A stretch of DNA of 64,000 bases, from positions 1 to 64,000 of the forward strand of contig NZ_CP029161.1 in assembly GCF_003096055.1 (NCBI RefSeq), read 5' to 3'. A program made the position numbers and the translations under genes. This DNA comes from Buchnera aphidicola (Melanaphis sacchari). GTDB taxonomy: Bacteria > Pseudomonadota > Gammaproteobacteria > Enterobacterales > Enterobacteriaceae. The notes under the pieces were generated by a model, which saw only the letters and a program-made list of their open reading frames with translations, did not search any database and was not told the origin of the DNA. How positions within the stretch are numbered: position 1 is the stretch's first letter; each line of letters starts with the position of its first letter. Below are positions 1-64,000 of this stretch, one piece after another.

Positions 1-84
1 ATAAAAGATAAAAGATAAAAGATAAAAGATAAAAGATAAAAGATAAAAGATAAAAGATAAAAGATAAAAGATAAAAGATAAAAG
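1..84. repeat. Tandem heptamer array (ATAAAAG)x12
   Basis: Twelve perfect consecutive copies of the 7-bp unit ATAAAAG fill the first 84 bases, and the array may continue beyond the window edge. It lies in the same spacer as a consensus DnaA box, 5' of yfgM. One strand is purine-rich (A, G and T only, no C), so it melts easily. Copy number of such short arrays is expected to vary between strains. Whether it helps origin unwinding or is only a slippage product cannot be told from the sequence. Confidence 0.95.
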
Positions 85-109
85 ATAATAATAATTATTA
101 TTATTATTA
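85..109. repeat. ATA/ATT trinucleotide palindrome
   Basis: Directly after the heptamer array, a run of ATA units flips into a run of ATT units. This makes an A/T-only inverted repeat able to form a hairpin or cruciform. It forms a very weakly paired stretch next to the DnaA box and could act as an unwinding element, but that role is inference. Confidence 0.7.
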
Positions 110-355
110 GGAAACATAAAATCTGTGGATAACTCACATTTAATGTTGATAATTCAAGTACTTATTAAATTAATTAACTGTGCACAATTCATGTTTTTTA
201 TATTAATAACTTTTATATATGTTATTATTTTTTTAAAATAAACAAAAAAAAATAAAAAATATTGCTTTCAATGCAACAAAAAATTAAATTTATAATAATA
301 TTTAAGTTAAATTTATACAATAAAACTAAAAATTTAAACAAAAGGACTATTTAAG
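110..355. other. Candidate replication-origin spacer upstream of yfgM
   Basis: This non-coding spacer contains one consensus DnaA box and a looser relative TGTGCACAA at 179-187, set in almost pure A/T sequence with the repeat arrays on its left. In sequenced Buchnera chromosomes the yfgM-der end of the map abuts gidA/mnmG, where the origin is placed (from memory of those maps). The neighbouring gene is outside the window, so calling this oriC rests on the DnaA box, the AT-rich repeats and synteny. Confidence 0.5.
124..132 (-). promoter_or_regulatory. DnaA box (TTATCCACA)
   Basis: The plus strand reads TGTGGATAA, the exact reverse complement of the E. coli R1-type DnaA box TTATCCACA. It sits in a non-coding AT-rich spacer beside tandem repeats, as expected for an origin region. 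A single box could occur by chance in 64 kb, so the context carries much of the weight. Confidence 0.6.
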
Positions 356-991
356 ATGCATTTAATTCAATCTAACCAAATAAAAAAAAATATTTCAATT
401 AAAAAAATTATTTTCCTCATTATATTATTTTTAATAATATTTTGTTTCTTTTGGTTTAAAAACCATATTAATAAAAATAGTTTAAATATAGAAAAAAAAA
501 TTGATATGAAATATTTAAAATACGAAGAAATACAACAAAAAATAAATCAGAAAAATATTAAAAATTTTAATGAAGCAGAACAATTTATATTAGATAACAA
601 AAATATTTATGGCACTTTAGCATCATTTTCTTTAGCTAAAAAATACATTTTAAATAATAACTTAGATAAAGCTTTAGACCAATTAAATAACAGTTTAAAA
701 TACACTAAAGAAGAAAACTTAAAAAACATTTTAAACTTAAGAATTGCTAAAATTCAGATTCAAAAAAAACAAAATAAAGATGCAATAAAAACTTTGGAAA
801 AAATTAATAATAAAAATTGGATAAGTATAGTAGAAAATTTAAAAGGAGATATTTTTATAGAAAAAAAAGACATACAGAAAGCTATAAAATCATGGGAAAA
901 AAGTAAAAAATTTGAAAAGTCTGATGCATTTAAAGAATTAGTTAAAATGAAAATTAATCATGCAAAGCAAATAAATGCAAATGCATCTTAA
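356..991 (+). CDS. yfgM: YfgM, SecYEG-associated periplasmic chaperone-like protein
   Basis: This is a 211-residue protein with a short cytoplasmic tail, one hydrophobic membrane segment at about residues 18-35, then a Lys/Asn-rich periplasmic part containing degenerate TPR-like helices (about residues 70-200). This matches the architecture and length (206 aa) of E. coli YfgM, an inner-membrane ancillary subunit of the Sec translocon. It is followed 32 bases later by der on the same strand. In E. coli bamB lies between them, so bamB has been lost here. AAGGAC upstream serves as ribosome binding site. Sequence conservation is low, so the assignment leans on architecture and synteny. Confidence 0.8.
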   Translation: MHLIQSNQIKKNISIKKIIFLIILFLIIFCFFWFKNHINKNSLNIEKKIDMKYLKYEEIQQKINQKNIKNFNEAEQFILDNKNIYGTLASFSLAKKYILNNNLDKALDQLNNSLKYTKEENLKNILNLRIAKIQIQKKQNKDAIKTLEKINNKNWISIVENLKGDIFIEKKDIQKAIKSWEKSKKFEKSDAFKELVKMKINHAKQINANAS

Positions 992-1023
992 TTAAAATAA
1001 TACAATCAAAAGAGTTAAAATAA

Positions 1024-2388
1024 ATGCTACCTATCATCGCTTTAATAGGACGTACTAATGTTGGAAAATCCACTTTATTTAACGTCTTAACGCAAAAAAG
1101 AAACGCATTAGTAAACAATCAACCTAATCTTACTAGAGATCGAAATTACAGTTCATTTTATCTAAAAAAAAATAAAATAACTATAATTGATACTGCAGGA
1201 TTTGATTTTGAATTAGAAAAGATAAAAAAAGAAACATACAAACAAACATTAATTGCAATTAAAGAATGTGATTTAATTTTATTTCTTGTAAGTGCACGTG
1301 ATGGGGTTATGGCGCAAGAATATGAAATATCAAAAGAAATTAGAAAATATGAAAAAAAAATTATCCTAATTATTAATAAAATAGACGGAGTAAAAGATAT
1401 ATCTAAAATAAATGAATTTTACTCCTTAGGATTTATAGAAAACGCAAAAATTTCTGCAAGTAATAACCAAGGAATTAATACTCTTATTAAAAAATACTTA
1501 ACTCCTTGGATTCAATCAAAATTTGATCCTAAAAAATTAAAAAAAAATAGTCAAATACATCCAAAAATCCCAAAAAAAATAATAAAAATTTCATGTATAG
1601 GAAAACCGAATGTTGGCAAATCTACTTTAATTAATTCTATTTTAAAACAAGAAAGATTAATTACCTCTCATATTCCTGGTACAACATTGGATAGTATACC
1701 AATATCTATTGATCATAATAAAAAAAACTATACTTTTATAGATACTGCTGGAATTTCTAAAAAAAGACATTCTAAAAATAAAATAGAGAAAATTTCTATA
1801 ATTAAAACACTAAAAAATATTGAAAAAACCAATATCTCTCTATTAATAATAGATGCAACATTAAAAATATCTAATCAAGATTTAACATTAGCAAATATAA
1901 TAGAAAAATGTGGAAAACCTGTAATCATAGTAATAAACAAATGGGATTTAATAAATAAATTAGAAAAAAAAATATTAAAAAAATTAATAAGAAAACAGTT
2001 AGAAAATCATATTTTTTCTGAAATACATTTTATATCAGCATTGCATAAAATAGGATTATCAAAAATATTTAAATCTATAAATAAAATTTTCCAAAAATCT
2101 CAAAAAAAAATTGCTACTTCATTACTTGTAAAAACTATGTATTCAGCAATTCAAAGGCATCGACCTCCCATTATACATGGACGCCGAATAAAACTAAAAT
2201 ATGCCCATTTAGGAAGCTCTAATCCATTTAAGATTATTGTACATGGAAACCAAGTAAAATATTTATCATTATCTTATAAAAAATATTTAAAAAAATATTT
2301 TTATAACGCACTTAATATGAATGGAATACCTATACAAATAGAATTTAAAGAAACAAAAAATCCCTATATTTTTAAAAAAAATAATTAA
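1024..2388 (+). CDS. der: GTPase Der (EngA), ribosome assembly
   Basis: This is a 454-residue tandem-GTPase protein acting in 50S ribosomal subunit maturation. The first G domain has the P-loop GRTNVGKST at residues 9-17, DTAGF and NKID. The second has GKPNVGKST from residue 193, DTAGI and NKWD. A KH-like C-terminal domain follows. Two consecutive G domains are diagnostic of the family. The basic C-terminal tail of the 490-residue E. coli protein is shortened. Its stop codon overlaps the 3' end of the convergent fdx by four bases. It is probably cotranscribed with yfgM. Confidence 0.97.
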
Positions 2389-2717
2389 TTTCCAGTATAA
2401 TTTGCATTATATAAAGGTATCTCTACTTCAATGTCATCATCGCCAATAATAGCTTGGCAACTTAATCGACTTGTAGATTCTAAGCCCCAAGCTTTATCTA
2501 AAACATCATCTTCTTTTTCAGACCAGCCTGAAAGAGAATGAAAACCTTTTCTAATAACGCAATGGCAAGTACTGCAAGCACAAGATTTTTCACATGCATG
2601 TTCTAATAAAATATTATTATTTAATGCAACATTTAAAATTGTTTCACCTTTTTTACATTCACAAATTGCACCTTTAGGCAAAATAAGTTTATGCGGTAAA
2701 AATAAAATTTTAGGCAT
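2385..2717 (-). CDS. fdx: [2Fe-2S] ferredoxin of the Isc system
   Basis: This is a 110-residue adrenodoxin-type ferredoxin that supplies electrons for Fe-S cluster assembly on IscU. The ligand motif [12 protein letters not shown] and a later single Cys (SRLSCQA) provide the cluster ligands, and DKAWGLE is typical of Isc ferredoxins. The start is set at the second of two adjacent ATGs, which gives MPKILFLPH aligned with the E. coli start. The ATG at 2720 is an alternative and is better spaced from the GAG upstream. It is the last gene of the hscB-hscA-fdx group, and its 3' end overlaps der tail to tail. Confidence 0.96.
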
Positions 2718-2768
2718 CATTTAATCTCAGTTAATTTTATAAGTTTTAATATAAAGATATATAGTATT

Positions 2769-4262
2769 TTATATACTAAAAATATTGTTATCAATTTGAA
2801 TTTTTTTTTCTTTTTGAGTATACTTTTCTGAAGCTGTTATATTAATTAATCCGTCTGTATCAATTTCAAATGTAACTAAAATACGAATTTTTCCAGCTTT
2901 TTGAGGTGGAATACCTTTTAATACAAAACGTGATAAAGAAATACAATCCTGAACAAGTTCTTGCTCTCCTTGCAATACATGAATTAAAATAGCAGTTTGA
3001 TTATCTTTAAAAGTTGTAAATTCTTTTGTTTTCGAAATTGGTATAGATGTATTTTTAAAAATAATTTTTTCTACTACACCGCCCATAACTTCAATACCTA
3101 ATGATAAAGGAACAACATCTAATAATAACGTTTTTTTATAATAACTATTTTGCATAAGCATATTAGCGTGAATAGCAGCGCCTATTGCAACTACTTGATC
3201 TGGATTAATAGTTGTTAATAAAGGTTTATTAAAAAATTTTTGAACTTCTTCGTAAACTATAGGAATACGCGTAGATCCTCCGACCATAATAACTTCTTGA
3301 ATACTTTCTTTTTTTAAATCAATTTCTTTTAAAATATTAGAACAAATAAGCAATGTTTTTTGAACTAAATGTAGGGTAATTGCATTAAATTCATCACGAT
3401 GAATTGTTTCATGATAATCAAAAAAATCTATTTTTACTTTCTCGCATTGACTTAGTTTTATTTTAATTTCTTTTGATTTTTGAAGTAATAACGATTGAAA
3501 AAATTTATCATTTTCATTAGACAAATTTAATTTCTTAGAAATGTATTTTAATAAACATAAATCAAAATCATCGCCTCCTAAATTTGCATCCCCACTCGTT
3601 GCTAAAACTTCAAAAACACCTTGATTTAATTTTAATATAGATACATCGAAAGTCCCTCCTCCTAAATCATATACAATTATTATCCCCTGTTTTTTCTCCT
3701 GTAGACCATATGCAATAGCAGCAGATGTAGGTTCGTTTAATAATCTAATCAATTTCATTTGCGCTAATATTGCGGCTTTTTTAATTGATTCTCTTTGGAT
3801 ATTATTAAAATATGCAGGTACTGTAATAACAGTTGATCGAATTTCTTGATCATATGCATAACATGCTCTCCTTCTTAAATATTCTAATATTTTACTCACA
3901 ATATCAATAGGAGTGAAAATACCAGCATTAGTATGAAAAAAAATACCTCCATCTTCACTTCTATGTATAATATAAGGTAAATTAGGAAATTGTTTTTCAA
4001 TAAAATTAATAGAACGTCCAATTAAACGTTTTACTGAAATAATTGTATTTGTTGGATCTTCAATAATTTTTTTTTCAGCTTCTGCTCCAATCAAAAATTT
4101 ATCTTTATTAAAGTATATAACTGAAGGCAATAAATAACATTTATTTTCATCTTTTAATAAAGTTATACGTCTATTTCTTATTGAAGATACAAGGGAATAT
4201 GTTGTTCCAAAATCAATACCTAAAACTAATTTATTATCAAATTTTTCTTTCAAAGAAATCAT
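2769..4262 (-). CDS. hscA: Hsp70-type chaperone HscA, C-terminally truncated
   Basis: HscA is the specialised Hsp70 that, with HscB, releases Fe-S clusters from IscU. The nucleotide-binding domain is complete: GIDFGTTYS near residue 15, DLGGGTFDVS, GGDDFD and GGSTRIP. The beta-sandwich substrate domain follows (LLLDVVPLSLGIE onward). The protein stops at 497 residues, just after the ITASEKYT strand. E. coli HscA has about 616, so the whole alpha-helical lid is missing. Only 51 bases separate its stop from fdx, so the lid is deleted and not merely out of frame. HscB lies 15 bases upstream. Confidence 0.95.
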   Translation of the reverse strand: MISLKEKFDNKLVLGIDFGTTYSLVSSIRNRRITLLKDENKCYLLPSVIYFNKDKFLIGAEAEKKIIEDPTNTIISVKRLIGRSINFIEKQFPNLPYIIHRSEDGGIFFHTNAGIFTPIDIVSKILEYLRRRACYAYDQEIRSTVITVPAYFNNIQRESIKKAAILAQMKLIRLLNEPTSAAIAYGLQEKKQGIIIVYDLGGGTFDVSILKLNQGVFEVLATSGDANLGGDDFDLCLLKYISKKLNLSNENDKFFQSLLLQKSKEIKIKLSQCEKVKIDFFDYHETIHRDEFNAITLHLVQKTLLICSNILKEIDLKKESIQEVIMVGGSTRIPIVYEEVQKFFNKPLLTTINPDQVVAIGAAIHANMLMQNSYYKKTLLLDVVPLSLGIEVMGGVVEKIIFKNTSIPISKTKEFTTFKDNQTAILIHVLQGEQELVQDCISLSRFVLKGIPPQKAGKIRILVTFEIDTDGLINITASEKYTQKEKKIQIDNNIFSI

Positions 4263-4277
4263 TTAGAAAATCCTAAT

Positions 4278-4793
4278 TTATCTGTATAAAATAATATTGT
4301 TAGTTTTTAAACGAGTTTGCATATTTTTAAAAAAACGCAATTTAATAACTGCTTGAATAAATTTGTCCCAATTTTTTTTATTAAATTCTACCTCAATAAT
4401 ATCTTCGTAACTTTTTATTTTTTTTTGTATTTTTTTTAAATAAATTTTAATTTTTTCTTTATCTACGGTATTTTTAGTTAAAAAATCTAATTCTTCATAA
4501 AAAGAAAAATATTTTTTTAAAAAATCTTGATTATAAAATGATATTTTTTCTTGGCTAATCTTTAAACCATTTAAAGAAAGAAGATACAATGCTCTACTTA
4601 ATGAATCTTTTAAAGTTGTATAACCTTGATTAATTTTTATAGATTTTTTAAGAACTATTTTTTTTTCGTGTTCAGATTTACTGATAAATAAATCAGGATG
4701 AAATTTTAATTGTAATTTGTAAAAGTTTTGAGTAAGCAATTCTTTATCAATTTTAAATTTTTTTTTTAAATTAAATAATGAAAAGTAATCCAT
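4278..4793 (-). CDS. hscB: J-domain co-chaperone HscB
   Basis: This is a 171-residue J-type co-chaperone that delivers IscU to HscA and stimulates its ATPase. The N-terminal J domain carries the invariant HPD motif in KFHPDLF at about residue 32. The C-terminal three-helix IscU-binding region is present but rich in Lys and Phe. Length equals the E. coli protein (171). It lies 15 bases upstream of hscA, so the two are translated from one message. A hairpin just upstream separates it from iscU. Confidence 0.93.
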
Positions 4794-4867
4794 AAATCAC
4801 CTAAATCTTAAATCATATAAATCTAATTAAATTTAATCTTATAAAGTTTAAGTAAAAAAAGTATTAA

Positions 4868-4895
4868 ATGTTGAAAGAAATTATTCTTTCAACAT
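4868..4895 (-). terminator. Hairpin terminator downstream of iscU
   Basis: A perfect 12-bp stem (ATGTTGAAAGAA and its complement) encloses the 4-base loop ATTA. It lies between the iscU stop and the hscB start on the minus strand. Read on that strand, it follows iscS-iscU and precedes hscB, so it should end or weaken the iscSU transcript. The stem is AT-rich but clearly longer than chance. Confidence 0.7.
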
Positions 4896-4908
4896 AATTT
4901 TAAAAAAA

Positions 4909-5295
4909 TTAACTATTATTTTTTTTATTTTTATAATTCTCTACTGCTGCTTTAATTGCATCCTCTGCTAAGATGGAACAATGAATTTTTACTGGTGGTA
5001 ATTCTAATTCCTCTGCTATGCTAGTATTTTTAATTTCTTGTGCTTCTGTAATAGATTTTCCTTTTATCCATTCTGTTACCAGTGAACTAGAAGCTATTGC
5101 AGAACCGCAACCATAAGTTTTAAAACACGCATCTTCAATAATTCCTTCATCATTAACTTTAATTTGTAATTTCATTACATCACCACACGCTGGCGCACCT
5201 ACTAATCCACTACCTACATTTGTATCAGAATTAGAAAAAGAACCAACGTTCCGAGGATTTTCATAATGATCCATAACTTTTTTACTATATGCCAT
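4909..5295 (-). CDS. iscU: Fe-S cluster scaffold IscU
   Basis: This is a 128-residue scaffold on which IscS and ferredoxin build [2Fe-2S] and [4Fe-4S] clusters. The three cluster ligands are at the E. coli positions: Cys37 in GAPACGD, Cys63 in YGCGSA and Cys106 in KIHCSI. Asp39, which makes the cluster labile, is kept. The HscA recognition motif is LPPVK, as in E. coli. It lies 31 bases downstream of iscS. No iscA or iscR is found on either side, so the operon is reduced to the core. Confidence 0.98.
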   Translation of the reverse strand: MAYSKKVMDHYENPRNVGSFSNSDTNVGSGLVGAPACGDVMKLQIKVNDEGIIEDACFKTYGCGSAIASSSLVTEWIKGKSITEAQEIKNTSIAEELELPPVKIHCSILAEDAIKAAVENYKNKKNNS

Positions 5296-5326
5296 TTTAA
5301 TTACCTATATAAAATTTTGTTACATT

Positions 5327-6541
5327 TTAATTATGATCCCACTCTATACTATTTAAATCAACTCCTGATTTAAACATTTCCCATAATGGTGAAAGTTCGC
5401 GCAATTTATGAATAGATTTATGAACTAAAGAAATAGTATGATTGATTTCTTCTTCAGTAGTAAATCTTCCAATAGAAAATCGAATGGAACTATGCGCTAG
5501 TTCGTCTTTGATACCAAGAGCTCTTAAAACATAAGAAGGTTCTAAACTAGAAGATGTACAAGCTGAACCAGAAGAAATTGCTAAATCCTTTAATGCCATA
5601 ATTAAAGATTCGCCTTCGACGTAATTAAAGCTCACATTTAAAATATGAGGTGCACCTTGTTGTAAATCACTATTTAAATAAACTTCTTCAATATTTTTAA
5701 TTCCATTCCAAAGAATATTTTTTAAATGATTTAAATAAATAAAATCATCCTTTATTTTTTTCTTAGCTATTTTACATGATTCTCCCATACCGACAATTTG
5801 ATGAACAGGCAAAGTGCCCGAACGCATACCTCTTTCGTGTCCACCGCCGTGTAACAAGGCTGATAAACGAACGCGTGGTTTTCTACGAACATATAAACCA
5901 CCAATACCTTTAGGTCCATATATTTTATGAGCTGAAAATGACATCAAATCTATGGAAGAATGTTTTAAATTAATAGGAATTTTTCCGACACTTTGCGTAG
6001 CGTCTACGTGAAAAAAAATATCATTAGATCGACAAATTTTAGATATATTGTTAATATCTTGTATAATTCCAGTCTCATTATTTACATGCATGATAGAAAT
6101 TAAGATAGTATTTTTTTTTATATTTTTCTTTAAATCGCTTAAATCAATAATTCCATTATTTTTAGGTGTAAGATAAGTAATTGAAAAACCTACACTTTCT
6201 AAATATCTACAAGTATCTAATACAGATTTGTGTTCTGTTTTACTTGTGATGATATGATTACCCTTTTTTTTATGAAAATAAGCAATACCTTTAATTGCTA
6301 AATTATTCGCTTCAGTAGCACCAGATGTGAATACAATTTCACGAGAATCTGCACCAATTAATTCGGATATTTCATTTCGTGCAATATCAACCGCTTCTTC
6401 AGCTTCCCAACCAAATTTATGGGATCGAGAAGCTGAATTTCCAAAAATTCCATCTATTGTTAAATAATTCATCATTTTTTTTGCAACTTTTAATTCTACC
6501 GGAGTTGTTGCGGCATAATCTAAATAAATTGGAGTTTTCAT
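5327..6541 (-). CDS. iscS: Cysteine desulfurase IscS
   Basis: This 404-residue PLP enzyme removes sulfur from cysteine for Fe-S clusters and tRNA thiolation. The PLP lysine is Lys206 in [12 protein letters not shown]. The sulfur-carrying cysteine is in [13 protein letters not shown] (Cys328 in E. coli numbering). The [12 protein letters not shown] motif and the conserved C-terminal tail are intact. Length is identical to the E. coli enzyme. It heads the minus-strand isc genes and is divergent from tRNA-Trp. The repressor gene iscR, normally upstream, is absent. Confidence 0.98.
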
Positions 6542-6690
6542 ACATTATTACCTTAAAAATTATAAAATTTTTTTTTGGCACAAATATTCTGATCTTTAGA
6601 AAAAATTTATTAAAAAATCAAAAAAAATATATAAAATACAAACTAGACTTTTTGTTTAATTAAGAATATAATTATTTTTAAAAATTCAAT

Positions 6691-6767
6691 AGGGGTGTAG
6701 TTCAATTTGGTAGAGCATCGGTCTCCAAAACCGAAAGTTGTAGGTTCAAGTCCTTCCACCCCTGCCA
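6691..6767 (+). tRNA. trpT: tRNA-Trp (CCA anticodon)
   Basis: This is a complete cloverleaf with acceptor AGGGGTG pairing CACCCCT, and an anticodon loop reading CTCCAAA with anticodon CCA. The T-loop GTTCAAG is present, with discriminator G, and 3' CCA is encoded. It lies alone between the divergent iscS and ilvD genes. Confidence 0.97.
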
Positions 6768-6954
6768 ATTAATTTCTTTCATTATATTTTTTTTAAAAAT
6801 AATTATTTCAAAAAAATTGTTTTTTTAATAAACAATATCAATCGATTATTATATATTACACATTACACATATAAATCCTAGAATAAAAAATATAAAATTT
6901 CTATAAAATATTATAGCAATAAAGCTAATATTAATATTTTTTTGGAGCCAGAAA

Positions 6955-8805
6955 ATGCCAAAGTATCGTTCTTTTACAACGACTCATGGAAGAAATATGT
7001 CAGGAGCTAGATCTTTATGGCGTGCTACAGGAATGAATGACGAAGATTTTAAAAAACCTATTATTGCCGTAGTTAATTCTTTTTCTCAGTTTGTACCAGG
7101 CCATATTCATTTGCAAGAAGTTGGAAAAATAATTTCAAAAACAATAAAAAAATCAGGTGGAGTTCCAAAAGAATTTAATACTATTGCAATAGATGATGGA
7201 ATAGCAATGGGGCACTCAGGAATGCTTTATTCTTTGCCTTCGCGTGAATTAATTGCTGACTCAATAGAATATGTAGTCAATGCTCATTGCGCCGATGCGA
7301 TGATTTGTATTTCTAATTGTGATAAAATAACTCCAGCTATGTTAATGGCATCATTGCGCTTAAATATACCATCGGTTTTCGTATCAGGAGGACCAATGGA
7401 AGCTGGAAAAATTCAAGGTCAAAAAAAATTAAAAAAATTAGATTTAGTAGATGCAATTATTTATTCAGGAAATCCAAATAAATCAGATGCTTTTGTAAAA
7501 GAAATTGAAATGTCTGCGTGTCCTACGTGTGGTTCTTGCTCTGGAATGTTCACTGCTAATTCTATGAATTGCTTAGTAGAAGCAATGGGATTGGCTCTAC
7601 CAGGAAACGGTACATTGCTTGCTACACATATTGATCGTAAAAAATTATTTGAAAAATCCGGAAAAATTATAGTAAAAATTACAAAAAATTACTATGAAAA
7701 AAACAATAAACAAGTGTTACCTCGATCTATAGCTAATAAAAAATCTTTTGAAAATGCAATGTCTTTAGATATTTCTATGGGAGGTTCTACCAATACTATT
7801 TTGCATCTATTAGCAGCAGCGCAAGAAGGAAATGTTCACTTTACAATGTCTGATATTAATAGTCTTTCTAAAAAAATTCCTCATATCTGCAGTGTGGCGC
7901 CAAGTAGTACTGTGTATCACGTTGAGGATGTACATCGTGCAGGTGGTGTAATGAGAATATTAGGCGAGTTAAATCGTTTTAATCTGCTCCATAAAACAAC
8001 AAAAAATGTACTAGAATTAACTTTAGAGGAAACATTAAATAAATATGACATTCTAAGTACAAATGATCAAAATATAATAAAAATGTTTCATGCAGGACCA
8101 GGAGGTATACGTACAACTAAACCGTATTCTCAAGATTTTAGATGGAAAGAATTGGATAAAGATCGCGTTAACGGATGTATCAGATCTTGTAACAATGCGT
8201 ACAATAAAAATGGTGGTTTATCTGTGCTATATGGAAATTTAGCAAAAAACGGTTGTATAATTAAAACAGCAAGTGTAAATCAAGAAAATTATATTTTTTC
8301 TGGTACTGCTAAAGTATATGAAAGTCAAGAAGAAGCGGTAACAGCTATCTTATCAAAAAAAATAATACCTGGAGATGTTGTAGTAATTCGATATGAAGGC
8401 CCAAAAGGGGGGCCAGGAATGCAAGAAATGTTATATCCTACAACATATTTAAAATCTATGAATTTAGATAAAAAATGCGCATTAATTACAGACGGTCGAT
8501 TTTCCGGTGGAACTTCAGGGTTATCTATCGGTCATATTTCACCGGAAGCAGCAAATAAAGGTGTAATAGCTTTAGTTAAAAACGGTGATAATATTAAAAT
8601 TGATCTTTATCAAAAAACTATTCACCTAAACATTACTGAAGAAGAATTAAATAACCGCATTTTAAATGAAAATTCAAAAGGTTTAAAAGCATATAAACCT
8701 AAAAATCGAAAAAGATATATTTCTTCAGCATTAAAATTTTACGCACATTTTGCTACTAGTGCTGATACAGGCGCAATAAGAAACAAAAAAAAACTTAATG
8801 TTTAA
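6955..8805 (+). CDS. ilvD: Dihydroxy-acid dehydratase IlvD
   Basis: This is a 616-residue Fe-S dehydratase that converts dihydroxy acids to the keto acids of valine and isoleucine. Cluster-binding cysteines lie in the family motifs [10 protein letters not shown] and [21 protein letters not shown] near the C-terminus is also diagnostic. Length equals E. coli IlvD (616). A GGAG site precedes the ATG. It is followed 44 bases later by ilvC, forming a branched-chain amino acid pair that fits nutrient supply to an insect host. An in-frame A9 tract lies near the C-terminal end. Confidence 0.98.
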
Positions 8806-8849
8806 GAAAATTATTTCTTAAAATAATTTCAAAAATTAAGGATATCTAA

Positions 8850-10322
8850 ATGAATTACTTTAATAGATTGTGTTTTCGTAAAAAAATTAATGAAATTAGA
8901 CAATGTCGTTTTATGAAAAGAGATGAATTTAAAGATAAAAATAAAATCCTAAAAAATAAAAAAATAGTTATTATAGGATGTGGATCACAAGGTCTAAATC
9001 AAGGATTAAATATGAGAGATTCTGGATTAGATATCTCTTATGCTTTAAAAAAAAGTAGTATTTTAAAAAAAAATAAATCCTGGTCGAATGCTGTTGAAAA
9101 CAATTTTGAAGTAAATGATTACGAATCATTGATACCAAAAGCTGATTTAGTAATTAATTTAACTCCAGATAAACAGCATGAAAATGTTGTAAAAGAATTG
9201 CAAAAATTAATGAAAAAAAACTCGTGTTTAGGTTATTCACATGGTTTTAACATTGTAGAATCTGGTGAAATTATACGAAAAGATATAACAGTAATAATGG
9301 TAGCACCGAAATGTCCGGGTACAGAAGTAAGAGAAGAATTTAAAAGAGGTTTTGGCGTTCCTACATTAATCGCTGTACATTCTGAAAATAATCCAAATAA
9401 AATAGGTTTAGAAATAGCAAAAGCTTGGGCTTATTCAACAGGAGGACATCGTGCAGGTGTATTAGAGTCTTCATTTGTAGCAGAAGTAAAATCAGATTTA
9501 ATGGGCGAACAAACTATTTTATGCGGTATGTTACAAACAGCATCATTAATATGTTATGAAAAATTAATTGATGATAAAAATAATCCTTCTTATTCTTCTA
9601 AGTTAATACAATATGGTTGGGAAACTATAACAGAATCTATGAAACACGGAGGTATCACTTTAATGATGGATAGGCTTTCTAATACATCGAAAATACGAGC
9701 CTTTAAAATTTGCAATGAGGTCAAAAAAATATTAAAACCATTATTTAAAAAACATATGGATGATATTATTTCGGGTTATTTTTCCGAACAAATGATGAAA
9801 GATTGGTCTAATAATGATAAAAATTTATTAAACTGGCGTGAAGAAATAAAAAATACGGCTTTTGAAAAATCTTCTCATCATTCTGAAAAAATATCTGAAC
9901 AAGAATATTACGATCATGGAACACTTATGGTAGCCTTATTAAAAGCTGGTGTTGAATTAGCTTTTGAAACTATGATAGAAGCAGGCATTATGCATGAATC
10001 AGCTTATTATGAATCATTACATGAATTACCGTTAATCGCTAATACAATTGCAAGAAAAAAATTATACGAAATGAATATGGTTATTTCTGATACTGCTGAA
10101 TATGGTAGCTATCTTTTTACAAAATCTGCGTATCCTATTTTAAAGAAATTTATTACAACTATTGAAAAAAATAGTTTAGGTTCTTCGTTGTCTAAAAAAT
10201 CATTAAATAATCTCGAATTATATCAAATCAACGAAAGTATCCGTAATCATCCTGTTGAAATTATTGGTCGTAAATTAAGAAATTATATGAAAGAAATGAA
10301 AGAAATTGCAGTAGCAAAATAA
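8850..10322 (+). CDS. ilvC: Ketol-acid reductoisomerase IlvC (class II)
   Basis: This is a 490-residue NADPH enzyme that isomerises and reduces acetolactate and acetohydroxybutyrate for valine and isoleucine synthesis. It has the Rossmann motif [12 protein letters not shown] near residue 42, and [14 protein letters not shown]. The duplicated C-terminal knotted domain of class II enzymes has metal ligands in the [11 protein letters not shown] region. Length matches E. coli (491). AAGGAT precedes the start. It follows ilvD directly, and the two are probably one transcription unit. Confidence 0.98.
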
Positions 10323-10323
10323 T

Positions 10324-10349
10324 ATACATATATATGCATATATATGTAT
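10324..10349. repeat. Perfect 26-bp palindrome between ilvC and rep
   Basis: Immediately after the ilvC stop lies a perfect inverted repeat with 13-bp arms and no spacer, centred on ATATGCATAT at about 10336/10337. It consists of alternating purine-pyrimidine AT/TA and CA/TG steps. It lacks a GC stem or U-tract, so it is a poor Rho-independent terminator. It may be a slippage-generated repeat or a cruciform-forming end. Confidence 0.75.
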
Positions 10350-10402
10350 CATCTGAAAAAATTAATTATTTCACTCATATCAAATCATTAAATTTAATTA
10401 TG

Positions 10403-12364
10403 ATGTCTCTTAACTTTGTACAGAAAAATGCTGTAAAATTTACTAGTGGCCCCTGTTTAATATTAGCAGGGGCTGGATCTGGAAAAACAAAAGTTATTAT
10501 TAAAAAAATTATTTATTTAATACAAAAATGTCATTACAAACCTAAGAATATTATTGCAGTTACATTCACTAATAAAGCTGCTCATGAAATAAGAATGCGT
10601 CTTTTAAAACATTTGAATTCCTTGCAGATTAGAGATATTATTATTTCAACATTTCATTCTTTAGGATTAGAAATCATAAAAAAAGAAATTATCTATTTAA
10701 ATTTTAATTTAAATTTTTCTATTTTTGATGAACAAGATCAAATAAATTTAATTAAAAAACTAATTAAAAAAAATATAAAAAATGATATATTTTTTTTAAA
10801 AAAATTAATTTTTATGATTTCATATTGGAAAAATAAATTTCTTACCCCACTGAAAGCTAGATCGTTAGCAAATTCTCATGAAGAAAAAAATTTTGCGGAT
10901 TTGTATAAAAAATATACTACATATTTAAATGAATCGAATATATTAGATTTTGATGATTTAATTTGTATACCAACTCAATTATTAAAAAAAAATAAAACAA
11001 TAAGAAATCGTTGGCAAAATAAAATTTTATATTTATTAGTAGACGAATATCAGGATACAAATAATAGCCAATACGAATTAATTAAAATACTGACTAATAT
11101 GAATTCTAATTTTACATTAGTAGGAGATGATGATCAGTCAATATACTCATGGCGAGGAGCAAAGCCTCAAAACATATTTTTTTTGAAAAAAGATTTTCCT
11201 GCTTTAACAGTTATAAAAATGGAGCAAAACTATCGTTCTTATGGAAGGATACTTAAGGCTGCAAATAAATTAATCTCTAATAATTCACATTATTTTAAAA
11301 AAAATTTATTTTCTACTTTAAAATACGGCAATAAAATAAAAATTATTATCGCAGAAAATGAAGAAATGGAAGCAGAAAAAATAGCAAAAAAAATAATATA
11401 TCAAAATTTTTTTAAAAAAATACCATATGAAGATCATGCTATATTATATCGAGGAAAACATCAATCTCAAATTCTTGAAAAAATATTTTTAAAAAAAAAT
11501 ATTCCGTATGTAATTTCTAATTATACATCATTTTTTTCTCGTCCTGAAATTAGAATTTTATTAAATTACTTGCGCGTAATTACTAATCCAAATGATAATT
11601 ATGCATTTTTAAAAATTATTAATACTCCACATCGCGGTATAGGATTAGTAACATTAAATAAATTAGAACAATGGTCCATTCAAAACAAAAAAAATCTTTT
11701 TGAAGCTAGTAAAAATATAAAAATAAAAGAAATATTTTCAATCAAAACTTTTAAAAAAATAGAAACTTTTATTTCTTGGATACAAAAAAAAATTGAAACT
11801 TCATATTTAAATCCATCTATTTTATTAAGTGAAATTATTACAGATACTAAGTACATATCATGGTTATCTAAAACGTTAAAAGAACCCAAAAGAATTCAAT
11901 TAAGCGTTGATAATATTAAAATATTATCAAATTGGTTAAAAGAAATGTTGAAAGGAAACGATTGTGATAAACCTTTAACTTTATTGCAAATTATGAAAAA
12001 AATAAAATTACAAAATATTGCAGATCATAAAATAAAAAATAATAACTTAAATCAAGTTAAGCTAATGACTTTGCATGCATCTAAAGGATTAGAGTTTCCT
12101 TCAGTGTTTATCATTGGAATGAATGAAGGTATATTACCTAATATAAAAAGTATTAATAATAATGATATCGAAGAAGAAAGAAGATTAACTTACGTTGGAA
12201 TGACAAGGGCAAAAAAACAATTGTTTTTTACACTATGTCAAAAAAGAATTCAATATGGACAAATAATTAATACAGTACCTAGCAGATTTTTATTTGAGTT
12301 ACCTGAAGAAGATATTGAATGGGATCAAAAATACATTCAAGATAAAAATTCCTACTTTTTTTAA
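10403..12364 (+). CDS. rep: ATP-dependent DNA helicase Rep
   Basis: This is a superfamily 1A 3'-5' helicase that helps forks pass protein roadblocks. Motifs are in order: Walker A LAGAGSGKT, VTFTNKAA, Walker B VDEYQDTN, DDDQSIYSWRGA, EQNYRS, TLHASKGLEFP and YVGMTRAK. The start chosen gives MSLNFVQKNAV, which aligns with E. coli Rep MRLNPGQQQAV. An ATG directly before it (10400) is equivalent, and longer in-frame starts upstream are unlikely. At 653 residues it lacks most of the basic C-terminal tail of the 673-residue E. coli protein. Confidence 0.96.
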   Translation: MSLNFVQKNAVKFTSGPCLILAGAGSGKTKVIIKKIIYLIQKCHYKPKNIIAVTFTNKAAHEIRMRLLKHLNSLQIRDIIISTFHSLGLEIIKKEIIYLNFNLNFSIFDEQDQINLIKKLIKKNIKNDIFFLKKLIFMISYWKNKFLTPLKARSLANSHEEKNFADLYKKYTTYLNESNILDFDDLICIPTQLLKKNKTIRNRWQNKILYLLVDEYQDTNNSQYELIKILTNMNSNFTLVGDDDQSIYSWRGAKPQNIFFLKKDFPALTVIKMEQNYRSYGRILKAANKLISNNSHYFKKNLFSTLKYGNKIKIIIAENEEMEAEKIAKKIIYQNFFKKIPYEDHAILYRGKHQSQILEKIFLKKNIPYVISNYTSFFSRPEIRILLNYLRVITNPNDNYAFLKIINTPHRGIGLVTLNKLEQWSIQNKKNLFEASKNIKIKEIFSIKTFKKIETFISWIQKKIETSYLNPSILLSEIITDTKYISWLSKTLKEPKRIQLSVDNIKILSNWLKEMLKGNDCDKPLTLLQIMKKIKLQNIADHKIKNNNLNQVKLMTLHASKGLEFPSVFIIGMNEGILPNIKSINNNDIEEERRLTYVGMTRAKKQLFFTLCQKRIQYGQIINTVPSRFLFELPEEDIEWDQKYIQDKNSYFF

Positions 12365-12531
12365 AAAAATATAAAAAATAAAATTTTTTTAAAAACATTA
12401 AATATTTAACCTATTAAAATTATTTAATTTTAGTTTAAATAAATTCTTAAAAATGATATTATAATGTTTTAATTTAAATAAATCTAAATTTTGTTTATTT
12501 CAATTTCTTTTCACGTGAGTAAAATAATAAA

Positions 12532-12867
12532 ATGAATAAAATAATTGAACTAACTGATCAAAATTTTGAAGAGAAAGTCTTGAAATCAAAAGGTTTTATA
12601 TTAGTTGATTTTTGGGCAGAATGGTGTAATCCATGTAAAATATTAGCTCCTATTTTAGAGGAAATAGCAGATGAATATTGCGATAAAATAGTTATTGGAA
12701 AAATAAATATTGAAAAATATCCGAAAACAGCTCCCAAATATTCTGTAAGAGGTATTCCTACGTTATTACTATTTCATGATAGTGAAGTTCTTGCTACTAA
12801 AGTTGGGGCTTTATCTAAATTACAGCTTAAAGAGTTTTTAGATGAAAGCATGCAATTTATTTCATAA
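12532..12867 (+). CDS. trxA: Thioredoxin 1
   Basis: This is a 111-residue thioredoxin, the general protein disulfide reductant that also serves ribonucleotide reductase. The fold markers VDFWAEW and the cis-Pro motif GIPTLLLF are present. The active site reads WCNPCK at residues 31-36, with Asn in place of the usual Gly of WCGPCK. It lies upstream of rho as in E. coli, with rhlB and gpp lost from the spacer after rep. It has its own upstream spacer of 167 bases. Confidence 0.96.
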
Positions 12868-13011
12868 ATTTACAAAATACTTAATTAATTTTTAAAAATA
12901 AATTAAATTTAATTTTATGAAAATTTTTTTTAACAAACATAAAAATTTTATAAATTATGTTTAACTATATCATTTCAAGATTTACCCCGATTTTACTAAG
13001 AACCCACCATT

Positions 13012-14271
13012 ATGAATCTTACCGCACTTAAAAATATGACAGTTTCTGAATTAATTACTCTTGGTGAAAAAATGGGGTTGGAAAATTTAGCGCGTATGCG
13101 TAAACAAGATATTATTTTTGCCATCCTTAAACAGCATTCAAAAAGTGGAGAAGATATATTTGGAGATGGTGTATTAGAAATATTACAAGATGGATTTGGT
13201 TTTTTACGTTCTGCTGATAGTTCTTATTTAGCTGGTCCTGATGATATATATGTTTCTCCAAGTCAAATTCGTAGATTTAATTTGCGCACTGGAGATACTA
13301 TTTCTGGAAAAATAAGACCCCCTAAAGAAGGTGAAAGATATTTCGCTCTACTAAAAGTTAATAAAGTTAATTATGACAAACCTGAAAATGCAAGAAGTAA
13401 AATTTTATTTGAGAACTTAACACCTTTGCATGCAAATTCTAGATTAAGAATGGAACGTGGTAATGGTTCTACTGAGGATTTAACAGCAAGAGTATTAGAT
13501 TTAGCATCACCTATTGGACGAGGGCAAAGAGGTTTAATTGTAGCACCCCCTAAAGCTGGAAAAACTATATTACTCCAAAATATTGCACAAAGTATAGCAT
13601 ATAACCATCCAGACTGTGTATTGATGGTACTATTAATTGATGAAAGACCTGAAGAAGTAACAGAAATGCAAAGATTAGTAAAAGGAGAAGTGGTTGCTTC
13701 TACTTTTGATGAGCCCGCATCAAGACATGTTCAAGTTGCTGAAATGGTTATTGAAAAAGCAAAACGATTAGTAGAGCATAAAAAAGACGTAATTATATTA
13801 TTAGATTCTATCACTCGTTTGGCACGTGCTTATAACACTGTAGTTCCTGCTTCTGGAAAGGTTTTAACAGGAGGTGTAGATGCAAATGCATTACATAGGC
13901 CTAAAAGATTTTTCGGGGCAGCTCGCAATGTTGAAGAAGGAGGTAGTTTAACAATTATTGCTACCGCGTTAGTAGATACTGGCTCAAAAATGGATGAAGT
14001 AATTTATGAAGAATTTAAAGGAACAGGTAATATGGAGCTTCCTTTATCAAGAAAGATAGCAGAAAAACGTGTTTTTCCAGCTATCGATTATAATAGATCA
14101 GGAACGAGAAAAGAAGAATTATTAACTCTTCCAGATGAACTTCAAAAAATGTGGATTTTAAGAAAAATTATTCATCCTATGAGTGAAATAGATGCTATGG
14201 AATTTTTGTTAAATAAATTGTCTATGACTAAAACTAATGATGAATTTTTTGATATGATGAAACGTTCATAA
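13012..14271 (+). CDS. rho: Transcription termination factor Rho
   Basis: This is a hexameric RNA-dependent ATPase that terminates transcription. It has 419 residues, exactly the E. coli length, and is very conserved. It has the N-terminal RNA-binding fold with [16 protein letters not shown], Walker A APPKAGKT, and Q- and R-loop motifs in the [11 protein letters not shown] and [15 protein letters not shown] stretches. Its GC content is visibly higher than that of its neighbours, as expected for a strongly selected gene. There is no sign of the rhoL leader peptide. Confidence 0.98.
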
Positions 14272-14431
14272 AATATGAAAATTTTTATATTAAATAATGA
14301 CTATTTTAATATTTAATTAAAAAAATATTGACTAAAATTTAATATAAATAAATTTTTACTCTTTAAAATATAAAAAAAGCTGGACAATACAAATTATTAA
14401 TCATAAAATTTAAATTGTTTTTTATTATAAA

Positions 14432-14505
14432 GCGCTCGTAGCTCATTTGGATAGAGCACTACTTTCCGAAAGTAGAGGTATCAGGTTCAAATCCTGTCGA
14501 GCGCA
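14432..14505 (+). tRNA. argX: tRNA-Arg (CCG anticodon)
   Basis: The acceptor GCGCTCG pairs with CGAGCGC. The anticodon loop TTCCGAA gives CCG, and the T-arm GGTTCAAATCC is present. The discriminator is A and 3' CCA is not encoded. It is first of three clustered tRNAs in the E. coli argX-hisR-leuT-proM order. Confidence 0.96.
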
Positions 14506-14549
14506 ATATTTGAAAACATAAAATTTTTTTAAATATAAAAAATAATTTT

Positions 14550-14626
14550 GGTGGCTATAGCTCAGTTGGTAGAGTGCTGGATTGTGATTCCAGTGGTCAT
14601 GGGTTCAAATCCCATTAGCCACCCCA
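14550..14626 (+). tRNA. hisR: tRNA-His (GTG anticodon)
   Basis: The acceptor GTGGCTA pairs with TAGCCAC. An additional 5' G (position 14550) lies opposite C73, the extra -1 residue that marks histidine tRNAs. The anticodon GTG sits in loop TTGTGAT. CCA is encoded. It is the second tRNA of the cluster. Confidence 0.97.
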
Positions 14627-14635
14627 AATAAAAAA

Positions 14636-14712
14636 CGGCGAATAGCGCAGCTTGGTAGCGCAACTGGTTTGGGACCAGTAGGTCAGAGGTTCAAATCCTC
14701 TTTCGCCGACCA
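14636..14712 (+). tRNA. proM: tRNA-Pro (TGG anticodon)
   Basis: The acceptor CGGCGAA pairs with TTCGCCG. The anticodon TGG sits in loop TTTGGGA, with discriminator A and encoded CCA. It follows tRNA-His by 9 bases. The leuT gene found between them in E. coli is missing here. Confidence 0.97.
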
Positions 14713-14725
14713 AAAATTAATTTAT

Positions 14726-15474
14726 TTATGTTTTTTGGCAAATTTTTTTTAAAATAGATTGATTATTAGCATAGTTACAAGTAACTATATCTTTCCATCC
14801 TATTTTTTCAGCGATGTTTCTTAATCTTTTTCCCACAACAAAAATTTTACATTTAAACAACCATACATTTTTATCAATGTCAGAAATATTGTTGCTTAAT
14901 TTTTTTAAAATTTCCGCACTAGTTACTATCAATGTATTAATTTTATAAGAGCGCCATTTTTTAATCTCATTATTTTGATTAAAATCTTTAAAAATTTTTT
15001 TATAGCATTCAATTACAGATATATTAAAACCTTTTTTTTTAGGCTATTCCTTACTAGTTGCCTACCTTTTTCTCCTTGTAATAAAGTAATTTTAGAATTA
15101 TTAAGATCAATGTTTTCTAAAAGTTTTAAAAGATTTTCACTATTCTCTATATTTAAAGGAGTAAAAATTTTTTTTTTAATGTATTTATATAAAAATAATG
15201 CTGTGCTATTTCCAATAGCATAATATTCTGGATAAGAAGGCCATTGCAAGTTATTCTTTTTAAGAAATAAATTAGTATAATAAATAGATTTTTTAGAAAA
15301 TACTATAATTACATCCGATGTGTATAATTCGTAAAATTTTTTTGACAAACTTTTTTTACTGATACTTGGAAAAAATTCAAATAAAGAAAAATGCCATGCC
15401 GGTATACCTATATTATTGAGGCTATATGTTAACTTTTCTCCTTCAGGCGAAGGTCTTGTAATTAGTATTTTCAT
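14726..15474 (-). pseudogene. hemD: Uroporphyrinogen-III synthase HemD, frameshifted in poly(A)
   Basis: HemD cyclises hydroxymethylbilane to uroporphyrinogen III for haem and siroheme. The 5' frame runs from ATG 15474 ([13 protein letters not shown]) and ends at a stop soon after an A9 tract (plus-strand T9 at 15032-15040). With one extra A the frame continues as LKKKGFNISVIECYKK to VTSAEILKK and the stop at 14726, giving about 249 residues, near the E. coli 246. No other defect is seen. The ATG overlaps the hemC stop by 4 bases, so translation is coupled. The gene is either a very young pseudogene or is rescued by transcriptional slippage. Confidence 0.85.
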
Positions 15475-16415
15475 ATATAAAATGATTTTTTTACATTAAT
15501 GTTATTGAGAATTTTTTTTGCTCCATAACGAATTAATTCATTTGCAAGAGAATATCCCATTTGCTTGGCAGTACTATAACAACCAAATCTTTCTCCTCTT
15601 AATATTATTTTTCCGTCAGGTGATCCAATTAAACCTCTTAACCAAATTCTATTTTTTCTAAGAATAGCATAACTTCCTACAGGAATTTGACATCCTGATT
15701 CTATTTTTTTACAAAAAGCTCTTTCTGCATTGATTTCTATAAAAGTATTAATATCATTTAAATGTGATAAAAAAAATATTATTTTTTTATCATGCAGCCT
15801 CGACTGTATTCCAATAGCTCCTTGTCCAGATGAGGGTAATGATAATTCTGCAGGTATGATTTGAGAAATTCTATGTTTTAATCGCAATCTATTTAATCCT
15901 TCTGTTGCTAAAATAATTGCGTCATATTTTCCTTCATCTAGTTTGGCGATTCTTGTTTCTACATTACCTCTTAAAGGCAAAATTACTAAATCTGGTCGAT
16001 GAGTAATTAATTGACATTGTCTTCTAAGGCTAGATGTACCAATTATTGCTCCTTTTGGTAAATGATTAATTGATTCGTAGTTATTAGAAACTAATGAATC
16101 TAAAGCATTGCCTCTTTTACATATACTAATTAAACGTAGTTCTTTCGTAATACGCACCGGGAGATCTTTCATCGAATGAACAGCAATATCTGCTTTATTA
16201 TCAAGAAGAGCAAACTCTAATTCTTTTATAAATAATCCCTTCCCTCCTATTTTAGATAGCGATTTATTTAAAATATTATCACCGTGTGTCACAATAGGTA
16301 CTAATATTATTTTTAAATTTGGATATAACGATAATATTTTTTTTTGTACATATTTAGTTTGAGCTAGAGCTAATGGACTTCTTCTTGTGGCAATTCTTAA
16401 TGTATTATTTAACAT
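15471..16415 (-). CDS. hemC: Hydroxymethylbilane synthase (porphobilinogen deaminase)
   Basis: This 314-residue enzyme joins four porphobilinogens into hydroxymethylbilane. It has the N-terminal [13 protein letters not shown] motif, HSMKDLP, and [11 protein letters not shown] with its substrate-binding arginines. The dipyrromethane-anchoring cysteine is in [12 protein letters not shown]. Length is close to E. coli HemC (313). It is the upstream partner of hemD with a 4-base overlap. The order hemC, cyaY, dapF mirrors E. coli with cyaA deleted. Confidence 0.97.
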
Positions 16416-16471
16416 ATTATATTTGTTATTAATATAGAAATATTTTTATATAAAAATAATTATTGTATATT

Positions 16472-16822
16472 TTAAGCATTATAAAAAATTAAATTTTTTT
16501 CTAATTGCATAGAGCAAGAATTTTGAAATACTTTCCAAAAATTTTCGTTACTGCGATTGCAAATCCATTCATTATTTTTATAACTAAAATGATATGCGTT
16601 TATTTTAGTAGCTAACCAGACTTGTTGTAAAAATTCTTGTTTGTTAACTATAATTATACTTTTGTTAGGAAAAGTAATAGTTATAACATAATCTTGTATT
16701 TCATAATCAATATCAAACTTATCAAGATATAAATTTAAATTATTTTCTATTTTTAGAAATAGTTCATTTATTAAGTTATAAAAGTTATTATTTTTTTTGT
16801 TTAAATTTATTTTTTTTGTCAT
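16472..16822 (-). CDS. cyaY: Frataxin-like protein CyaY
   Basis: This is a 116-residue bacterial frataxin, an iron-binding modulator of IscS activity in Fe-S assembly. The conserved core reads [12 protein letters not shown], then [12 protein letters not shown], matching E. coli CyaY. The start at 16822 is chosen because AAGGA lies just upstream and the downstream length then fits the family (106). Longer in-frame starts exist but have no such support. The acidic iron-binding helix is less acidic than in E. coli, having become Asn/Lys-rich. It works with the isc genes 10 kb away. Confidence 0.93.
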
Positions 16823-16949
16823 AATAATATTCCTTGAATAAAAAATTAAAGTATTCATAATCAATTTTGTAAAATACTAAAAATATCATAAAAAATTTCA
16901 TTTTTTATTTAAAAAGGTTTTCTCAAATAAAAAAATAATAGGAAAAGCA

Positions 16950-17804
16950 ATGTTTTTAAGAAATAAAAATAAAAAAAAAATAAAGTTTTCTAAAATGCAT
17001 GGTTTAGGTAATGATTTTATGGTTGTTGAATTAATTAATCAAGATTTCATTTTTTCTCCAGATATAATTAAAAAATTATCGCATCGAAATACTGGTATAG
17101 GTTTTGATCAACTATTATTAGTTGAAAAATCGTATAATATTGAATTTGATTTTCATTATCGTATTTTTAATTCTAATGGTAGTGAAGTAGAACAGTGTGG
17201 TAATGGTGCACGTTGCATAGGTTTGTTTCTTTTATTAAAAGGATTAACAAATAAAAAAAAAGTTATTGTTTCCACTAAAAAAAATAATATAATCATTAAT
17301 TTTTTATCTAATAATTTAATTCAAGTAAATATGGGTCAACCAAATTTTAAAATAGATCAAATATCTACTTTAAATAAAAAAACATGCAATGATTTTTCAA
17401 CTAAACTTCTTAATAAAAGTTTATTATGTAATTTGGTATCTATAGGAAATCCGCATTGTATTATTCAAGTACAATCTATAAAATATGCTCCAGTAAAAAA
17501 GATAGCTCGAAAAATAGAAAAAAGTTTAATTTTTCCTAAAGGAATAAATGTAAGTTTTATGGAAATTATAAATAAAAATCATATAAAACTACGTGTTCAT
17601 GAACGTGATGTTGGCGAAACGCAATCTTGTGGTAGCGGAGCATGTGCAGCAGTTGCAGTAGGTATTGCGAAAAATTTACTTTCTAATAACGTAAAAGTTA
17701 ATTTATTAGGTGGAAGTTTGACTATTAATTGGAAAGGTTTTCAAAAACCGCTCTATATGACTGGATCAGCTAATCATGTTTTTGATGGTTATATATATAT
17801 CTAA
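16950..17804 (+). CDS. dapF: Diaminopimelate epimerase DapF
   Basis: This PLP-independent epimerase turns LL- into meso-diaminopimelate for lysine and peptidoglycan. The catalytic cysteine pair is visible in QCGNGARC and SCGSGACAA. The N-terminal [12 protein letters not shown] is nearly identical to E. coli. It has 284 residues against 274 in E. coli, with a slightly longer Lys-rich N-terminus. AGGA precedes the ATG. It is divergent from cyaY, as in the E. coli cyaY-dapF region. Confidence 0.98.
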
Positions 17805-17847
17805 TAAATAATTTTTTATTAAAACATATTTAGTATTGGAAAAAAAA

Positions 17848-19013
17848 ATGTTATTAAAAAAAAAAATATAAACAAAATTATTTTATCTCTTTTTTTGGGC
17901 GGTTTTTCTAGTTTTTCTATTTTATACTGCGTTCAATCTATTTTGCCAATTTTTTCTAAAGAATTTTTATTGAGTGCTACAGAAAGTAGTTTATCTTTAT
18001 CCGCTACAACAGCAACTATGGCGATCGGAGCATTATTTACTGGTTCATTATCAGACGTTATTGGTAGAAAATTAATTATGTCTCTATCTTTAATAGTTGC
18101 GGCTATTCTTACAATTATATGCTCTATGCTACATAGTTGGACAACTATTATTATAATTCGCTCTTTTATAGGACTGGCATTAAGTGGTGTAGTAGCAGTT
18201 GGTATGACTTATATTGTTGAGGAAGTAGAAAAAAAATATTTATCTTTTTGTATTGGGTTATACATCAGTGGAAATACTATAGGTGGCTTTGTTGGGAGAT
18301 TATTAAGTAGTATTTTATCAGAATATTTTTCTTGGAATGTGTCTCTTGCAATAATTGGATTTTTTTCTTTGTTTTCATCTTTTTTATTTTGTTATTTTTT
18401 ACCATCATCAAAAAATTTTTATCCTATATCAATAAATTATAAAAAATTTTTTAAAAGTTTTTATATCCATTTAAAAAATCCAATATTATACACTCTTTTT
18501 ATAATAGGATTTTTATTGATGGGTAGTTTTATTACTGTATTTAATTATATTAGTTATCGATTAATATTAGATCCCTTTTTTTTATCACAGTCTACAATAG
18601 GATTATTATCTGCCATTTATTTAACTGGAGTATATAGTTCACCTAAGGCTGGTGCATTAGCAAATAAATTTAATCGTAGTAATATCTTAATAATATCATT
18701 ATTAATAATGATTTTTGGAATATTATTAACTCAATACGATTATTTTTTAATAATTGTTTTAGGTTTAATGTTATTTTCTAGTAGTTTTTTTGCAGCACAT
18801 TCAATTGCAAGCAGTTGGGTAAGTTCTTGTGTAAAAACTGATAAAGTACAAGCTACTTCATTGTATTTATTTTTTTATTATTTAGGATCTAGTATATTTG
18901 GTACACTTGGTGGTTTCTTTTGGTTTTATTCAAGATGGTTTGGAATTTCTATTTTTATTATAGTTGTTCTATGTTTTGGAATATTATTATCCTTAAAATT
19001 AAAAAGGTTTTAA
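17848..19013 (+). CDS. ynfM: MFS transporter YnfM-like, 5' frameshift in poly(A)
   Basis: This is a major facilitator transporter of about 388 residues with 12 hydrophobic segments, most similar to E. coli YnfM (LGGFSSFSILYCVQ, LFTGSLSDVIGRK, LFFYYLGSSIFGTLGG). The substrate is unknown. ATG 17848, with GGA upstream, opens MLLKKK and then hits a stop, because the A tract at 17856-17866 is A11. A12 would fuse it in frame to the transporter. Otherwise translation must begin at TTG 17895, which cuts into the first membrane segment. The rest is intact, so the product is probably made through slippage or the weak TTG. Confidence 0.78.
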
Positions 19014-19112
19014 ATTGAATATTTATAAATAAATTTTATATTTTTCTTTCCTCAAACATAGTTTCTCACAGATAATAAGCTTAGTTCAATTCATCAAAAT
19101 GGCTTAAAGATT

Positions 19113-20582
19113 ATGCTATATTTACTTTTTTATTCTGATTTGAATCATAGTTTATTTATTTTATTAGCATTATTTTTTGTTATACTTTATGAAGCTATTA
19201 ATGGTTTTCATGATACCGCAAATGCTGTTTCGACTTTAATTTATACTCGTGCAATGTCTGCAAATCATGCGGTTATAATGTCTGGTATATTTAATTTTTT
19301 AGGGGTTTTTTTAGGAGGATTAACAGTTGCGTATGCTATCGTTCACTTGCTGCCAAATGATTTACTATTAAATTCTAATTCAAAAAATGCATTAGCCATG
19401 GTTTTCTCGATGTTATTCGCAGCAATACTATGGAATTTATCTACTTGGTATTTTTGTTTACCTGCGTCAAGCTCACATTCTTTAATTGGTGCGATTATTG
19501 GTATCGGTCTAACTAATTCCATGATTACTGGTACTTCTTGGGTTAACGCATTAAATATACCTAAAATGACAAATGTTTTATTATCTCTTATTTGCTCTCC
19601 AATTGTTGGATTAATAACATCTGGAATTTTAATTTTTTTACTGCGATTTTTTTTAAAAAACTCCAATCGATTTTATCAAATTCATATGACTCCATTAGAA
19701 AGAGAAAAAAGGGATGAAAAAAAACGCCCCCCGCTTTTAATTAGAATTTCCTTAATTTTGTCATCTATTGGAGTGAGCTATGCACATGGTGCAAACGATG
19801 GTCAAAAAGGCATTGGTTTAATTATGCTTGTATTAATCGGAATTGCACCATCTAGTTTTTTAATCAATCTAAATGCTTCTAAAGAACAAATTGTTTGCAC
19901 TAGAAATACAATAAACATATTGCATAAATATTTTTCTAAAAATTATATAACAATCAACCATAGTAGTTATCAAAATAAATTTAAAAAATTAACAGTTAAT
20001 TATTATTTTGATAATACAATCAAAAATATTCAAAGTGCTAAATTTTTATTAAAAAATGTATATAATTATAATAATTTAAATATACAAAATAGAAATAGTT
20101 TACGTCACCTTTTACTGTTTATTTCAGATGATATTGATAAAATAATAACTTCTACAAATATCACTGATCAAGAAAGATTTTTTTTAGAAAAAAATAAAAA
20201 AAATTTACTTAAAACAGTTGAATACGCCCCTACATGGATAATATTAATTATTGCGCTGTCTTTATCTTTAGGTACTATGATTGGTTGGAAACGTATAGTT
20301 ATAACTATTGGTGAAAAAATTGGAAAAAAAAGAATGACGTATGCTCAAGCTATGTCTGCTCAAATAACTGCTTCTTTTTCTATTGGAATCGCGAGTTACA
20401 CAGGTATTCCTGTATCTACAACACATATTTTATCATCATCTGTAGCTGGAAGTATGTTAGCTGATGGTTCTGGAATTCAAATAAGTACTATAAAAAATAT
20501 TATGTTGGCTTGGTTATTGACTCTTCCTGTTTCAATGTTATTATCTAGTTCTTTATATTGGATTTCTTTAAAATTAATATAA
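19113..20582 (+). CDS. pitA: Low-affinity phosphate transporter PitA
   Basis: This is a 489-residue inner-membrane metal-phosphate symporter of the PiT family. The two inverted PiT signature repeats are visible: YEAINGFHDTANAVST near the N-terminus and SYAHGANDGQKGIG in the middle, plus GIPVSTTHILSSS at the C-terminus. A long hydrophilic loop (about residues 255-370) separates the halves. Length is close to E. coli PitA (499). A bidirectional hairpin terminator follows at 20612-20641. Confidence 0.96.
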   Translation: MLYLLFYSDLNHSLFILLALFFVILYEAINGFHDTANAVSTLIYTRAMSANHAVIMSGIFNFLGVFLGGLTVAYAIVHLLPNDLLLNSNSKNALAMVFSMLFAAILWNLSTWYFCLPASSSHSLIGAIIGIGLTNSMITGTSWVNALNIPKMTNVLLSLICSPIVGLITSGILIFLLRFFLKNSNRFYQIHMTPLEREKRDEKKRPPLLIRISLILSSIGVSYAHGANDGQKGIGLIMLVLIGIAPSSFLINLNASKEQIVCTRNTINILHKYFSKNYITINHSSYQNKFKKLTVNYYFDNTIKNIQSAKFLLKNVYNYNNLNIQNRNSLRHLLLFISDDIDKIITSTNITDQERFFLEKNKKNLLKTVEYAPTWIILIIALSLSLGTMIGWKRIVITIGEKIGKKRMTYAQAMSAQITASFSIGIASYTGIPVSTTHILSSSVAGSMLADGSGIQISTIKNIMLAWLLTLPVSMLLSSSLYWISLKLI

Positions 20583-20611
20583 AATTTTTATAATATTAAC
20601 CTAATTTTTTT

Positions 20612-20641
20612 ATAGGAGTACTTTTAAAAACGTACTCCTAT
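20612..20641. terminator. Bidirectional terminator between pitA and rsmJ
   Basis: A perfect 10-bp stem ATAGGAGTAC/GTACTCCTAT with a 10-base loop is flanked by T-runs on both strands. It sits between the convergent pitA and rsmJ stops, so it can end both transcripts. Confidence 0.85.
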
Positions 20642-20644
20642 TTT

Positions 20645-21382
20645 TTATAATGGAAAATATATATCAAAGCGATAATTTTTATTTTTAATAATAAAATCAA
20701 CTTTATCATTAGATAATGATTTTGCATAACGCGGTCTTTTAACAATTACTCTTTTTTTAGCTAATTTTCTAGAAATTTTTAATAAAAATTCAGGTTGATT
20801 ATCAAACGTTACTATTTTTCTTAAAAATTGCATATTTTTTTTCGGAAGACATTTTTTTTGATTAACAGGATACATGGGATCTAAATAAATGACATCTGGT
20901 TGAGGAATAGAAAAATTTAACATATTTAAACTATTACCGAAAATTAAATTTAATCTTTTTTTAATCCAAAATCCATTTTTTTTATCTTGATAAGCTCTTT
21001 CTAGAGCATCTTCTAATAAAATAGACACAATAGGATTGCATTCTATCATAATTACTTTACATCCTAAAAAAGATAAAAAAAACGCGTCCTTACCCCATCC
21101 AGCTGTTGCATCTAAAATGAACGGAAAATAATTTTTTTTTATTCCTATAGCTTTATATAACAAATCACTTTTTTTTGAATGCATGCATCTATAATTATAT
21201 TTTTTTGAAATAAAGTCAATTTTAATTGATTTTTCTTTAGGCATAGAACGATCATATAATTCTAAATAACGAGAATTAATTATTAATGCTATAGAAGTAT
21301 TTTGATCATGCTCTAAATGATATTTATTAATTAATTTCCTTATTCTTTCATTTTTTTCTTTAAAAATTAAATATATTTTCAT
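20645..21382 (-). CDS. rsmJ: 16S rRNA (guanine1516-N2)-methyltransferase RsmJ
   Basis: This 245-residue SAM-dependent methyltransferase (YhiQ family) modifies G1516 of 16S rRNA. The SAM-binding motif is LDATAGWGKDAFFL, and the catalytic motif is DVIYLDPMYP followed by a KRPR basic stretch. E. coli RsmJ has 250 residues. In E. coli rsmJ is near pitA, and the two are convergent here with a shared terminator. Start at ATG 21382. Confidence 0.95.
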   Translation of the reverse strand: MKIYLIFKEKNERIRKLINKYHLEHDQNTSIALIINSRYLELYDRSMPKEKSIKIDFISKKYNYRCMHSKKSDLLYKAIGIKKNYFPFILDATAGWGKDAFFLSFLGCKVIMIECNPIVSILLEDALERAYQDKKNGFWIKKRLNLIFGNSLNMLNFSIPQPDVIYLDPMYPVNQKKCLPKKNMQFLRKIVTFDNQPEFLLKISRKLAKKRVIVKRPRYAKSLSNDKVDFIIKNKNYRFDIYFPL

Positions 21383-21637
21383 AATATTTTTATTTTTTTA
21401 ATATTAATAATTGACTTTTTGAAAAATCTAATTAATATACAAATTAAGACAATGTAATTTATTTTTTTAAATATATTTATTTATATTAATTAATAAACAA
21501 ATTATTGTTGAATAAATAAAATTTTTTTAAAGCAAAATAAACCAAAAAATTATTTTTTTATTTGTTTTTTAAAGTTTAATTTATATTTTTTAAAATTTTT
21601 TTACTAAAATAATAAATTAAAAAAAGGAAAAAAAATT
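21383..21637. other. AT-rich divergent spacer before the orphan gene
   Basis: This 255-base spacer lies between the divergent rsmJ and the orphan gene. It holds only A/T runs, with AAAAAGGAAAAAA just before the orphan ATG serving as ribosome binding site. No RNA gene or remnant protein could be recognised. Confidence 0.6.
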
Positions 21638-23037
21638 ATGTCATCTAATATTACTCTAGTTGATAAATTAAATCCAACACGTTTTTATGAAACACTAAAT
21701 AAAAAAAATATCAATTCTAAAGTGTTAAAAGATACAAAAAATAAGACACAGAATGATCAAAATCCTATTTTTTATTTAAAGGAAAAAGATTTATATTTAT
21801 TAAATGCAAGCGATGTAAACAAAAAAAATGATTATGAAGATGTTGAAATAAAATTAATAAATAAAATAAATGAAGATCTTAATAATTTAAATATTATTGA
21901 AGATATTATGAAAAAAAAACTTTTTCTGAATCCTCTCTAAATAAAGACTCCATTCGATCTTTTTATCAATCTTTTCTTAATTATTCACTCAATATATTTA
22001 AATCTATTTATAGTACAATTACAGATACGTTAAAAAAATTAGATTTAAAAAAACAAATTATCTCCCTCTTTAATAAAATAAAAAGTAACATTTTTAATGT
22101 TTTTGAGAAAATTAAAAATGAAGCCGTAAGTCTTTTTAATTCTAGTTGTGATTTTATTTCAAACATATTCTATTCGATAATAAAAAAATCAACACCACCT
22201 GCACCACCAAAAAAATCAGACAATGATATTATTAATGATTTAATGCAACGCGTTAAAGAACTTAAAGAAACTATTAAATCTTCAAAAATTTTTATACATA
22301 CTATAATTGAAAAAATTAGAGATACAGGAAAAATTAAAATAGTTAATAAACTAAATAATAATCCGTTGCATCCTGAATATCAAAGTACTTTTCCTGATTT
22401 ACATTTAGCCTCTAATAAAATAGATAATTCAAATCAATCGTATTTATCAAGTTTAAATGAACAATTTGATTTAGAAAATAAAAATAATATAATTAATAGA
22501 TATTTAATAAATAAAATAGATAATAATTTTAAAAAATCTTCTATTCCTATTGACATACCTGAAAAGATTAAAGAAAAAATAAAACTTTTTTTTGAAAAAA
22601 GTAAACCAGTAAATGAAATAAATCAAGATTTTATGGAAGATTTTCACTCTTCTCTTTTTATTGTTGATGGAAATTTGATTTATTCTACGAACAAAGAAGA
22701 TATGATAAGAGAATTTAAAAAAATAGTTCCAAATATTGAAGACCGAAAATTTATTTCTACATATGCTCGTCCGAAACTTTTAAATAAATCTTATTTTGAA
22801 CTAATATCTGAACATCCCGAATTAAATGAATATAGAATTACTAACTCAAGAAATATTTATGAAATTAATCATTTAAAAGATGGAACGCTTCAGCTGATTG
22901 TTACTAATTTATCTGACATTTCTCCTACAGATGATAATTCTATTAAAAGATATTGTGCATTTGGAGTTCGTGCTAGTGCAATTCTTTCTCCGGAAAGTAA
23001 TTCACCAATAATGGAATATTCACATTTCCTTAATTAA
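21638..23037 (+). pseudogene. Orphan lineage-specific protein, frameshifted in poly(A)
   Basis: I do not recognise this family. The 5' frame starts at ATG 21638 (MSSNITLVDKLNPT) behind AAAGGAAA and ends at 21940, shortly after an A9 tract at 21911-21919. With A10 the frame continues without a stop to 23037, giving about 466 residues. The parts are a charged N-terminal 90 residues, a run of amphipathic helices (about 105-185), a Pro-rich hinge STPPAPPKKS, a Lys/Asn-rich linker, and a more complex C-terminal domain ending MEYSHFLN. There is no signal peptide or clear membrane span. Buchnera genomes carry restricted hypothetical genes (yba3/yba4, from memory) around here. Function is unknown. 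Confidence 0.7.
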
Positions 23038-23058
23038 ATTAATATAAGTATTCTTTTA

Positions 23059-23095
23059 TAAACTAATAGGGTATGTTACATACCCTATTAGTTTA
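23059..23095. terminator. Bidirectional terminator between orphan gene and coaD
   Basis: A perfect 17-bp stem with core AATAGGGTATG and a TTA loop, flanked by A/T runs on both sides, lies between the convergent ends of the orphan gene and coaD. It is the longest perfect hairpin at any junction in the window, showing that the orphan locus still has a defined transcript end. Confidence 0.88.
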
Positions 23096-23106
23096 ATATT
23101 AAATTT

Positions 23107-23601
23107 TTAATTATAAATATTATTAAATTTTTCTAATAAAGCAAAATGTATCTCTTTAGGTAAATAAGGTTTAACGTTTCCTTTATATTTAGCTATTTCT
23201 TTGACGAAAGAAGAAGATATGAAAGAAACTTCTTTTGAAGATAATAAAAAAATACTATCTAAATCTGGGTAGATTTGCTTATTAATTGCGGCTAATTTAA
23301 TTTCATAATCAAAATCAAATATTGTACGTACTCCTCTAATTAAAACGTTAGTTTTTTCTTTTTTTGCTAAATTTGCAAGTAAATCATTAAAACCAATTAT
23401 TTTTTTAATGTTTTTTAGGTTTAACGTAGCTAATTTTGTTAATTCTATTCTTTCTTTTAAACTAAAAATAGTTTTTTTATTTAAATTATTAGAAATAGCA
23501 ATAATGATATTATCAAAAATTTTAGTTGCACGTATTATAATATCTAAATGGCCGTATGTAATTGGATCAAATGTACCTGGATATATTGCGATTTTTTTCA
23601 T
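23107..23601 (-). CDS. coaD: Phosphopantetheine adenylyltransferase CoaD
   Basis: This 164-residue nucleotidyltransferase makes dephospho-CoA from phosphopantetheine and ATP. It has YPGTFDPITYGHLDII with the (T/H)xGH-type motif at the N-terminus, RGVRTIFDFDYE, and a C-terminal SSFVKEIAKY. Length is normal for the family (159 in E. coli). It is convergent with the orphan gene and divergent from epmA. Confidence 0.96.
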   Translation of the reverse strand: MKKIAIYPGTFDPITYGHLDIIIRATKIFDNIIIAISNNLNKKTIFSLKERIELTKLATLNLKNIKKIIGFNDLLANLAKKEKTNVLIRGVRTIFDFDYEIKLAAINKQIYPDLDSIFLLSSKEVSFISSSFVKEIAKYKGNVKPYLPKEIHFALLEKFNNIYN

Positions 23602-23692
23602 TTTTTTATAAGATTTAATGTATGTATAAAGTTTATTAAAATGTTAATAAATGCATAATAAATTAATTTTTTAAAAAATTTTAAGGTGTATT

Positions 23693-24673
23693 ATGAAAAA
23701 AACATGGAAACCTAGTGCTTCTATTAAAGATTTAGTTCAACGCGCAAAAATTATTGAAAATATTCGATTATTTTTTAAAAAAAATAAAATTCTAGAAGTA
23801 GAAACACCAATTTTATCTCAATTTACTACAACAGATGCAAATTTAACTCCTTTTAGTACCAGTTATTATTCTCCATATAATGATAATAATTCTATTAAAA
23901 AAAAATTATGGCTTTCCACTAGCCCAGAATACCATATGAAACGTTTACTAGCAGCACAAAGTGGATCTATATATCAAATTTGTCATAGTTTTAGAAATAA
24001 AGAGTTTGGGCGCTATCATAATCCAGAATTTACCATGTTGGAATGGTATCAAATTGATTGCAAAATGAAGGTTTTTATGAAAGAAGTAGATCGTTTTTTT
24101 CAAAAAATATTAAATTTTAATAAATCAGATCAGATTTCTTATCAAGAAATATTTATAAAGTATTTGAATATAGATCCGTTATCTGCTAATTCTATTGATA
24201 TTTTAAAAATTTTTAAATTATTAGATTTAGAGCATTTAATTTCTGATGAAATAGATAAAAATAAATTAATAGAAACTTTATTTACAGTAAAGATACAACC
24301 ATTTTTAGGAGAAAAAAATCCATTATTCGTATATCATTTTCCTGCAGAACAAGCTTCTCTTGCTTTTGTTAACGAAAATGATTCCCGAGTAACAGAAAGA
24401 TTTGAAATATTTTTTAAAGGAATTGAATTAGGAAATGGTTTTTATGAACTTACAGATTATTCTGAACATAAAAAAAGATTTAAAAAAGATAATAAAAATC
24501 GTTTTAAAGAAAATTTATCTCCAAGAAAAATAGATAATTATTTTTTAAACGCTATACGTTATGGTTTGCCTTCATGTTCAGGAATAGCAATAGGTTTAGA
24601 TCGCATTATTATGATAGCATTAAAAAAAAAGAGTATTGATCAAGTTATTTCTTTTTCATTTAATCGATCTTAA
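23693..24673 (+). CDS. epmA: Elongation factor P--lysine ligase EpmA
   Basis: This 326-residue LysRS-like protein (GenX/PoxA/YjeA) attaches beta-lysine to EF-P. It resembles the catalytic half of class II lysyl-tRNA synthetase without an anticodon domain. Motif 2 is in CHSFRNKEFGRYHNPEFTMLEWY, and motif 3 is in GIAIGLDRIIMIA. Length equals E. coli EpmA (325). AAGGTGT precedes the ATG. Its stop lies 3 bases from the end of the convergent fpr. Confidence 0.95.
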   Translation: MKKTWKPSASIKDLVQRAKIIENIRLFFKKNKILEVETPILSQFTTTDANLTPFSTSYYSPYNDNNSIKKKLWLSTSPEYHMKRLLAAQSGSIYQICHSFRNKEFGRYHNPEFTMLEWYQIDCKMKVFMKEVDRFFQKILNFNKSDQISYQEIFIKYLNIDPLSANSIDILKIFKLLDLEHLISDEIDKNKLIETLFTVKIQPFLGEKNPLFVYHFPAEQASLAFVNENDSRVTERFEIFFKGIELGNGFYELTDYSEHKKRFKKDNKNRFKENLSPRKIDNYFLNAIRYGLPSCSGIAIGLDRIIMIALKKKSIDQVISFSFNRS

Positions 24674-24676
24674 ATA

Positions 24677-25429
24677 TTACCAATAATTTTCCATTGTGAT
24701 TTGACCTTTTTGGCGTCTTAAATTTTTTTTCATAAATCTACTTTTCTGTAAATATAAGCATGTATCTTTAACCATTTCAGGATTTCCACATAGCATAACA
24801 TGTGAGTTTTCAGCATCAATCTTTAAACCAATTTTTTTCTCTAAAATATTATTTTTCAGTAAAAATGGAATTCTACCGAATAAAGAATTATTGTCTTTTT
24901 CTCTACTAGTTATAGTTTGAATTTTTAATTTTCCATTATACTTTTTATGTATTTTTTTTAACAAAGAAAGATAAGTTAATTCATTTTTTTTTCTTACAGC
25001 ATGTACTAAAATAATATTTTCATATTTTTCAGTATTTTTATGTTCTTCTAAAATAGAACAGTAGGGACCAATAGCTGTACCAGTTGCAAACATCCATAAT
25101 TTTTTACAAGGCGGTATTTCATCTAATATAAAAAAACCAGATGCATTTTCTTTGATAAGAATTGTATCTCCAGAATTTAATTTATATAAAAGATTACTTA
25201 ATTTTCCATTTTTAACGCGAACAATATAAATTTCTATTTTTTTATCGCTAGGTGCGTTAACAAAAGAATATGCTCTCTGTATTTTTTTTTCTTGTTGTTC
25301 ATCATATAAAGCTAATTTTGTGAATTGACCTGCTTTAAAAGGAGATATAGATGCATTTAAGATGAGACTAAATAAATTGTTAGTCCATTTTCGATTTTCT
25401 AAAACAGTAGCATTAATCCATGGATTCAT
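24677..25429 (-). CDS. fpr: Ferredoxin/flavodoxin NADP+ reductase Fpr
   Basis: This 250-residue FAD enzyme passes electrons from NADPH to flavodoxin or ferredoxin. The FAD-binding motif is RAYSFVN, the NADPH-binding signature is ATGTAIGPY, and the C-terminus ENYW matches E. coli EHYW. The start at 25429 ([15 protein letters not shown]) is preferred because AGGAGT lies upstream and it aligns with the E. coli start. An upstream extension would run into the ibpA terminator hairpin. It is the likely electron source for the Isc ferredoxin. Confidence 0.96.
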
Positions 25430-25459
25430 GGTATTTTTTAACTCCTTTATTAAAAATAT

Positions 25460-25493
25460 AATCATTGTACTTAAATAAAAAAGTACAATGATT
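25460..25493 (-). terminator. Hairpin terminator downstream of ibpA
   Basis: A perfect 13-bp stem (AATCATTGTACTT and its complement) with the 8-base loop AAATAAAA lies between the ibpA stop and the fpr start on the minus strand. It should isolate the heat-shock ibpA transcript from fpr. Confidence 0.8.
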
Positions 25494-25531
25494 AGGAAAA
25501 ATATTCATGTGTCTTTAAAAATTAGTTAAAT

Positions 25532-26014
25532 TTATTTTTTAGAAATTTTAGCATCGTTATTAGGAATATTAATAAATATTTTTTTAGGTTTTTCTTTTTC
25601 TGGAATTTGATATTCAAAATTTATTTTCAATAATCCTAAACTCAGTTCTGCTTTTTTGACGTGAATTTTATGATCAAAGTTAAAACTTAAAGAAAAATTA
25701 TTTAAAAAAATATTTCTATGCAGCCATTTTTTTATTTTTTTATGATTGTCATCGTTTTGTTTTTCTTTTTTTCCTCGTATTAAAAGCTGATTATCGTGAA
25801 CCGATATATCTAATTCTTTTTCTTTATATCCAGGAATACTTAATATTAATTCGTATTGATTTTCATTAACTTCAGAAAGATTATATAACGGATTTTCTGA
25901 TAATGGTTTTTCTCCTGTTAATGTACTAAACATTTTATCAATTTGATTAAATCTATCTGAAAAAACACTGTGATTATTAATGCTAGGTAAAAATGAAAAA
26001 GGATTATAAGACAT
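25532..26014 (-). CDS. ibpA: Small heat-shock protein IbpA
   Basis: This is a 160-residue alpha-crystallin-type chaperone that binds aggregating proteins. The N-terminus (YNPFSFLPSIN, then FDRF-like DRFNQIDKMF) and the ACD pattern YELILSIPGYKEKELDISV, LLIRGKKE and HRNIFLNNFSLSFNF match E. coli IbpA. The GLLKINF strand follows, then a C-terminal Lys-rich tail. E. coli IbpA has 137 residues, so the middle and tail are slightly longer. A sigma-32-type promoter lies 70 bases upstream and a hairpin terminator downstream. Confidence 0.95.
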   Translation of the reverse strand: MSYNPFSFLPSINNHSVFSDRFNQIDKMFSTLTGEKPLSENPLYNLSEVNENQYELILSIPGYKEKELDISVHDNQLLIRGKKEKQNDDNHKKIKKWLHRNIFLNNFSLSFNFDHKIHVKKAELSLGLLKINFEYQIPEKEKPKKIFINIPNNDAKISKK

Positions 26015-26083
26015 AAAAAACTCCTATATATGTTATAAATATTTTTTTTAAATAATTTTGAACCTAAACAATGTTTTTATTTC

Positions 26084-26112
26084 ATATAAGGTCTTGTTTT
26101 TTATTTTTCAAG
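26084..26112 (-). promoter_or_regulatory. Sigma-32 heat-shock promoter of ibpA
   Basis: On the minus strand the -35 element CTTGAAA (26112-26106) is followed after 14 bases by CCTTATAT (26091-26084), close to the sigma-32 -10 consensus CCCCATnT. The spacing is in the normal 13-17 range, and the box is about 70 bases before the ibpA ATG. Heat-shock control of ibpA in Buchnera is established knowledge. The exact elements are read from sequence. Confidence 0.7.
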
Positions 26113-26188
26113 AGTAATTAAATAAATTTTTTAAAAAATATTTATATATTTAAGTTATTTGTATTATAGATAAATATTTTAAATAAAA

Positions 26189-27520
26189 TTATAAAATAAA
26201 ACGGCTAAGATCTTCATTGCAAGTTAATTTTTCTAAATGTTTTTCAACGTATTCTGAATTAATTTCAATCGTTTTTCCTTGATTTTTATCAGCATAATAA
26301 GAAACATCTTCCATCAATTTTTCTAGTACTGTATGCAATCGACGCGCTCCAATATTTTCTACTGATTCATTAACTTTCCAAGCAGTTTCTGCAATATTTC
26401 GTATACCTTCTTTTGTAAAGTTTATACAAACTCCTTCTGTTTTCATTAACGCTTGATATTGCGCGGTAATTGATGCGGTTGGTTCGGTTAAAATTTTTTC
26501 AAAATCATCAATTGTTAAGGCTTGCAATTCTACCTTAATTGGTAGTCGTCCTTGAAGTTCGGGAATTAAATCAGAAGGTGTAGAAGTTTGAAATGCACCT
26601 GAAGCAATAAATAAAATATGGTCTGTTTTAACCATTCCATATTTTGTTGAAACAGTACAACCTTCAACTAATGGTAATAAATCTCTTTGGACACCTTCTC
26701 TAGAAATATCTGGACCAGAAGAATCACTTCGTTTACATATTTTGTCGATTTCGTCAATAAATACTATACCATTTTGTTCTACAGCATGAATTGCTTCTTT
26801 TTTAATTTCTTCATGATTAATTAGTTTAGCCGCTTCTTCTTCCTTTAATAATAAAATTGCATCTTTTATTTTTAATCGTCTGACATTTTTTTTATGCCCT
26901 CCTAAGTTTTGAAATAAAGATTGTAATTGACTTGTCAATTCTTCCATTCCAGGGGGAGCCATGATTTCTACACCCATAGTAGTGGCTAGTACATTAATTT
27001 CAATTTCTTTTTCGTCAAGATCACCTTCTCTTAATTTTTTTCGAAATATTTGCAAAGTTTTCATTAGACTTTGATTATTTTCATTTTCTGTCCAGTTATT
27101 TTTTGGTCTTGGAACAAGAACGTCTAATATTCTTTCTTCGACAATTTCTTTGACTTTGTTTTTATTATTTTCAATATTTTTCACGCGAATCATTTTAACG
27201 GCAGCGTCAGTTAAATCGCGAATAATTGAATCTACTTCTTTTCCAACATATCCCACTTCTGTGAATTTAGTTGCTTCTACTTTTATAAATGGAGAGTTTG
27301 CTAGTTTAGCTAATCTTCGGGCGATTTCTGTTTTTCCTACTCCTGTCGGACCAATCATTAAAATATTTTTTGGAGTAATTTCATTTCGTAGTTCGCTATT
27401 CAATTGCATTCTGCGCCAGCGATTTCTTAATGCAATAGAAACAGCTTTTTTTGCTTTTTTTTGACCAATAATAAATTTGTCAAGTTCAGAAACAATTTGG
27501 GGTGGAGTCATGTTAGACAT
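26189..27520 (-). CDS. hslU: ATPase subunit HslU of the HslVU protease
   Basis: This is a 443-residue AAA+ unfoldase, exactly the E. coli length, that feeds proteins to HslV. It has Walker [10 protein letters not shown], the pore motif GYVGKEVDS, Walker [10 protein letters not shown], sensor ELQGRLPI, and the HslV-docking C-terminus DLSRFIL. The start at 27520 ([14 protein letters not shown]) has GAGGA upstream and lies 14 bases after the hslV stop. Longer in-frame starts would overlap hslV. Confidence 0.98.
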
Positions 27521-27534
27521 AAAGATAATCCTCA

Positions 27535-28065
27535 TTATTTTTCTGAAAGTAATTCTTTTATAATAAAAGAGTGATTTGTATATATACAAATATTAGCTGC
27601 GATATTTAATGATTTTTCTACAATTTCATTTGCACTAAAATCAGTGTTTTCTATTAATGCTCTTGCTGCAGATTGTGCGTAGCAACCACCTGATCCTATT
27701 GCTATTAAATCATCCTCTGGTTGTATTACATCTCCGTTTCCAGTTATAATTAATGAAACATTTTTATCAGCTACTGCTAGTAAAGCTTCTAGTTTACGTA
27801 GCATTCTGTCGGATCTCCAGTCTTTTGCTAACTCAATAGCAGAACGTTTTAATTGTCCTTGATACATAGCTAATTTTTTTTCAAACATTTCAAATAAAGT
27901 AAAAGCATCTGCAGTTCCACCGGCAAATCCAGCAATAACTTTATTATGATAAAGCGTTCTAATTTTTTTGACATTGCTTTTCATAATAGTATTACCTAAA
28001 GTTGCTTGTCCATCACCTCCAATTACTACTTTGTTTTTTAATCTTACACTTAATATTGTGGTCAC
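27535..28065 (-). CDS. hslV: Peptidase subunit HslV
   Basis: This is a 176-residue threonine peptidase (E. coli 176). The catalytic Thr is the residue after the start, TTILSVR, and [10 protein letters not shown] and [14 protein letters not shown] are intact. Translation starts at GTG 28065, preceded by AGAGG. It is the first gene of hslVU. In E. coli the gene upstream is ftsN, and a broken ftsN is found in the same place here. Confidence 0.97.
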
Positions 28066-28244
28066 AAGTAAACCTCTTGAAATAAATTTTATTTTTATGC
28101 ATGTGAGATGTTTAAGAATATTATTATAAAAAATGAAATTTATTAAATCATTAATAATATAAACATTTTTTCACTGAATATTTATTGTAATTATAGATAT
28201 TTTTATATTGTATTGATTTTTAATAATATTTAAAACTCTAATGA

Positions 28245-28513
28245 TTATAAATTTTCTAATTTTTTAATATATTTCCACTTTTCTTTTGGCTCCGGAGGCA
28301 ATGAGTTTTCACAATTTATTTTTTTTTCGATAATTGTTTTTTTTGTTATATTGGGTTTTTTAAAAAATATATTTAAAAAATAAAAAAAAAGAATAATTAT
28401 GCTTATAATAAAAAAGAAGTTGTATTTGTTAAATTTTATACTTTTTTTTTATTTCTTTTTTTATTTATATTTTTAAAATAAATTGAATTAATTTTATTTT
28501 GATCGTTGTACAT
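28245..28513 (-). pseudogene. ftsN: Truncated cell-division protein FtsN, frameshifted in poly(A)
   Basis: ATG 28513 opens MYNDQNKINSIYFKN and stops just after an A9 tract (plus-strand T9, 28442-28450). With A10 the frame runs on through a hydrophobic segment (FFFIISIIILFFYFL) to ENSLPPEPKEKWKYIKKLE and the stop at 28245, for 89 residues. The last motif matches E. coli FtsN GNGLPPKPEERWRYIKELE, just outside the membrane. Position upstream of hslVU matches E. coli ftsN-hslVU. The SPOR domain and linker of the 319-residue protein are absent. It could be a minimal septum activator or a decaying gene. Confidence 0.82.
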
Positions 28514-28589
28514 TTTTATATTTCAATGTTAAAAAATATTAATAAATAATCGTATAATAAACATTAACGATACGTTTAGGAAAAATATC

Positions 28590-28796
28590 ATGAAAAAAAA
28601 AATACACCCTGATTATTTTCAAATAAAAGCTACTTGTTCATGCGGAAATGCACTTGAAATTTTTTCAACAATTAACTGTAATCTAAATTTAGATATATGT
28701 TCAAAATGCCATCCATTTTATACTGGGAAGCAAAGAATTATTGATACTGGAGGTCGTGTTGAAAGATTTAAAAAGCGTTTTAAGATAATTAAGTAA
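28590..28796 (+). CDS. rpmE: 50S ribosomal protein L31
   Basis: This is a 68-residue zinc-type L31. Zinc ligands are Cys16 and Cys18 in TCSCGN and the [10 protein letters not shown] motif. The [11 protein letters not shown] tail is typical. Length is near E. coli (70). TTTAGGAAAAATATC precedes the ATG. It lies beyond the ftsN remnant in the E. coli order hslV-ftsN-cytR-priA-rpmE, with cytR and priA deleted. A hairpin terminator follows. Confidence 0.97.
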
Positions 28797-28803
28797 AAAT
28801 TTT

Positions 28804-28837
28804 TTTAAGCATCTTAAATGGTATTTTGATGCTTAAA
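28804..28837. terminator. Bidirectional terminator between rpmE and amiB
   Basis: A perfect 10-bp stem TTTAAGCATC/GATGCTTAAA with a 14-base loop is flanked by T-runs on both strands, between the convergent ends of rpmE and amiB. Confidence 0.8.
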
Positions 28838-28843
28838 TTTATT

Positions 28844-29608
28844 TTAATTAAAATGTTTTTTTAGTTTTTTTTCAAAATTAGATATACATCTTTTTTGAAA
28901 GAAATTTTTTAAACCAATATAAATAGCGTGAGCGATTTTATTTTGATATTGAATTGTTTTTAGTTTTTTTTCTTCTTTAATATTCGTAATAAATCCCGTT
29001 TCTATTAATATAGAAGGTCTATTTATAGAGCTTAATATTTCTAAACTAGCATAATTTGGTTGTGTTTTATTGATTTTTGTGATTTTTTTAAATTGTTGAA
29101 ATATATAATTTGATAAACTAATTTCCATTTCTTGAAAATTATTTAATTGTAGATTAAGAGCAGTTTTCTTCAAAGAAATACTTTTTTTATATTTAAGTAT
29201 GTATTGAATTTTTTTTGGAAAATACATTTTTTCTTTTTTATTTTTTATAAAATTATTAATTTCTCGATTTATTCTATTTTTTGAAATAATCCATATTGAT
29301 GGACCTGATACATATTTTTTTTTAGATGAATCTGCATGGATGGAAATTAATAAGTTTGTATGATAATTTTTTAAAAAATTTTTTCTTTTTTTTAAAGAAA
29401 CATAGGTATCATTATTACGAGTCAATATGCCGTAAAAAAATTTATCTGAATTTAATAATTTTTTTAATTTTTTTGCTATTTTTAATGTAATTTTTTTTTC
29501 TTGCAGACCTTGATTACTGATTGCTCCTGGATCTTGTCCGCCATGTCCTGGATCTATTACAATAATAATTTTTTTTAAATTTTTTCTTTTTTCTTTGTTA
29601 AAAAAAAA
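28844..29608 (-). CDS. amiB: N-acetylmuramoyl-L-alanine amidase AmiB, 5' end eroded
   Basis: This is a zinc amidase that splits septal peptidoglycan. The catalytic domain is open and complete: IDPGHGGQDPGA (zinc His), LQEKKITL (zinc Glu), SIHADSS (zinc His) and the catalytic LIETGFI, ending LKNFFQKR. The open frame reaches back only to about 29608, and no ATG or GTG lies between there and the active site. TTG 29425 would delete two zinc ligands. Just upstream a T9 run (29600-29608 as A9 on plus) is one base short of linking to an earlier frame. The signal peptide must be out of frame further upstream (to about 29751). Function is uncertain. Confidence 0.75.
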   Translation of the reverse strand, partial: FFFNKEKRKNLKKIIIVIDPGHGGQDPGAISNQGLQEKKITLKIAKKLKKLLNSDKFFYGILTRNNDTYVSLKKRKNFLKNYHTNLLISIHADSSKKKYVSGPSIWIISKNRINREINNFIKNKKEKMYFPKKIQYILKYKKSISLKKTALNLQLNNFQEMEISLSNYIFQQFKKITKINKTQPNYASLEILSSINRPSILIETGFITNIKEEKKLKTIQYQNKIAHAIYIGLKNFFQKRCISNFEKKLKKHFN

Positions 29609-29751
29609 TTATCTTTTTTTTGTCCTATAAAGTTTTTTTCTTTGTAATTCGTTTCAGAATGAATTTCTAAAGAAATAAGCAAAAAAAAATTGTTATTATC
29701 TTGTAATAAGACTTATTTTTTTTAATTTTTTGATGTATATTTTTTATACAT
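29609..29751 (-). pseudogene. Eroded amiB leader region
   Basis: Upstream of the AmiB catalytic frame, ATG 29751 opens MYKKYTSK and soon stops. A second frame carries a signal-like hydrophobic run (IITIFFCLFL), and a third carries ISLEIHSETNYKEK, which would join the amidase frame if the T9 run were T10. At least two further one-base slips in homopolymers are needed, so this looks like a former signal peptide and linker broken several times. The AMIN domain of E. coli AmiB is absent. Confidence 0.5.
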
Positions 29752-29857
29752 TTTAACATTTATTTAATTTTTTTAATAGTTATCAAAATATGATTTTTAA
29801 TTTAAGCTTTATTTTTTGTATTTAAAATATTTTAAATATAAATTTTTTATAAAAAAT

Positions 29858-29933
29858 TGGAGCGGGAAACGAGATTTGAACTCGCGACCCCAACCTTGGC
29901 AAGGTTGTGCTCTACCAACTGAGCTATTCCCGC
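29858..29933 (-). tRNA. glyV: tRNA-Gly (GCC anticodon)
   Basis: On the minus strand the acceptor GCGGGAA pairs with TTCCCGC. The anticodon loop TTGCCAA gives GCC, the T-arm is GAGTTCGAATCTC-like, the discriminator is T, and CCA is encoded. It lies next to orn, as do glyVXY in E. coli, here reduced to a single copy. Confidence 0.97.
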
Positions 29934-30043
29934 AAAGTATTGTAATTTTTAATTAGATATATATTTTATATATATAAAATATATTTATCAAGCTTTCTTT
30001 AAAAATATTTTTTGATTTATTCAAATAATTATATTTTAAAAAT

Positions 30044-30580
30044 TTATTTCTTGAATTCAAAAAATTTTTTTTTATAAAATTTTAGTTCCATTATAGATTC
30101 ATAAATGTCTTCTCTCGCTGTATGATTTTTTTTTTTTTTTTTTAAAGCAGGATGCCAGCGAGATACTAATTCTTTAATTGTGCTAACATCTATGCATCGA
30201 TAATGAAAATAATCTTCTAAAATTGGCATGTATTTACGTAAAAATATTCGATCCTGATAAATACTATTACCACACATTGGAGATGAATGAATAGGAACTG
30301 TTTTTTTTAAAAAAGATACTATTTTAGATTCAGCTTTTATTTCATCATATTTACTTTTTTGAACTCTTTCTATTAATCCAGTTTGGGTGTGAATATTGTT
30401 ATTCCATGTATCCATTGATGTAATATGTTTCTTTTTCTGGTGAATTGCAACGACAGGTCCTTCTAAGATAATGTTTAGCTGAGAATCTGTAATTAATATC
30501 GCAATTTCAATAATACGATGTATTTCTGGGTTTAATCCGGTCATTTCCAAATCAATCCAAATAAGATTTTTTTTATTCAT
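30044..30580 (-). CDS. orn: Oligoribonuclease Orn with an 18-A tract
   Basis: This is a 178-residue DEDDh exonuclease that degrades 2-5-mer RNA to nucleotides and is essential in E. coli. It has the N-terminal metal motif IWIDLEMTGLNP, GNSIYQDRIFLRKYMP, and the final HTAREDIYESIMEL with catalytic His and Asp. Before HTARED, the E. coli loop is replaced by Lys residues encoded in a run of 18 A (plus-strand T18, 30126-30143), in frame. Such a tract is highly slippery for RNA polymerase, so many mRNAs may be out of frame. Confidence 0.97.
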   Translation of the reverse strand: MNKKNLIWIDLEMTGLNPEIHRIIEIAILITDSQLNIILEGPVVAIHQKKKHITSMDTWNNNIHTQTGLIERVQKSKYDEIKAESKIVSFLKKTVPIHSSPMCGNSIYQDRIFLRKYMPILEDYFHYRCIDVSTIKELVSRWHPALKKKKKNHTAREDIYESIMELKFYKKKFFEFKK

Positions 30581-30786
30581 TTTTTGATCTTTAAAAGTTT
30601 ATTTTTTAAATTATATTTCATTTAATTAAAATTTTTTAATTTTTAACTAATTTTTATGAGTTTTTATAAAAATTCTATTTTTTATTGAATTACGAATATT
30701 AAAAATTAATGTTGTAATTATTAAAAAACAAATCATTATAGTATAATATGTTTAAAAATCTTGATACAAGAGAGATTGATTATTTC

Positions 30787-32451
30787 ATGAAAAATATTAG
30801 TTGTGTTGAAACTAAATCCTGGAAAAAACTCAAAAAAAATTTCGAGAATATAAAAAATATTCATTTAAAACATTTTTTTTTAGAAGATCCTAACCGATTT
30901 AAAAATTTTTCTATTTTATTTAAAAATGATATTTTAATTGATTTTTCTAAGAATAGAATTAATAAAGAAACTTTAAAAAACTTATTAAACTTAGCGAAAG
31001 AAACTGATCTAAAATCTGCAATTCACAACATGTTTATCGGAGCAAAAATTAATAAAACAGAAAATCGTTCTGTCTTACATATTGCATTACGTAATAGAAA
31101 AAATTTCCCAATATTTGTTAATAATCATAATGTTATGTTAGATGTAAACGATACTTTGAAGAAAATGAAAGAATTTTCAAATTTAGTTATTAGTGGTCAA
31201 TGGAAAGGTTATACTGGAAAATCTATTTCTGATGTTGTTAACATAGGAATAGGAGGATCTGATTTAGGTCCATATATGGTTACTGAAGCGTTACGTCCAT
31301 ATAAAAATCATTTAAACATACACTATGTTTCTAATATAGATGGTAATCATCTTTTGGAAGTATTAAAAAAAATTAATCCTGAAACTACAATATTCTTAGT
31401 AGCTTCAAAAACATTTACTACAGAAGAAACAATAATTAATGCTCATAGTGCTAAATTATGGTTTTTAAAAAAATCAAAAAATGTAAATTTTTTAAATAAA
31501 CATTTTTTTGCTTTATCTGCTAATGTTAATAATGTATTAAATTTTGGAATTAGAATTGAGAATATTTTTAAATTTTGGGATTGGGTAGGAGGTCGTTTTT
31601 CACTATGGTCTTCGGTAGGTTTATCTATTATTTTATCAATTGGTTTTGATAATTTCGAAAAATTTTTGAGCGGTGCGTATGATATGGATAATCATTTTTA
31701 TTATTCTGAACATGATAAAAATATTCCTATATTATTAGCTCTTATTAGTATTTGGTACACTAATTTTTTTGGTGTTGAAACTGAAGCAGTATTACCGTAC
31801 GACCAATATATGCATAGATTTGCTGCATATCTTCAACAATCTAATATGGAATCTAATGGAAAATCTATTGATAGAAATGGAAAAAAAATATCTTATCATA
31901 CTGGTCCTATTATTTGGGGAGAGCCAGGAACTAATGGTCAGCATGCTTTTTTTCAATTAATACACCAGGGTACTAAATTAATCCCTTGTGATTTTATTGC
32001 TCCTGTTATTTCTCATAATGATTTAAAACATCATCATATTAAATTAATATCTAATTTTTTTGCTCAAACTCAAGCTTTGGCATTTGGAAAATCGAAAGAG
32101 GATTTATTAAAAAACATAATAAATTCTAATAATAAAAATATAAAATTAAAAGAAATTTTACCATATAAAGTTTGTGACGGAAACCAACCAAGTAATTCTA
32201 TTTTACTGCGCAAAATTACACCTTATACTTTAGGAGCTTTAATTGCTTTATATGAGCATAAAATATTTGTTCAAGGTCATATATTAAATATTTTTAGTTT
32301 TGATCAATGGGGTGTAGAAATAGGAAAAGAACTGACTAAAAACATTTATACTTGTCTTTCTAAAAAAAATAAAAATAATGTTAATTTTGATACTTCTACG
32401 GAGGGTCTTATAAATTTTTATAAATCTTTTAAAAAAAATATTAAAAAGTAA
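30787..32451 (+). CDS. pgi: Glucose-6-phosphate isomerase Pgi
   Basis: This is a 554-residue glycolytic isomerase. It has [59 protein letters not shown] with the catalytic His, and the C-terminal [11 protein letters not shown]. The start at 30787 ([15 protein letters not shown]) aligns with E. coli MKNINPTQTAAWQAL. An in-frame ATG at 30748 would add 13 residues. E. coli Pgi has 549 residues. It stands alone between orn and the mannitol genes, whose fructose-6-phosphate product it shares. Confidence 0.97.
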
Positions 32452-32618
32452 ATTTTATTTAGAATTTTTCTATTAGAAATTATTTTTTCAAAAAAAACAC
32501 TTCATTATTATTTAATATGCAAATCATTTTCAGGCTCATTTTTAAAACAGATTTTTTATTTTACTAAGAATTTAAAAATTATCTTATCAAAGCTATTCTT
32601 CGGGAATGAGTGGTCTTT

Positions 32619-34538
32619 ATGTTAACTAAATCAAAAATACAGAATTTTGGTAGTTTTTTAAGTAGTATGATTATTCCCAATATAAGCATCTTTATTACAT
32701 GGGGTATTATGACTTCTTTATTTATACCTTTAGGTTGGCAACCTAATGAGATGTTAGCTCAATTAATACCGCCTATAATTTTTTATCTTTTACCAATTCT
32801 TATTGGATATACAGGAGGTCGGTTAATTGCAGGCGAGAGAGGAGGGGTAATTGGAAGTATAACTACTATAGGAATGATAGTTAGTACTCATACACCAATG
32901 TTATTGGGAGCGATGGTAGCAGGTCCATTTGGTGCATGGGTAATTAAAAAATTTGATGAAATAGTGAAAAATAAAATAAAAAATGGTTTTGAAATGCTAG
33001 TGAATAATTTTTCAATTGCCATTATTGGAATTTTTTTGATTATCATTTCTTTTTTTTTAATCGGCCCATCAATTGAATGGAGTTCCAACGTTTTAAAATC
33101 TTTAGTAAAAATAATTATAGAACATAATTTACTTCCTTTAATCGCAATTATTGTTGAACCAGCTAAAGTATTTTTTCTGAATAATATAATTAATCATGGA
33201 ATATTCTCTCCATTAGGAATTCAAGAAATATCAGAAAATAAAAGTTCTTTATTTTTTTTAATAGAATCAAATCCCGGACCAGGACTAGGTATATTGATGG
33301 CGTGTTTTTATTTTGGCAAGGGAAAATTATATCAGTCATCGGGAGCTGCAGCTATCATTCAATTTTTAGGTGGAGTACATGAAATTTATTTTCCTTATGT
33401 CCTGATTAAACCAGAGTTAATGATATCTCTAATTTTAGGTAGTATGACAAACATTTTTATGCTTGTTTTTTTTAAGGGTGGTTTAATTTCTGCTATATCT
33501 CCAGGATCTATTTTATCTATTTTAGCCATGACTCAAAAAAATTTATATTTCGCTAATATTTTTTCCATCTTATCTTCTTTTATAGTTTCATTCATCAGTG
33601 CTTTTTTATTTTTCCGATTTCCCTTAAATAAAATAAAGGAAACAAATGGTTTAGTTAATAAATTATCTAAGGATATATTTAACGGATTAGATAAAAATCA
33701 AAAAAATAAAATAGATAATCAAGAAAAACATATTTTTTTAAAAAATGTTAAAAAAATTATAGTAGCTTGTGATGCTGGTATGGGATCTAGTGCAATAGGA
33801 GCTAGTATTTTACAAAAAAAAATAAAAGATGCAAATTTAGAAAATATTTGTGTATCTAATTGTTCTATTCATTCTTTACCTAAGGATGCTGATTTAATTA
33901 TTACACATCAAAAATTAACTTATCGTGCTAAAAAGTATGCTCCTAATATTTACCATATATCATTAAATAATTTCATTGATAATGACTTTTACGATTCTTT
34001 AATAAAAAAATTAATTAAAGATATTAGTTGTAAAAATGATATTAATTATAAGAATAGTAAAATTGTTAATAATGTTGATTCATCGCAAGAGTTAAATAAT
34101 TTATTTCAATTAACTGAGAAAAATATTTTTTTAAATCAAAATGCTAAAAATAAAGAAGAAGCAATTAGTATTGTTGGACAACATTTAGTGAATCAAGGTT
34201 ATGTAAAAAATAGTTATGTTGAAGCAATGTTAGAACGAGAAAAAATAAGCTCTACTTGGATAGGAGAATCAATAGCACTACCACATGGCACTATTCAAGC
34301 AAAAGACAACATCTTAAAAACCGGTATAATTTTTTGTCAATTTCCTAAAGGAGTTCGTTTTGGAGAAAATGTTGATGATATTGCTTATTTAGTCATTGGT
34401 ATTGCAGCAAAAAATAATGAGCATATCATGGTAGTTAGTAGCATTACTAATGCGTTAGATAATAAGGATGTTATTTTAAAATTATCTAATACAAAAAATA
34501 TACAAGAAGTATTATTTTATTTAAATGAAAAAAAATAA
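32619..34538 (+). CDS. mtlA: Mannitol PTS permease EIICBA (MtlA)
   Basis: This is a 639-residue fused PTS transporter that imports and phosphorylates mannitol, the sugar alcohol from aphid or plant sap. The IIC membrane domain (about 1-340) has [17 protein letters not shown] and [15 protein letters not shown] carries the phosphorylated Cys384 in [14 protein letters not shown] carries the active His near residue 556 in [10 protein letters not shown]. All three domains are intact and in E. coli order (637 aa). ATG 32619 is preferred, and GTG 32610 is possible. It is followed by mtlD; the repressor gene mtlR is absent. Confidence 0.97.
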
Positions 34539-34556
34539 TTTTAATTGGAATTTTTT

Positions 34557-35735
34557 ATGAAAGCTTTACATTTTGGCGCAGGAAATATTGGACGTGGTTT
34601 CGTTGGAAAGACAATATTAGATTCTGGATTTAATTTAATTTTTTCTGATATTAATAAGAATTTAATAGATATTATTAATCATTATCAAGAATATAATATT
34701 AAATTAGTTGGAAATAATTATGAAGAAATTATTACAGTAAAAAACGTGAGCGCTGTGCATTCCTACGACTCAAACATTGCTAATCTTATTTCTCATGCAG
34801 ATTTAATTACAACATCTGTCGGAGTTTCTTCTTTAGATGAAATCTCTAAAATTCTTGCTCGAGGAATTGTTTTAAAAATTTATTCTCAAAATAATAAGCC
34901 ATTAAATATAATTGCATGTGAAAATAAAATGATGGCAAGTTCTTATTTAAAGAAAAAGGTTTTAGAAAAAATTTCCTCAATCCATTATCCTTATTTTAAA
35001 AAATATATTGGTTTTGTAAATTGCAGTATTGATGTGATTATACCAACAAGTTTTTCTATTGGAAAAAATAAATTATGTTTAGTTTCTGAAAACTTTAAAG
35101 AATGGATTGTAGATTCCACTCAATTTAAAGGTGAACCTCCTAAAATTATTAATATGACATTGAGTAGTAATTTAAAATATTTTATAGATAGAAAATTTTT
35201 AACATTAAATACGGGACATGCTATTGCTGCATATTTAGGTTGGACAAAAAAGTATAAAACTATATATGAAACAATTTTAGATAGAGAAATATTTCAAATT
35301 GTAAAAAATTCTATGCAAGAAAGCGGTCTTACTCTAATAAAGTGTTACAATGTAGATGAAAATAAACATTTATCTTATATTAATAAAATTCTTGCTCGTT
35401 TTAAAAATCCTTATTTATTAGACAAAATTGAAAGAATTGCAAGAAATCCATTGCAAAAATTAAAAAAAGATGAACGATTAATATATCCTCTTTTAAAAGC
35501 TATAAAATATAATCTACCATATTCTAATTTAGTCAAAGGTATTTCTGCAGCATTTTTTTATAAAAATAAAAATGATATAGAATCCATAAAAATATTTTCT
35601 TTAATAAAAAAATATGGTATTGAGCAAACTATCATTAAAATATGTGATTTAAATTTAAATACAAAAGAAGTTTATTCTATTATTTTAGAATATATTTTTC
35701 TTTTAAAGAAATACTCTCATGGTTTTTTAAAATAA
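34557..35735 (+). CDS. mtlD: Mannitol-1-phosphate 5-dehydrogenase MtlD
   Basis: This is a 392-residue NAD enzyme that turns mannitol-1-phosphate into fructose-6-phosphate. The N-terminal Rossmann motif FGAGNIGRGFVGK is present. The catalytic Lys region lies in NTGHAIAAYLGW, and NCSIDVIIP matches the polyol dehydrogenase family. The start at 34557 (MKALHFGAGN) matches E. coli, with ATTGGA upstream. It lies 18 bases after mtlA. It has 10 residues more than E. coli MtlD (382), at the C-terminus. Confidence 0.97.
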   Translation: MKALHFGAGNIGRGFVGKTILDSGFNLIFSDINKNLIDIINHYQEYNIKLVGNNYEEIITVKNVSAVHSYDSNIANLISHADLITTSVGVSSLDEISKILARGIVLKIYSQNNKPLNIIACENKMMASSYLKKKVLEKISSIHYPYFKKYIGFVNCSIDVIIPTSFSIGKNKLCLVSENFKEWIVDSTQFKGEPPKIINMTLSSNLKYFIDRKFLTLNTGHAIAAYLGWTKKYKTIYETILDREIFQIVKNSMQESGLTLIKCYNVDENKHLSYINKILARFKNPYLLDKIERIARNPLQKLKKDERLIYPLLKAIKYNLPYSNLVKGISAAFFYKNKNDIESIKIFSLIKKYGIEQTIIKICDLNLNTKEVYSIILEYIFLLKKYSHGFLK

Positions 35736-36093
35736 AATGTTATATTTTTACTTTTTAATGAAATGCGTCAATTATTCGAGAAATATTTAATGAGGCAAAA
35801 GTAAAAATTATTTAAATAAGATCTATTTTAATTAATAATTTTTAAAGGTTAATTTAATAAAATTAAAATTTAAAAAAATTCTTTAGTAGAATATATAAAT
35901 ATTTAAAATTCTTATTTTTTTAAAAATTAAAAAAAAGAAAATTGATTAAAAATTTTTAAATTTCTCAGAATTAAATTAGATATTTTTAAATTAAAAATAT
36001 TTTTTTATAATTATAAAAATTCAATTTTATTAAATTTAAAAGATGCATTATAGTATATTTTCTATTTATTAATAAATAAAAATTAGTGAATTT
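35736..36093. other. Spacer between mtlD and miaA with one long hairpin
   Basis: This 358-base AT-rich spacer has no recognisable gene. In E. coli mutL precedes miaA, but no MutL motif was found in either strand. The only structure is a hairpin near the left end (35744-35808), listed separately. Confidence 0.6.
35744..35808 (+). other. Structured element downstream of mtlD
   Basis: A perfect 12-bp outer stem (ATTTTTACTTTT/AAAAGTAAAAAT) encloses about 41 bases, including a second stem GCGTCA/TGAGGC with one mismatch. It starts 9 bases after the mtlD stop and is more GC-rich than its surroundings. It may be the mtl transcript end or a small structured RNA. No known family was recognised. Confidence 0.4.
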
Positions 36094-37038
36094 ATGCATA
36101 TTAATAAATTTTTCAAAAAAAAATGTCTTTTTCTAATGGGTCCCACCGCATGTGGAAAAAGTAAATTTGTCATCTATCTTAGAAAATATTTACCAATAGA
36201 AATTATTAGTGTAGATTCCGCGTTAATTTATCGTGATATGAATATTGGAACAGACAAACCAAATGATTTTTATTTATTGCATCATCCGCATAGTTTATTA
36301 AATATTAAAGATCCTAGCGAAAGTTATTCAGCAGCAGAATTTAGAAAAGATGCTTTAAATGAAATTAAAAAAATTATAAAAATCGGGAAAATACCTTGCC
36401 TCGTTGGTGGTACAATGTTTTATTATCAAGTATTGCTATATGGGCTGTCTAATTTGCCAGCTTCAAATATTAAAATTCGTCAAATTTTATTAGATAAAAA
36501 TAGAAATAAAAAAAATTTTTTACATGAACAACTATCTTTTATAGATCCTATATCTGCTTCTCGAATTCATAAAAATGATCACCAAAGATTATTGCGCGCA
36601 TTAGAAGTTTTCTACATTTCTGGAAAAACTTTAACAGATTTAAAAAAAAATATTTTTTCTAAATTTCCATATGGTGTTATTCAATTCTGTATGATGCCTC
36701 CTAGTCAAATATGGTTATATGAAAAAATTGAGGAACGTATAAAGAATATGTTTTTTTTGGGTTTTCAAAAAGAAGTAGAAAATTTATTTTTTAGAGGAGA
36801 TTTACATAAGAATTTACCTTCTATAAAATCTATTGGATATCGTCAGATGTGGGAATATTTAGAATATAAAACTACTTATAACGAAATGTTTTATAAAATT
36901 ATTTTTGCTACTCGTAAATTAGTCAAACATCAATTAACATGGTTAAAAAAATGGAAAAATATTCATTATTTAAATAGTTCTTTATCGCATCATATTCTTT
37001 TAAAAAAAATCTTAAATTTATTAAATCAAAAATATTAA
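36094..37038 (+). CDS. miaA: tRNA dimethylallyltransferase MiaA
   Basis: This 314-residue enzyme adds dimethylallyl to A37 of tRNAs reading UNN codons. It has the P-loop MGPTACGKSK near residue 16, SVDSALIYRDMNIGTDKP, LVGGTMFYYQ, and IKSIGYRQMWEYL near the C-terminus. E. coli MiaA has 316 residues. It lies upstream of hflK as in E. coli. hfq and hflX, normally between them, are missing. Confidence 0.97.
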   Translation: MHINKFFKKKCLFLMGPTACGKSKFVIYLRKYLPIEIISVDSALIYRDMNIGTDKPNDFYLLHHPHSLLNIKDPSESYSAAEFRKDALNEIKKIIKIGKIPCLVGGTMFYYQVLLYGLSNLPASNIKIRQILLDKNRNKKNFLHEQLSFIDPISASRIHKNDHQRLLRALEVFYISGKTLTDLKKNIFSKFPYGVIQFCMMPPSQIWLYEKIEERIKNMFFLGFQKEVENLFFRGDLHKNLPSIKSIGYRQMWEYLEYKTTYNEMFYKIIFATRKLVKHQLTWLKKWKNIHYLNSSLSHHILLKKILNLLNQKY

Positions 37039-37249
37039 ATTAACATTTCTAATTAGATTTAATTAAAATTTTTTAAATATTTATTTAATTTTCGTTAAAT
37101 TTTTTTAATTTAATTAATTTATTGAATAAATTTTAATAAAAATATTTTAAAAAATTTTATCCCGTTAAAATAAAAAAGTATTTTTTTACTCAGAATATTA
37201 TAATTTTTAAAAATTTTTAGAATTTATTTTTCATAGAATGAGGCATAAA

Positions 37250-38506
37250 ATGGCCTGGAATAAATTAAACAAAAAAGAGTCTGAAAGTGATCTGTGGGGA
37301 AAAAAAGATAATCAAAAAAAAGATTGCTCAAGTAACTTAAATGAAAAAAATATTAGTACAAAAAAAAATATATCTGATTTTAAGAAATTTATATTAGACT
37401 TTACCAAATTAGTTACTAAAAAAACTTATTCGTCTAATTCGTCTAAATCACCGAATTCATTAAATAAATTAAAAAATAATATAAATCCTTTTTTAATAAT
37501 TTTTTTTATAATTTTTTTTATTTGGTGCGTTAGTGGTTTTTATACAATTAAAGAAGCAGAACGTGGTGTAGTAACTAATTTTGGAAAATTTAGTCATGTA
37601 GTTGGACCAGGTCTTAATTGGAGGCCAGTTTTTATTAATGAAGTCAAATCTGTAAATGTTGAAACTGTTCGTGAATTAGCAACTTCAGGTACCATGTTAA
37701 CTTCTGACGAAAATGTAGTACGAGTCGAAATGAATGTACAATATAAAATTACAAATCCTTCAGATTATTTATTTTCTGTTAATTATCCTGACGATAGCTT
37801 GCGTCAAGCTACTGATAGTGCATTGCGTGGAGTTATTGGGCATTTAACTATGGATAGAATATTAACTGAAGGTCGTACTTTAGTAAGAAATAATACTCAA
37901 AAAGAAATTGAAGAAACTATTAAGCCCTATAATATGGGAATTACTATATTAGATGTAAATTTTCAAACAGCAAGACCTCCAGAAGAAGTTAAATCTGCTT
38001 TTGATGACGCAATTGCTGCTCGTGAAAATCGCGAACAATATATACGAGAAGCTGAAGCATATGCAAACGAAGTCGAACCAAAAGCAAAGGGAAGGGCGCA
38101 AAGAATTTTAGAAGAAGCTAAATCGTATTCTTCAAAAATAATTCTAGAAGCGCAGGGAGAAGTAGTTCGTTTTTTAAAAATTTTACCAGAATATAAAAAA
38201 GCTAAAAATATTACACTTCAGCGACTTTATATAGAGTCAATGGAAAGATTGTTGCTAAAAAATAAAAAAATTTTTATTGATAACAAAAATAAATCAGGAT
38301 TATTTTTATCTTTAGGAAACATTTTTGATTCTTTAAAAGAAAATAAAAAAATTTTTACTAGTTCAGTAGAGACATTGAAAAATCATGCTAATTTTAAACA
38401 AAAAAAAGATGTTAACAGACTTTCTTTATCATCTTTTCATGATTTTTCAAAACAAAATCGTCTTAATTTAGTTGATCAGAATACTCAAAATACACATAGG
38501 AAGTAA
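37250..38506 (+). CDS. hflK: HflK, FtsH-regulating membrane protein
   Basis: This is a 418-residue SPFH/band-7 protein that forms a membrane complex with HflC controlling FtsH. It has a hydrophilic N-terminal tail, one membrane segment (about residues 83-99), then the band-7 domain: GFYTIKEAERGVVTNFGKF, TSDENVVRVEMNVQY and the coiled-coil-like EEVKSAFDDAIAARENREQYIREAEAY. The start at 37250 (MAWNKLNKK) aligns with E. coli MAWNQPG and has GAGG upstream. hflC follows after 4 bases. Confidence 0.97.
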   Translation: MAWNKLNKKESESDLWGKKDNQKKDCSSNLNEKNISTKKNISDFKKFILDFTKLVTKKTYSSNSSKSPNSLNKLKNNINPFLIIFFIIFFIWCVSGFYTIKEAERGVVTNFGKFSHVVGPGLNWRPVFINEVKSVNVETVRELATSGTMLTSDENVVRVEMNVQYKITNPSDYLFSVNYPDDSLRQATDSALRGVIGHLTMDRILTEGRTLVRNNTQKEIEETIKPYNMGITILDVNFQTARPPEEVKSAFDDAIAARENREQYIREAEAYANEVEPKAKGRAQRILEEAKSYSSKIILEAQGEVVRFLKILPEYKKAKNITLQRLYIESMERLLLKNKKIFIDNKNKSGLFLSLGNIFDSLKENKKIFTSSVETLKNHANFKQKKDVNRLSLSSFHDFSKQNRLNLVDQNTQNTHRK

Positions 38507-38510
38507 ATTT

Positions 38511-40759
<2,249 letters not shown>

Positions 40760-40858
40760 ATAATGTTTTTATTTAATTTTTTCAAAATGTTTTAACTAAG
40801 AATATTATTTTCATAATTTAATGTCAATTAATAATTAATTTAATTGGAGAAAGAAAAT

Positions 40859-43048
40859 ATGGTAGTAGATATCTACCAAAAAAAAGTAATAAAAAAATAT
40901 AAAAATTCTGTTCCTAGTAGGAAATATATTTTACTTCTTTTAAAAAAGTATAATAATTTAATTAGTAAAAAAATTTTAGAAAAAAAACTTCATATTAATT
41001 GTCGAAAAGAAAAACAAATATTACGTCAACGATTGAAAAGAATGGAGAAAGATAATCAAATTATATATACCTCTAATCGTCGCTATATATCTTTAGAAAA
41101 TCTTAATTTGGTTAAAGGAAAAGTTATAGGTCATAGAGATGGTTATGGATTTCTCAGAACAGAAACATTAAAAGAGGATGTTTGGATTTCTAAGGATGAA
41201 ATGAAATCATGTATTCATGGAGATCTTGTTTTAGCCCATATTATACAGTTAAATAAAAAAAGAAATATCGCTAAAATATTAAAAGTATTTCAATCAACTA
41301 ATATATTAATTGTAGGTCGATATTATTTAGATAAAAAAATAGAATTTGTGATTCCTAATGACAGTCGTTTTAATTTTAAAATTTTTATTTTGCCTTCAAT
41401 TATTAATAATAAAATTACGATAGGATCAATTGTTTTAGTTAAATTAAAAAAGGGCTTTTTTAAAAATAAAATACAAGGAAAAATAATAGAAGTATTAGGT
41501 AAAAAAATGGGAATTGATTTATCAATTAACGTTGCTTTAAGAACACATAATATTCCTTATTCATGGTCAAGAGAAGTAAAAAATCAATTGTGTCGAATCA
41601 GTAATAAAATTAGTCAAAAAGATTTAGATAATCGCGTGGATTTAAGACACTTCCCTTTTTTTACTATTGATGAAAAAGATGCTCGTGATTTTGATGATGC
41701 TATTTTTTGTAAAAAAAAGAAAGATTTAGAAGAAGGATGGAATTTATGGGTAGCAATTGCAGATGTAAGTTATTACATTAAACCCAATACTGCTTTAGAT
41801 AAAGCAGCTTTTAACAGAGGAAACTCTGTATATTTTCCCTCTCTAGTGGTACCAATGTTACCAGAAAAAATATCCACAGACTTATGTTCTTTAAATCCTT
41901 CCGTAGATCGTTTATGCTTAATATGCGAAATGAGTTTGTCAAGTGAAGGAAAATTAGTTCAATATAAACACTATGAAGCAGTTATTCGTTCTCATGGACG
42001 TTTTACATATGATGAAATATTTGATATTTGGAATGGTAACGTTGAATTACAATTAAAATATAAAAAATTATTAAAATATATTCAAAATATGTTTTTTTTA
42101 TACAAATTTTTAAACAAAAAAAGATTTTTAAAAAAAGGTATTTCTTTTGAAAATGCAGAAGCTAAATTTATTTTAGATGATCATTTTCGTATTAATAAAA
42201 TTTATCAAAAAATTCGTAATGACGCTCATAAGTTTATTGAAACTTGCATGATATTAGCCAATATAGCATCTGCTCGATTTATTGAAAAATATAATTATCC
42301 TATATTATTCAGAAATCATGCTCAGCCAAGCAAAGAAAGTGTGAGTAGTTTTCGTTTGTTATTAAAAGAATTAGGACTTTCTTTATTAGGTGGAGACAAT
42401 CCAAAGGCTTGTCATTATTCAATTTTACTAAAAAAAATATTAAATCGTCCTGATTATGAAATGATTCAAACTTTATTGTTACGTTCTATGAAGCAAGCTG
42501 TGTATTCTCCTATTAATTGTGGTCATTTTGGACTTGCTTTATCTAGTTATGTGCACTTTACTTCTCCTATTAGACGTTATCCTGATCTTATATTACATAG
42601 AATCATTAAAAAATTAATTTTAAAAAATAAGAGAGAAGCTTCTTTTAAAAAAGAATCTTGTAATTATAAGAAATTTTTTTTATACAATATAAATGAAATG
42701 AAAAAAATAGGCGCTCACTGCTCTATTACCGAAAGACGAGCAGATGATGCGACGAGAGATGTTGTTGATTGGTTAAAATGCGAATTTATGAAAAATAAAA
42801 TTGGTTATATTCTGACAGGAGTGATTTCAAATGTTACCTCTTTTGGTTTTTTCGTGCGTTTAGACAAATTTTTTATCGATGGATTAGTTCATATAGAAAA
42901 ATTAAGTGATGATTATTATTATTTTGATTCTATGGGTTTAAAATTAATTGGCAAATCAACTAAAAATATTTATCGATTGGGCGATACTTTAAAGGTAAAA
43001 GTTATTTCAGTTAATTTAAATCAAAGAAAAATTGAATTATCTTTATAA
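40859..43048 (+). CDS. rnr: Exoribonuclease R
   Basis: This is a 729-residue RNB-family 3'-5' exonuclease that degrades structured RNA. It has an N-terminal winged helix and cold-shock domains (KGKVIGHRDGYGFLR, CIHGDLVLAH), and an RNB domain with DARDFDDAIFC catalytic aspartates. HFTSPIRRYPDLILHR and a C-terminal S1 domain (GVISNVTSFGFFVRLD) follow. The start at 40859 has GGAG 10 bases upstream. The long Lys-rich tail after the S1 domain of the 813-residue E. coli enzyme is gone. Confidence 0.97.
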   Translation: MVVDIYQKKVIKKYKNSVPSRKYILLLLKKYNNLISKKILEKKLHINCRKEKQILRQRLKRMEKDNQIIYTSNRRYISLENLNLVKGKVIGHRDGYGFLRTETLKEDVWISKDEMKSCIHGDLVLAHIIQLNKKRNIAKILKVFQSTNILIVGRYYLDKKIEFVIPNDSRFNFKIFILPSIINNKITIGSIVLVKLKKGFFKNKIQGKIIEVLGKKMGIDLSINVALRTHNIPYSWSREVKNQLCRISNKISQKDLDNRVDLRHFPFFTIDEKDARDFDDAIFCKKKKDLEEGWNLWVAIADVSYYIKPNTALDKAAFNRGNSVYFPSLVVPMLPEKISTDLCSLNPSVDRLCLICEMSLSSEGKLVQYKHYEAVIRSHGRFTYDEIFDIWNGNVELQLKYKKLLKYIQNMFFLYKFLNKKRFLKKGISFENAEAKFILDDHFRINKIYQKIRNDAHKFIETCMILANIASARFIEKYNYPILFRNHAQPSKESVSSFRLLLKELGLSLLGGDNPKACHYSILLKKILNRPDYEMIQTLLLRSMKQAVYSPINCGHFGLALSSYVHFTSPIRRYPDLILHRIIKKLILKNKREASFKKESCNYKKFFLYNINEMKKIGAHCSITERRADDATRDVVDWLKCEFMKNKIGYILTGVISNVTSFGFFVRLDKFFIDGLVHIEKLSDDYYYFDSMGLKLIGKSTKNIYRLGDTLKVKVISVNLNQRKIELSL

Positions 43049-43231
43049 ATATATTTTTTTAAAAAAATTTATAATTAATTAAAATAAATTAAATTTATTG
43101 ATTTTTTAAGTAATTTAAAATAGTATGTAAAAATAATCAAAGTTTTTACAAAAGTTCCTTGCATCTTTTAAAAAATAAAGTTTAATCTTATTTTTTAAGA
43201 AGCTAAAAAACCAAAAGGATCGTTCTCTCAA

Positions 43232-43573
43232 ATGCGTCATTATGAAATTGTACTTATGATTCATCCTGATTATAGTGATAAAGTAAACTTAATTATTGAA
43301 AAATATAAAAAAATTATTTCTAATCATTCAGGTGTAATACATCGTTTAGAAGATTGGGGAAGACGCCAATTATCATATCCAATTAAAAAACTTCATAAAG
43401 CTCATTACATCCTCATGAACATAGAAGCTGATTCTAAAATCGTTAATTTACTAGAAACAGATTTTCGTTTTAATAACGCAGTTATTAGAAATATGATTAT
43501 GTCTGTGAAGAAACCAATTTCTGAATTGTCACCTATAATGAAATTAAAAGAAGAAAAAAAAGAAAAAAAGTAA
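43232..43573 (+). CDS. rpsF: 30S ribosomal protein S6
   Basis: This is a 113-residue S6 with [39 protein letters not shown] and a Lys/Glu C-terminal tail in place of the glutamate tail of E. coli. AAAGGAT lies 10 bases upstream. It is first of rpsF-rpsR-rplI. priB, which separates rpsF from rpsR in E. coli, is absent. Confidence 0.98.
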
Positions 43574-43643
43574 ATTTTTAAGTATTAATTTTTATTTCTT
43601 AAAAATCTTTTTAAAACAAGAAAATAATATTAGAGGTATCTAA

Positions 43644-43871
43644 ATGGCACGCTACTTTCGTCGTCGTAAATTTTGTCGTTTTACTGCGGAAGGTATTCAA
43701 GATATAGATTATAAAGATATTATAATGTTAAAAAATTATATTACAGAAAATGGAAAGATCGTTCCCAGTCGAATTACCGGAACACGTGCTAAATATCAGC
43801 GTCAATTATCTCGTTGTATTAAAAAAGCACGATATCTTGCTTTGCTTCCATATACTGATCAACACCGCTAA
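43644..43871 (+). CDS. rpsR: 30S ribosomal protein S18
   Basis: This is a 75-residue S18 nearly identical to E. coli: [13 protein letters not shown] near the start, then [34 protein letters not shown]. It has higher GC than its neighbours, as usual for ribosomal genes here. GAGGTATC precedes the ATG. It pairs with S6 on the 30S platform. Confidence 0.99.
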
Positions 43872-43908
43872 AATTTTTCTAATAACACATTCTAAGAGAG
43901 AATAAAAA

Positions 43909-44361
43909 ATGGAAGTCATTCTTTTGTTAAAAATTAATAAATTAGGTAATTCAGGGGCTATTATTCGTGTAAAACCTGGTTATGCTAGAAATTTTTTAAT
44001 TCCTACAGGAAAAGCAATTTTAGCTAATAAAATAAATATTGAGTCTTTTGAAGCTCAGCGTATTGAATTAGAAAAAGAAGACACAAATAAATTTCTTATT
44101 GCTCAATCACGAGCTGAAAAAATAAAAAAAATAAAATCTATAACAATTTTATCTAAAGTTGGCAAAGAAGGAAAAATATTCGGTTCTGTAGGTATTAGGA
44201 ACATTATTAAAGAAATTTCTTTATTAGGTATCAAAATAAACAAAAAAGAAATACGTTTACCAAACGGAGTATTGCGTCATACAGGAGAGCACACAGTCGT
44301 TTTTCAGCCTCATCCTAAAATACATCAATATTTTATTGTTAATATAATTTCAAAGAAATAA
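43909..44361 (+). CDS. rplI: 50S ribosomal protein L9
   Basis: This is a 150-residue L9 with the N-terminal rRNA-binding part (LGNSGAIIRVKPGYARNFLIPTGKAI), a long connecting helix, and the C-terminal domain (KIFGSVG, LPNGVLRHTGEHTV). Length matches the family (149). It is the last gene of the rpsF-rpsR-rplI operon; AGAGAG precedes its start. Confidence 0.98.
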   Translation: MEVILLLKINKLGNSGAIIRVKPGYARNFLIPTGKAILANKINIESFEAQRIELEKEDTNKFLIAQSRAEKIKKIKSITILSKVGKEGKIFGSVGIRNIIKEISLLGIKINKKEIRLPNGVLRHTGEHTVVFQPHPKIHQYFIVNIISKK

Positions 44362-44401
44362 TTATAGATTAAATGTATTTAATTATTAATACAGGTATAC
44401 A

Positions 44402-45148
44402 ATGCTAAAAAAAGTATGTAAATTGGCACGCGTTGCTGGAAGTGCTATTATGGATATATATTCTTCTCAAGAAAATTTTATTAAGATATCTTATAAATTA
44501 AATAATACACCAATAACTAATGCCGATTATATATCAAATAATATTATTACGACAGGATTAACTTCTTTTTTTCCAAATATTCCTATATTATCTGAAGAAC
44601 AAAAACATCATTTAAAAAATTACAAATCTTGGAACATATATTGGTTAATTGATCCATTAGATGGAACGAAAGAATTTTTAAAAAAAAATGGAGAATTTAC
44701 AGTAAATATTAGTTTAATTCAAAAGGGTATTCCAATATTAGGTGTTTTATATGCTCCTTTTTTTGACATTTTATATTTTTCTTTTAATAAAAAAGCCTGG
44801 AAAGAAACATCAAAAGGTTGTGAAAGAATTTACGTTGCTCAATCTGATGTACCATTATTAATAACTAGTAGATCACATATAGATGATCAGCTAGAATATT
44901 ATTTGAGTACGTTAAAAAATTATAAAATAAAAAAATTAGGTTCATCATTAAAATTCGGCTATATAGCTGAAGGAACAGCTCAAATTTATCCGAGATTTGG
45001 AAGTACATATATTTGGGATACTGCTGCAGGTCATGCTATTGTAATTGCTTCTGGTGGAAAAATGCAAGCATTGAATGGAAGGAAACTAGATTATTTATTG
45101 TCTTCTCAATCTTCTTTAATTAATCCAGGATTTTTTGCTACTTCGTAA
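44402..45148 (+). CDS. cysQ: 3'(2'),5'-bisphosphate nucleotidase CysQ
   Basis: This 248-residue Mg-dependent phosphatase removes PAP, a by-product of sulfate assimilation. It has the inositol-phosphatase fold motifs SEEQ, WLIDPLDGTKEF and YIWDTAAGHAI, carrying the metal ligands. Length is near E. coli (246). It is the sulfur-pathway member of the window and suggests that PAPS-dependent sulfate reduction operates, or did until recently. dut follows 13 bases later. Confidence 0.96.
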   Translation: MLKKVCKLARVAGSAIMDIYSSQENFIKISYKLNNTPITNADYISNNIITTGLTSFFPNIPILSEEQKHHLKNYKSWNIYWLIDPLDGTKEFLKKNGEFTVNISLIQKGIPILGVLYAPFFDILYFSFNKKAWKETSKGCERIYVAQSDVPLLITSRSHIDDQLEYYLSTLKNYKIKKLGSSLKFGYIAEGTAQIYPRFGSTYIWDTAAGHAIVIASGGKMQALNGRKLDYLLSSQSSLINPGFFATS

Positions 45149-45161
45149 AGTTAAGTGTATT

Positions 45162-45617
45162 ATGTATAAAATTAAAATTAAAATATTAAATTCATGTATT
45201 AATAAAAAAAATTTTTTATTACCTAAGTATGCTACTTCTGGTTCATCAGGTTTAGATTTAAGAGCTTCTATAAAAGAAAAAATTTTATTGATTGCTAACG
45301 ATGTAATTTTAATTCCAACAGGAATTGCAATATACATCGAAAATCCTTATATTACCGCTTTAATTTTACCTCGTTCAGGATTAGGCCACAAAAATGGAAT
45401 TATCTTGGGAAATTCAGTTGGTTTAATTGATTCAGATTATCAAGGTGAATTAATGATATCTTTGTGGAATCGAAGTAAAAAAAATTTTTACATTAATCCA
45501 AATGATAGAATTGCTCAATTAGTTTTTGTTCCGATTATTAGACCTAATTTTTATATAGTAAATAATTTCAAAAAAACATTACGTTCAAAAAAAGGTTTCG
45601 GACATTCTGGCATGTAA
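45162..45617 (+). CDS. dut: dUTPase Dut
   Basis: This 151-residue trimeric enzyme cleaves dUTP to dUMP, keeping uracil out of DNA and supplying dTMP synthesis. Five conserved motifs are visible, including SGLDLRA, PRSGLGHKNGI, GLIDSDYQGEL, RIAQLVFVP and C-terminal GFGHSG. The start at 45162 (MYKIKIKIL) aligns with E. coli. An upstream in-frame start inside cysQ is unlikely. It is convergent with the broken pyrE. Confidence 0.97.
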   Translation: MYKIKIKILNSCINKKNFLLPKYATSGSSGLDLRASIKEKILLIANDVILIPTGIAIYIENPYITALILPRSGLGHKNGIILGNSVGLIDSDYQGELMISLWNRSKKNFYINPNDRIAQLVFVPIIRPNFYIVNNFKKTLRSKKGFGHSGM

Positions 45618-45633
45618 AATTTTAAATTATTTT

Positions 45634-46262
45634 TTAATAAAAATTATATTTTTCTTGGTATTCAATTATTTTTTTTCCATATTTTTTTAATTCTTCGATT
45701 TTTAAAACGTATGAAATAAATTCATTAATTTTAATAATTGAATTTATTTTGTATTTTTCTTTTTCGTGCCTATTAATACTTATTTTTTTTTCTTCTCTGT
45801 CTAATAATACAAAAATTGAAACTATTTTAGATTTTTCATTTTTAATTATTTCAATAGCTTGTTTTATTGACGCCCCTGATGTAACAACATCATCTAAAAT
45901 AATAATTTTTTTATTTTTTATTTTTTCGCCTATTAAAAATCCTTTTTCTCCATGTTTTTTTTGTTCTTTTCTATTGAAACAATATGGAATATTTACATTA
46001 TATTTATTTTTTAGAGCGATGGAAGTAGCTACGACAATGGGAATTCCTTTATATGCAGAACCGAATAATACATCAAATTGAATATTTGAATTTATTATAG
46101 CTTTTGCGTAAATTAAACCAATTTCAAATATATCTTTTCCTGCACATAAAATTCCAGAATTGAAAAAATAAGGACTGATGCGTTTAGATTTTAAAACAAA
46201 TTTTCCGAAAGTTAAAACTTTTTTTTTATAAGAAATTTAATAAATGTTTCTTTATAATTCAC
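45634..46262 (-). pseudogene. pyrE: Orotate phosphoribosyltransferase PyrE, frameshifted in poly(A)
   Basis: PyrE makes OMP in pyrimidine synthesis. GTG 46262, with GGAG upstream, opens NYKETFIKFLIKKK. At an A9 tract (plus T9, 46219-46227) the reading is one base short. In the shifted frame the protein runs unbroken to 45634: FGKFVLKSKRISPYFFNSG, GSAYKGIP and the PRPP motif ILDDVVTSGAS. With A10 the product is 209 residues (E. coli 213). The conserved frame has no ATG, so simple gene callers miss it. No other lesion is seen. Confidence 0.88.
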
Positions 46263-46334
46263 TCAATTGAGCTCCAATTAATTATTAAATTTTAGATTTA
46301 TTTTTTAGTAATAAAAAATAATTTAAATATTTTA

Positions 46335-46407
46335 TGGCCCTTGCTGGATTTGAACCAGCGACCAAGCGATTATGAGTCGCTTGCTCTGACCACTGAGCTA
46401 AAGGGCC
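46335..46407 (-). tRNA. ileX: tRNA-Ile2 (CAT anticodon, lysidine type)
   Basis: Minus strand: acceptor GGCCCTT pairs with AAGGGCC, anticodon loop CTCATAA with CAT. The body closely matches E. coli ileX (GACTCATAATCGCTTGG), not an elongator or initiator Met tRNA, so the C34 is expected to be converted to lysidine to read AUA. CCA is not encoded. Confidence 0.9.
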
Positions 46408-46541
46408 ATAATTTTTTTATTCCTTTACTATAAATCAATTTTTATTAATAATCTAGATTTCTTTTATTTTTTTTTAATTTATTTTTTATTTTATATATAT
46501 ATTTGACAGATATATAAAATTTTGATATAAATACTCTTTAT

Positions 46542-46614
46542 TCCTCTGTAGTTCAGTTGGCAGAACGGCGGACTGTTAATCCGTATGTCACTGGTTCGAA
46601 TCCAGTCAGGGGAG
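46542..46614 (+). tRNA. asnT: tRNA-Asn (GTT anticodon)
   Basis: The acceptor TCCTCTG pairs with CAGGGGA through one T-G wobble. The anticodon loop CTGTTAA gives GTT, the T-arm is CTGGTTCGAATCCAG, the discriminator is G, and CCA is not encoded. It is oriented opposite to the neighbouring tRNA-Ile2. Confidence 0.96.
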
Positions 46615-46933
46615 AAAAAATTTTTTTAAAATCTTTTTAAATTTAATAGTTTCATTTCTTACAATATTTTTCCTTTCTTAAAATATTTCATCAAATTTTT
46701 TTAATCATGATTTTTTAAAATAGTTTAAGTTTTATATGAGAATAAATTAAAATTTAAGCTTTTTTAAAGCGGAAGTATATTTTTTTAAATCATTTAAATT
46801 CTTTAATATTACATTTTATAAAAGATAAAAGTATAAAAAAATTTAAAACGATTAATAAAATATTTAGTCTTAAATTACATCTAATTTGTCATATTTTAAA
46901 AAAATTTGTAAATTCCTTTTAAAATCCTTTAAT
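46615..46933. other. AT-rich spacer before sbcB
   Basis: This spacer of about 320 bases lies between tRNA-Asn and sbcB. It holds only A/T runs, with no recognisable gene, RNA or remnant. A TTG at 46886 is in frame with sbcB but is not favoured as its start. Confidence 0.6.
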
Positions 46934-48391
46934 ATGAAAAAAATTATAGAAACATATAAAAAAAATAATTCTGATTTTTTGTTTTATGATTATGAAACTT
47001 TTGGAACTCATACATCTTTAGATAGACCTGCTCAATTTGCATCTATTAGAACCGATCAAAATTTAAATATTATTGAAGAGCCTCAATGTTTTTACTGTTT
47101 TCCATCCGATGATTATTTACCTGACCCCAATGCAGTTTTAATAACTGGTATTACTCCGCAATATACAGAAAAATACGGTAGTAATGAATATAAATTTGCT
47201 AAAAAAATACATAATATTTTAATAACTCCTAATACTTGTATAGTTGGTTATAACAATATTATTTTTGATGACGAAATTACAAGGAATATATTTTATCGTA
47301 ATTTTTTTGATCCTTATGAATGGAGTTGGAAAAACAATAATTCTCGTTGGGATTTGTTAAATATTGTTCGAGCATGTCATGCTTTAAGACCTGATGGTAT
47401 AAAATGGCCTAAGAATGAATTTGGTGTTCCTATATTCAAATTATCAGAATTGACTAAAATAAATCATATATTACACAATAATGTTCATGATGCTACGTCA
47501 GATGTTTATGCTACTATTAAAATAGCAAAATTAATAAAAAAAAAGCATCCAAAATTATTTAATTTTTTTTACAAACATCGAAAAAAAGATATTTTATATA
47601 AATCAGTAAAAATAGAAAGTTTTAAACCAGTAATTTATATTTCTAGTTATTTCGGGGCTATAAGAAATAATAGTAGTTGTATATTACCTATAACCTGGGA
47701 TTTAAATAATAAAAATGTATTAATTGCTATTGATTTATTTAAGGATGTTAAAAAATTAATTGCCTTCTTAAAAAAGAAGCCTTTAAGTAATATTTTTTTT
47801 GAAAATATATTTGACTTGGGAGTGATACTAGTGCATCTTAATCGTTGTCCTATTTTAGCGCCTATTCAATCTTTGCGTATAAAAGATATAAAACGATTAA
47901 ATTTTGATATAGACCTATATAAAAACAGAGTTAATTTAATTAAGGAAAATTTATTTTTGATTAGAAAGGTAAATAAACTTTTATTTCGTCGTAATTCATA
48001 TTCTGTTTCTTCAAATGTAGATTTACAATTGTATAATAGTTTTTTTAATATTCATGATAAAAAATTAGTTAATTTGATTAATCAAACTAAACCGCATCAT
48101 TTAAAGAATATTCAACCAAATTTTTATGATATTCGTTTAAACTGTTTATTTTTTCGCTATAAAGCTCGTAATTTTTTTGATGTACTTAATAAAAATGAAA
48201 AAAAAATTTGGCTTGAATATTGTTTGAATATCTTTAATGCTTCTTATTTAAGAAAATATTTTTATGATATTAAAATACTATTAAATAAACATTCTAATGA
48301 CATTAAAAATATCAATTTGTTGTATGACTTATTAAAATACTTATGTAAAAAATATAAAAGTTTATTTCATAAAAAAAATAAATTAATATAA
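46934..48391 (+). CDS. sbcB: Exodeoxyribonuclease I
   Basis: This is a 485-residue DnaQ-type 3'-5' ssDNA exonuclease (ExoI). It has motif I FLFYDYETFGTH, GYNNIIFDDEITRNIFYRNFFDPYEWSW and motif III HDATSDVYATI. The C-terminal SH3-like and helical parts are more divergent (Lys/Asn rich). The start at 46934 aligns best with E. coli (475 aa). There is no clear ribosome binding site. Its 3' end overlaps murI by 9 bases, tail to tail. Confidence 0.95.
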   Translation: MKKIIETYKKNNSDFLFYDYETFGTHTSLDRPAQFASIRTDQNLNIIEEPQCFYCFPSDDYLPDPNAVLITGITPQYTEKYGSNEYKFAKKIHNILITPNTCIVGYNNIIFDDEITRNIFYRNFFDPYEWSWKNNNSRWDLLNIVRACHALRPDGIKWPKNEFGVPIFKLSELTKINHILHNNVHDATSDVYATIKIAKLIKKKHPKLFNFFYKHRKKDILYKSVKIESFKPVIYISSYFGAIRNNSSCILPITWDLNNKNVLIAIDLFKDVKKLIAFLKKKPLSNIFFENIFDLGVILVHLNRCPILAPIQSLRIKDIKRLNFDIDLYKNRVNLIKENLFLIRKVNKLLFRRNSYSVSSNVDLQLYNSFFNIHDKKLVNLINQTKPHHLKNIQPNFYDIRLNCLFFRYKARNFFDVLNKNEKKIWLEYCLNIFNASYLRKYFYDIKILLNKHSNDIKNINLLYDLLKYLCKKYKSLFHKKNKLI

Positions 48392-49168
48392 ACTTATCTT
48401 TTTTAATTTAGAAAAATTATATTTTTTTAATAAAAATAATAGTTGTTCAATATTTTTATCATTCTTAGAATATAAAAAAATATTCTCTTTGATATTTTGG
48501 TTATCTAAATATCGACAAATTTTTTTTTTAACTTTACTAATAATTAAATCTTGTGGATTTATAAGGATAGTAGATTTTTTTTTAAAAATTTTTTTAATTT
48601 CTTTTTCAATAAATGAAAAATGAGTACATCCTAGTATAATTGTATCAGGAAAAGTCAGACAATCACTCCATGGTTTAAAAATATTTTTTATTTCTGTATT
48701 AGAAATCGATAAATTTCTAATTTTATTTTCAGATATTCTAGCTAATTTATTAGTAGCTATAATTTTTATATTATTTAAATAAGAATATTTACTTATTATT
48801 TTTTTAACGTATGCACTATTTATTGTTGCATGTGTTGCTATTAATCCGATATGTTTATTTTTTGTTATATTTGAAGCGTGTTTAAGAGAGGGTAAAATTC
48901 CTATTATTGGTATATGAAAAATATTTTTTAAAATTTCTAAAGATGTTGTAGATACTGTATTACAACCTATAATTACTATTTTAATAGGGTATTTTTCTTT
49001 TATTTTTTTTATAATTTTTATACTTCTTTTTATAAGAAACTGTTTCTTTTTTTTTCCATACGGAAAAGCTTCGTTATCGAAAACGTAAATATAATTTATT
49101 TCTGGAATTTCTTTTTTTATAATATTAAGTATAGATAAACCGCCTATACCGGAATCAAAAATAAGCAT
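48383..49168 (-). CDS. murI: Glutamate racemase MurI
   Basis: This 261-residue enzyme makes D-glutamate for peptidoglycan. The N-terminal FDSGIGGLSIL, the catalytic Cys in GCNTVS and the second catalytic Cys in LGCTHFSF are all present. The N-terminal extension of E. coli MurI (about 20 residues, activator binding) is absent. It overlaps sbcB tail to tail. With dapF it supports a real, if thin, cell wall. Confidence 0.95.
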   Translation of the reverse strand: MLIFDSGIGGLSILNIIKKEIPEINYIYVFDNEAFPYGKKKKQFLIKRSIKIIKKIKEKYPIKIVIIGCNTVSTTSLEILKNIFHIPIIGILPSLKHASNITKNKHIGLIATHATINSAYVKKIISKYSYLNNIKIIATNKLARISENKIRNLSISNTEIKNIFKPWSDCLTFPDTIILGCTHFSFIEKEIKKIFKKKSTILINPQDLIISKVKKKICRYLDNQNIKENIFLYSKNDKNIEQLLFLLKKYNFSKLKKISLY

Positions 49169-49203
49169 TTTTTGAATGAAATAAATTTTTATAAAATTAA
49201 TAT

Positions 49204-49437
49204 TTATTTTTTGAATAAAAATAATTGCATATAATTTTCTATTTTTTTTCTATCTTCTTTTTTTATCATATTCAGTTTTTGTTCATTAATAATTTTAGTT
49301 TGTTCTATAATCCATTTTTCCCAAGCTATTTTAGATATTTCTTTATATATTTTTTTTCCTAATATACCTGGATAAGGTGGATACTTATGACCTTCAGATT
49401 TTTTTTTTAAAAATGTACAAAAAATTATACGACTCAT
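49204..49437 (-). CDS. yggX: YggX, Fe(II)-trafficking protein
   Basis: This 77-residue protein protects Fe-S clusters from oxidative damage. It has SRIIFCTFLKKKSEG with the conserved Cys7, YPGILGKKIYKEISK and INEQKLNMI. It is shorter than E. coli YggX (91) because the C-terminal tail is missing. It follows mutY by 21 bases, as in E. coli, where it is cotranscribed with mutY, itself an Fe-S enzyme. Confidence 0.94.
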   Translation of the reverse strand: MSRIIFCTFLKKKSEGHKYPPYPGILGKKIYKEISKIAWEKWIIEQTKIINEQKLNMIKKEDRKKIENYMQLFLFKK

Positions 49438-49458
49438 TTGTACTCCTGTTTTAAAAAT

Positions 49459-50499
49459 TTATTTTAATATGTTTAATATTTTCTTGACTGGTTTAGGAAA
49501 TCCTATTTTTTGAGGATTTTTGGAATTATACCAAATTCCTGTATTATTTAAACTAATAAATTTTTTAGTAGAATACAGCTCAATTAATATAGGATTGATG
49601 CATAATTTAACATGACTTAGTGTATGATTAAAAGATGCTAATTTACTTTTTTGATTTAAATCTATTTCATTTTTTTGAAACCATTGAGTCAAATTTTTTA
49701 TGCTTTCAAAATATGGAAAGCAAAATAAATTATTCCAAATTGTTTTTTGTTGGTTTTTTTTTATCCAAAATTTGTCTTTATATTTAATAATAACAAACCA
49801 ATATTTTTTTTTTAATTTTATTTTTTTATTTTTTTTAGTAGGATATTTTTCCCATTCTTTATTTTTATAAGCAATACAATTTTGTTTTAAGGGACAATCA
49901 TTACATTTTGGATTAATAGTAGTACAAATAAGAGCCCCTACATCCATAATTCCTTGATTAAATTTTCCAGTATTGTTTATTGGAATAAGACGTTCTATTA
50001 AATGCCATAATTTTTTTTCTACTTTTGTTTCTTTTACGTGCCCTTTAATACCATAGTATCGAGTGAGAATTCTTTTTACATTACCTTCTAATATCGGAAA
50101 GGAATAGTTTAAAGTTAAAGATAGAATTGCTCCTGCTGTTGACCTACCAATACCTGGAAATTTAATAATATTTGAAAAATTTTTTGGAAATTTTCCTTTA
50201 TAGTCCTTTTGGATGATTTTTGCCGTTTTATAAATGTTTTCAGCTCTTTTGTAATATCCAAGGCCGCTCCATAAATAAAGTATATCATCTGGTTTACTTT
50301 TATTTAAAGAATTTATATTTGGAAATTTTTTTATAAACTTTTCAAAATATGGAATGACAGTTTTTACTGTTGTTTGTTGTAACATTATTTCTGAAATCCA
50401 AACTTTATATAATGTTTTTTCACGTTGCCATGGAAGATTTTTTCTTCCACATGTATGATACCAATTGAGGATTAATTGGGAAAAATTATGTGTCGTCAT
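49459..50499 (-). CDS. mutY: Adenine DNA glycosylase MutY
   Basis: This 346-residue Fe-S glycosylase removes A mispaired with 8-oxoG. It has WISEIMLQQTTV, the HhH motif FPGIGRSTAGAI, and GNVKRILTR with DVGALICT (catalytic Asp). The cluster ligands are in C-T-T-I-N-P-K-C-N-D-C-P-L-K-Q-N-C, and a C-terminal NUDIX-like oxoG-recognition domain follows. Length is near E. coli (350). Retention of this repair gene guards against GC-to-TA change, notable in so AT-rich a genome. Confidence 0.96.
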   Translation of the reverse strand: MTTHNFSQLILNWYHTCGRKNLPWQREKTLYKVWISEIMLQQTTVKTVIPYFEKFIKKFPNINSLNKSKPDDILYLWSGLGYYKRAENIYKTAKIIQKDYKGKFPKNFSNIIKFPGIGRSTAGAILSLTLNYSFPILEGNVKRILTRYYGIKGHVKETKVEKKLWHLIERLIPINNTGKFNQGIMDVGALICTTINPKCNDCPLKQNCIAYKNKEWEKYPTKKNKKIKLKKKYWFVIIKYKDKFWIKKNQQKTIWNNLFCFPYFESIKNLTQWFQKNEIDLNQKSKLASFNHTLSHVKLCINPILIELYSTKKFISLNNTGIWYNSKNPQKIGFPKPVKKILNILK

Positions 50500-50612
50500 T
50501 ATTTATAAGATTTATTTTAAGAGAATAATTTAATATATTTTTTTAAAAAAAAGTTATAATATAGGTATATTTAGTTAAATTTTTTTGAGATTAATAGAAT
50601 CTTTAATTTAAA

Positions 50613-51332
50613 ATGAAAAATAATATTATAACACCGATATATGATAAAAATGGAATTTTTTTAAGAAAAAATCATAGTTTTATTTGTCGTTCAGGCCGCA
50701 TAACCAAGTCTCAATTAAAATCGATTAAGAAGTATTGGCCATTATTTGGTATTGATTTTCAATTAATCCCATTAAATTTTACATCTATTTTTTGTTCTTC
50801 TTCTCCAGTTATTTTAGAAATTGGTTTTGGATCAGGAGAATCTTTAATAAATAATGCAATTAATTTTCCTAATAAAAACTTTTTAGGCATTGAAGTATAT
50901 AAATCAGGAATAGGTTCTTGTCTAAATTATATTAAATCTTATAAAATTAATAATTTAAAAATTATTTGTTATGATGCAGTTGAAGTAATTGATAAAATGA
51001 TTTTAAATAATAGTTTGTCAAAAATACAAATTTTTTTTCCGGATCCTTGGCCTAAATATAGACACCATAAAAGAAGAATGATACAAGCTTCTTTTTTAAA
51101 AAAAGTATTAAAAAAATTAATTATAGGTGGTATTTTGCATATTGCAACAGATTCAGGGAATTATTCCGATTATATATTACAAACGATTAAATATATTAAA
51201 AATTATATAAAATTACCAAAAAATAAATTTTTTTCCGAATTAGTAATGCTGCGAAAAGCAACAAAATTTGAAAAAAAAGCACATTCTTTAGGAAATAAAA
51301 TTTTTGATTTAATTTTTATATCTCAAAAATAA
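50613..51332 (+). CDS. trmB: tRNA (guanine46-N7)-methyltransferase TrmB
   Basis: This is a 239-residue SAM methyltransferase forming m7G46 in tRNA. It has the SAM site ILEIGFGSGESL, the family signature FFPDPWPKYRHHKRRM and the C-terminal KATKFEKKAHSLGNKIFDL. Length equals E. coli TrmB (239). It is divergent from mutY as in E. coli. Its stop lies 8 bases from the end of the convergent hemW with no terminator between them. Confidence 0.96.
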   Translation: MKNNIITPIYDKNGIFLRKNHSFICRSGRITKSQLKSIKKYWPLFGIDFQLIPLNFTSIFCSSSPVILEIGFGSGESLINNAINFPNKNFLGIEVYKSGIGSCLNYIKSYKINNLKIICYDAVEVIDKMILNNSLSKIQIFFPDPWPKYRHHKRRMIQASFLKKVLKKLIIGGILHIATDSGNYSDYILQTIKYIKNYIKLPKNKFFSELVMLRKATKFEKKAHSLGNKIFDLIFISQK

Positions 51333-51340
51333 ATATTTAC

Positions 51341-52471
51341 TCAGTCCAAAAAAATTTTTAATAATGAATTAAGAAAAAGTTTCCCCTTTTTCGTTGTTTT
51401 CCAGAAATCTTTGGTTTCTTTTATATATCCCTTTGTAAGGGCCTTATTGATATTTTTTTTAATATCAATTAAATTAATATTTGTTCTTTCTTTAAATTTT
51501 TTTTTAAAAATAGGTTTATACAACCTAAAAGAGTTCATGAAATATTCAAAAGGAATATCTTTTTTAGCAATATTTTTTTTAATATTTAAATAATTTCCAT
51601 TTATGAAATCATTTATATTTTTATTCTTAACTAGTCTAATAATATCTCCGTTTTTTTGCGTTATTTTTCCATGAGCATTGCATCCTATTCCTAAATAATC
51701 ACCAAAATTCCAATAATTAAGATTATGCTTACATTTGTATTTTGATTTTGAATAGGAAGATATTTCGTATTTTTTATATCCTGATTTTTTTAGAAATTTA
51801 TCTCCTTGATTAAATATTTGAAAAATAATTTTTTCATTAGGTAAAGTTGGTTTTTTAAAATAAAAAACAGTATTTGGTTCAATAGTTAATTGATACCATG
51901 ATATATGCGGTGCTTTATATTTTATAGCAAGCATTAGATCTGATAGAGCGTTTTCTAATGATTGATTTGGTAATCCATACATAATATCTAGATTAAAATT
52001 ATTATTTATTTTTTTTATTTTTTCTACAGTTTTAATTGCTTCATATTTATCATATGTACGTTCTATTTTTTTTAATAAATCGGAATTAAATGTTTGAATT
52101 CCTAAGGAAAATCGGTTAATACCAGCTTTTTTATAACCTTCGAAGCGTTGATATTCTATTTTTTTAGGATTAGCTTCTATAGTAATTTCTGCTATTTTAG
52201 AAACTTTAACTCTTTTTTTAATTCCATTAATTAAATTTTTTATAGAAGATACTTTTAGTAAACTAGGCGTTCCACCGCCAATAAAAATATTTTTTATTGT
52301 TCTTTGATTAATTAAAGATAAATCACTTTCTAAATCTTTTAGTAGATTTTTAATATAATTATTTTCTGGAATTGAACCTTTATGAACATATGAATAAAAA
52401 TCACAATATCCGCATTTTTTCAAACACCAAGGAATATGAATATATAAACTAATAGGAGGTAATTTGAGCAT
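51341..52471 (-). CDS. hemW: HemW, radical-SAM haem chaperone-like protein
   Basis: This is a 376-residue radical-SAM protein, close to E. coli YggW/HemW (378). It has the cluster motif CLKKCGYCDF (CxxxCxxC), IFIGGGTPSLL, FSLGIQTFN, and WYQLTIEPNTVF. HemW delivers haem in other bacteria and lacks the second residue set of HemN. With a partly lost haem pathway its role here is unclear. yggS lies 12 bases upstream, so they are probably cotranscribed. Confidence 0.94.
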   Translation of the reverse strand: MLKLPPISLYIHIPWCLKKCGYCDFYSYVHKGSIPENNYIKNLLKDLESDLSLINQRTIKNIFIGGGTPSLLKVSSIKNLINGIKKRVKVSKIAEITIEANPKKIEYQRFEGYKKAGINRFSLGIQTFNSDLLKKIERTYDKYEAIKTVEKIKKINNNFNLDIMYGLPNQSLENALSDLMLAIKYKAPHISWYQLTIEPNTVFYFKKPTLPNEKIIFQIFNQGDKFLKKSGYKKYEISSYSKSKYKCKHNLNYWNFGDYLGIGCNAHGKITQKNGDIIRLVKNKNINDFINGNYLNIKKNIAKKDIPFEYFMNSFRLYKPIFKKKFKERTNINLIDIKKNINKALTKGYIKETKDFWKTTKKGKLFLNSLLKIFLD

Positions 52472-52483
52472 AATTTTCTAAAT

Positions 52484-53179
52484 TCATAATACTTTCATAT
52501 TATTTTGATTAAAAATACAATGTCCAATTCTTATCATATTGCTTCCATGAAGTAAAGCAACATCTTTATCAAAACTAGTTCCTAATGATAGTGTATCTAC
52601 TGATTTATATTTTTTTTTAAGTTCATTAAATATTATTTTTGCTTGTTTATAGTAATTATTATTGATAATTTGGTTTTCTACCGGAGGCATAATCATTATT
52701 CCGCGAAAATTTAAATTAGGCATTATAGAAACAACTTTTGCTAATTTTTTGTAATTTTTTACGCAAATACCATTTTTATTTAAATTTTTAGAAATATTAA
52801 TTTGTATTAAAACATTCATTGGAAAATTTTTTTTTATTCTATACTTATTAAGTAGAATAGCAATTTTTTCACGATCAATTGTTTGGCACCAATCAAAATA
52901 TTTTGCAATAATTTTGCTTTTTTTAGATTGAACTTTTCCAATAAAATGCCAAACTATGTTTTTATATTTTTTTAATTTTTTAATTTTAATAATACCTTCT
53001 TGAAGATAATTTTCTCCAAATTCATAAAGTCCAGACGAAATTGCTAATTTTATTTTTTTTGTTGTTTGATTTTTGGTAACAGCGACAATTCTTAAATTAG
53101 TTAAAGAGATATTTTTTTTTCTTGACATTTCTTTTATTTTTTTTTTAATATTTTTAATATTAATATTAATATTATTCAT
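52484..53179 (-). CDS. yggS: PLP homeostasis protein YggS
   Basis: This is a 231-residue single-domain PLP-binding protein (PLPBP family) that buffers free PLP and influences amino acid metabolism. The PLP lysine is in RIVAVTKNQT (Lys36-type). FGENYLQEG, WHFIGKVQSKK and the C-terminal phosphate-binding LSLGTSFD and IRIGHCIF are present. Length is close to E. coli (234). It is part of the hemW-yggS-ruvX-gshB minus-strand block. Confidence 0.95.
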   Translation of the reverse strand: MNNININIKNIKKKIKEMSRKKNISLTNLRIVAVTKNQTTKKIKLAISSGLYEFGENYLQEGIIKIKKLKKYKNIVWHFIGKVQSKKSKIIAKYFDWCQTIDREKIAILLNKYRIKKNFPMNVLIQINISKNLNKNGICVKNYKKLAKVVSIMPNLNFRGIMIMPPVENQIINNNYYKQAKIIFNELKKKYKSVDTLSLGTSFDKDVALLHGSNMIRIGHCIFNQNNMKVL

Positions 53180-53213
53180 TGTATAAATAGATTTATTAAG
53201 TTTAGTAGCATTA

Positions 53214-53624
53214 TTATGCGTATTGCATAAACCAACTTTCTAGTATAATTACAGCAGAAGTAGAATGTATTTTATTTTTTCGAAAAGCTTTAAAACCACC
53301 TTTAGAAAATATTATTGATCTAGCTTCTTTAGTACTTAATCGTTCATCATGTAATTTTACAAAAATATTAAATTTTTGGTTTAATAAAAAAGCAAATCTT
53401 TCTGCTTTTTTTGTTATATTTTGCTTTGTCCCATCTAGGTTTAATGGTAATCCTACAATTAAAAATTTAGGTTTCCAAATATTTAACAAACATTTAATGT
53501 CTTTCCAATTTGGATTTCCATTTCGAGCAGGCAACTCATTTAAAGCTTTACCAGTATTAAGAAAATTTTCTCCTACAGCAACACCTATTTTTTTCATACC
53601 GAAATCAAATGCTATTACTATCAT
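53214..53624 (-). CDS. ruvX: YqgF/RuvX family RNase H-like nuclease
   Basis: This is a 136-residue RNase H-fold protein implicated in 16S rRNA 5' end processing and resolvase-like activity. The N-terminal MIVIAFDFGMKKIGVAVG has the catalytic Asp. KFLIVGLPLNLDG, HDERLSTKEA and a final Asp-poor helix are seen. The start at 53624 aligns with the family and has AAGAGC upstream. A longer in-frame start would overlap gshB. It directly follows gshB, as in E. coli with yqgE lost. Confidence 0.93.
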   Translation of the reverse strand: MIVIAFDFGMKKIGVAVGENFLNTGKALNELPARNGNPNWKDIKCLLNIWKPKFLIVGLPLNLDGTKQNITKKAERFAFLLNQKFNIFVKLHDERLSTKEARSIIFSKGGFKAFRKNKIHSTSAVIILESWFMQYA

Positions 53625-53625
53625 T

Positions 53626-54600
53626 TTATAAGCTCTTTTTATATATTTTCTTTTCAATACCATCTATTAATATTCCAGTAATAGAAATATTTTTCTTTGA
53701 TTCAATTTCACATATACATGTAGGACTGGTAACGTTTATTTCTGTTAATTTATCACCTATTATATCAATTCCTACTATCAATAGGCCTTTTTCTTTTAAA
53801 ATTGGAGACAGATATTTTGCTATTTCCCAATCTTTATTATTAAGTTTTTGTACATTTCCTATTCCTCCAACTGCTAAGTTAGCTCTAATTTCTCCTTTTT
53901 GAGGAATTCGAGATAAACACCACGGTATCACTTTTCCATTGATGATTAAAATTCTTTTATCTCCATGTTTTTTTATACTTGGCAAATAATTTTGTACCAT
54001 GCAATATTTTTTTTCTTGATTCGTCATAATGTCAGCAATAACTTTAAAATTGGAATCATTTTCTTTTATTCGAAAAACTTGCGATCCTCCCATTGCATCT
54101 AATGGTTTTATTATAATATCTTTATTATTTTTCCAAAATTTATATATTTTTGATAATTTTCTGGTAACTAGCGTATCAGTTATAAATTTAGGAAATTCTG
54201 AAGCAAATATTTTTTCATTACAATCTCGTAGGCTTTCTGGTTTATTAATAATTAATACTCCCTTTTTTTGTGCACGTTCAAGGATGTATGTCGCATAAAT
54301 AAATTCCATATCAAATGGCGGATCTTTACGCATAAGGATAACATCTAATTTTTCCAGTTTAGAATCTATTTCTTTAATGAATTCAAAATGTTTATTTTTA
54401 TTTTTTTCTACTTTCATTAATCGTATTTTAGCACAAGGATTATTGCCATTTAGATAAAGATCATTCATTTCCATGTAATAAATTTTGTGTCCTCGTTTTT
54501 GAGCTTCTAACAAAATAGCAAAGCTAGAATCTTTTTCGATTTTAATTGAACAAATTGGATCCATAACTATACCTATTTTTAAAATTTTATTTTTATTCAT
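53626..54600 (-). CDS. gshB: Glutathione synthetase GshB
   Basis: This 324-residue ATP-grasp enzyme joins gamma-glutamylcysteine and glycine. It has IGIVMDPICSIK, the signature LMRKDPPFDMEFIYATYILE, NKPESLRDCNEKIF and KPLDAMGGSQVFR. GVGLDI-type Mg site INVTSPTC closes the motif set. The start at 54600 is chosen because AAGGGTTG lies 5-12 bases upstream; a TTG 6 bases earlier is in frame but less likely. E. coli GshB has 315 residues. Confidence 0.97.
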   Translation of the reverse strand: MNKNKILKIGIVMDPICSIKIEKDSSFAILLEAQKRGHKIYYMEMNDLYLNGNNPCAKIRLMKVEKNKNKHFEFIKEIDSKLEKLDVILMRKDPPFDMEFIYATYILERAQKKGVLIINKPESLRDCNEKIFASEFPKFITDTLVTRKLSKIYKFWKNNKDIIIKPLDAMGGSQVFRIKENDSNFKVIADIMTNQEKKYCMVQNYLPSIKKHGDKRILIINGKVIPWCLSRIPQKGEIRANLAVGGIGNVQKLNNKDWEIAKYLSPILKEKGLLIVGIDIIGDKLTEINVTSPTCICEIESKKNISITGILIDGIEKKIYKKSL

Positions 54601-54698
54601 TTTCAACCCTTATATACATCTTAGTTATTAAATAGTTTATATTAATAAATATTATAAAAATATTTATAAATATAAATTTTTATACAAATATATTAGTA

Positions 54699-56096
54699 TT
54701 AATCATACTTAGATCCGCAGTGATTATCAAATCGAGACCAGTGACCATTGAAAGTCAAGCATATTGTTCCAATTGGACCATTTCTTTGTTTCCCTATTAT
54801 AATTTCTGCAACTCCTTTAAAATCGCTGTTTTCATGATATATTTCATCACGATATATAAACATAATTAAATCCGCATCTTGTTCTAATGAACCAGATTCT
54901 CGTAAGTCTGAATTTACTGGTCTTTTATCTGAACGTTGTTCTAAAGAGCGATTTAGTTGTGATAAGGCTATTACGGGTACTTGAAGTTCTTTTGCTAATG
55001 CTTTTAAAGTTCGAGAAATTTCAGCAATTTCTAGAGTTCGATTTTCAGAAAGAGATGGTACTCTCATTAATTGTAAATAGTCAACCATAATTAAAGTTAA
55101 TCCTTTATTTTCACGATAAATACGACGCGCTCTTGAACGCACTTCACTTGGAGTTAAAGCAGAAGAATCATCTATATAAATATTCTTTTTTTTAAGTAAT
55201 ACGTTGATTGTTCCAGACATGCGTGACCAATCCTCATCGTTTAGTTGTCCAGTACGAATGCGTGCTTGGTTTACTCTAGATAGAGAAGCTAACATACGCA
55301 TCATAATTTGTTCTCTAGGCATTTCTAAACTAAAAATTAAAACTGGTTTATCATACAACATTGCAGCATTTTCACATAAGTTCATTGCAAATGTTGTTTT
55401 TCCCATTGAAGGTCTCGCTGCAATAATAATGAGTTCAGAACGTTGCAAACCTGATGTTTTTTTATTTAAATCTTGATATCCTGTATTAATTCCTGTAACG
55501 CCATCGTTAGGTGATAAAAATAATTTTTCGATACTTGTTACTGTTTCATCTAAAATCTGTTCTATATTTTTAGGTCCAGAATCTTTTCTAAAACGTTTTT
55601 CTGCTATTTTAAAAACACTTGATTCGGCATAATCTAATAATTCTTCACTTTTTCGACCTTGTGTATCATATCCAGCATTTGCTATTTTATTAGCTACTAA
55701 TATCATCTCTCTAACTATAGCCCGTTCTCTTACTATATCAGCATATGCAGTAATATTTGCTGTACTAGGAGTATTTTTTGATAATTCTGCTAAGTATGAG
55801 AATCTACCTACACTTTCTAGTTTGCCTTTTTGTTCTAATGATTCTGATAAAGTAATTAAATCAATAGGATGACCTAAATCCAACAGCTGTTGCATTTCTT
55901 GGAAAATTAATCGGTGTGGCTTACTAAAAAAATCATCTGCTACTACATGTTCTGAAATATTATCCCATTGTTCGTTATCTAGCATTAACCCTCCCAGTAC
56001 TGACTGTTCGGCTTCTAGTGAATGCGGTGGAATTTTTAATCGATTAATTTGGTGTAAATATAATTTATTTTTAGACATATGTATTGCATGTACCAT
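54699..56096 (-). CDS. dnaB: Replicative DNA helicase DnaB
   Basis: This is a 465-residue hexameric 5'-3' helicase of the replication fork (E. coli 471). The N-terminal primase-interacting domain begins at PPHSLEAEQSVLGGLMLD. The RecA-like domain has Walker A ARPSMGKTTFAMN, Walker B LIMVDYLQLM, VIALSQLNRSLEQR and SDLRESGSLEQDAD. It is highly conserved with a low rate of change. An ATG at 56078 (MSKNKL) is an alternative start; neither has a clear ribosome binding site. Confidence 0.98.
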   Translation of the reverse strand: MVHAIHMSKNKLYLHQINRLKIPPHSLEAEQSVLGGLMLDNEQWDNISEHVVADDFFSKPHRLIFQEMQQLLDLGHPIDLITLSESLEQKGKLESVGRFSYLAELSKNTPSTANITAYADIVRERAIVREMILVANKIANAGYDTQGRKSEELLDYAESSVFKIAEKRFRKDSGPKNIEQILDETVTSIEKLFLSPNDGVTGINTGYQDLNKKTSGLQRSELIIIAARPSMGKTTFAMNLCENAAMLYDKPVLIFSLEMPREQIMMRMLASLSRVNQARIRTGQLNDEDWSRMSGTINVLLKKKNIYIDDSSALTPSEVRSRARRIYRENKGLTLIMVDYLQLMRVPSLSENRTLEIAEISRTLKALAKELQVPVIALSQLNRSLEQRSDKRPVNSDLRESGSLEQDADLIMFIYRDEIYHENSDFKGVAEIIIGKQRNGPIGTICLTFNGHWSRFDNHCGSKYD

Positions 56097-56820
56097 GTAT
56101 TTAGTAAATTATTTCGAAGATATATTATATAAACAATAGATTATTTACTAATTAATCCAGTTTAATATTTTTTATATTTTTTTAAAATTTTAATTGATTC
56201 TCTTTCTTAAAAAAATATATAAAAATATACTTTGTATGTTTAACTTGTATGTTTGATTTATATTTTAATTTTGAAAATTATATTTTTATATATGAGGAAT
56301 ATATTTAGGAGGTATTTTTTTGATATATTCAATAGCATTAAAATATTAATTTTAGTTTTTAAAATGGATGATTTAATTTATGTCATTAAATATAATATTT
56401 TGGTTTTTCCCTTTGATGAATACATTGTTTTGATTATAATTTTAAAATTTTTTATAAAATACTTTTTAATCTAATTTATTAAAGTAAAATAATTTAAATA
56501 ATATATAAAAATTAATTAATTATAAATTTTATTTATTTTTTGTATAAAAGAAAATATTTATTTAGGATTAAAATTATAAGCAAATTAAATAAAAATTTTA
56601 ATAAAATAAATACAATTGTATTATTTTTTAATTAAATATTTAGAAATTATTAAAATAGTTTTATTTTTTAACTCTAACTAATAAATTATTATCATAGTAT
56701 AATCTTGAAAATGACATTATATGTAATTAAATTTTTAATTCAAAATAATATATTTTATTACAAATAATTTAAAAATCTACTTAAAGTATATTTTTTTAAA
56801 ATGAAAAAAATGGAGTTTTT
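56097..56820. other. Long AT-rich spacer between divergent dnaB and ssb
   Basis: This 724-base spacer, the longest without a supported gene, lies between the divergent dnaB and ssb. It contains a short direct repeat TTGTATGTTT near 56232 and 56246. A 73-codon open frame (56253-56474) is rich in Ile, Phe and Leu as any AT-rich frame would be, so it is not called. Neither an RNA gene nor a remnant of alr or uvrA (the E. coli neighbours) is visible. Confidence 0.6.
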
Positions 56821-57327
56821 ATGGCAAGTAGAGGTATTAATAAAGTAATTTTAATTGGTCATTTAGGTCAAGATCCTGAAGTTCGTTATATGCCCAATGG
56901 TAATGCAGTAGTGAATATGACCCTTGCGACTTCAGAGAATTGGAAAGATAAAAATACTGGTGAAAATAAAGAAAAAACTGAATGGCATAGAATAGTATTA
57001 TTTGGAAAATTAGCAGAAATTGCAGGAGAATATCTTCGTAAAGGCTCTCAGGTATATATTGAAGGATCTCTTCAGACAAGAAAATGGCAAGACCAAAACG
57101 GCCTTGAAAGATACACGACTGAAGTGATAGTTAATATTGGTGGAACCATGCAAATGCTAGGTAATCGCCATTCTAATTCAAATAATATTTCTGTTAATGA
57201 AAATAATGCTAATCTTTCAAAAAAAATAGATTCAGATCAATCATTGAAAAATATAGACAATTTTAAATCAGAAAAAGAAAAAAATCATTCTTCTGATATT
57301 GATTTTGATGATGAAATACCCTTTTAA
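56821..57327 (+). CDS. ssb: Single-stranded DNA-binding protein
   Basis: This is a 168-residue OB-fold protein coating ssDNA. It has the N-terminal [44 protein letters not shown] and [21 protein letters not shown] short disordered linker rich in Asn/Ser leads to the acidic tip [10 protein letters not shown], which recruits partner proteins. GGAG precedes the ATG. Length is near E. coli (178). A GC-rich terminator follows. Confidence 0.98.
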
Positions 57328-57353
57328 GGTATTCTTTAAATTAAACATTATAG

Positions 57354-57370
57354 CCCCAATTTTTTTGGGG
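57354..57370. terminator. Terminator between ssb and bioH
   Basis: The stem CCCCAA/TTGGGG with loop TTTTT (57354-57370) lies 26 bases after ssb. It is flanked by AT runs and sits between the convergent ssb and bioH ends, so it may serve both. It is unusual in being the only GC-rich stem among the window's terminators. Confidence 0.75.
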
Positions 57371-57388
57371 TCTATATTTTTCTGCCTA

Positions 57389-58165
57389 TCATATATTAAA
57401 ATTTTTTATAAATTTCAATAATATTATAAAAAATTCTTCTTTATGCGAAACAAAAGGTATGTGTCTTGCTTTTTTTATAATTTCAGATTTGCTATTAGGC
57501 CATTGTATATCTAGTATTTGCGATATTTTTTGAGGAACTAAATGATCTAATTCACCATATATTCTTAATAATGGAGTTTTTAAATGCATACCTTCATAAC
57601 GTAAATCTATATTTTCAAGAATTTTTCGTCCAACCTTTAATATTTTTTCATTTGGTTTTTTTTCGCATAAAAAAATTTTCTTTAATTTTATTACATCTTG
57701 GATGTATTTTTCTGATCCAATTGTTTGTAAACACAAAAAATTATTTATAGTTTTATAGTAGTTATTTTTTAATTGATAATAAAAGTGATGTATTGTATTT
57801 TTTTCCATTCCAGGCCATTTCTTTTTTTTTAGAAAACAAGGAGATGAACATACGTTAATTATTCCCAAAATATTTTTTGGATAAAATATTGTTAGATAAA
57901 TCGCAATTAAACCACCTATAGACCATCCTATTAAGATGGATTTTTTTGGTATATTTTTTTTCAAAATATTTATCATTTTTTGAAAATTTATATAATTTAG
58001 CTGCTGATTTATTCCGATTCCAGGAAGGTCAATTAAATAACATTTATATAGGAGATGAATTTTTTTAATTATAAAAAACCATATTTTTGAACTAAATCCC
58101 CACCCACTTAAAAAAATGAGATTAATTTCTCCATGACCAATAGTATTACAGTAAAATTTTTTCAT
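57389..58165 (-). CDS. bioH: Pimeloyl-ACP methyl ester esterase BioH
   Basis: This 258-residue alpha/beta hydrolase frees pimeloyl-ACP for biotin synthesis. It has the oxyanion motif FLSGWGFSSKIW, nucleophile elbow GWSIGGLIA with catalytic Ser, GELDHLVP with Asp, and RHIPFVSH with His. Length matches E. coli BioH (256). It is divergent from nfuA, as in E. coli. The other biotin genes are not in the window. Confidence 0.95.
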   Translation of the reverse strand: MKKFYCNTIGHGEINLIFLSGWGFSSKIWFFIIKKIHLLYKCYLIDLPGIGINQQLNYINFQKMINILKKNIPKKSILIGWSIGGLIAIYLTIFYPKNILGIINVCSSPCFLKKKKWPGMEKNTIHHFYYQLKNNYYKTINNFLCLQTIGSEKYIQDVIKLKKIFLCEKKPNEKILKVGRKILENIDLRYEGMHLKTPLLRIYGELDHLVPQKISQILDIQWPNSKSEIIKKARHIPFVSHKEEFFIILLKFIKNFNI

Positions 58166-58274
58166 TTTTAATCATTTTAATATTTTAATCAATTAGAATG
58201 TTCTTGTATTTATTAAAATAAACCAGTAAAATTAACTAAATTTTTAGCTGATAATATTTTATCTCATTTATAAT

Positions 58275-58886
58275 ATGATCAATATTTCAAAAAACGCGCA
58301 AAATTATTTTTTATCTCTTTTATCAAAAGAGCCGAAAGGAACTCAGATAAGAGTTTTTATTCTCAATCCTGGGATGCATAACGCCGAATGTGGAGTAGCA
58401 TACTGTGCAATAGATGAAGTAGAAAAATCTGACGTATGTTTTAAATATACTGGTTTTTATGTTTATATTAATAAATTTATTCTCGATTATTTAAAAGATT
58501 CTGTAATTGATCTTATCATTGATAATCTTAGTTCTCAATTAACTTTTAAGGCGCCATATGCCAAAAAAAATATTTTTTTAAAAAAAAATTTTAAAAAATC
58601 TTCCTTACAAATTCTAGAAGAAACTTCTTTACAAATAAGAATAAAAGAATTTTTAGATAAAGAAATTAATCCTCAACTATTTCTTCATGGGGGTCAAGTA
58701 AACTTGACTAATATTTCTAAAGAAGGATTTATTTTTATAAAATTCTCTGGAGGGTGTAATGGGTGCTCAATGATTAATTTTACCTTGCGAGATACAGTAG
58801 AAAAAAAAATATTATCTTCTTTTCCTGAAGTAAAAAAAGTTATTGACGAGACTGAGCATAAATATGGAAATCATTCTTTTTACTAA
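58275..58886 (+). CDS. nfuA: Fe-S biogenesis protein NfuA
   Basis: This is a 203-residue Fe-S carrier. The N-terminal degenerate A-type domain ([26 protein letters not shown]) is followed by the C-terminal Nfu domain with the cluster motif GGCNGCSM (CxxC), ending HKYGNHSFY. Length is near E. coli (191). It complements the Isc set at the other end of the window, where iscA is absent. Confidence 0.96.
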
Positions 58887-59433
58887 AATAATATTTTAAA
58901 TTAAATAAAACTAAGATATGTTAATCAAAATTAATTAAAAATTATAATAATAAAATTTTCTCAGTATCTCTGTTAATTTTATACATTTATTAGCTTTAAA
59001 AAAGTACTTTTAAAATGTAAAAAAAATTAATATTTTTTAAAAATATAAATAAAATTTATACTTTATAAAAGTAATAAATTTATATAATGTTTTCTTATTT
59101 TCAGTTTTATCTTCAATATTTTAGTATATTTTCACATCCATATCAGATCAAATTATAAATTAATAATATCATATTATCCTAATAGAAAAAATTAAATTTT
59201 TTTGATTTATTTTGTTATTCAATAATTATTTTAGCAAACAATTGCAATCATAGAATTTATTTTTTATATTTTGATATTTTTTAATAATTTTTTATAGAAA
59301 ATTATAAATTTTTTTATTATTAAATAATATATTTTTAGAATTTTTAAGTAATTAGTATTTATTAAAATAATTTAATCTTTTTTATATAAAAATATAATTT
59401 TTACTAATGAAAATAACTTGTACGGAGTTTTAT
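58887..59433. other. Spacer between nfuA and prfC
   Basis: This spacer of about 547 bases is made of A/T runs. The slightly less AT-rich patch around 59136-59156 (CACATCCATATCAGATC) has no recognisable motif. Neither a gene remnant nor an RNA was found. Confidence 0.55.
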
Positions 59434-61029
59434 GTGCTTAATTTGAACGATCAAAAAGAATTAAGAAAACGTCGCACTTTTGCAATTATTTCTCATCCTG
59501 ATGCCGGAAAAACAACATTGACAGAAAAAATGTTATTATTTAGTAAAGTCATTCATACTTCCGGAACAATCAAAGGTAGAGGAAATGGTAAATATGTCAA
59601 ATCAGATTGGATGAGTATTGAAAAAAAAAGAGGTATTTCTGTTACTACCTCTATTATAAAATTTTCATATAAAAATACTTTAATGAATTTATTAGATACT
59701 CCAGGTCATCAAGATTTTTCAGAAGACACATATCGTATTCTTACTGCAGTTGATTCTTGTTTATTAGTTATTGATGCAGCTAAAGGAATAGAAGATAGAA
59801 CTAAAAAGTTAATGAATGTTAGTCGTATAAATAACACTCCTGTTATTACTTTTATTAATAAACTAGATCGTGATAGTCTTGATCCTATTGAACTTTTAGA
59901 TCAAATTGAAAAACATTTAAAGTTAAACTGCGTTCCAATTACATGGCCTATTAGTTGTGGAAAGAATTTTCGTGGTGTTTATCATTTTTATGATGATATG
60001 GTTTATTTATTTCAAAAAAATAATAATAAAAAAAATAATATTCTTAATTCAAAAGTGCTTTTTTTTAAATTTAATGAATTTTTATTAAAAAAATATATTG
60101 ATCAAGATTTATTTTTTCAATTTAGTGAAGAATTAAAATTAATTACTGCTATATATTCTAAATATAATAAGAAAAATTTTTTAAAAAGTATTACTACACC
60201 TGTTTTTTTTGGTAGTGCGCTGAGTAATTTTGGAATTGATCATATCTTAGATAGTTTAATAAATTGGGCTCCTTCTCCGATTTATCGTATTTCTAATTTA
60301 CGAAAAGTAGATCCTAAAGAAAAAAAATTTACAGGATTTGTATTTAAAATACAGGCAAATATGGATTTAAGACATAGAGATCGAATAGCTTTTATGAGAA
60401 TTGTTTCAGGTAAGTATATAAAAGGCATGAAGTTAAGACATGTTCGTATAAAAAAAGATATTATTATTTCTGATGCTTTTTCTTTTTTAGCTGGAGAGAG
60501 ATTTGTTATTAATGAAGCATATGCGGGAGATGTAATAGGAATTCATAATCATGGAACAATTAAAATTGGTGATACGTTCACAGAAGGAGAAGAAATAAAT
60601 TTTATCAATATGCCGAGTTTTTCTCCGGAAATATTTCGTTGTGTTTTTTTAAAAAATCCTTTTCAAAAAAAACAATTAAAAAAAGGATTATTGCAATTAT
60701 CTGAGGAAGGTGCAATACAAGTTTTTTATCCAATTAATAATAATGATATAATTTTAGGTGCTATTGGAATTTTGCAGTTTGATGTCGTAATTGAGCGTTT
60801 AAAAATGGAATATAAAATAAATGCAATTTATGAAAAAACAAATATAATGTTAGCGCGATGGATCACATCTGCTAATAAAGAAATTTTGCATGAATTTAAA
60901 AGTAAAAATAAATCTTTTTTAGCTTTTGATAACTTCAATCATTTAATATATTTAGCTCCAAACCAAATTCACTTAAATTTAATAATGACTCGTTATACTG
61001 GTATATCTTTTGAAAAGATAAGAAGATAA
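59434..61029 (+). CDS. prfC: Peptide chain release factor 3
   Basis: This is a GTPase that removes RF1/RF2 from the ribosome after termination. G-domain motifs are AIISHPDAGKTTLTEK, DTPGHQDFSED and INKLDRDS, followed by EF-like domains with GFVFKIQANMD and LGAIGILQFDVV. The start is set at GTG 59434: CGGAG lies 6 bases upstream and MLNLNDQKELRKRRTF aligns residue for residue with the E. coli start. The ATG at 59407 would add nine residues without a binding site. The 531 residues compare with 529 in E. coli. Confidence 0.95.
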   Translation: MLNLNDQKELRKRRTFAIISHPDAGKTTLTEKMLLFSKVIHTSGTIKGRGNGKYVKSDWMSIEKKRGISVTTSIIKFSYKNTLMNLLDTPGHQDFSEDTYRILTAVDSCLLVIDAAKGIEDRTKKLMNVSRINNTPVITFINKLDRDSLDPIELLDQIEKHLKLNCVPITWPISCGKNFRGVYHFYDDMVYLFQKNNNKKNNILNSKVLFFKFNEFLLKKYIDQDLFFQFSEELKLITAIYSKYNKKNFLKSITTPVFFGSALSNFGIDHILDSLINWAPSPIYRISNLRKVDPKEKKFTGFVFKIQANMDLRHRDRIAFMRIVSGKYIKGMKLRHVRIKKDIIISDAFSFLAGERFVINEAYAGDVIGIHNHGTIKIGDTFTEGEEINFINMPSFSPEIFRCVFLKNPFQKKQLKKGLLQLSEEGAIQVFYPINNNDIILGAIGILQFDVVIERLKMEYKINAIYEKTNIMLARWITSANKEILHEFKSKNKSFLAFDNFNHLIYLAPNQIHLNLIMTRYTGISFEKIRR

Positions 61030-61086
61030 TTAATATTTAATCAATATTACAACGAGATTATTTTAATTAATTTTTAGGTATTTAAA

Positions 61087-62319
61087 ATGAAACGTGTTTT
61101 TTTAATGGTATTAGATTCATTTGGCATAGGTTCTAGTTTTGATGCTCATAAATTTAATGATACTGGTTCGGATACTTTTGGTCATATAGTAGAAAAATGT
61201 TTCTTGGGAGAAGCTAATATCGGTCGAAGTGGTCCTTTATTTATTCCTAATTTAATAAAACTAGGAATAATGAACGCATATAAGGCATCTACTGGAAAAT
61301 ATCCTATAGGATTTTCCTCGTGTAAACAAAAAAATAACATTATTGCTAGTTATGGTTTTTCTAGTGAAGTTTCATCTGGAAAAGACACTACCTCTGGGCA
61401 TTGGGAGATAGCTGGAGTGCCTGTTTTTGAAGATTGGTATTATTTTAAAAAAAAAAATGATACTTTTCCTAAATTTTTACTTGATGAAATAACGAGTACA
61501 TTAAAATTACCTGGTATATTAGGGAATTGTCATGCTTCAGGAACAGATATTATAAAGAATTTTGGAGAAGAACATATAAAAACAAAAAAACCTATTTTAT
61601 ATACTTCGTCAGATTCAGTTTTTCAAGTTGCATGTCATGAAATAAAATTTGGTTTATCCGGGTTATATGAGATTTGCGATGCTATTCGCGCATTATTAGA
61701 CAAGTATAAATATAAAGTAGCTAGAGTGATTGCTAGACCATTTCTTGGTACTAATAAACTAAATTTTCAGAGAACAGGCAACAGACGTGATTTATCATTA
61801 AAACCATTTTCTACTACTGTTATGGAAAAATTGATAAATGAAAAAAAAGGTAATGTTATCGCAATAGGTAAAGTTTCCGATATTTATGCTGGTGTTGGAA
61901 TTACGAAGAATATTAAATCTTTTGGTTTAAAAAAATTATGCAATGATACTATTAATCAAATACAATTATCTAGTAATAATACTCTTGTATTTACTAATTT
62001 TGTTGATTTTGATGCATTGTGGGGTCATCGTCGTGATGTTTCTGGATATGCTAGAGGTTTAGAATTTTTTGATTTTAAGTTAGCTGAGATGCTTAATTTA
62101 GTTCAAGAGAAAGATTTGTTTATTATTACAGCTGATCATGGATGTGATCCAACATGGATAGGAACTGATCATACTCGAGAAAATGTACCTGTATTAATTT
62201 ATTCTCCATATAAAAAGATAAATTTTTTAGGCCATCGTAAAACTTTTTCTGATATAAGTCAAACTATTGCAAAATATTTTGGATTATCTCATATGAAGTA
62301 TGGTACAAGTATATTTTAA
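61087..62319 (+). CDS. deoB: Phosphopentomutase DeoB
   Basis: This 410-residue Mn-dependent phosphomutase interconverts (deoxy)ribose 1- and 5-phosphate. It has the alkaline-phosphatase-fold motif VLDSFGIG with metal Asp, SSGKDTTSGHWEIAG with the phosphorylated Thr, and TADHGCDPTWIGTDHTREN with the metal ligands. E. coli DeoB has 407 residues. It is followed 26 bases later by deoD, so the salvage pair is one unit. deoC and deoA are missing from this spot. Confidence 0.97.
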   Translation: MKRVFLMVLDSFGIGSSFDAHKFNDTGSDTFGHIVEKCFLGEANIGRSGPLFIPNLIKLGIMNAYKASTGKYPIGFSSCKQKNNIIASYGFSSEVSSGKDTTSGHWEIAGVPVFEDWYYFKKKNDTFPKFLLDEITSTLKLPGILGNCHASGTDIIKNFGEEHIKTKKPILYTSSDSVFQVACHEIKFGLSGLYEICDAIRALLDKYKYKVARVIARPFLGTNKLNFQRTGNRRDLSLKPFSTTVMEKLINEKKGNVIAIGKVSDIYAGVGITKNIKSFGLKKLCNDTINQIQLSSNNTLVFTNFVDFDALWGHRRDVSGYARGLEFFDFKLAEMLNLVQEKDLFIITADHGCDPTWIGTDHTRENVPVLIYSPYKKINFLGHRKTFSDISQTIAKYFGLSHMKYGTSIF

Positions 62320-62345
62320 AATATAAAAAAATAAGGAAAAGATTA

Positions 62346-63056
62346 GTGCCTATATTACATATTAATAGCAAAAAAAATAATTTTTCAGATATAGTTCTTA
62401 TGCCTGGTGATCCCTTGAGAGCTAAATATATTGCTGAAAATTATTTGGATAACTTTATTGAAATTAATAATACTCGATTAATGTTAGGATATACAGGATA
62501 TTATAAAGATAAAAAAATTTCTATAATGAGTCATGGTATAGGTATTCCATCTGCGTTAATTTATACAAGGGAATTAATAAAAGAATATAACGTAAAGAAA
62601 ATTATACGTATAGGAACTTGTGGTACTGTACAGAAAGATATACAATTGCGTGATATTGTTATAAGTATGGGAGCTTCTACAGATTCTAAAATAAATCGAA
62701 TACGTTTTAATAATCATGATTTTTCTGCTATTGCAGATTTTAATATGATTTTTCATGTCTTTTTGACAGCAAAAAAAATGAATTTAAAAGTTCGTATTGG
62801 TAATTTCTTTACTACAGATACATTTTATGACGATGATTCCAATATATTAAAAATTTTAGAAAAATATAATATTATTGGAATAGATATGGAGACAACAGCA
62901 ATATATTCTATTGCATCTGAATTTAAGGTGCAGGCTTTATCTATTTGCACTGTTTCAGATCATTTAATTAAAAAAGAAGCCATTTCAGCAAAAGATAGAG
63001 AATCTAGTTTTAATGAAATGATTAAATTATCTTTAGAAACAGCTTTATTAGTTTAG
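62346..63056 (+). CDS. deoD: Purine nucleoside phosphorylase DeoD
   Basis: This is a 236-residue hexameric PNP that splits purine nucleosides with phosphate. It has VLMPGDPLRAKYIAE, RIGTCGTVQ, the nucleoside-binding GIDMETTAIY and TVSDHLI with the catalytic Asp. It starts at GTG 62346, with AAGGAAAAG upstream. E. coli DeoD has 239 residues. DeoB provides the next step for the ribose phosphate released. Confidence 0.97.
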   Translation: MPILHINSKKNNFSDIVLMPGDPLRAKYIAENYLDNFIEINNTRLMLGYTGYYKDKKISIMSHGIGIPSALIYTRELIKEYNVKKIIRIGTCGTVQKDIQLRDIVISMGASTDSKINRIRFNNHDFSAIADFNMIFHVFLTAKKMNLKVRIGNFFTTDTFYDDDSNILKILEKYNIIGIDMETTAIYSIASEFKVQALSICTVSDHLIKKEAISAKDRESSFNEMIKLSLETALLV

Positions 63057-63108
63057 AAGTATTTTTTATATAAAAAACGAATTTTTAAACATTTTTTTTA
63101 TTTTTTTT

Positions 63109-63193
63109 TGGTGAGAAAGGGATTCGAACCCTTGATACGTTACCATATACACGCTTTCCAAGCGTGCTCCTTAAGCCTCTCGGACACCTCACC
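63109..63193 (-). tRNA. serW: tRNA-Ser (GGA anticodon)
   Basis: On the minus strand this is a class II tRNA of 85 bases with acceptor GGTGAGG pairing TCTCACC (one G-T wobble). It has anticodon loop TTGGAAA with GGA, a long variable arm, and the T-arm GGGTTCGAATCCC. It matches E. coli serW/serX. CCA is not encoded. Confidence 0.96.
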
Positions 63194-63646
63194 TTAATAA
63201 AAAAATAATGTATTTATATAAAAAATCAAATAATTAGTTACAAATAAAAAAATATACTTTTCAAAAGTATATTTATTTAAAATAATATTTTATATATTTA
63301 ATTTCGTCAAGCATTTAATATAAAATAAAATTTTTTCTTTAATTTTAATTAAAGCATTTATTTTTTAAAAAACAGATGTTTTAAAGACGTTAAAATACTT
63401 TGTTAAAAAATATTAAATATAGAAATAATAAAATTACTTCTGATACAATAATAAATATATCTTTATAAAAAATTTCTGATAAACAATTAATAATCCATCT
63501 TTGATAAAAACTATATGTAAAATCTAAATGTACTTTTAAATTAAATTGTTAAACATATCACTTTTTTTAAAAGTGAGTATTTATTGTCTCGCCAACGAAA
63601 TTGTTGAGCATTGGTATCATTAACAAATTATTTTATTAAAAAAAAT
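63194..63646. other. Spacer between tRNA-Ser and aroK
   Basis: This spacer of about 450 bases holds two hairpins: a perfect 11-bp stem AAATATACTTT with loop TCA at 63250-63274, and TCACTTTT/AAAAGTGA at 63558-63576. Just before aroK, 63586-63621 (GTCTCGCC...GGTATCATT) is less AT-rich and probably contains the aroK promoter and leader. The first hairpin could end deoB-deoD transcription reading through the antisense tRNA-Ser. No gene was found. Confidence 0.5.
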
Positions 63647-64000
63647 ATGGCAGAAAAACGAAATATCTTTTTAATAGGTCCCATGGGAGCTGGTAAGAGT
63701 ACTATTGGTCGTCAGTTATCACGTCAACTTAATATGGATTTTTTTGATTCTGATCAAGAAATTGAAAAACGCACAGGAGCTAGTATAAGTTGGGTTTTTG
63801 ATGTTGAAGGTGAGAATGGTTTTCGAGCAAGAGAAATTAAGATAATTGATGAAATTACAAAGAAGCAAGGGATTGTCCTCGCTACTGGCGGAGGATCAGT
63901 TACGTTTAAAAAAAATAGAAATATTTTATCATCACGTGGCATTGTAATATATTTAGAAGCCACAATTGAAAAACAGTTGTCTCGTACAAAACGGGATAAA
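63647..64000 (+). CDS. aroK: Shikimate kinase AroK (3' end outside window)
   Basis: This is the first 118 codons of shikimate kinase I, running off the window. It has [21 protein letters not shown] with the Walker [14 protein letters not shown] with the shikimate-binding Asp, LATGGGSV and the lid Arg in [11 protein letters not shown]. It is almost identical to E. coli AroK and visibly more GC-rich than the neighbourhood, so it is under strong selection. It belongs to the chorismate pathway that supplies aromatic amino acids to the host. The full length is expected to be about 173 residues. Confidence 0.97.

Follow-up and report, generated by a model that had tools for sequence, protein, structure and literature searches.

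Are the genes that a host-bound symbiont carries in a broken frame on their way to being lost, or are they still read? The first 64 kb of the 626,137 bp chromosome of Buchnera aphidicola (Melanaphis sacchari), the stretch of 64,000 nucleotides that we analysed and call the window, raises this question five times. An earlier note on this DNA had claimed that hemD, ynfM, an orphan gene, ftsN and pyrE are each broken by one missing A in a poly(A) tract, that adding this A restores an intact, family-length or continuous frame, and that the breaks could be a standing state of decoding and not five pseudogenes. The five A runs are indeed present at the positions listed below. At all five, the upstream frame reaches a stop only a few codons from the run, and one missing base separates it from the frame that carries the remainder of the gene. 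The claimed restoration stands in part: for the orphan gene, pyrE, hemD and ftsN the run joins two frames of one gene, but ftsN is not family-length, and ynfM is such a junction only if translation begins at the ATG at 17848. A search of a plasmid collection returned short matches only (1-3% of the query). Having compared these loci with up to 35 congeneric genomes (36 with the window genome), we propose that the cell most likely still reads at least the orphan gene and pyrE by slipping, because the break is shared by many species and the sequence beyond it is under selection.

The orphan gene provides the clearest example of a shared break:

21638..21940, plus strand: first frame (N part, 100 aa, beginning MSSNITLVDK); most congeners have an N-terminal ORF with a similar start
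21911..21919, plus strand: A9 slip site, preceded by G
21901..23037, plus strand: second frame, open for 378 codons; its earliest ATG/GTG/TTG, at 22243, comes 114 codons in

The gene was found in 34 of the 36 genomes examined, all 34 with the exact A9. Twenty-nine of these copies are in the -1 state, four are in -2 (one of them, in G017, with an additional break in the N part) and one, in G016, is a single frame that keeps the A9 and, judged by eye, was re-fused by a downstream second-site change. Moreover, the eight copies examined from outgroup genera all have one continuous frame, of 306-493 codons, and seven of them begin, or nearly begin, with MSS, MSY or MSP, a similarity assessed by eye. 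For this and the other genes, dN/dS values are pooled and come from a counting method on chosen pairs; among congeners, the orphan second frame gives 0.32 over the part and 0.42 before its first start codon, and the N part is nearly neutral (0.83). Searches of Pfam and NCBIfam gave no family above cut-off for the orphan gene, which was found in 16 of the 198 family genomes searched, all of them small and symbiont-sized. As a control for tract conservation, we followed 27 A8+ runs of intact genes nearby: on average, 41% of species retain such a run as A8+, and the best kept of nine A9+ runs remains A9+ in 25/34; some ordinary A8+ runs are nearly as well kept as the orphan tract (hslV 32/34, rpmE 31/34, dapF 30/34).

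Similarly, the break in pyrE is common to several species:

46219..46262, minus strand: start region, GTG at 46260-46262, N part VNYKETFIKFLIKK, ending in the run
46219..46227, minus strand: A9 slip site, TTATAAAAAAAAAG in the coding sense
45634..46236, minus strand: body frame, orotate phosphoribosyltransferase (TIGR00336 at 162.7 bits)

The -1 state occurs in 14 of 36 genomes, every shifted copy having an uninterrupted A9, and parsimony on a 35-taxon tree places three changes of state. Constraint on the body is much the same in both conditions, with dN/dS of 0.170 over six -1 pairs vs 0.157 over five in-frame pairs, and G013 has apparently come back in frame via an extra upstream T.

The history of hemD resembles that of the orphan gene and pyrE, at another run than the one broken in the window, but the gene is being lost in places:

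15013..15474, minus strand: first frame, 153 aa, uroporphyrinogen-III synthase (positions 1-148 of 246 of NF004582)
15032..15040, minus strand: A9 at codon ~147, where this genome is broken; in the 32 others that have both parts, a single frame runs through here
14726..15043, minus strand: second frame (positions 148-244 of 246 of NF004582)
15168..15177, minus strand: A10 at codon ~99, in frame here

The region around codon 99 is -1 in 23 of 33 genomes and -2 in two, and all 25 shifted copies have nine or ten consecutive A's at this place; the gene is single-frame in only five of the 33. Nine changes of state were counted on 31 taxa with hand-coded states, and dN/dS is 0.32 before vs 0.38 after the break. 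The window genome's own break is private. In addition, G001 and G008 have extra breaks, and a HemD domain match was absent at E <= 0.1 in G019 and G021. We considered and rejected the association between tract integrity and the shifted state as proof of slippage: whether the run is uninterrupted shows no significant association with being shifted in hemD (p = 0.053) or pyrE (p = 0.14), and a hand-made "interrupted" coding of hemD, which gave p = 4e-5, was chosen after the sequences were seen.

The remaining two loci are ynfM and ftsN:

17848..17871, plus strand: ynfM candidate start ATG with A11 (17856-17866), stop after 7 codons; same ATG-A11 -1 state in G001, G008 and G010
17859..19013, plus strand: ynfM body frame, MFS transporter
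28436..28513, minus strand: ftsN remnant, first frame (MYNDQNKINSIYF...)
28442..28450, minus strand: A9 in the ftsN remnant
28245..28448, minus strand: ftsN remnant, second frame, 67 aa

The N terminus of ynfM differs in most congeners, and no ATG/GTG/TTG lies upstream of the run in its body frame here. The 67-aa ftsN piece matches only positions 51-91 of the 319-position FtsN model and scores 23.5 bits where the cut-off is 525, so that the name itself is weakly supported by the sequence; congeners show shifts of both signs at runs of A8-A19. Neither ftsN nor ynfM is an established case of a slippage-rescued frameshift. The proposed standing state of decoding is well supported for the orphan gene and pyrE, whose breaks are shared between species and followed by constrained sequence; hemD supports it at the level of the genus, but not at the private site where the window genome is broken.

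Our preferred reading, which the comparative data make probable, is that old single-base losses in the A runs of coding genes have been kept by descent, as slippage, most likely transcriptional, would bring some of the product back into frame. In the orphan gene and in pyrE, the two frames would then still yield one protein. RNA polymerase would slide back on the A9 and add one A in a fraction of mRNAs; ribosomes would read through these corrected mRNAs, and the remaining ones would give a short truncated product. The basis for reading these genes by slippage is the shared breaks, the conserved A9 and the purifying selection past the tract, where dN/dS is below 1 in the orphan gene, pyrE and hemD; for the orphan gene, it is also the long, constrained, start-codon-free stretch of the second frame, together with the fact that outgroups and one back-fused species have the gene as a single ORF. 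The correction itself, its mainly transcriptional nature and its rate are what we infer from these sequences. Work cited in PMC5009743 reports that 12-50% of transcripts are corrected for genes with frameshifts in two symbionts, one of an aphid and one of an ant. For Buchnera, PMC5574713 describes transcription insertions in A/T runs that rise exponentially with run length, and for strain LSR1 it reports no detected transcription error that restored a frame. The -2 states, in four orphan copies and two of hemD, all with the run kept, favour transcription because a -1 ribosomal shift would not serve them.

E. coli dnaX uses a -1 ribosomal frameshift on a slippery heptamer. Its frameshift is mentioned in a passage of PMC3017870, and the same could restore the frames here on A AAA AAA or A AAA AAG, an explanation that we consider rather unlikely. 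Several features agree: the stretches are A-rich, the direction is the same, a -1 slip equals the addition of one A, and the heptamer is present, as A AAA AAG at the end of the pyrE runs and as A AAA AAA within the orphan run, although any A9 contains one. However, no SD-like motif was found within 18 nt upstream in any of 33 orphan or 14 pyrE sites, downstream structure is slight (mean z -0.45 and -0.25, respectively), and the orphan run is nine bases long, not seven, in every copy, to which the -2 states are to be added.

Early pseudogene decay is quite improbable as an account of the set. It would fit the loss of hemD in G019 and G021, its multiple breaks in G001 and G008, the ftsN remnant with its shifts of both signs and the nearly neutral orphan N part. 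Yet the combination of relaxed constraint and further lesions was found only partly, for hemD in those four genomes, and not for the orphan body or pyrE, whose shared breaks come with undiminished constraint and whose counting-method dN/dS points to values well below 1; the apparent second-site returns in G016 and G013, moreover, use the downstream frame.

If the orphan gene were two separate overlapping genes and pyrE started inside, recoding would be unnecessary. The second frames are long, and pyrE could start internally: G010 has a TTG three codons past the aligned start, and the body frame of the window genome has ATT at its head. However, the other 13 shifted pyrE copies have no such codon or one 24-112 codons in, and the pyrE N part (KKEFIEFLLKK) is similar across most -1 copies. 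In the 32 split orphan copies scored, the second frame continues for 25-179 codons past the tract, under the constraint given above, before its first ATG/GTG/TTG. We regard this explanation as very improbable and reject the two-gene model for the orphan gene, which is one ORF in outgroup genera and in G016. Finally, homopolymer under-calls in the assembly would suit five runs of 9-11 that are each one base short, but are extremely unlikely and rejected as a general account, above all for the orphan gene and pyrE, given that identical states recur in many separate genomes, that the homopolymer length spectrum is similar to those of G010 and G018, and that all 34 genomes with a match to pitA, a gene of the same stretch, have it unbroken in a single open frame. 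Under-calls may still explain the private hemD break and the ftsN run.

The slippage reading had been argued in the earlier note from chance, and this part did not survive. It held that random decay would not place all lesions in coding-strand A runs; across the whole genome, ORFs of at least 80 aa contain 474 sense-strand runs that are nine or more bases long, and 414 of these are A, so that five out of five falls in A runs with P = 0.51. Nor is the sign the same everywhere: frameshift junctions number 17 in this genome (-1 in 13, +1 in 3, one ambiguous), 15 in G010 (8 and 7) and 14 in G018 (12 and 2), all underestimates, as the scan recovered 0/5 of the window's junctions because N parts are short or reference copies are also broken. 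The chance argument is weak, and the comparison with congeners is the stronger evidence.

Programmed transcriptional realignment is known from Thermus and from mxiE. Where nine A or T follow one another, it appears for dnaX and Shigella in PMC5009743 and in titles cited by PMC3711429; our cases share the nine-base run, the two frames and the lack of visible ribosomal stimulators, but come without a measured product ratio or a known use of the short product. PMC5009743, PMC3164680 and PMC3017870 cite another known system, that of Tamas et al. (2008, PNAS), in which transcriptional slippage is reported to rescue frameshifted cell-wall genes of Buchnera; there, too, a host-bound symbiont of the same kind has lost single bases in coding A runs. 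In this genome, murC and murE, both of them cell-wall genes, are likewise frameshifted at A runs. In contrast to that work, which included experimental proof, our cases come from sequence comparison; they concern pyrE, hemD, the orphan gene and lepB, and the orphan state spans nearly the whole genus. In Blochmannia, ancient homopolymer frameshifts are reported to be kept by selection (Wernegreen et al. 2010, MBE); these, similarly, are conserved between species without gene decay and attributed to slippage, but in another symbiont and other genes; here, the comparison covers up to 36 genomes and includes -2 states and apparent second-site re-fusions. Among the titles listed by a literature search, we recognised no report of genus-wide conserved frameshifts in the Buchnera orphan gene, pyrE or hemD. 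The kind of phenomenon is already known; these three look like new cases.

Frameshifted genes get dropped from symbiont annotations and metabolic models. The authors of PMC9116674 took frameshifted coding sequences out before their analysis, and HemD is called very rare among Buchnera and non-functional in strain APS in PMC3890641. If slippage decoding is true, what many Buchnera can do in pyrimidine and siroheme synthesis, in the envelope and in protein export would have been misjudged. A bolder idea, possible but doubtful, is that the orphan A9 is a genus-wide programmed site of transcriptional slippage, a switch that sets how much short N-terminal protein is made relative to the full fusion, and that the published absence of hemD in most Buchnera is likewise partly one of misread slippage-decoded genes. 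Because the orphan A9 occurs in every genome where the gene was found, nature offers here a test of whether gene expression can come to include slippage permanently. At a guess, the two orphan ORFs are the "yba3" and "yba4" of PMC1899503, which are described as highly expressed where that paper names them.

Comparison across the genus shows that the A9 site found throughout it in the orphan gene, and the break that many species share in pyrE, are real, old and under selection. We searched the genome together with 35 others of the same genus; it totals 637,486 bp, and the window covers the first 64,000 positions of its 626,137-bp contig. States were placed on a midpoint-rooted tree of 35 taxa, built from seven proteins, in which some nodes are weak and G030, one of the compared genomes, is absent. 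dN/dS comes from a simple counting method, not a codon model, applied to a selection of close pairs that never exceeded eleven. The five A runs (A9 in hemD, the orphan gene, ftsN and pyrE; A11 in ynfM) have the positions and lengths that the earlier note gave them. Its claim of one missing base at the run also stands for hemD, the orphan gene, ftsN and pyrE, while ynfM is broken only if counted from the ATG at 17848.

The orphan gene (21638-23037, plus strand) comprises an N part and a second part in two frames, which meet at the A9 of 21911-21919. The second part is present in 34 of 36 genomes; G025 gave no match in a whole-genome search, and G030 was left out of the orphan and hemD states because its fetched stretch (locus L172) is fully masked. 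Every one of these 34 copies has a run of precisely A9. The frame past it is -1 in 29 copies, -2 in four (G011, G032, G035 and G017, the last a manual assignment in a copy whose N part is broken once more) and single in one, with four changes on the tree. The single-frame copy, in G016, is open over 515 codons with the A9 still present, and compared by eye with its sister G029 it changes frame about a dozen codons past the run. Among 27 control runs of A8 or longer in neighbouring intact genes, A8 or more was retained, on average, in 41% of species; the best kept nearly match the orphan run (hslV 32/34, rpmE 31/34, dapF 30/34), and the nine control runs of 9 or more retained A9 or more in at most 25/34. 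The control gene pitA has one uninterrupted open frame in all 34 genomes with a match.

A family-wide search matched the orphan in 16 of 198 genomes, including the genome under study and G012. All eight outgroup loci that were cut out are in one frame of 306-493 codons, and seven carry MSS, MSY or MSP at or near the start, as here, the likeness of the N part being judged by eye. In the 32 split copies scored, the first ATG, GTG or TTG lies 25-179 codons past the tract. Pooled dN/dS over ten pairs is 0.42 in the stretch before that codon and 0.32 in the whole second part, against 0.83 in the N part; controls gave 0.10 (hemC), 0.19 (dapF), 0.13 (ynfM body) and 0.24 (rsmJ). Given the one-frame outgroup copies, the constrained start-less stretch and the genus-wide A9, the two orphan frames most likely belong to a single gene that lost its continuous frame early in the history of the genus and never generally regained it, and whose N part evolves fast.

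Relative to the body, the start frame of pyrE is shifted by -1 in 14 of 36 genomes:
pyrE -1: G000, G001, G008, G010, G012, G015, G016, G018, G022, G024, G026, G029, G031, G033
All 14 copies have an uninterrupted A9; the other 22 are in frame, four of them with the run interrupted. The states require three changes on the 35-taxon tree. One consistent history, with polarity assumed, is that the shift arose once in the ancestor of the clade uniting G000 with 13 others and independently in G012, while G013 returned to frame, apparently through insertion of a T ahead of the run. Among outgroup genera, G053 has the same -1 arrangement and G134, G161, G079 and G158 are in frame, with G200 and G056 outside this count. 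Since the -1 loci of G012 (L017) and G053 (L176) fall outside the main clade, breakage at this site may be recurrent. For the body, pooled dN/dS is 0.170 in six -1 pairs versus 0.157 in five in-frame pairs. Among the 14 -1 copies, G010 has a TTG at a distance of 3 codons into the body frame; in the other 13 an ATG, GTG or TTG is either absent from that frame or first occurs after 24-112 codons.

Between codon ~95 and a conserved motif, hemD is -1 in 23, -2 in two and in frame in eight of 33 genomes; five of the 33 with both parts have one frame throughout (G004, G020, G024, G027, G029). One A9/A10 run at codon ~99 is the site of most shifts; in G005 the shift seems to be at the following run. 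At codon ~99, 25/25 shifted copies have an A run of length 9 or 10, versus 6/8 in-frame ones (p = 0.053). A hand-made 'interrupted' coding of the run (p = 4e-5) was discounted, having been chosen after the sequences were seen. This genome is in frame at codon ~99 (A10) and broken at codon ~147, where the other 32 are continuous. Hand-coded states need nine changes over 31 taxa, so the codon-99 site toggles. The first part of hemD has a dN/dS of 0.32 and the second part one of 0.38, some pairs including an in-frame copy. Whole-genome searches at E <= 0.1 gave no HemD domain match in G019 or G021 but did in G001 and G008, both with further hemD breaks. Many lineages thus retain hemD in shifted form, and some have lost it. 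A passage of PMC3890641 describes HemD as very rare in Buchnera.

ftsN is not of family length: the 67-aa remnant past the run matches FtsN weakly (23.5 bits versus a cut-off of 525). Among 32 genomes with a match, five are -1, eight +1, 13 in frame and open, three in the same frame but stopped, and three without a recognised start; the A runs are 8 to 19 long. In many congeners ftsN (28245-28513 in the window) is about 80 aa. The N terminus of ynfM differs in most congeners from that begun at ATG 17848; the ATG followed by A11 recurs, likewise out of frame, in G001, G008 and G010, and in G024 the run is A10.

The earlier note had argued that random decay would not place every lesion in a coding-strand A run with the same sign. 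Sense-strand runs of 9 or more in the genome's ORFs number 414 for A and 60 for T, so five lesions would all fall in A runs by chance with P = 0.51. Nor is the sign uniform: a tblastn scan of whole chromosomes found 17 frame junctions here (13 -1, three +1, one ambiguous), 15 in G010 (eight and seven) and 14 in G018 (12 and two), most but not all at A runs, counts that are lower bounds because the scan listed none of the window's five. A passage of PMC3164680 gives 8-18 homopolymeric frameshifts per genome in six Aphidinae Buchnera. The idea of a standing state of decoding, as opposed to five independent pseudogenes, is better borne out for the orphan and pyrE than that argument was: their breaks are shared, old and constrained past the run. 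For ftsN and ynfM it is at most a possibility. dN/dS past the run is well below 1 in pyrE, the orphan and hemD. Retained slippage-type frameshifts are a known phenomenon, of which the orphan and pyrE look like new examples.

A -1 lesion would be rescued by one added A in the mRNA or by a -1 ribosomal slip. No SD-like motif was found within 18 nt upstream of 33 orphan and 14 pyrE sites, and the 60 nt downstream hold little structure. With the run length of 9 and the -2 states that keep the run, these features would make slippage in transcription considerably more likely than a frameshift by the ribosome. According to PMC5574713, Buchnera transcription insertions are mainly single bases in A/T runs, rising exponentially with length, but that study found no frame-restoring errors; a passage of PMC5009743 cites 12-50% corrected transcripts in frameshifted symbiont genes.

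Two genes on the same chromosome (C1), outside the window, are also split:
C1:342573-343507, lepB (signal peptidase I), -1 at A12
C1:389767-391223, murC, -1 at A10
Both are -1 at an A run in G010 (A10 in each) and G018 (A9 in lepB, A11 in murC), run lengths coming from these three genomes and the comparison across the genus from frame lengths. Of 36 genomes, 13 have a lepB frame of 271-285 codons and 23 one of 313-323; for murC, of 35 genomes with a match, 10 have a frame of 379-399 and 25 one of 464-508, with a single internal stop in a few matches. In this genome murE and ftsI are also -1 at A10. At C1:352630-352643, outside the window, a frame junction lies near A6/C5 here and in G018, against a 100-aa ORF in G010; either an error or a genuine change in G010 could explain it.
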